Shown here: piece after piece, positions 1-24,399 of the stretch
Position numbering within the stretch: the stretch's first letter is position 1
How the letters are laid out: every line of letters starts with the position of its first letter
DNA from: a virus
Strand: one strand, 5' to 3'
DNA length: 24,399 nucleotides
IMG/VR virus record: IMGVR_UViG_3300006751_000130
Coordinates: 1-24,399 of that record
Program-made: the position numbers and the translations under genes
Notes under the pieces: generated by a model
Database searches by the model: none
The model's input: only the letters and a program-made list of their open reading frames with translations
What the model was told of the DNA's origin: nothing

Positions 1-1731
1 AAACCGATGACCTTGAAAGATGCCCAAGCCCATGCTGCGGAAGCCCTCACGGTTGCGACAATGCGGTCAAGCGATTGGGCTGGTGAATCATACAGCCCAA
101 AGACTTGGAAACCCGCAGCCAAAGAGCCTGTCGGTGGAAATGTCATCGGGCACACGCCAGTCAGAGGTAAAGCGATCTATGCTTCGCATGGCGGCAGTGT
201 AAAAAAGGATCACCAGAACTTTAGCGCAGCCGAACACCTAGCCGCGTCAGAGGTACACCGCGCCTTGGCTTCCCAGTATGATGCTGCTGGGCATCAGGCA
301 ATGAACCTTGGGCAGGACAGCAACATCAATGTGGCTCACGACCACTTCCATGCCAGTGACTACCACACGCAGCAGTCGGAGAGTCACGAACATCTGCACC
401 ATGTAAAGGCGAGAACCCGCCTTCCAGCACACCTTCAACCCAGTATGCGCTCGCCCCACAGTGATAAAGAACTTCGGGATCACGCCGTCAAGATGCAAAC
501 AAAGCGTCTTAGGGCTAACGACAATACAGCAAAATCATTACTCAGCGGCAGCTACGCGCCACATGTTATTGAACACTACAACCTAAACAAACAGGGATTC
601 GACGCCGTGAAGAAGTCAGTAGACGACACTCCCGATCTGGTGAAGGGAGGCAAGGAAGGTTCCAGAGGCGGGCATGTCATCGGTCACACTGGAAGTGGAA
701 AGCCGATCTACGCTTCTCATGCTGGCAACTTCAAGGGGCATACAAAGGGTTGGAGCAGCGAAGATCACGACGACGCGGTGGATGCCCATGCGAAGCAGGC
801 GACCAAGCACTTCATGGCCCGATCAGCGTCTATGAGAGCAGCGGCAACCTCGGACAAAGCGGCTGAAAAGGCATACGACAGAGCCGACGCAGCCCCCGAC
901 CGAAACTCGCGGGACGCATTCCAGCGAGAAGCGGATAAGCATGAAGCGGCTGAGGAGAAGCATCTGGCGACGGGTCAAGACCACCAGAGGGCGCTGGATT
1001 ACCACCACGATGCGATGAATGTCCATGACCAACATGCGGGTGCAGCCTTGCGAGCGGAAGATGCGAAGGCAGGGATCAATCGCTTGACGCATTATGGTTC
1101 TGCCATGAAGCAGCAGTTCTACCAGCCACCAGAGCAGCCGAAGTCTTCAGCGGCAGACGCAGCTCACGGAGCAACCTACACATCGGAGCATGTCAAGAAG
1201 TCAGTCACTGACAATCCCGATCTGGTGAAGGGAGACAAGGAAGGTTCCAGAGGTGGGCATGTCATCGGACACACTGGAAGCGGTCACGCGATCTATGCGC
1301 CGAAGACCCCACACCCATCTACCCACGGTATGCACCGACGCTATGAGCACGAAGATCATGGAGCGAAATCCGCTTCGCAGAACAGTGACACGAAAGAGAA
1401 GCATTGGAAACCGAGCGATCACCTACACGCAGCACAGGCGCACAGTTCTGTCGCCCATCAGCACGACGAAAAGGCGTGGAGTCTTCCACGCGGAAGCAAA
1501 GAACGCGATCACCACCACGCGATGGCTAACTCGCATTTCGGTGCCAAAGACTTCCACGGTCGGGTCGCGGCTGGGCAGAAGCGAAACATGGCCTTGAAGT
1601 ACGCGAAGAAGTCAGCGACTGACAATCCCGATCTGGTGAAGGGTGGTGAAGGCTCCAGTGGGAAATCATTACTCAGCGGCAGCTACGCGCCACATGTTAT
1701 TGGACACTACAACCTAAACAAACAGGGATAA
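1..1731 (+). CDS. His-rich modular repeat protein, probably 5'-truncated by the window edge
   Basis: The frame is open from base 1. The first ATG is at 7 but only six bases precede it, so the true start may lie upstream. The product has no Cys and is very rich in His, Ala, Asp and Lys. Three copies of a module GG(N/H)VIGHTxxxxxIYA lie near residues 43-59, 221-239 and 417-434. Two of them, and a third site near the C terminus, are preceded by a KKS-x-x-D-(N/T)-PDLVKG linker. A second module, KSLLSGSYAPHVI(E/G)HY, occurs twice and ends the protein. Between the modules are long charged, probably helical His/Ala-rich stretches. Similar GHVIGHT...IYAS modules occur, to my recollection, in uncharacterised phage proteins near head genes. 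Function is unknown; a virion or head-associated protein is inferred from the position upstream of portal. Confidence 0.75.
   Translation, partial: KPMTLKDAQAHAAEALTVATMRSSDWAGESYSPKTWKPAAKEPVGGNVIGHTPVRGKAIYASHGGSVKKDHQNFSAAEHLAASEVHRALASQYDAAGHQAMNLGQDSNINVAHDHFHASDYHTQQSESHEHLHHVKARTRLPAHLQPSMRSPHSDKELRDHAVKMQTKRLRANDNTAKSLLSGSYAPHVIEHYNLNKQGFDAVKKSVDDTPDLVKGGKEGSRGGHVIGHTGSGKPIYASHAGNFKGHTKGWSSEDHDDAVDAHAKQATKHFMARSASMRAAATSDKAAEKAYDRADAAPDRNSRDAFQREADKHEAAEEKHLATGQDHQRALDYHHDAMNVHDQHAGAALRAEDAKAGINRLTHYGSAMKQQFYQPPEQPKSSAADAAHGATYTSEHVKKSVTDNPDLVKGDKEGSRGGHVIGHTGSGHAIYAPKTPHPSTHGMHRRYEHEDHGAKSASQNSDTKEKHWKPSDHLHAAQAHSSVAHQHDEKAWSLPRGSKERDHHHAMANSHFGAKDFHGRVAAGQKRNMALKYAKKSATDNPDLVKGGEGSSGKSLLSGSYAPHVIGHYNLNKQG
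532..598 (+). repeat. 67-bp direct repeat, copy 1
   Basis: This segment encodes the KSLLSGSYAPHVIEHY module and is repeated at 1663-1729 with a single mismatch (A at 572, G at 1703). Near identity over 67 bases, including third codon positions, suggests a recent duplication or ongoing gene conversion. Confidence 0.93.
611..713 (+). repeat. 103-bp diverged direct repeat, copy A
   Basis: This aligns without gaps to 1196-1298 with roughly 14 differences, and encodes the KKS...PDLVKGG linker plus the GGHVIGHT module. A third partial copy begins at 1607. Copy A lacks the CTGACAAT octamer that both later copies carry (GACGACACT here against CACTGACAAT). Confidence 0.85.
1196..1298 (+). repeat. 103-bp diverged direct repeat, copy B
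   Basis: Partner of 611-713. It carries the octamer CTGACAAT at 1208-1215. The start of the module recurs a third time at about 1607-1660, with the octamer at 1619-1626. Confidence 0.85.
1663..1729 (+). repeat. 67-bp direct repeat, copy 2
   Basis: Second copy of 532-598. It forms the 3' end of the first gene; its last bases (ACAGGGAT) also lie where the ribosome-binding site of the next gene (ATG 1735) is expected. Confidence 0.93.
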
Positions 1732-1734
1732 GAT

Positions 1735-2463
1735 ATGTCAAAGTTTATAGAAGGGGGCTACGCTCCCCACATCGAAAGTCACTACGGAGAGTCCCTCGCT
1801 AAGTCAGGTGGCCCCTACATCGGAAAACGCGGTGGTAAATGGGCAGACCCACAGCACACTATCCCTTGGGACGAGAAAAAACACGCTGGCAAGCCTGCAC
1901 CACAGGCTAAGAAACATGACGAACATGGTGCAAGGGAACTTACTTTGCACATCGACAACACTGAGCATTTGGCTAACGAAAGCACTTCTAGTCAGAACGA
2001 AACTCAGCGTGGCTCGATCCACAAGAACCTAGCAAAGAAGATTGCTGCTGGGACATACGATCATGCTCAAGCGGGAAAACTGTTTCAGCACCAAGTTGAC
2101 AATGCCTCTAAACATTACAGCAAAGAGTACGGTGCCCCTGCGGGTGGAGGCCACCACTTCGATGCTGCCACGCGCCGCGCAGTTGCCCGTGACATGGCTG
2201 ACAACTTCCACGACGAAGTCAAAGACGGTTACCATGATCACCATGTCTCATCTGGCGTTCACGCGAAACGGGCAAAAGCAGGCGGCGGCATTGCAGCAAT
2301 GGCAGAACGCCACAGCGCGAAGGCCCTGCATGATCGTCTTTCAGGAAAGGGGCGGCCAGTTGGCGGCATGGCGAGCGTAGCCAGCGCAACCAAAACCGCA
2401 GTCAAGAAGTCGCTAATCGAAGGCTACGCACCACGGGTCAACAGCATATATAAGATCGACTAG
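1735..2463 (+). CDS. His-rich phage protein with YAPH modules at both ends
   Basis: 242 residues with no Cys. It starts at ATG 1735, with AGGGAT just upstream and 3 bases after the previous stop. The N terminus SKFIEGGYAPHIESHY and the C terminus KKSLIEGYAPRVNSIY are versions of the module found twice in the preceding gene, so the two genes probably share a partner or processing signal. A GGPYIGKRGGKWADPQHTIPW segment follows at about residues 25-46, a type of tag I associate with uncharacterised phage proteins. The central part (about 68-165; HIDNTEHL..., KNLAKKIAAGTYDHAQAGKL) resembles a helical domain common in hypothetical phage proteins, but I cannot name the family. Probably a virion-associated protein made with the portal operon. 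Confidence 0.8.
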   Translation: MSKFIEGGYAPHIESHYGESLAKSGGPYIGKRGGKWADPQHTIPWDEKKHAGKPAPQAKKHDEHGARELTLHIDNTEHLANESTSSQNETQRGSIHKNLAKKIAAGTYDHAQAGKLFQHQVDNASKHYSKEYGAPAGGGHHFDAATRRAVARDMADNFHDEVKDGYHDHHVSSGVHAKRAKAGGGIAAMAERHSAKALHDRLSGKGRPVGGMASVASATKTAVKKSLIEGYAPRVNSIYKID

Positions 2464-2486
2464 ACTAAAATCGTAAGGAGGCGGCA

Positions 2487-2753
2487 ATGGATAGGGCAGA
2501 TTTATTAGCATTAGTGAATGGGAAAGACCCAGCGACACGCGGAGCTACAAAGTTTCAGCAGGGCAGTGTCAGTATGGTTGATCGTGGCCCTTACGAGCCA
2601 CAGGCTATACCCACGCCTGCGTTAGGAATGGATAGACCACCAGAGGAGGCTGTGACACAGGCTCCGAAGGCGGTAGAAGTTGAACTACCACGATTCGCGA
2701 ATGGACGGCTTATGCACCCAGATTCTAATCTAGTGAATCTGAGTAAGGAGTAG
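2487..2753 (+). CDS. small hypothetical protein upstream of portal
   Basis: 88 residues, Pro-rich and probably largely unstructured. A strong Shine-Dalgarno (TAAGGAGG, about 2474-2481) precedes ATG 2487 at good spacing, so it is very likely translated. The stop is 3 bases from the GTG of the portal gene, which suggests translational coupling. I see no recognisable domain. Confidence 0.78.
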   Translation: MDRADLLALVNGKDPATRGATKFQQGSVSMVDRGPYEPQAIPTPALGMDRPPEEAVTQAPKAVEVELPRFANGRLMHPDSNLVNLSKE

Positions 2754-2756
2754 CTG

Positions 2757-4535
2757 GTGGGATTTCGTGACGACATCAAACAGGTCGTAGGAGCGGGGCA
2801 ACGAGCAGCGTCTGAGGCTGTACGCACTGCTGCGTCAAGCGTCGATGCTTGGGCGACTGAACGCGCTGACAATCGTAGGATGTCTGACATTGATGAGCGT
2901 CTGTACAAGGCGGCAATGAAGGACAAAGGCGCTGTTGAGCGTGAAGACCATTCACCTGAAGGTGAGCCTAAAGCCATTGCGTTTGACCCTTTCGACATTG
3001 TCAGCCTCATGGGCTACCGCGAGAAACCCAGCGAGCTAACATTCACAGCTATCGCAGGTATCGCAAATGGCGTACCTGTGATCACCGATATCTGCAAGGT
3101 GCGGGCAACGCAGGTTCAGACTTTCTGCCAGCGCCCTGAAGACCGACATGCTCCCGGATTTAGAGTTCGGCTAAAAGATCGCAAAGCAGAGGTCACGCCA
3201 GAGGTCGAAGAGCGCTGCCATGAGTTAGAAAAAGTCTTATTGCACTGTGGCTACATAGACGACAACGCTCCACATGATGCTATGTCTTTACGAGACTTTG
3301 CTGGCATGTTCATCAAGGACAGCCTGACCTACGATCAAGCTACCTTTGAGGTCGTACCAGATCGCAAGGGCGATCCAAGCTACTTTACAATAGTTGACCC
3401 AGCTACAATAAGGCTACTTGATCCAGTTTCCTACGAAACGCTGGACGATCCCTTCGCCGTTCAAGTTATGCAAGGCATGATAGTCACAGACTTCACAGGT
3501 CATGAACTAGCCTTCTGCGTCAGAAACCCTCGGAGCGGCATCAAGACTTATGGTTATGGGCAATCTGAAATCGAGACGCTTGTCAGGGAGATCACAGGAT
3601 TTTTGTGGGGTATCGAGTACAACAGGCGCTTTTTCAGTCAAGGCTCAGCGACCAAGGGGATCTTGAACCTGAAGGGCACCATCCCCGATAAGCACATGGC
3701 GGCGTTTCGTCGTCAGTGGTACGCGCAGGTCGCTGGCGTCAGCAACAGTTGGCGAACGCCTATAATGAATGCAGAAGATGTGCAGTGGATCTCAATGCAA
3801 ATGAACTCACGCGACATGGAAATGAGCGCTTGGATGGACTTCCTGATAAAGGTCGTTTGCGCCAGATTCCTTATTGCGCCTGAAGAGGTCAACTTCAGCT
3901 ATGGTAATACAGGGCAGTCTTCAGCTATGGGGAATGTCAGCACAGAAGAGAAACTGCAAGCCTCCAAAGACTTAGGACTTAGGCCGCTTGTACAGTTTTT
4001 CTTTGACTCCCTGAACAAGCACTTTCTATCGCGAATCGATCCTCTATACGAAGCTGTACCCGTCAATCTTGACAGCCGAGGCTCAGACGGTGAGACAGAC
4101 CTTTTACAGAAGCAGCAAAAGCTATTCCTGACGGTCAACGAAGCCCGCGAGCAGGTGGGGCTGGAAGCCCTAGAGGAAAAACTAGGTGATGTCATCTTAG
4201 ATCCGACATGGCTGCAATGGGCACAGAGCCAAGACATGGGAGATGAAGATGACGACGGCTACGAAGGCGAGGAAGATGGCGAATATGACGCTGAAGGTGC
4301 TGATGATTCTGACGACTCTGACGACTCTGACGGTGGCGACGATTCTGACGACGGATCTCTCGGAGAAATAACTGGGCCAGATGGAAAAGTTTATGGATCT
4401 GAAGAGACTGAAGAAGAAGTGCCTGACAATGTTGCAAAGTCAGGTGCTGCTGGGATACAATCAAATCGAGTGTTAGGGCACTCTAACAACAAACTTGTTC
4501 GCTTCTACGAAGTGGATATTGACACAGGAGTATAA
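2757..4535 (+). CDS. phage portal protein
   Basis: 592 residues. It starts at GTG 2757 behind AAGGAG, which is inside the end of the previous gene. The portal forms the dodecameric ring at the head vertex through which DNA is packaged and ejected. Family-like signatures are the YGYGQSEIE segment (about residues 265-273), followed by NRRFFSQGSATKGIL (about 290-304), the SYGNTGQSS loop (about 380-388), the N-L-D-S segment and the TVNEAREQVGL helix near 460-475. After the portal fold comes a long acidic tail (about 494-560) rich in Asp, Ser and Glu with DDSDDSDDSD repeats, then a short tail. The acidic extension is longer than in typical portals. Neighbours (MuF-like, protease, capsid) agree with the assignment. 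Confidence 0.92.
   Translation: MGFRDDIKQVVGAGQRAASEAVRTAASSVDAWATERADNRRMSDIDERLYKAAMKDKGAVEREDHSPEGEPKAIAFDPFDIVSLMGYREKPSELTFTAIAGIANGVPVITDICKVRATQVQTFCQRPEDRHAPGFRVRLKDRKAEVTPEVEERCHELEKVLLHCGYIDDNAPHDAMSLRDFAGMFIKDSLTYDQATFEVVPDRKGDPSYFTIVDPATIRLLDPVSYETLDDPFAVQVMQGMIVTDFTGHELAFCVRNPRSGIKTYGYGQSEIETLVREITGFLWGIEYNRRFFSQGSATKGILNLKGTIPDKHMAAFRRQWYAQVAGVSNSWRTPIMNAEDVQWISMQMNSRDMEMSAWMDFLIKVVCARFLIAPEEVNFSYGNTGQSSAMGNVSTEEKLQASKDLGLRPLVQFFFDSLNKHFLSRIDPLYEAVPVNLDSRGSDGETDLLQKQQKLFLTVNEAREQVGLEALEEKLGDVILDPTWLQWAQSQDMGDEDDDGYEGEEDGEYDAEGADDSDDSDDSDGGDDSDDGSLGEITGPDGKVYGSEETEEEVPDNVAKSGAAGIQSNRVLGHSNNKLVRFYEVDIDTGV
4306..4353 (+). repeat. short imperfect tandem repeat encoding DDS units
   Basis: Reiterated GACGACTCT / GACGATTCT units lie inside the portal gene and encode an Asp-Ser repeat in the acidic tail. 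This is a typical length-variable low-complexity tract. Confidence 0.7.
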
Positions 4536-4536
4536 A

Positions 4537-5058
4537 ATGGGCGCACCTTCATTATTAGCAGAGCAGGCGAGTAGCGTTTTACCAATGCTAAACGCCTTCG
4601 CCAACTGGTTTCGTTCACACGCTGACGGTGTCGCCACCGCTGACAATGGCAGCGCCATTTTAGCTAGTGTCTGCACTCTCACCATCGACAACACGGGAGG
4701 TTTCGTTACAGGCGGCGGCGGGTTCGAGCAAGTAAGCGCGGCGTCAGCTACGGCTTTAGCTGATACCATCACCTTCACAGCAACAAGCGGTTTGAACGCT
4801 ATTGCTGCTGTTGTGGTAGACATCAGCGGCGCACCTGCTCTAAAGGCTGTTTGGGGATCAGAAGCCGCCACGGGTTCCGAAGTAACACCTACTGACGCTG
4901 AGATTACAACAGCTCTCGGTGATAACCTCTGGTGTCGCGTAGCAGATGTCAATGTCGAGATTACAGGTGCTACTACTGGTACTTTCACTGTTGACAATAC
5001 TGCCCGCAACTCGGTATTACTGTACCAAGGCGTATTGACGACATCTGACGCCATCTAA
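4537..5058 (+). CDS. hypothetical beta-rich virion-type protein
   Basis: 173 residues from ATG 4537, with CAGGAG at about 4525-4530 upstream. An in-frame ATG at 4495 also exists but lies inside the portal gene without a good ribosome site, so I chose 4537. The first ~30 residues are hydrophobic/amphipathic (SLLAEQASSVLPMLNAFANW); the rest is Ala, Thr, Val and Gly rich and looks beta-stranded, as in small decoration or virion proteins. The TAA stop shares its last A with the next ATG (TAATG). No family recognised. Confidence 0.75.
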   Translation: MGAPSLLAEQASSVLPMLNAFANWFRSHADGVATADNGSAILASVCTLTIDNTGGFVTGGGGFEQVSAASATALADTITFTATSGLNAIAAVVVDISGAPALKAVWGSEAATGSEVTPTDAEITTALGDNLWCRVADVNVEITGATTGTFTVDNTARNSVLLYQGVLTTSDAI

Positions 5059-5369
5059 TGGCGTTAGGATTGTCAGCACCTGACGGTGAGATCGCGGGAA
5101 ATCCAGAGGAGGTTTTACGCGCACTCATCGCCGTCGCCGTCGCAGATGGTGCTGACAGAGATCAGTGGATTGACCGTTTAGTCAAAGCGACAGGCGCTAC
5201 GAAGCGTTCGGTGGCTGTGAACGGTCAACCACGGTTCAAGGTACTACATGAAGCATTAGCGGAATACTTGAACATATATGACAAGGCCACAACATCCATG
5301 AACGGGGAGATCGAAAGGATACTAGCTGACGCAGTTAGTAAAGCCTCAGCGACTCACCTGCTAGGGTGA
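5058..5369 (+). CDS. small hypothetical protein
   Basis: 103 residues. The start overlaps the previous stop by one base (TAATG), typical of translational coupling. It is mostly helical by eye (EEVLRALIAVAVADGADRD, then a Lys/Arg-containing middle and a helical C terminus). Residues 3-6 (LGLS) are encoded by ATTGTCAG at 5069-5076, the repeated octamer of this window. Function not recognised. Confidence 0.75.
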   Translation: MALGLSAPDGEIAGNPEEVLRALIAVAVADGADRDQWIDRLVKATGATKRSVAVNGQPRFKVLHEALAEYLNIYDKATTSMNGEIERILADAVSKASATHLLG

Positions 5370-5373
5370 ACTA

Positions 5374-5667
5374 GTGGATATTCAGCAGACAATAGTTAGT
5401 GGAGTGGAGAGGATGGGAGTTGTAGACATCAGCGTAATCGGGGGGGTAGTCGCGTTACTACTAACGGTTGTCGGTTATTTTTTGAAAGGTGTGATAGGCG
5501 ACCTTCACGAAATGCGTGATGATCTAGCCGATGTTGATAAGCGTCTAGCACTTATGGAGCGAAACGCCGATACTTTAGACGCACTAGGTAAAGACATGGC
5601 AAAAGTACGCGAAGATATGGTGTGGGTGCGTGAACGGATACGCCACCTACAGCCTCCGACTCAGTAA
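5374..5667 (+). CDS. single-pass membrane protein with coiled coil (holin-like or membrane anchor)
   Basis: 97 residues from GTG 5374. One strongly hydrophobic segment (about residues 21-42, VIGGVVALLLTVVGYFLKG) is followed by a heptad-like charged helix (HEMRDDLADVDKRLALMERN...). The topology is that of small phage membrane proteins, including some holin-like or spanin-like proteins, but nothing proves lysis function. An alternative start is ATG 5413, which has GGAGTGGAGAGG immediately upstream and would keep the membrane segment. The position inside a head operon is unusual for a lysis gene, so a role in DNA entry or membrane association is equally possible. Confidence 0.72.
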   Translation: MDIQQTIVSGVERMGVVDISVIGGVVALLLTVVGYFLKGVIGDLHEMRDDLADVDKRLALMERNADTLDALGKDMAKVREDMVWVRERIRHLQPPTQ

Positions 5668-5673
5668 CTAGCG

Positions 5674-6693
5674 ATGTCTCTGCTTTTCGACCCATCAGTG
5701 ATACGGGAGATCGTCAAGGTGATCGAAGAGCATCATACCGCCGTTGCGGCGGCTCTTTACGGGGAAAGCTCAGTAACGCCCGAAGCGTGGAAAATGGCGA
5801 TAGGCTTGGATCTTGTCGATCCCACAAATCCAGCAGTCAGGGTGTCAGAGCAGCTACATCATTTTGGCGCTTTCATGGCTCATCTCGACCATGCGAGCCA
5901 GTATACACGCTACGGTACAACCATTGACGACTTCATGGCCGAGATCAAACGAAACCCAGTGCCACGGACTGAAGTAGAGGTTTTAGCCTCTGAAGCAGCC
6001 AACCAGCGGGCAGCACAGTACATCGTTGGCTTAGGCAACAAGGTAGGTGCAAAGATAGGTAGTAGACTGATCGAAGCCGACAAAGAGCTAGATCACCGCC
6101 TGCGCTCAGCCATCAAAGATGTCGTTTCAGCTAGGTTTGGTGACGAACAAGCAGCTAAGCGTATGCGCGAACGCGGGATCAAGGCTGGTAAGGAAGAGAC
6201 TTTTTTCGACGACTCATTCAGAAGCACGACGAAAAGGGTTGCCAGCGACATCGGACATGCGACTAACGACTGGGGTAGAGACTTGAAACGCATCGCACAG
6301 ACCGAGACTCAGCGAGCGCTGAATGACGGTCTGAAAGCATCTTGGGATGAGCAAGAGAAGGAGAAGGCTAAAGCGGATAAGCGGCCTCTCGACAAGATTA
6401 TAGCCTTCAAGTTGCCTCGCCCCGACGCTTGTAAGCATTGTCTAAGGTTACATTCTGACAATGCAGGTAATCCAAAACTGTACTATCTTGATGATATGGA
6501 AAGCAATGGGAACAATATAGGGAGACGAGCAGCAGAGTGGAAGGCCACTATAGACCCCGTCCACCCGTTCTGCGCTTGCCAGCTAGTTCGACTACCGAAG
6601 TTTATCGAGCTACCTAAAGAGTGGCGTAGTGGATTGTCAGCACCAGCGGTTGTTGGTGAAGGTGGCAACCTCATAGACGACGCTGGAGAATAG
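5674..6693 (+). CDS. MuF-like minor head / head morphogenesis protein
   Basis: 339 residues from ATG 5674. MuF/SPP1 gp7-type proteins bind the portal, are present in few copies per head and are often linked to cargo delivered with DNA. The family signature is visible: RIAQTETQRALNDG (about residues 206-219) followed by the metal-binding-type Cys pairs DACKHC (C253, C256) and HPFCAC (H297, C300, C302). The N-terminal ~200 residues are helical. It lies three genes downstream of portal, as expected. The gene ends 2 bases before the next ATG. ATTGTCAG occurs at 6633-6640 near its 3' end. Confidence 0.87.
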   Translation: MSLLFDPSVIREIVKVIEEHHTAVAAALYGESSVTPEAWKMAIGLDLVDPTNPAVRVSEQLHHFGAFMAHLDHASQYTRYGTTIDDFMAEIKRNPVPRTEVEVLASEAANQRAAQYIVGLGNKVGAKIGSRLIEADKELDHRLRSAIKDVVSARFGDEQAAKRMRERGIKAGKEETFFDDSFRSTTKRVASDIGHATNDWGRDLKRIAQTETQRALNDGLKASWDEQEKEKAKADKRPLDKIIAFKLPRPDACKHCLRLHSDNAGNPKLYYLDDMESNGNNIGRRAAEWKATIDPVHPFCACQLVRLPKFIELPKEWRSGLSAPAVVGEGGNLIDDAGE

Positions 6694-6695
6694 TA

Positions 6696-9248
6696 ATGCA
6701 GCTAAAAGACATCATTGGCCCTGCTCACGGGAAATACAAAGGCGTCGTGAACTACTTTGGTATCTTGTTGGGGCTAGAGCATTTGGCGGGGGAGGTGAAC
6801 CCACACAGCAAGCTAAGGACATCTGTTAGCTATGGTGACATCATCGGCTCACAGGGGGTAGACGGCGATCCCGTCGATATAGTTCTAGGTAGCGATCTGG
6901 ACAGCGAGAAGATCTGGGTACTTCAAGACGCCCATCGGACTGACACAGACGCCAGCGAAGGTGACCTCAAGCAATATGGTGAGGACAAGATAGCCATCGG
7001 ATTCAAGACAGAGGCCGCTGCTAGGCGAGGCCACGCAGATTACTATCAGTCAGATGACAGGAAAATCGTCGGCGCAATCGCCAGTACAGTCGATGAGATT
7101 AGGGAGAGGGTTACGCAACCAGAGATGAAAGGCGTGGCGTGGTTCAGCTCAGCTCTAGGTAAGTCTATCAAACCTGACAATCTCATAAAGGCAGGCGATA
7201 AGCCGCCAAAGGGCTTCACACCTATACCAAAGGGAAAGCATCGCGGCTTTAGGAAACCTAGCAGCAAGGGTGGTTATGACTACTGGTACCCTGACCAACA
7301 CCACCATGATCATCATGAGCAGTGGGACGAGGACTACACGCTAGGGACAGGTGTGCATTCCGAGGCTCAGGCGGGTCACTTTTTCAAAGTACGCGGCAGG
7401 TCAGGTACTTTCGTTTGGACTCCAGACGCAGTGCCTAAACACCCCGCTGGTACAGTTGTTCTGACACCCTACAACCCAGAGCTAGGACATGCCTCTGGTG
7501 AGCCACAGATCATCAACAGTAGCAGCGTTGTCGGCCTGAAAGGTGGTAAGAAAAAGAGTAAGCCTAAGCGCCCTAAAGGATTGTCAGGTAAGGGTGGCAC
7601 ACGAATCTCTAGGAAACCAAAGCCAAAGCGCAAAGCCATCCCCCGTGGTCGCAGAGATACGCCACCTACGGAGGCAGGCGACACGCGAGAACGCGCCAAG
7701 GTTTATAAGAATAGTACAGCTAAAGCAGGTACGATATTAGAAAAGTTGGAGGGTGGACACTACCCCCTCATATCCATTCGCGACGATCATTTTGAAGGTC
7801 GCCGCACAACAAAGGGTGTGGACATTCCCCAGCCTGAACAGGCTGCTCTACTAAAGGAGTTTGAACCGCTTATTGAAGGTGCCATAGCAAGTATCGCGAA
7901 GCAGTGGCATGTTCCAAAAGTAGACGGTACAGGTCAACTGACTGACGACTACGAGTCGCTAAGATCAGGTGCGCTCATGGGATTTGTCTTAGCCATGCGT
8001 AGCTATGACGGTGGTAGGCCATTTATACCAATAGCTCAGGACTATACTCGCACATACGCTAACAGGGCGGCTCAACAGACTATCAAGGCTGGCGGCGCTA
8101 GTGTACCGCGCAGTCACTTGCAGCTAGTACATGGACTGATAGCAGCTCGAAATCGTGCGCGGAAAGGTGAGGCTGAACCAACTCCTGAAGCCGTAGCGAA
8201 ACAGTGGCATGTCACGAAAGCAAGCATCTTCAGTAATAGAAAATCTCTAGGCAGCTATGATAACGGTGAGAAGATCGTCGATCAATCTCGCGAGCAGCTA
8301 CCAATGGAGGACTGGCACATTGTCAGTCCTGACGGGACTGAACACGGCTCGCTTCATGCGGGTAAGCTGTCGATGATCGCTCGTCTACAGCCACTAATGG
8401 ACGGCGACAGGCTAAGAGGTTCGGAGTGGATGGAGCGCCATGATGAAGGTCTTTTACCACATGGCGCTCACCAAGGAATGGCAGTAGGGACTGCCCATCA
8501 TTTACAGTCAGAGGTCAGCAGCATTATCGGCAGAATGTCTGCTGACAATGCACAGGTACTGCAAGTATTATTCAACTTTGATGGTAAAGGTCAGGCGTTC
8601 AGCGCTGACAGTAGTCGTATATCAGATCTAGAGTTAGCCCAGCGGCTAAAACTCAAAGAGGGTAGTTCGGACAGGACTAAAATCAGAGCAGGTGCTGAGG
8701 CTCGACAGCAGGCGGTAGGTTCTTTCAAGCGACATGCCCAAGCCTCCAGATCAGAAGCTCGCAGGTATGCAGATATTTGGAGCAAGCCGAAATCGGTGTG
8801 GCAGCCGCCTGAAAACCAAGGCCCGTCGCACGCTGAGCTACGCGAGAAACTTGGAAATGACGAGAGAGTATCACTCATGCAGGCAGGCATTGCTATGGGT
8901 AGATCTAAAGAGGTCGAGAAGATTCTACTCAAAGAAAAAGCGGGTAAGGCCACATCGAAAGAGAGTAGGTTGGTTCGCACGATCTTCCACGATCATCGCA
9001 ACGAGCAGCGTCTTGAGATGTTCAAGCTACACGCTCAAACCTTCACCGTAGACCCGTCAGAAGTCTTCGATACAGGCGTAGGTGCTACCGAATCCCGTGA
9101 GCATTTGATGATAGCTGATGTGCTGGACGGGGCAGCACAGGCTATTATGTCAGGCGCTCATCTTCCAACATCGACAAGTCGTCCTCGTTCTGGTAAGAGT
9201 AAAGTGATGACTGACGAAAAGTTCGCGAGATTCATGGGCAGGGAATAA
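6696..9248 (+). CDS. polyvalent-type fusion: inorganic-pyrophosphatase-like domain plus putative sigma-70-like region
   Basis: 850 residues, directly after the MuF-like gene, with GGAG upstream of ATG 6696. Residues 1-135 resemble the pyrophosphatase-like domain described in phage polyvalent proteins; DGDPVDI (56-62) fits the soluble pyrophosphatase signature D-x-D-P-x-D. A tag-like segment with YDYWY (194-198) and a His cluster follows, then a small beta-rich piece (about 222-285) and a Lys/Arg/Pro-rich linker (about 285-340). From about 385 it reads like sigma-70: a region-2-like part (LLKEFEPLIEGAIASIAKQW, then SLRSGALMGFVLAMRSYDGG, F, YANRA), a region-3-like part (VPRSHLQL..., EPTPEAVAKQWHVTK, 470-512) and a region-4-like part (VLQVLFNFDGKG... 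ELAQRLKL, 620-690). A virion-delivered transcription modifier is the inference; the sigma match is by eye only. I see no full catalytic proof for the phosphatase. Confidence 0.78.
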   Translation: MQLKDIIGPAHGKYKGVVNYFGILLGLEHLAGEVNPHSKLRTSVSYGDIIGSQGVDGDPVDIVLGSDLDSEKIWVLQDAHRTDTDASEGDLKQYGEDKIAIGFKTEAAARRGHADYYQSDDRKIVGAIASTVDEIRERVTQPEMKGVAWFSSALGKSIKPDNLIKAGDKPPKGFTPIPKGKHRGFRKPSSKGGYDYWYPDQHHHDHHEQWDEDYTLGTGVHSEAQAGHFFKVRGRSGTFVWTPDAVPKHPAGTVVLTPYNPELGHASGEPQIINSSSVVGLKGGKKKSKPKRPKGLSGKGGTRISRKPKPKRKAIPRGRRDTPPTEAGDTRERAKVYKNSTAKAGTILEKLEGGHYPLISIRDDHFEGRRTTKGVDIPQPEQAALLKEFEPLIEGAIASIAKQWHVPKVDGTGQLTDDYESLRSGALMGFVLAMRSYDGGRPFIPIAQDYTRTYANRAAQQTIKAGGASVPRSHLQLVHGLIAARNRARKGEAEPTPEAVAKQWHVTKASIFSNRKSLGSYDNGEKIVDQSREQLPMEDWHIVSPDGTEHGSLHAGKLSMIARLQPLMDGDRLRGSEWMERHDEGLLPHGAHQGMAVGTAHHLQSEVSSIIGRMSADNAQVLQVLFNFDGKGQAFSADSSRISDLELAQRLKLKEGSSDRTKIRAGAEARQQAVGSFKRHAQASRSEARRYADIWSKPKSVWQPPENQGPSHAELREKLGNDERVSLMQAGIAMGRSKEVEKILLKEKAGKATSKESRLVRTIFHDHRNEQRLEMFKLHAQTFTVDPSEVFDTGVGATESREHLMIADVLDGAAQAIMSGAHLPTSTSRPRSGKSKVMTDEKFARFMGRE

Positions 9249-9261
9249 AAAACAGCGTCAC

Positions 9262-9280
9262 CTACAGGAGACTGACAATG
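9262..9280 (+). promoter_or_regulatory. ribosome-binding site fused to the repeated octamer
   Basis: AGGAG (9267-9271 region) is followed directly by CTGACAAT (9272-9279), whose last two bases are the AT of the start ATG at 9278. The same arrangement occurs at 22443-22456. Confidence 0.7.
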
Positions 9281-9610
9281 GCTGAAGATTACGAACATGA
9301 CACTAGATACCTACTGCGGAGAGAATACGCCTCAAAGCCTTTTTATCGTGACGCTTGCCATATAGTATTCGACACTGAATCCATTGACGGGTACTACCTG
9401 ACAATGCTGAATCCGAAGGTAGCCGACACGGGTTTCGTCAGTCATGTCGCAAAAGCGATGAGCCTTCCCCAGACGCCCCATGAAAGTGTCGATGATGGTA
9501 ACACTAACTATCGTATTATAAAAGACCCCGTAACTCATGGAGTTATCACACACTTTGGCCTAGCAGTCGAAAGCATCAACGGCGTTGTCGCCATACCTGT
9601 AGAGGGCTAA
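9278..9610 (+). CDS. small hypothetical protein
   Basis: 110 residues with a clear AGGAG site. It has mixed alpha/beta character and I recognise no motif. It sits between the two very large genes, ending 1 base before the ATG of the 2779-residue protein, so it may be a chaperone or accessory of one of them, but this rests only on position. It holds a second octamer copy at 9398-9405 (frame CTG ACA ATG, Leu-Thr-Met). Confidence 0.75.
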   Translation: MAEDYEHDTRYLLRREYASKPFYRDACHIVFDTESIDGYYLTMLNPKVADTGFVSHVAKAMSLPQTPHESVDDGNTNYRIIKDPVTHGVITHFGLAVESINGVVAIPVEG

Positions 9611-9611
9611 A

Positions 9612-12600
9612 ATGAGCAAGAAACTAGGATTGTCAGCCTCCCTGATCGACGCAGCAGGCTTCAATGATATCAACGATTTATTCCTACCTGCCGAAACAGT
9701 TTTAGCTAAGGGTGGTGGTTTCGAGCGTGGGCCTAAAGCAGGTCACAAGTACTGGCGAAGGCAGCGAGTCGTTACTAGTGGAAAGCTGAAATGGAAATAC
9801 TACTACGACAACGAAAAGGATCGTGCAGAGTGGGCAGAAGACAGAGCTAAGATCCTCAAGAAAAAGAAAAAGAGTTTGACACGACTTGAGCGCCGCCGTC
9901 ATAAAGCGGCAGTTGAAACACATGGCGAAGGCTACAGTAAGGAGAAGTTCTCTGCTGACAATCCTGATATAGGAGCAGCTAAGAAGGCTCTCAAGGATTT
10001 GACTAATGAGTTTGTAGACGAGATCTTGAACTATAAGAACCCACCCAAGCTACTCATCAGTGATGCGGCAAGGGAAATGTACATGGAGGCGGTGGCAAGT
10101 CATTACGGTAGCGACGGCGATCCCGCAGATCCACACGGTAAAAAGCTACACGCGCTGAGGATGGTCGAACACGCCTACTCAGCACTCCCAGCTTCTTTCA
10201 CAAAGTTTTTCGATGGTGACATCAAGTCTATTTTAGTAGGCGTAGCAGCCGACAGCGATATCAAACGCAAGAAAGCGGCAGCTTACGCTCGTTACGCTGG
10301 AAATGGTCAAACTGTCATCGTTACTGCGCTAGATCGCATGTCTATGAATGGCGGCGGCGGCGGTGAAGACGGTAATATGTACGGCATGAAAGGCGGCGCT
10401 TTTGGCGTAGAGTGCCTTGTACATGAGATGGCGCACGCCTTCCACAACCGTATGGGCGCTTATCGGAGCCAAGACTTCGACGAGTTACAACAGCGTGGTT
10501 GGACAGGCGCGAGCTGGGACGATTGGCTGAACTTCTGCAATGATGAATGTCGCAAGCATAAAAAGATAGACCACGACGGAACGAAGCGCGGTAAGAAAGG
10601 TAAGGCTGGGGAGATTGCAGTAACTGGTTACGGGCAAGAGAACAGTTACGAGCGTTGGGCTGAAGGGTTCACCGCCTGTTTGCTATATCCCCACCAGATG
10701 GCACAGAAGTGTCCAAAGCAGTATGACTGGTTCCGCGAAAATGTATTCGGTGCCGAGGTTCTGCACCCAAGGATTACAGACCCTGATGCCGTTGAGAAGG
10801 CTAAGGCAGCGATAGCTGACGCTACCACTGCTGAAGAGCGCAAGGAGGCTCGGCAGGCGCTTTCTAAAGTTGAGGGTCTTGACGAGGTTGGCCCAAAAGA
10901 TCCACGCTTTCAGTGGTGGAACAACTCACAGCCTAGCGAGTTCCAGCAGGCTCTAATCGCAGATAAAGAGGCTAATCCTCTACCGCCGTTCGGTGGTGAC
11001 TTCCACCGCCTTGACCCGCCCGACGAAGATGCGGTCGGACACCAGAAAAACGGTAGGTCAACGGCTGATCGTTTTTACGAGATGAACCATAAGGGGCGCA
11101 CTGTTTATTTTCGCTACGGAAAGGACGGTAGCAGCAAAAAGTTCAACAACTGGGAGCCACACAAAGAAGGTGGTAAGGCGACAGCTCCGAGATTGTCAGA
11201 GATCAAAGAGTGCTACGACGAGCGTGGTAACCCCGTTGATCCACGCCTCGCCTACTTGCACCTTGTGCAAGACGAGATGGAAGACGGTCAAATCGTTGGA
11301 ATGGTGAAGGTCAAAGGTAAGGAATACCCAGTTACCACGACAGATATACTCGAACAGATGAGCGGCGAAGCTGACAATCTGACGAACGAACGAGTCATGA
11401 AACTTATCGGTGCTGAGGGTAAGCGTAACTTTGCGAAGATGCTTAGAGCCTTTAGTTCGCCAAAAATGAATGACGACATGCGGAAGCTACAGGCGGCGTA
11501 TACGGCATTCAATGCCGCCGCTGACGACAGTCCTGAGAAGGCAAAGTCTAAAGCCTTGATAGACCGCTTAGAGGCCGTGTTGGATTCTAAGGACTGGGAC
11601 ACGAATATAACAAGTGGTAAGGGCGGTATGCCTCAGACCATTACCATGACTCCTCACGAAGTCTCGCACCGTGAGTTCAAGCAGCGTTCAGGCACCTTTG
11701 CATACGACAGGATAGCTATGGCAGGGCAGGCCACTTTGGACGAGTTGAAAAAAACTCGTATCGGTACAAAGAAGCATACCGCTTTGTTGGACAAACTGCG
11801 GAAGGAGCAAGGTGGTGTCGCCATCGAGAATCGACGCGATCCACGGTCAGGTCGATTCGTTAGAGGTAATGTCAAACTAGATTCGCGAGGCAAGCCTATT
11901 TTCGATAGAATCAAGTATGTGAATGACAACCCTGATGGCTCCCAGACTATCATTGAGGTGAAAAGAGATCCAAGCACAGGTATCATGCGTATCGCCAATC
12001 CTATGTGGGCAGAGCTACTAACACCTAACGGTGAAGCGATTAGGAGCGCCGCTGACATTGAGAAGTATATGAGAATAGCCGCTGCTGAGCAGCGTAGGAC
12101 ATGGGTGTCGCTCCGCACAGATCGCCAGCGGGTTCGCACGAAGAGCGGCAAGTGGAAAATGGCGAAGGCAGGCGACACCGATCATCACTTGCATTTAGAA
12201 GTGGAGTTCGACGGTCGAGGCCAGCCACGCATAATCGGAGACTACTGGAAGAGCAAACTCAATAAAACTGATCCGAGGCTTGACCATCTTATCAAAGACG
12301 ATCCGCTTTTCAGCCAGTTCCGAGATAATGCTAGGGCAGTCATCGAAGGCGAAGCTATACGCATGAAGCCAGCTACTCAGCGACCTTCGTATAAGGACAG
12401 ATCGATAAGGGTAGGCGAGCGCACAGTCCTATCTGTCACGGGCGCTGAGCAGCGCTCAAAAGCCGCCAAAGACAAGGAAATCGTAGCAACGCTGCACAGG
12501 ATTATCCAAGGCAAGCTGGCGGGAGAGCTACCTCCTAAGCCTCGTTGGGATCAAATGCCTGAGCAGTTTGAAGAGCTACCAAGCCCTGCTGGCGGCATGA

Positions 12601-15600
12601 CAGGACTCCAAAAGAAAGAAATAGACAGGGAGCTACGCAGCAATGTTCCTAACAAGAAAACCAGAGCGAGGATTCAGCTCCTAAAGCGCAGTGGTGATCT
12701 TCCCGCTTGGTACACCCACGACTCGCTCCAGAAGGCTTGGTTTGCGAAGCACTTTACGCCAGCACTCGCACACTGGAAGGAGACTGCTGAGTCCGAGCGC
12801 CAAAAAGCCTACGAGACACAGTACATTTTCAGAGGCGACATAAAAGGTGGAGCGTCGGGTCAACTATTCTATCGATCAGAGAGTATGGTAAACAACGACC
12901 TACGACCACCAGAAGCAGCGGTAGTGCCAGAAGGTCTGACTGACAATGTACTTGCTTACATGCACCATGAGGTCGATCCTAGATCTGGGATTTCGGTTAC
13001 GAAGGAGGTACGCCTTGTGCCACCGACTGATGGATCGTACAGCCTTGATAGTTTGGCAGGTTTGGCAGGCGTAACGGCTAAGTGGAGCGCACCTGACCTG
13101 TTAGGGCGAAGGAAACTAGTCAGCGCCACTGTATCGGTAGACCAGTTCCATAAGCTACGCAGTGCTATCGGCGGCCTGTCGCTCACCGACTCAGTAAACC
13201 AAGCGTTGGCAGAGCGTACTGAAATGCTGCGCGTTGCCGCTCGCGCTCGCACCGACGAGTCGCATGTAATGGAGTTGGACGAGATTGATCCAAAATCGCT
13301 GAACGAGGCGTGGAATGTAAAGCTGAACCCGACATTGCCGAACGGCAAGCCGTTCACATTAGGATCTCACCAGAAGCAGCTATTGCAGAAGACAATCGAC
13401 AACAACGGTAGAGTGTTAGCAGCCCATTATATGGGTACAGGTAAGACTGTCTCAGCATTGGCAGCGGCGCAGATGATGCTGCGCCGTCCATACCGCGCAG
13501 ACGCAGGTGACAGAGTAGGTGCGGATCGCCAGCGTTTTCTCGAAGAGAACCCTTGGGATACTACCCGCTTGCACCCTGACAATCCAAAAAGGGTGCTAGT
13601 TGTAGCACCGCTTTCCACCGTCGAGCAGTGGCGGCAGTCAGCATCAGACTTTGACGACGGTTGCCAAGTAGTCGGATCAGGCTCAACCCACATACCTATC
13701 GAAGCATTTGAGTCAATGGAGGATGGCGCTCGATCTGAGATAGTCGTCGTTGGCCCAGAGTATTTCACGCTTCACGCCGACAAGCTCAAGGCTTGTGGCT
13801 TTGATGGTTTGATCATTGACGAAGTTCACATGGGTATCAAGAACGAAGATGCTGAGCGTAATCGTAAGGTTCGCGAGTGGAACGACGACATGAAGATGTT
13901 GATGTTGCTCACGGGTACTCCTATGACAACATCACCGTCTGATTTTGTAGAATACATCAGGCTACTGTCGAACGGTAAGGTATTCGGCGACATGACTAAG
14001 GCGAAGTTCTTAGACGAATACTGCGACTACTCACCTATCCCACATGAGTTAGGTGAGACGGGCAAAGGGCCGCGAGTGATGATCAAGCCTGAGAAGATGG
14101 CAGAGTTATCAGCGATCTTATCGCAATACATGGATGTCGCAGGGTCGAAAGATGTGCGCGGTAAAACCATGCCAGCGATTAGAATCGAAGAGAATAAGCA
14201 CGCTACGATGCAGGGCGTACAAGCTAACCTGTACAACTTCTACCTAGCGGCTCTAGGCGACAATGCCGATCTACCTGCACTTACGATGGAAGAGCTAGAG
14301 AAACTTTCAGATGAAGGTGTGAGAAAGAAGGCAATGGCTGCTCGCGCCATCGTGAACTGTGTTGGCTATCGTCCCGGAGATTCCCAACTGAACATTCAAA
14401 TCGAGGTTGAAGACCCGAAGACAGGTAATGTCTCCAAGAAGGATCTAGAGACGCCTAACATAGGCGCTCTGATGAACAAGGGACGCGGTAAAAGCACAGG
14501 GAAATGGCGAATGATCAGCGAGCTAGAGGGTGGGCCACAAGCCGCCCTTATGTACGATACTTTTTGCAGTGAAGTGTTCGGTCTACCGTACCACATGCTG
14601 GCTGGCAAGCCTATTGGCTACGGTATCCCTGTGAAGGGTGTAAAAGACCCTATGAAACTCCCAGTCACTAAGGCTCAGTTCGAGGAGGCTAAGCGCCGTA
14701 TGCGAGCGGCGGGTTGGCCAAAGACTATCGACAACCCAGACGCTGGCCCACTCGGCATCGCGTTTCGAGGTCACGGTGTCAATCTACTTGATCAGCTTCG
14801 TGATCAAGTTTTAGCAGGCGACACATTCGCAGCTAAGAAGCTAGAGGCTCTCAAGGAGGAGATCCAGACAGCGATGGACATTCAAAGAGCCTACCGTGTA
14901 GAACTCGCAGGATTGTCAGGTTCGTCTTCCATTGATCCAGAGGGCGTTCTGAAAGCTATAGCCATGCAGTACGGAATAACCTTAGACAGGGCGCAGGCGC
15001 TTTTAGAAGTGAACCCAACGCCAACGGTCGTTCAAAGCTCAGTACGCCTGACGCACAGTGGGCAAGAGATTGAGATGTCAGCATCAGATAGTTGGATCTC
15101 CGACCCACGCGGATCTCTGCACCTGCTGTATCACCCTGACGATTGGGATGCGGAGGCTAAACAGCCTAAGTCTCGCGGCGGGTTCGCACAGGTAAAGTCT
15201 GGCGACACAGTTCAGGTGAAGGCTTCTGTCTTGAAAAAGCTAGGCATCAAGCCACCACCTAAGCCTAAAGCGCCACAAAAGTCAGCTACTGACGCAGTCA
15301 AGGCTATGTACAAAGAGGAGCTGGACAAGTGGAAGGCTGTGACTGCGGCTTGGCAACCACCAAAGTTAGTCTATCGAGGTGATGAGCCTACGGACAAGGG
15401 TGTGCCGCTGACAATCATGTCAGGAGTTAGGGCAGGTGAAACTATCTTCGCACCTGAAGAGAGTATAAACAAGTTAGTCTCGTCTCTGTTTGATGTTGGT
15501 GAGCGCCGCCGCACTGATCGACCGAAGGCAGATTTAGCAATGGTACACCAGAACGCTAAGGCTGATGAGCTTCAATCGCATATCGAGCGTTTCCATGATG

Positions 15601-17951
15601 GTTCAGGCGACGGCCCAGACGGTAAGCGTCAGATGGTGCTGTTTGGTAATGGTATACTAGATTCCTGCCGCACGATGGAGGCCAAACTGCGACAGATGGG
15701 CTACCGCGATGTGAACGAGTGTATCAAAGGCTCCATCATGTTCGACAAGGACGACCCTGCAACACAGGGCGATCCACCTAGTCCGATTGGTAAGTATTTT
15801 GTAACCTATATTGGCTCTACCCATACAGGTAACCGTGAGTTGAACAGTGCAATCTTTCAGAAGACTAAGGACGCGCTAGATCGCGATACCACGACTAGCC
15901 TGTTCGTACATAAGACCGCACAGGCCGCCCCTTCATCATCATACCGAGATCCTGAAGGTAACAAGTACTCAGTCGATTGGCAGGCTTACGGTGGTGACAT
16001 CGGTCAGAACTACCTACCTAGCGGCTGTGAGGGCATCAAGATGTCGCAATGGACAGCCGATCAGCGCGAAATCATAAACGCTCAGTTCGGCATCACGCCA
16101 CCAGAATCATTTGTATCTGTACCAGCAGGGACGGGGGCAGAGCGTGAGTTGTATTTCTACGGTAAGAAGTTCACAGCGAAGGAGCGCCGCGAGCTAGAGG
16201 CCCAGTTCGGTAAGAACCCACCATTGATAACTAGTGGTGACTTACTCCGAGCAGTTACGCTAGTTGGTGACCCTAACAAACTAGAGGGTGCAGAAAAGCG
16301 CAAAGCAGTTGACAAGATTCGCAAGCTGAAGCGGGCGTACACTGAAATAGCGATGGCGAATGCGGCTGAGGAGCCGCCCTTGACGCAGCGCCAGACATCG
16401 GTATTCAACAACTGCGAGATGATCGTCGCCTCTGACGCAGCGCAAGTTGGCCTCAACTGGGGTAACTCTTCAGAGATGGTGATGTATGATTCACTGGGTT
16501 CACCGATGGCAGAAGCCCAGCGGATAACGCGCTGCGCTAGAATGCTCTCTGCCGCTGTCGAGGAGAAGCTAATCGGTAAGCGGAAGATGATTCAAAAAAC
16601 TCGACCTAAGCGCGATCTGGCGACAGGTGAAATCGAGATGGTCAACGGCAAGCCTGCGCGTGAAGGTGTTACGAAGCTGACAACAGAGGGTACCCAGTTG
16701 GTAGACACCCTACGCAATCAGATGGAAGCGACAGGATTGTCAGAAGAGGCAAAGCAGGATCTGGACAAAAAGCTCCGAGCAGCATTGTCAGATTCTAGCA
16801 ATCGTGAGCCTGTAATGGTGCAAGCTACCGACGACTTAGGACGCCCAGTATTCCACAGCGATGGGCCTTTTAGCGAGCTTCGCCGAAACGAATCGGAGAT
16901 CTTTGGTGTAACCGCCAGAGAGTACGACAGCGGAAGTGTTGCAGGGTTGAAAATAGGCGCGGCTATTTCATCAGGCAGTGAGATCCACGGCGGCAAGCGA
17001 GTCAGCTTGCCTCAAGCACTCGCGTCCATCAAGACCACCTGCTTCGACGCAGCTAACGCATTAGAATCGACAGGTAGGCCAAAGGAGGCGGCAAAGGTCA
17101 GGGCAGTCGGTATGCGGTGTCAGGCGGCAGCGGCTATGGGAGGGACTGCGGCGTCTACCCTATTGTCAGATCTGAGAAAAGAAGTCATACCTAGAACGAA
17201 TGAGTATTATGTTGAGTTCGATGACGCGAAGATGAATGTGCCTGATCCCCTCGCAGGTACTTATAGTGGCGAGGTCACGACTGAGGCGGTGGAAAACAAG
17301 GTGCGTCAGTGGATCGACAAGCAGCCTGAAACTGTCAAATCAGCTATCATGTCGGCAGGCTTTACGAAGTCTGAAGATGCTGAGAGCGCTACGCATGACC
17401 CTGCTGCTGTTTACTTGGCGATTCGAGCGCAAGAAATACTCACTTGGATCGAAGACAACAGAGGTTCAATAGGCGAGGACATGCGTAAACAGGCTGGTGG
17501 TGGGATCATTACTGAAAATGAGATCAACAACCGCTTGATAGACACCTTGAACCCTACCGATAGAGCTATACTGAAGACTAAAAAGTATCTGGTCAATGTC
17601 AGAAAGCTGTCGGCAGGTGGACATGTAGGCCAGAAAACCGAGTACACCTACAGTGATGACGGTAAGAAGACTAAAGCGCGTGTGTATACAGGCTTTGAGC
17701 AAGAGTACCCCGTTAGCTCAGAGCGGCGAACCAGAGCTACTCAACGCGCCAGAATGCGAAGCATGGAAGACATTTTTACTGCCGTGAACTCAGGGGTTAC
17801 CTTCCGACCAGAAGGTGGTTTTGAAGAGGTTGGCGCTAAGGACATCGCAACATTGTCAGTTATACCTAAAGCTATCGCCAAGGCACTCACCGTTCTGAAG
17901 CGGGCGGCGCTGGTATTCGATCTAGACAAACTTGGAGGCAAGCTATGGTAA
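9612..17951 (+). CDS. giant multidomain virion-type protein: zinc metallopeptidase motif plus split SNF2/SF2 helicase
   Basis: 2779 residues. The N-terminal tag-like part (FERG...HKYWRRQRVV..., KWKYYYDN near 60-67) is followed by a gluzincin-like site: HEMAH at 271-275 and a candidate third ligand E351 in YERWAEGF. The helicase has SHQKQLLQK (Q-like), Walker A MGTGKT (G1275-T1279), DEVH (1403-1406), LLTGTP (about 1432-1437), a motif IV-like strand QMVLFGNG (near 2007), motif V SDAAQVGLNW (2274-2283) and motif VI QRITRCAR (2303-2310). Lobes 1 and 2 are separated by about 500 extra residues. The C-terminal ~470 residues and the region 450-1200 are unassigned. MuF-linked injected proteins and DarB-type anti-restriction proteins are the nearest known concepts. 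Likely cytoplasmic action on host DNA or proteins after delivery is inference. The next gene starts 7 bases before its stop. Confidence 0.85.
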   Translation: MSKKLGLSASLIDAAGFNDINDLFLPAETVLAKGGGFERGPKAGHKYWRRQRVVTSGKLKWKYYYDNEKDRAEWAEDRAKILKKKKKSLTRLERRRHKAAVETHGEGYSKEKFSADNPDIGAAKKALKDLTNEFVDEILNYKNPPKLLISDAAREMYMEAVASHYGSDGDPADPHGKKLHALRMVEHAYSALPASFTKFFDGDIKSILVGVAADSDIKRKKAAAYARYAGNGQTVIVTALDRMSMNGGGGGEDGNMYGMKGGAFGVECLVHEMAHAFHNRMGAYRSQDFDELQQRGWTGASWDDWLNFCNDECRKHKKIDHDGTKRGKKGKAGEIAVTGYGQENSYERWAEGFTACLLYPHQMAQKCPKQYDWFRENVFGAEVLHPRITDPDAVEKAKAAIADATTAEERKEARQALSKVEGLDEVGPKDPRFQWWNNSQPSEFQQALIADKEANPLPPFGGDFHRLDPPDEDAVGHQKNGRSTADRFYEMNHKGRTVYFRYGKDGSSKKFNNWEPHKEGGKATAPRLSEIKECYDERGNPVDPRLAYLHLVQDEMEDGQIVGMVKVKGKEYPVTTTDILEQMSGEADNLTNERVMKLIGAEGKRNFAKMLRAFSSPKMNDDMRKLQAAYTAFNAAADDSPEKAKSKALIDRLEAVLDSKDWDTNITSGKGGMPQTITMTPHEVSHREFKQRSGTFAYDRIAMAGQATLDELKKTRIGTKKHTALLDKLRKEQGGVAIENRRDPRSGRFVRGNVKLDSRGKPIFDRIKYVNDNPDGSQTIIEVKRDPSTGIMRIANPMWAELLTPNGEAIRSAADIEKYMRIAAAEQRRTWVSLRTDRQRVRTKSGKWKMAKAGDTDHHLHLEVEFDGRGQPRIIGDYWKSKLNKTDPRLDHLIKDDPLFSQFRDNARAVIEGEAIRMKPATQRPSYKDRSIRVGERTVLSVTGAEQRSKAAKDKEIVATLHRIIQGKLAGELPPKPRWDQMPEQFEELPSPAGGMTGLQKKEIDRELRSNVPNKKTRARIQLLKRSGDLPAWYTHDSLQKAWFAKHFTPALAHWKETAESERQKAYETQYIFRGDIKGGASGQLFYRSESMVNNDLRPPEAAVVPEGLTDNVLAYMHHEVDPRSGISVTKEVRLVPPTDGSYSLDSLAGLAGVTAKWSAPDLLGRRKLVSATVSVDQFHKLRSAIGGLSLTDSVNQALAERTEMLRVAARARTDESHVMELDEIDPKSLNEAWNVKLNPTLPNGKPFTLGSHQKQLLQKTIDNNGRVLAAHYMGTGKTVSALAAAQMMLRRPYRADAGDRVGADRQRFLEENPWDTTRLHPDNPKRVLVVAPLSTVEQWRQSASDFDDGCQVVGSGSTHIPIEAFESMEDGARSEIVVVGPEYFTLHADKLKACGFDGLIIDEVHMGIKNEDAERNRKVREWNDDMKMLMLLTGTPMTTSPSDFVEYIRLLSNGKVFGDMTKAKFLDEYCDYSPIPHELGETGKGPRVMIKPEKMAELSAILSQYMDVAGSKDVRGKTMPAIRIEENKHATMQGVQANLYNFYLAALGDNADLPALTMEELEKLSDEGVRKKAMAARAIVNCVGYRPGDSQLNIQIEVEDPKTGNVSKKDLETPNIGALMNKGRGKSTGKWRMISELEGGPQAALMYDTFCSEVFGLPYHMLAGKPIGYGIPVKGVKDPMKLPVTKAQFEEAKRRMRAAGWPKTIDNPDAGPLGIAFRGHGVNLLDQLRDQVLAGDTFAAKKLEALKEEIQTAMDIQRAYRVELAGLSGSSSIDPEGVLKAIAMQYGITLDRAQALLEVNPTPTVVQSSVRLTHSGQEIEMSASDSWISDPRGSLHLLYHPDDWDAEAKQPKSRGGFAQVKSGDTVQVKASVLKKLGIKPPPKPKAPQKSATDAVKAMYKEELDKWKAVTAAWQPPKLVYRGDEPTDKGVPLTIMSGVRAGETIFAPEESINKLVSSLFDVGERRRTDRPKADLAMVHQNAKADELQSHIERFHDGSGDGPDGKRQMVLFGNGILDSCRTMEAKLRQMGYRDVNECIKGSIMFDKDDPATQGDPPSPIGKYFVTYIGSTHTGNRELNSAIFQKTKDALDRDTTTSLFVHKTAQAAPSSSYRDPEGNKYSVDWQAYGGDIGQNYLPSGCEGIKMSQWTADQREIINAQFGITPPESFVSVPAGTGAERELYFYGKKFTAKERRELEAQFGKNPPLITSGDLLRAVTLVGDPNKLEGAEKRKAVDKIRKLKRAYTEIAMANAAEEPPLTQRQTSVFNNCEMIVASDAAQVGLNWGNSSEMVMYDSLGSPMAEAQRITRCARMLSAAVEEKLIGKRKMIQKTRPKRDLATGEIEMVNGKPAREGVTKLTTEGTQLVDTLRNQMEATGLSEEAKQDLDKKLRAALSDSSNREPVMVQATDDLGRPVFHSDGPFSELRRNESEIFGVTAREYDSGSVAGLKIGAAISSGSEIHGGKRVSLPQALASIKTTCFDAANALESTGRPKEAAKVRAVGMRCQAAAAMGGTAASTLLSDLRKEVIPRTNEYYVEFDDAKMNVPDPLAGTYSGEVTTEAVENKVRQWIDKQPETVKSAIMSAGFTKSEDAESATHDPAAVYLAIRAQEILTWIEDNRGSIGEDMRKQAGGGIITENEINNRLIDTLNPTDRAILKTKKYLVNVRKLSAGGHVGQKTEYTYSDDGKKTKARVYTGFEQEYPVSSERRTRATQRARMRSMEDIFTAVNSGVTFRPEGGFEEVGAKDIATLSVIPKAIAKALTVLKRAALVFDLDKLGGKLW
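14786..14809. repeat. perfect 9-bp inverted repeat inside the giant gene
   Basis: ACTTGATCA - GCTTCG - TGATCAAGT, with a 6-base loop, could form an RNA hairpin. It lies within coding sequence (DQLRDQV) and lacks a proper T-tract, so it is probably incidental. Confidence 0.5.
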
Positions 17952-18310
17952 AAGTAGAACAATCAGGTGCAGGTAGGGCAAAGCCCGCTGGCAATCATCG
18001 ACTGAACATCAACCCTGCTGACTACGATCTGTCACAGTTCCTATGCGCTTATCCCGGATCTCAGTACAACAAAGGCTTAGAAAACATCAGTGCCTTCGAT
18101 AGATTGTCAGTTGATGGTGACAGTGCTCAGCTCGAATACCTAGTCAACTGGATCGAGCCGCATACTACAGTTGCGTGGATAATGGAACATCACGGCGCTA
18201 ATGGTGTAAAGCGTGTTTTGCGCGGCATAGCCAAAGCGGCGGTGAAGTTCGGTACGGCCATGAAGCCGAGGGTTTATCACACAGCAGAGTGTCTAGGGCT
18301 AGTTGAGTAA
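17945..18310 (+). CDS. hypothetical protein
   Basis: 121 residues. Its start ATG lies inside the last codons of the giant gene (TATGGTAA), and its stop overlaps the next start by one base, so it is part of a translationally coupled chain. The sequence has Trp, His and Cys scattered without a recognisable motif; the middle (VNWIEPHTTVAWIMEHHGANGV followed by a basic helix) looks compactly folded. No function assigned. Confidence 0.75.
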   Translation: MVKVEQSGAGRAKPAGNHRLNINPADYDLSQFLCAYPGSQYNKGLENISAFDRLSVDGDSAQLEYLVNWIEPHTTVAWIMEHHGANGVKRVLRGIAKAAVKFGTAMKPRVYHTAECLGLVE

Positions 18311-18627
18311 TGGCGAGGTGTGGAAGGTGTGGGCTGTGGTATACCTACCCTGCCGATAGTCGCGAGCAGGCGTATGCGGGTACCTGTCTGTGGTATCAGA
18401 TCAGACTTCCAACTGACAGTGTCTACGACAAGAGGCGCTGCCCAGATTTCTTTGAGGCTCTGAAGGGTGTTGAGCCTATGGAACAACTTTCATATAAAAT
18501 ACAGCGGGACGCTTTAGGTGAGGGTTTCCGAAAAGACCTACATAGCCGCCGCGTAGCTTATACCAGCTTGGTGATAAGCCTTGGTGGATTTTTGTACAAA
18601 ATGATTAGTCTGCTGAGGGAAGCATGA
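18310..18627 (+). CDS. small Cys-pair protein with hydrophobic C-terminal segment
   Basis: 105 residues, starting on the last base of the previous stop (TAATG). CGRCG at the N terminus (C4, C7) with C26 and C44 could form a zinc site. A hydrophobic stretch near the C terminus (about residues 83-102, ending YKMISLL) could be membrane-associated. Its stop overlaps the next start (ATGA). No family recognised. Confidence 0.72.
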   Translation: MARCGRCGLWYTYPADSREQAYAGTCLWYQIRLPTDSVYDKRRCPDFFEALKGVEPMEQLSYKIQRDALGEGFRKDLHSRRVAYTSLVISLGGFLYKMISLLREA

Positions 18628-18845
18628 GCAAGATCAACTGCCCGCATTGCTTCAAGTCTATAGGCGGTGCCGCCACTGAGGGAGGTAGCCGTGTCAGGCT
18701 AAGTATCCTATTAGTGGATGCTGATGACCGAATACATGGCCCTTGCCCGTTCTGCAAGGCTGATGTGACGATAGCCACTAATGCGACATTATCGAAGGCC
18801 ATAAAGCCAAACCAACCCGTCCCAGCGCTAAGAATCCGAAGATAG
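18624..18845 (+). CDS. zinc-ribbon-like small protein
   Basis: 73 residues. CPHC (C6, C9) and CPFC (C41, C44) form a classic four-Cys zinc ribbon spacing, with a short beta-rich centre. The start overlaps the previous stop as ATGA. Small zinc ribbons in phages often bind nucleic acid or protein, but nothing here says which. It is the last gene before the terminator at 18908-18947. Confidence 0.75.
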   Translation: MSKINCPHCFKSIGGAATEGGSRVRLSILLVDADDRIHGPCPFCKADVTIATNATLSKAIKPNQPVPALRIRR

Positions 18846-18907
18846 TGTTGACAAGTACCCGACAATGTGTGACGCTACTTGCAAGACCCGCTGGAATAAC
18901 GGCAAAG

Positions 18908-18947
18908 GGGTGGCAAAACTGTTATATTATAGTTGCCGCCCTTTTTT
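18908..18947 (+). terminator. intrinsic (rho-independent) terminator
   Basis: The left arm GGGTGGCAAAACT (18908-18920) pairs with AGTTGCCGCCC (18931-18941): nine consecutive pairs including one U-G, then a two-base bulge and two more pairs, around a 10-base loop GTTATATTAT, followed at once by six T (18942-18947). It would end transcripts coming from the large-gene operon just before the capsid genes. The whole gap 18846-18962 holds nothing else coding. Confidence 0.83.
18923..18930 (+). promoter_or_regulatory. possible -10-like element in the terminator loop
   Basis: TATATTAT in the hairpin loop resembles a -10 box or a phage late-promoter element. No matching -35 is visible at 16-18 bases. 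A start near 18937 would give a leader that skips the left stem arm yet keeps the GGAG site at 18953. TTGACA at 18848-18853 has no convincing -10 partner. Confidence 0.3.
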
Positions 18948-18962
18948 AGTTTGGAGTCAAGT

Positions 18963-19871
18963 TTGAGCGACACTTTCAAGATATACATCCCGTTGTCCAC
19001 ATGGGAGAAGTCAGGTGAGGAGAACCCCCTTAGAATAGGTGGGATTGTCAGCACTGACGGGTTGGATAGACAGGGTGAGCGCGTAGTCCAAGATGGCTTG
19101 GACTTCGCGCCTTTCTTGAGACATGGGTGGTACAACGACAACCACGGTCAGAAAACTACAGATGTCCTAGGGTACCCAACCTCTGTCGAGCGCGTGAAAA
19201 AAGGTCAGAAGCTCCCCGACGGCTCGAAGAGTCAGCATAACGGGTGGTGGGCAGAGGGCTATCTTCTCGACACGGACGAAGGCCGTAAAGTCTATTCGTT
19301 AGCACAGTCATTAGGTAAGTCAGGCGGCGACAGGCGTTTGGGCTTCAGCATCGAAGGGAAGGTGCTGGCTAGAGATCGTCGCGAGCATTCAAAGATTGTC
19401 AGGGCAGAGGTTAGGAATGTTGCAGTCACGCATTGTCCTGTCAATACCGACACCCACCTAAATGCTTTAGCGAAAGCTCTTATGGCAGGTCACGCTATCG
19501 AGGCTCCGACAGGTTCAGAAAGTGGTGATGGATTTGCCCTTCGCACCGAGTCAATGGACAAACGAAAGAAAAAAGATGAGGACGATGTCGAAAAAGTTGA
19601 GTTGGTAGATATATCTGCTGACAATCTTGACGACGACGATTCAGATGGAGGTTTGGCCAAGGCTACAGCCGCTACCGCGCCCACCATCGACTCGCTACAG
19701 TACCTTTCACGGTGGGCAGATTCCGTCGCGGATTACTGTGAAAGTAAAAGAAAATCAAATGTTTCGCTGACAAAAGCGGAAGCATCTATTATTGTCAGTT
19801 ACAGATATCCAAACTTGTCAACGAAAGAGGTTGATGACATTGTTGCAGAAGCAACTGGAGGCATTCAATGA
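18963..19871 (+). CDS. prohead (capsid maturation) serine protease
   Basis: 302 residues from TTG 18963, chosen because GGAG (18953-18956) lies 6 bases upstream; a longer frame from TTG 18933 would run through the terminator stem. Prohead proteases cleave scaffold and capsid N termini during maturation. The fold is suggested by GGIVSTDGLDRQGERV, the His-containing segment RHGWYNDNHG (H54, H61) and the LGFSIEG strand with candidate nucleophile S129, followed by VRNVAVTHCPVN. The C-terminal ~130 residues are acidic/basic and Ser-rich. Residues 168-199 (ALAKALMAG ... GFALRTESMD) match residues 34-64 of the capsid protein. The stop overlaps the next start (ATGA). Confidence 0.85.
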   Translation: MSDTFKIYIPLSTWEKSGEENPLRIGGIVSTDGLDRQGERVVQDGLDFAPFLRHGWYNDNHGQKTTDVLGYPTSVERVKKGQKLPDGSKSQHNGWWAEGYLLDTDEGRKVYSLAQSLGKSGGDRRLGFSIEGKVLARDRREHSKIVRAEVRNVAVTHCPVNTDTHLNALAKALMAGHAIEAPTGSESGDGFALRTESMDKRKKKDEDDVEKVELVDISADNLDDDDSDGGLAKATAATAPTIDSLQYLSRWADSVADYCESKRKSNVSLTKAEASIIVSYRYPNLSTKEVDDIVAEATGGIQ

Positions 19872-20926
19872 AACCAACAGAAGGCGGGCTAACCCCAGCA
19901 GGGAAGACCCTAATGATGATGAAATCTCGACCAGCGGGACTTACTTACAAAGGCTACCAAAAGATGTGCAAGAGCGCAGGCTGTGAAGGTGTCTCTGACG
20001 AAGTGTTCAAAGCCTTACCAATCGACGAGGGTATGGACATTGCTGGTCTACAAGGTCTGCTATCTAAAGGGTCTGAAGAGGAGGAAGCCTCAGAGGAAGC
20101 CCCAGAGGAAGAGGAGGCTGAAGAGTCTTCAGACGATCAACCCGAAGAGGAAGCTGAGGCTTCCGATGAAGATGGAGAACAGATGGATATGTCACGCAAA
20201 GGTGCGAGAAAATCAATCAGCGCAGGCGACCTCTTGAAGAGCATCGCAGCATACGATGCAACAGAAGATGCCCTTCGTGAATCAGGCACTGGCCGTGAGT
20301 CGTTCCTGACGACTAAGCTAGATTCTGGTACACTCTCGAAATCAGAGCGTGTCGAGCTAGGCCAAATCTGGTCAGGTGCTACCGAAGATGTGGTAGAGAC
20401 ACCTGAAGACCTCCACAAGTCACTCTACGATGTCATGACAGATGACGAAGACGCAGGCGCTCTTGTAGACGCCAGCGACTTTTTGAAGTCACTTGTACAA
20501 GGCATGGATCAGCGTATGCAAGGAGTCGCTCAAGATGTCTCTCGCGAAGGGCGGGCAACTAGAGAGTTGCTGAAAGCGCAAGGCAGCTTGGTCAAGAGCC
20601 TTGCAGTCGTCGTCGCCGAGCAAGACGAAATAATCAAGAGCCTTGCAGGGCGCGTGGAAGAGGTAGAGGCAGCACCCGCGCCTCGCCGTTCCGTATCCAG
20701 TGAAAGGTCACAAGTTCGCGGTCGTCCATTATCGAAATCCACAGTAGGTGACACACCTGACAATCTGGGAAGCGATGCTATCAAAAAGGGACTTCGGTCA
20801 CTTATGATGCACGCCTCTGAGGAGTCTGACAATACCGCTATGGATAAGATCATGCACGCGACAGCGATGTTTGAGCAAACAGGAAACATTCCTTCTAACA
20901 TTCTCGCCGCCATAAGAGCGGTCTAA
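19868..20926 (+). CDS. probable scaffold / prohead core protein
   Basis: 352 residues, starting within the stop of the protease gene. After a short ordered N terminus (YKGYQKMCKSAGCEGVSDEVF) comes a very acidic Glu/Ser/Ala stretch (about 68-104), then a helical part with a likely coiled coil (about 215-268, MDQRMQGVAQDVSREGRATRE...) and a basic, helical C terminus. Location between the protease and major capsid genes, acidity and coiled coil are the usual profile of an assembly scaffold that is degraded on maturation. There is no enzyme motif. The two octamers at 20757 and 20826 are near its 3' end. Confidence 0.75.
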   Translation: MKPTEGGLTPAGKTLMMMKSRPAGLTYKGYQKMCKSAGCEGVSDEVFKALPIDEGMDIAGLQGLLSKGSEEEEASEEAPEEEEAEESSDDQPEEEAEASDEDGEQMDMSRKGARKSISAGDLLKSIAAYDATEDALRESGTGRESFLTTKLDSGTLSKSERVELGQIWSGATEDVVETPEDLHKSLYDVMTDDEDAGALVDASDFLKSLVQGMDQRMQGVAQDVSREGRATRELLKAQGSLVKSLAVVVAEQDEIIKSLAGRVEEVEAAPAPRRSVSSERSQVRGRPLSKSTVGDTPDNLGSDAIKKGLRSLMMHASEESDNTAMDKIMHATAMFEQTGNIPSNILAAIRAV

Positions 20927-20947
20927 TAACAAAACAGGAGACTTCTA

Positions 20948-22429
20948 ATGTCTGGTGAGTTCGTATCATGGCAAGACTATGGCAACGGTATCAATCCCAA
21001 TCAGGGAGGCGTTATCGGCGGCCAAGGATCTGCTGACGATGTGTTAGCGCTAAATAAAGCGCTAACCGCTGGCAGTGACATCAATAATCCCGGAATGGCC
21101 GCTGGTGAAGGCTTCCCACTTCGTGTGGAAAGCCTCGACAGCACCCTTTACAATGTGACCTATAGGGCACAGGACATCAAGTTCTGGAAATCATTGTCAA
21201 AGACTGCCGCCTACAACACTATCGAAGAGTTCAATCGTCTTCGCAGCTACGGTGCTGGTAACGCTGTCTTCATGTCTGAAGGCGCACTACCTACTGAGGA
21301 CGATTCGACCTACGAACGCGCCTACACACGGGTGAAGTTCATGGGTACCGTTCGTCGCGTTACTCATGTCATGAGCCTGTTGAAAGCCGCACACGGTGAC
21401 GCTGTCGCCCGTGAGACTGTCAACGGTACTCTATTCCTTCTTCGCCAGCTAGAGCGTACATTGTTCGATGGTGACGAAGATTTGATGGGCGTACAGTTCA
21501 ACGGTCTTGAAAAAACACTTGTTGACGCATGGGGTTCAACTGCAATGGGTGACGGTCAGCTCTCAGGTTACGAGACAGACTATGTCATCGACATGCGTGG
21601 TCAGCCTCTAACCGAAGATCATATCGCTGATATGACTGAGCGCTTGATCGCTGAGCCTAACTATGGTGCGCCTTCAGACCTCTGGTTGCCAACTGGCCCA
21701 GTCAAGGATCTGTCTAAGATCATGTACCCGAAAGAGCGCTATGATCTACCTGCACCTCGCGACGGGATGGCTGGTATCAGCATCAAGGGTGTAACTACAC
21801 CTTTCGGTGACATCAGCCTGAACTCAGACATCTTTATCCCTGACAGTGGCCTTGCTACTGCGGCGGGTGTCGGTGGCTCTGAGCGTCCTTCAGCTAACAC
21901 TATCACTGTGCCACCTGCGGCAGGTGCTTGGGGTGGATCTGGATCAACTTACTTCGGCGCATCTGACGCTGGCGATTACTTCTACCAAGTTGTAGCTTGT
22001 AACTCGAAGGGTAAGGCTGTTCCTGTGGACTCTGCTTCAGTAACTGTTGCATCTGGTGACGCTGTTACTTTCACCATCGCTGACGGTGGTACGACTACTG
22101 AGTACTACGAGATTTATCGTACAGAGGCTGACGCCGCTGTCGCAACATCTCGTCTTATCATGAAGGTTGCACGCTCTGGCGCGACTCAAGTTGTGACAGA
22201 CCTCAACAGGTTCCTTCCAAATACTTCACGCGGTTACATGCTAACGCAATCTGCTGATGTACTTTGTTGGAAGCAATTGGCCCCATTCAGTAAGATTCCA
22301 TTAGCTACTATTGACTCTAGTATCCGCTGGATGCAAGTTTTATATGGTGCCCTCCAAATCATGGCTCCTCAGAAGAACGGCATGTTTATAAATGTAGGCA
22401 AGCTAAGCACTGGTGCTTACGGATCGTGA
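20948..22429 (+). CDS. major capsid protein (HK97-fold type) with Ig/fibronectin-like insert
   Basis: 493 residues with a strong site (CAGGAG) before ATG 20948. The N-terminal segment VLALNKALTAG (32-42) and GFPLRVESLDSTLYNVTY (55-72), then DIKFWKSL, YNTIEEFNRL and EGALPTEDDSTYERAYTRVKFMGTVRRVTH (split over about 75-140), match the large-phage capsid family I know from similar sequences. A beta-rich insert (about 310-425; GDYFYQVVACNSKGKAVP, TEYYEIYRTE) looks like a fibronectin-III/Ig domain exposed on the capsid surface. The gene contains no copy of the window's octamer, the longest octamer-free gene after the first kilobase. Confidence 0.9.
   Translation: MSGEFVSWQDYGNGINPNQGGVIGGQGSADDVLALNKALTAGSDINNPGMAAGEGFPLRVESLDSTLYNVTYRAQDIKFWKSLSKTAAYNTIEEFNRLRSYGAGNAVFMSEGALPTEDDSTYERAYTRVKFMGTVRRVTHVMSLLKAAHGDAVARETVNGTLFLLRQLERTLFDGDEDLMGVQFNGLEKTLVDAWGSTAMGDGQLSGYETDYVIDMRGQPLTEDHIADMTERLIAEPNYGAPSDLWLPTGPVKDLSKIMYPKERYDLPAPRDGMAGISIKGVTTPFGDISLNSDIFIPDSGLATAAGVGGSERPSANTITVPPAAGAWGGSGSTYFGASDAGDYFYQVVACNSKGKAVPVDSASVTVASGDAVTFTIADGGTTTEYYEIYRTEADAAVATSRLIMKVARSGATQVVTDLNRFLPNTSRGYMLTQSADVLCWKQLAPFSKIPLATIDSSIRWMQVLYGALQIMAPQKNGMFINVGKLSTGAYGS
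21044..21065. repeat. perfect 8-bp inverted repeat in the capsid gene
   Basis: TTAGCGCT - AAATAA - AGCGCTAA lies over the codons for the LALNKAL stretch. It could fold in RNA or be chance; there is no T-tract. Confidence 0.45.
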
Positions 22430-22442
22430 TAAATAGCTAACG

Positions 22443-22456
22443 GGAGGCTGACAATG
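22443..22456 (+). promoter_or_regulatory. ribosome-binding site fused to the repeated octamer
   Basis: GGAGG followed by CTGACAAT (22448-22455), whose final AT is part of the start ATG at 22454. It is the second such fusion in the window. Confidence 0.7.
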
Positions 22457-22918
22457 GGCAGCAGTAAATCTGATATCGTAGTTATCAACCGTCGGCGACA
22501 TGCGCGTGGTACGCGCCATGCCGTAAACGGACGAGTATACGCAGTCAATGAAGTTACTGGTGCCCTCCATCTCACCGACGGTGAGATTGTCAGCGCCACC
22601 GCTGGCTGCTGCCAAGAAGACGCAGAGCGCCTTCTACAAGGCAGCAACTACAGGCTTCAGGTCGAAAGACCTGAACCGCCCGCACCAGCGGCGCGTTCAC
22701 AGGCTCAACCAGAGGTCGCACCCGTTGATCTCGAATCTGTGAGCGCCGCCGCCCCCCTTGATGTGCTGGATCAATCTGTAAGTAAGATCACAGCCGCTTT
22801 GAAAACAGGTGAGTATGACAACCACCTGTCCACTTTACTTGACGCTGAAAACGGTGGTAAAACCCGTAAGTCAGCAGTTTTAGCCATTCAAGAACGCATA
22901 ACCTTACTGGAGGACTGA
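22454..22918 (+). CDS. hypothetical head-region protein
   Basis: 154 residues with a strong GGGAGG site. The N-terminal ~75 residues are compact (VINRRRHARGTRHAVNGRVYAV..., GEIVSATAGCCQEDAERLLQG), then a Pro/Ala linker and a helical C-terminal segment (LSTLLDAENGGKTRKSAVLA). The tail (LLxAExxGKxRKxxxxxI) resembles the C-terminal motif in various hypothetical phage proteins encoded just after the capsid gene; I cannot name a family. A head-completion role is possible by position. Confidence 0.75.
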   Translation: MGSSKSDIVVINRRRHARGTRHAVNGRVYAVNEVTGALHLTDGEIVSATAGCCQEDAERLLQGSNYRLQVERPEPPAPAARSQAQPEVAPVDLESVSAAAPLDVLDQSVSKITAALKTGEYDNHLSTLLDAENGGKTRKSAVLAIQERITLLED

Positions 22919-22922
22919 AAAT

Positions 22923-23279
22923 ATGTCAACTGTCGTAGCCCTAACCGCACAAGAAAAGCGAATGATTCGCGATTACCTACCCGCACTTTCCGATAGGCCA
23001 GTAGGCTTCGACCTAGCAGCAAAGCTGACTAGCCTCATTGCTTCAAATAACCAGCGTGTCGCTGGACAGGCGACTATTGCTATTGCTACTGATTCTATCA
23101 CAGTGGCTCTCGGAGCAGATTTCGCTAACGGGATCGCCGTTGCAACAATGAATGCTGTAGACGCCACGGCGACTCACATCCAATATGCGACAGTAGATTC
23201 ATCTGGTGTTTTGACAGTGGGAGCTATAGCTAGCGCCGCTGGTAATGTAGTAGTAAACTACATTGTAATCGGAGTCTAA
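22923..23279 (+). CDS. small Ala/Val-rich virion-type protein
   Basis: 118 residues, with GGAGG at about 22909-22913 before ATG 22923. A short helical N terminus (LTAQEKRMIRDYLPALSDRP) is followed by alternating Ala, Val, Thr and Gly that should form beta strands. Size and position after the capsid gene suit a capsid decoration or connector protein, but no family motif is visible. Confidence 0.7.
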   Translation: MSTVVALTAQEKRMIRDYLPALSDRPVGFDLAAKLTSLIASNNQRVAGQATIAIATDSITVALGADFANGIAVATMNAVDATATHIQYATVDSSGVLTVGAIASAAGNVVVNYIVIGV

Positions 23280-23281
23280 GA

Positions 23282-23785
23282 ATGAGCGGCATACCAACAT
23301 CGGTGGCCGCAACCGCGCAGACTCCCCGTGGTCTGCGCGTTATGCAAGTGCGAGGGATGAATACCCTCGACACTCCCTTTGATGCTCACGCAGATTATAC
23401 CGCAATCGACATCGTCGCTACGGCAGGCGCTTCTAGCTATTCTGAGCCTATCCCAGTGCAGGGATATGACAGGATACTATTGCTCATTGACTTCACAGCA
23501 GGCGCAGACACAGGCGTGGAGTTGAATATAGCCATTCAGTCTTCGTGGAGTAAGGCAACCGCAGGTGCTAACTGGTACGAGCGTGCTTGCAGTTTTGAAG
23601 TGCTGACAGGCACAGCGACAGCGTTGGACAAATCCAACGAACTCACTTGGTCATCAGGCGATGCGAAACTTGCAGTTCAGATTGAATGCGCGGGACATTT
23701 CATGCGCCTGAAGCCTTACCTCTCCACTGCCTCTGTAGGTTCGAGAGTAACTATCAAGGCAATCAGGCAGATGACCTCGACATAG
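23282..23785 (+). CDS. hypothetical beta-rich virion-type protein
   Basis: 167 residues, starting 2 bases after the previous stop. The body reads as a beta-sandwich (SYSEPIPVQGYDRILLLIDF, TGVELNIAIQSSW, HFMRLKPYLST, SRVTIKAIRQM), a pattern seen in head-decoration, fibre or neck proteins. It has two Cys. No specific family recognised. Confidence 0.72.
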   Translation: MSGIPTSVAATAQTPRGLRVMQVRGMNTLDTPFDAHADYTAIDIVATAGASSYSEPIPVQGYDRILLLIDFTAGADTGVELNIAIQSSWSKATAGANWYERACSFEVLTGTATALDKSNELTWSSGDAKLAVQIECAGHFMRLKPYLSTASVGSRVTIKAIRQMTST

Positions 23786-23794
23786 GGGGTACCA

Positions 23795-24399
23795 GTGGCA
23801 ACTGTGCAGATCACAGGTACTATCCAAGATGCTACAGGTACAGGGGTTTCAGATGCGTTAGTCCGTTTAGAGCCAGCACCTGCTAGTGTGCAGTCGGCTG
23901 AAGCTATCGGCGGCGTCGGGCTGATCCTAGACCCTGTCGAGCTAGTGACTGATGTCGCAGGTGCGTTTAGCGCAACAGCTATTCAAGGGTTCCGTTATCG
24001 ACTGACAATCCCATCTATTGGCTTTGATCGTGACTTTGTAGCACCTGCCGTTGCCACTGTTCGATTTGACCTCTTAGGTCTAATACCATCAATAGAAAGT
24101 GTGCCAAACGCAGAAGACGCTTCTGCTGTAACAAATGTTTTCTTACTGGTAAAGGCTTTCCCGATAGCCACAGTAATGGAGAGGTATGCAGAAATAGAGG
24201 TTGATAGGTCTGCCACACAGTCAGGCCCGTGGACGACAGTCAAAACGATCAGCCTACTGGCAGGGCATCAGTTCTATGAGTATACCGACACGCCAACTGA
24301 CAATAATGTTTACTATCGAGTGCGGTACACAGAGGCGGCGCTAGGCGACGCGAGTGCATACTCAGCGGTATTGTCAGCTAGTCATGAAGAAGAAGAAGC
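23795..24399 (+). CDS. Ig-like / fibronectin-like virion protein, 3'-truncated by the window edge
   Basis: The frame is open from GTG 23795, behind AGGGGG (23784-23789 region), to the last base, giving 201 residues so far. The N-terminal part (ATVQITGTIQDATGTGVSDA, then VTDVAGAFSATAIQGFRYRL) looks like a carboxypeptidase-regulatory-like beta-sandwich; the second part (YAEIEVDRSATQSGPWTTV, YEYTDTPTDNNVYYRVRY) looks like a fibronectin type III domain. Such domains are common in phage tail, fibre and decoration proteins. The last codons are a Glu run. Octamers lie at 24002, 24297 and 24370. Confidence 0.75.
   Translation, partial: MATVQITGTIQDATGTGVSDALVRLEPAPASVQSAEAIGGVGLILDPVELVTDVAGAFSATAIQGFRYRLTIPSIGFDRDFVAPAVATVRFDLLGLIPSIESVPNAEDASAVTNVFLLVKAFPIATVMERYAEIEVDRSATQSGPWTTVKTISLLAGHQFYEYTDTPTDNNVYYRVRYTEAALGDASAYSAVLSASHEEEE

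Follow-up and report, generated by a model that had tools for sequence, protein, structure and literature searches.

The 24,399-nucleotide stretch of viral DNA analyzed here (the window) raises the question of why a single octamer, CTGACAAT (reverse complement ATTGTCAG), recurs all along it and what kind of factor may read it. An earlier note had reported about 39 copies on both strands (21 and 18) where fewer than one was expected, a roughly fifty-fold excess, and the exact count agreed: 21 copies read CTGACAAT and 18 read ATTGTCAG, the first at position 1208 and the last at 24370-24377 (Table 1), compared with 0.70 expected from base composition (a 56-fold excess) and 1.98 under an order-3 Markov model (Poisson p ~1e-35). 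With its 39 copies the octamer was the commonest 8-mer of the window, the best unrelated 8-mer occurring 10 times and each one-mismatch variant 0-4 times. The near-identical contigs L009 (26 copies) and L020 (20 copies) carried it at a density equal to that of the window. A Blast search of positions 1-8000 against annotated phages returned no DNA match.

Table 1. Exact matches of the octamer and marker genes in the window; on the given strand, (+) sites read CTGACAAT and (-) sites read ATTGTCAG.
Feature	Position	Strand	Remark
word site	1208..1215	+	exact match
word site	1619..1626	+	exact match
word site	2866..2873	+	exact match
word site	2997..3004	-	exact match
word site	4423..4430	+	exact match
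word site	4640..4647	+	exact match
word site	5069..5076	-	exact match
word site	6455..6462	+	exact match
word site	6633..6640	-	exact match
word site	7174..7181	+	exact match
word site	7580..7587	-	exact match
word site	8319..8326	-	exact match
word site	8542..8549	+	exact match
word site, overlaps ATG of gene at 9278	9272..9279	+	exact match
word site	9398..9405	+	exact match
word site	9629..9636	-	exact match
word site	9955..9962	+	exact match
word site	11192..11199	-	exact match
word site	11371..11378	+	exact match
word site	12940..12947	+	exact match
word site	13576..13583	+	exact match
word site	14912..14919	-	exact match
word site	15408..15415	+	exact match
word site	16736..16743	-	exact match
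word site	16784..16791	-	exact match
word site	17162..17169	-	exact match
word site	17852..17859	-	exact match
word site	18103..18110	-	exact match
word site	19044..19051	-	exact match
word site	19395..19402	-	exact match
word site	19618..19625	+	exact match
word site	19791..19798	-	exact match
word site	20757..20764	+	exact match
word site	20826..20833	+	exact match
word site, overlaps ATG of gene at 22454	22448..22455	+	exact match
word site	22586..22593	-	exact match
word site	24002..24009	+	exact match
word site	24297..24304	+	exact match
word site	24370..24377	-	exact match
portal protein gene	2757..4535	+	served to place the phage among its relatives
major capsid protein gene	20948..22429	+	served to find relatives and their dialects

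A recount of the in-gene readings returned the contexts that had been claimed (Asp-Asn 16, Leu-Ser 12, Ile-Val 6, Leu-Thr 3, with two copies at start junctions). The Asp-Asn dipeptide occurred 34 times in the window vs 18 expected, a point in favour of the idea that the count simply reflects base composition, codon use or repeated peptides. However, when synonymous codons were permuted within each gene, keeping proteins and codon counts as the earlier note had advised, the octamer was found 4.5 +/- 1.5 times, with a maximum of 11 in 2000 shuffles, vs the 39 copies seen; shuffled codon order left 0.95 copies. Neither the encoded proteins nor codon usage accounts for the excess, and the five reading contexts, the use of both strands and the conservation of the sites as DNA words also speak against such a by-product, an explanation already refuted and of practically no remaining probability. 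The tetramer AATT was seen once in the window phage vs 59 expected, and this avoidance explains why T never follows the octamer, a feature rejected as a letter of the word.

Selection on the DNA or RNA word itself had been proposed, and for DNA it was borne out: the excess survives codon- and protein-preserving shuffles, and relatives sharing a dialect of the word keep their sites 4-9 times as often as other words (62% of sites in place vs 7% for other 8-mers in the pair G025/G027, 42% vs 10% in G024/G028). Across dialects 2 of 31 sites were in place, with the density still kept. The absence of CTGACAAT at aligned sites of distant relatives refutes nothing, because the changed word, at equal density, sits elsewhere. 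Word orientation showed no gene-strand bias in 14 phages; the word is therefore read as DNA, and the RNA half of the proposal, unlikely on this evidence, was set aside.

The window is a contig, a fragment of the genome of an uncultured myophage distantly related to SPO1. It encodes SPO1-type portal, protease, scaffold and capsid proteins, the set found in Herelleviridae and SPO1-like phages, with identities to SPO1-type phages of 33-35% for the capsid protein and 36-38% for the portal; with amino acid identity to the SPO1 type below 40%, its family rank appears uncertain. SPO1 and LysYB1 (Spounavirinae, Herelleviridae) have homologous portal and capsid proteins but, like vB_EalM-132 and unlike the window phage, showed no enriched word; the fourth cultured relative checked, SJC03, had none either. 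Uncultured relatives without any word also exist, including the close relative G003 (63% identical capsid protein). Restriction-site-like words are heavily avoided in the window phage and in G002, and the overlap of the avoided sets suggests that the two may have similar hosts.

In many relatives a word peculiar to them is spread over the whole genome and both strands, at about 1 per 0.5-1 kb and with a similar density across different dialects; the enrichment described for the structural genes was real, while its confinement to them was not upheld. Some of these words share the pentamer GACAA (GACGACAATC in G002, GRCGACAATTG in G022, and GGAGACAAW), which is near-invariant in the window, G002, G022, L014 and G010 with varying flanks, and more distant relatives use TTCCAGAAA, TCCAGAC, TCCGGA, TTCCGCA or CGGATAC. 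CTGACAA occurs both in the window, with 52% GC, and in contigs with 64% GC (L021, L030, L053). The word tracks phage kinship, not base composition. In the cultured Thermus phage Lalka27b the site is CCTCGAGG.

A core word with dialects in related lineages is also a mark of DNA uptake sequences. Those of Neisseria and Haemophilus have 9-12 letters, about 1 copy per kb, dialects and inverted pairs, and in Neisseriaceae and Pasteurellaceae they share with the phage word the non-palindromic form, the density of about 1 per kb on both strands, the conserved core with lineage dialects and some inverted pairs. This likeness would fit a host word, an uptake sequence or similar, towards which the phage drifted or which it exploits. 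However, uptake sequences serve bacterial competence, whereas the carrier here is a tailed phage, and phage DNA enters cells by injection. Moreover, it is phage kinship and not base composition that the dialects track, no word at all exists in some close relatives (G003 among them), and about 1,160 genomes from three host groups, when searched, yielded no prophage near enough to let its host be tested; we regard a host word as very unlikely. A genome scan and three group searches for the host returned distant relatives only, and the three closest matches from the host searches (L050-L052) had no strong word.

The spacing of the sites was then considered strand by strand. In the GACAA clade, with a mean same-strand spacing of 0.9-1.4 kb, 33 same-strand pairs lay less than 200 bp apart vs 75 expected (z -4.7), compared with 86 opposite-strand pairs vs 75 expected; this one-sided repulsion suggests strand-specific reading. 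Convergent pairs within 100 bp were in excess in the same clade (33 vs 19 expected), and the close ones, which form inverted repeats, were concentrated below about 27 bp outer distance; strict helical phasing of these pairs was not upheld in a wider set. In the TCCAGAC phages the depleted close pairs were the opposite-strand ones, and in the CGGATAC phages all close pairs were depleted, giving even spacing whatever the strand. A switch of orientation with the replication strand was rejected, as orientation walks were weak in four phages (p 0.01-0.05 in G024, G028, G023 and G029, with minima of G024/G028 at homologous places) and the GACAA clade showed no switch.

Chi sites, like the phage word, are short, oriented, over-represented and lineage-specific, and a Chi-like signal halting a RecBCD/AddAB-type nuclease and starting recombination, with survival of cut phage DNA, would agree with an oriented word lying in genes on both strands with strand-specific spacing; the heavy avoidance of restriction-site-like words shows that cutting pressure exists. 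Yet Chi is set by the host nuclease, and the window phage and G002, with seemingly similar hosts, differ in their word despite overlapping avoided words, while the same word occurs in phages of both 52% and 64% GC. We consider a Chi-like role unlikely. Among the functions listed by the earlier note, host uptake word and host Chi are thus disfavoured, and the best fit is a DNA-binding protein, of the replication/helicase type or another.

We also give little chance to the idea that a DNA methyltransferase, from the phage or its host, modifies the word and that a need for methylated copies keeps it abundant, a scheme already put forward for HIP1. The cyanobacterial HIP1 (GCGATCGC) is likewise an octamer scattered through genes genome-wide at comparable density, and this over-represented word has been linked to methyltransferases (GATC/CGATCG; PMC4390886). 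HIP1 is, however, palindromic and cellular, whereas the phage word is viral, differs from its own reverse complement and varies between related phages. Helicase domains of a type usual in anti-restriction proteins are present in some giant proteins of the head region, a finding that would suit methylation, but no methyltransferase domain was found among the scanned proteins, a subset from incomplete genomes, and strand-specific spacing is left unexplained. The DarB-like giant helicase of the GACAA clade was discarded as a reader, being present in the wordless G003 and not found in TCCAGA-type contigs.

The main rival, possible but rather unlikely in our estimate, is a phage-encoded double-strand DNA-binding protein, probably dimeric, acting in compaction, protection, packaging or genome-wide regulation, whose dialects would arise as its DNA-reading surface evolves. 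The strong palindromic word TCCGGA of G030 and the palindromic or near-palindromic TTCCAGAA argue for such a protein, as do the close convergent pairs of the GACAA clade and the even spacing in CGGATAC phages. However, an orientation-blind protein would not repel same-strand neighbours alone, the pattern of the GACAA clade. In G025/G027 the centres TTCCGGAA and TTCTAGAA, both palindromic, are scarce compared with TTCCAGAA. In addition, a comparison of gene presence and absence in 24 contigs, themselves incomplete, revealed no family present in all word-bearing phages and absent from all wordless ones. One family (G025, 44200-44772) was rejected as a word marker, as it looks like a spurious antisense frame.

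The explanation that we favour, tentatively and at somewhat less than an even chance, is that the phage's own DnaG-type zinc-ribbon primase acts as the reader, together with a DnaB-like helicase that the phage also encodes, the octamer being this phage's version of a genome-wide recognition word shared by a group of uncultured myophages with a distant kinship to SPO1. We infer reading by a phage protein, its identity as a primase and a self-recognition benefit. The octamer is read as DNA, by a factor most likely encoded by the phage, and the lagging-strand template would present 5'-ATTGTCAG-3', whose core 5'-TTGTC-3' equals one (G/T)2GTC site of the T7 gp4/DnaG kind, the start for an ACAA primer. 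This core is found on the template in the window, G002, G022, L014 and G010 and not in the TCCAGA, TCCGGA and CGGATAC dialects. Co-evolution of reader and sites would yield the dialects: around the window phage the flanks vary while GACAA stays, and in more distant phages the core itself differs. The letters that set a dialect lie outside the core, chiefly on its 3' side, from which primases are known to draw additional specificity. With a start site of 8-9 letters, such a primase would depend on both strands offering a copy roughly once per kilobase, and DNA bearing the right word would be copied in preference. To our knowledge, no primase is known to need so many letters.

ACAA is among the primers of T7, whose choice of site depends in part on the letters 3' of (G/T)2GTC and which uses only some of the 177 pentamers in its lagging-strand region; flank-dependent choice is also known for the M. 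tuberculosis primase (PMC12839067). A genome-wide enriched site of 8-9 letters is not described for T7 there. Zinc-ribbon Toprim primases are encoded by G002, G022 and ten others, whereas none was seen on the window, itself only part of a genome; in G002 and G022 the primase (HMM E 7e-22 to a solved DnaG) adjoins a DnaB-like helicase gene. Eight phages with a clear word, and G036 with a weak one, show the regular zinc-ribbon spacing, and two-residue insertions in the ribbon occur in two (G034, G042) of the three primase-bearing phages without a clear word, the third being G043. The 110-kb contig of G030 yielded no primase of this family, and when a primase was used to search for further relatives, nothing came up beyond the contig of the query itself and two very weak hits. 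Against a primase stand the failure of the strand-spacing rule in the TCCAGAC and CGGATAC dialects, the surplus of convergent pairs less than 100 bp apart, for which priming gives no reason, the palindromic word of G030, and the presence of primases in phages lacking a clear word.

Whether primase with an extended site or other DNA-binding protein, a phage-encoded reader acting only on DNA of the right dialect, and changing between lineages together with its hundreds of sites, would constitute a phage self-recognition code, an idea that we hold tentatively at somewhat less than an even chance. In bacteria, genome-wide words with dialects are represented by uptake sequences, HIP1 and Chi; in the literature searched we found no report of over-represented words or of genome-wide words with dialects in phages, and a signal of this kind would be new in viruses. 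The dialect would also provide a simple marker to sort uncultured phage contigs. With a phage-encoded reader, every change in it would have to be matched at roughly one to three hundred sites in each genome, and these phages would be a natural experiment on co-evolution between a protein that reads DNA and the sites it reads. Should the primase be that reader, primases with extended specificity would exist and the virus would favour the copying of its own DNA. A self-recognition code, if true, would resemble uptake-sequence dialects, but in viruses.

The portal, head protease, scaffold and capsid genes of the window are distant relatives of SPO1-type phage genes, and the first 8 kb of the window returned no DNA match among annotated phages. 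Exact counting gave 39 copies of CTGACAAT/ATTGTCAG, split 21 to 18 between the plus and minus strands, against 0.70 expected from base composition and 1.98 under an order-3 Markov model (p ~1e-35), confirming the enrichment on both strands described in the earlier note. When synonymous codons were swapped inside each gene, keeping every protein, 4.5 +/- 1.5 octamers were obtained, with a maximum of 11. Since one-letter variants were nearly lacking, the exact octamer is the unit of the word in the window, and C or G was favoured directly after it.

Two near-identical IMG/VR contigs (L009 and L020) add sequence at either end of the window, and the combined 31.4 kb holds 50 sites. Restriction-site-like words are strongly avoided both in this window phage (window with L009 and L020; seen/expected: AATT 1/59, TTAA 0/54, ACGT 0/83, CCAGG 0/60, GGACC 0/22) and in its relative G002 (contigs L032-L035; AATT 0/139, CTAG 0/102, TTAA 0/54, GGACC 0/53). 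The missing T after the window octamer is AATT avoidance. 

Further proteins and a repeated segment in the window
Feature	Position	Description
850-aa head-region protein	6696-9248	inorganic pyrophosphatase-like domain (PF18823) joined to middle part
2779-aa protein among head genes	9612-17951	SNF2-type helicase domains
Repeat protein	7-1731	repeated DNPDLVKG..EGSRGGHVIGHTGSG units
67-bp repeated segment	532-598; 1663-1729	98.5% identical

The middle part of the 850-aa protein looks sigma-factor-like by eye, a putative assignment, and the whole is perhaps an injected polyvalent protein. The 2779-aa protein, also present in wordless relatives, may have an anti-restriction role and enter the cell together with the DNA.

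Relatives were gathered by capsid and portal protein searches, enriched words were scored against the order-3 Markov model, and logos of the dialects, the changed versions of the word, were refined by expectation maximisation; the extended contigs are incomplete. In the clade with at least 61% capsid identity GACAA is common to every word found: gCTGACAAT in the window, CTGACAA in L021, L030 and L053, GACGACAATC in G002 (63.5 kb; ACGACAAT 92 vs 4.9 expected), G[GA]CGACAATC in L014, GRCGACAATTG in G022 and GGAGACAAW in G010 (GAGACAAA 56 vs 0.6 expected). In this clade the scan gave no clear word for G003, L057, L059 and G034, and none for the short contigs L012 and L019. Words of the 44-47% clade were TTCCAGAAA in G025 (112 vs 2.8 expected) and G027 (105 vs 2.8), TCCAGAC in G024 and G028, the palindromic TCCGGA in G030 (319 vs 58), TTCCGCA in G037 and CGGATAC in G026 and G031; several further members showed no word in the scan, nor did SPO1, LysYB1, vB_EalM-132 and Bacteroides phage SJC03. 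The enrichment through structural genes noted earlier holds for the window and not as a limit, the word being spread throughout long contigs. A capsid-gene relative (L050, CP070713.1 2890007-2911437) lies within a 3.5-Mb Myxococcales chromosome assembly, which points to a prophage, or to a join made during assembly, within an otherwise mostly lytic-looking group.

Two pairs of phages that share a dialect (amino acid identity 66-69%) retain 62% and 42% of their sites in place; other words of equal length in the same alignments are retained at 7% and 10%. Across dialects nearly every site has shifted: of 31 window sites, 2 match a G002 site, which nevertheless exceeds the 0.03 expected by chance. 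Codons at window sites show below-average amino acid identity: 0.34 against G002, where the same genes average 0.50, and 0.31 against the wordless G003, where they average 0.44. The word is therefore either bought at the expense of the proteins or placed at positions where they can accept change. Site orientation was independent of gene direction in 14 phages, which argues for reading as DNA and not RNA. Of the selection on a DNA or RNA word proposed in the earlier note, the DNA form thus stands, on the kept sites and the shuffles, and the RNA form is unlikely. These data establish the word system itself.

Most strong dialects have about one site per 0.5-0.6 kb. The GACAA clade has fewer same-strand neighbours within 200 bp than expected (33 vs 75, z -4.7) but no such deficit of opposite-strand ones (86 vs 75); convergent pairs are in excess and divergent pairs mildly depleted, and the mean same-strand gap is 0.9-1.4 kb. 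Each strand therefore acts as if requiring its own series of sites, a conclusion confined to the window's clade because other dialects break the spacing rule. Word orientation shifts near ~60.6 kb in G024 (L126-L131; p 0.02) and near ~34.5 kb in G028 (L143-L148; p 0.04), at homologous places, and could mark a replication landmark.

A word set by the host is disfavoured, since dialects track phage kinship across 52% and 64% GC and since the window phage and G002 differ in word despite a partly shared list of avoided restriction-site-like words (AATT, TTAA, GGACC, CCGG). The reader is likely encoded by the phage, and gene-content comparison across 24 contigs gave no clean candidate. A dimeric DNA-binding protein as reader would account better than a primase for G030 having a palindromic word, for the surplus of inverted pairs at short distance and for the differing spacing rules of other dialects. 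A zinc-ribbon Toprim primase adjoins a DnaB-like helicase in 12 contigs and matches solved DnaG by HMM (E 7e-22). T7 primase makes ACAA primers from (G/T)2GTC sites, and sequence 3' of the pentamer contributes to site choice (PMC12839067). The invariant core on the template strand, 5'-TTGTC-3', is among these sites, and dialect letters flank it on both sides, mainly the 3' side. Eight phages with a clear word, and the weakly worded G036, have a regular zinc ribbon. Of the three phages that encode the primase but lack a clear word, G034 and G042 have two extra residues inserted there; the pattern is suggestive, from few cases sought after the fact. In this proposal the phage primase would read the word, starting at the TTGTC core, with the dialect residing in the pentamer flanks. 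The primase is our best single guess for the reader, at somewhat less than an even chance, that of the window phage itself being unseen.

The Thermus phage Lalka27b (L040), a cultured distant relative, carries 107 copies of CCTCGAGG in 49 kb, and phage P23-45, from the same host species, has 0 copies in 50 kb. Lalka27b is a possible cultured test case.
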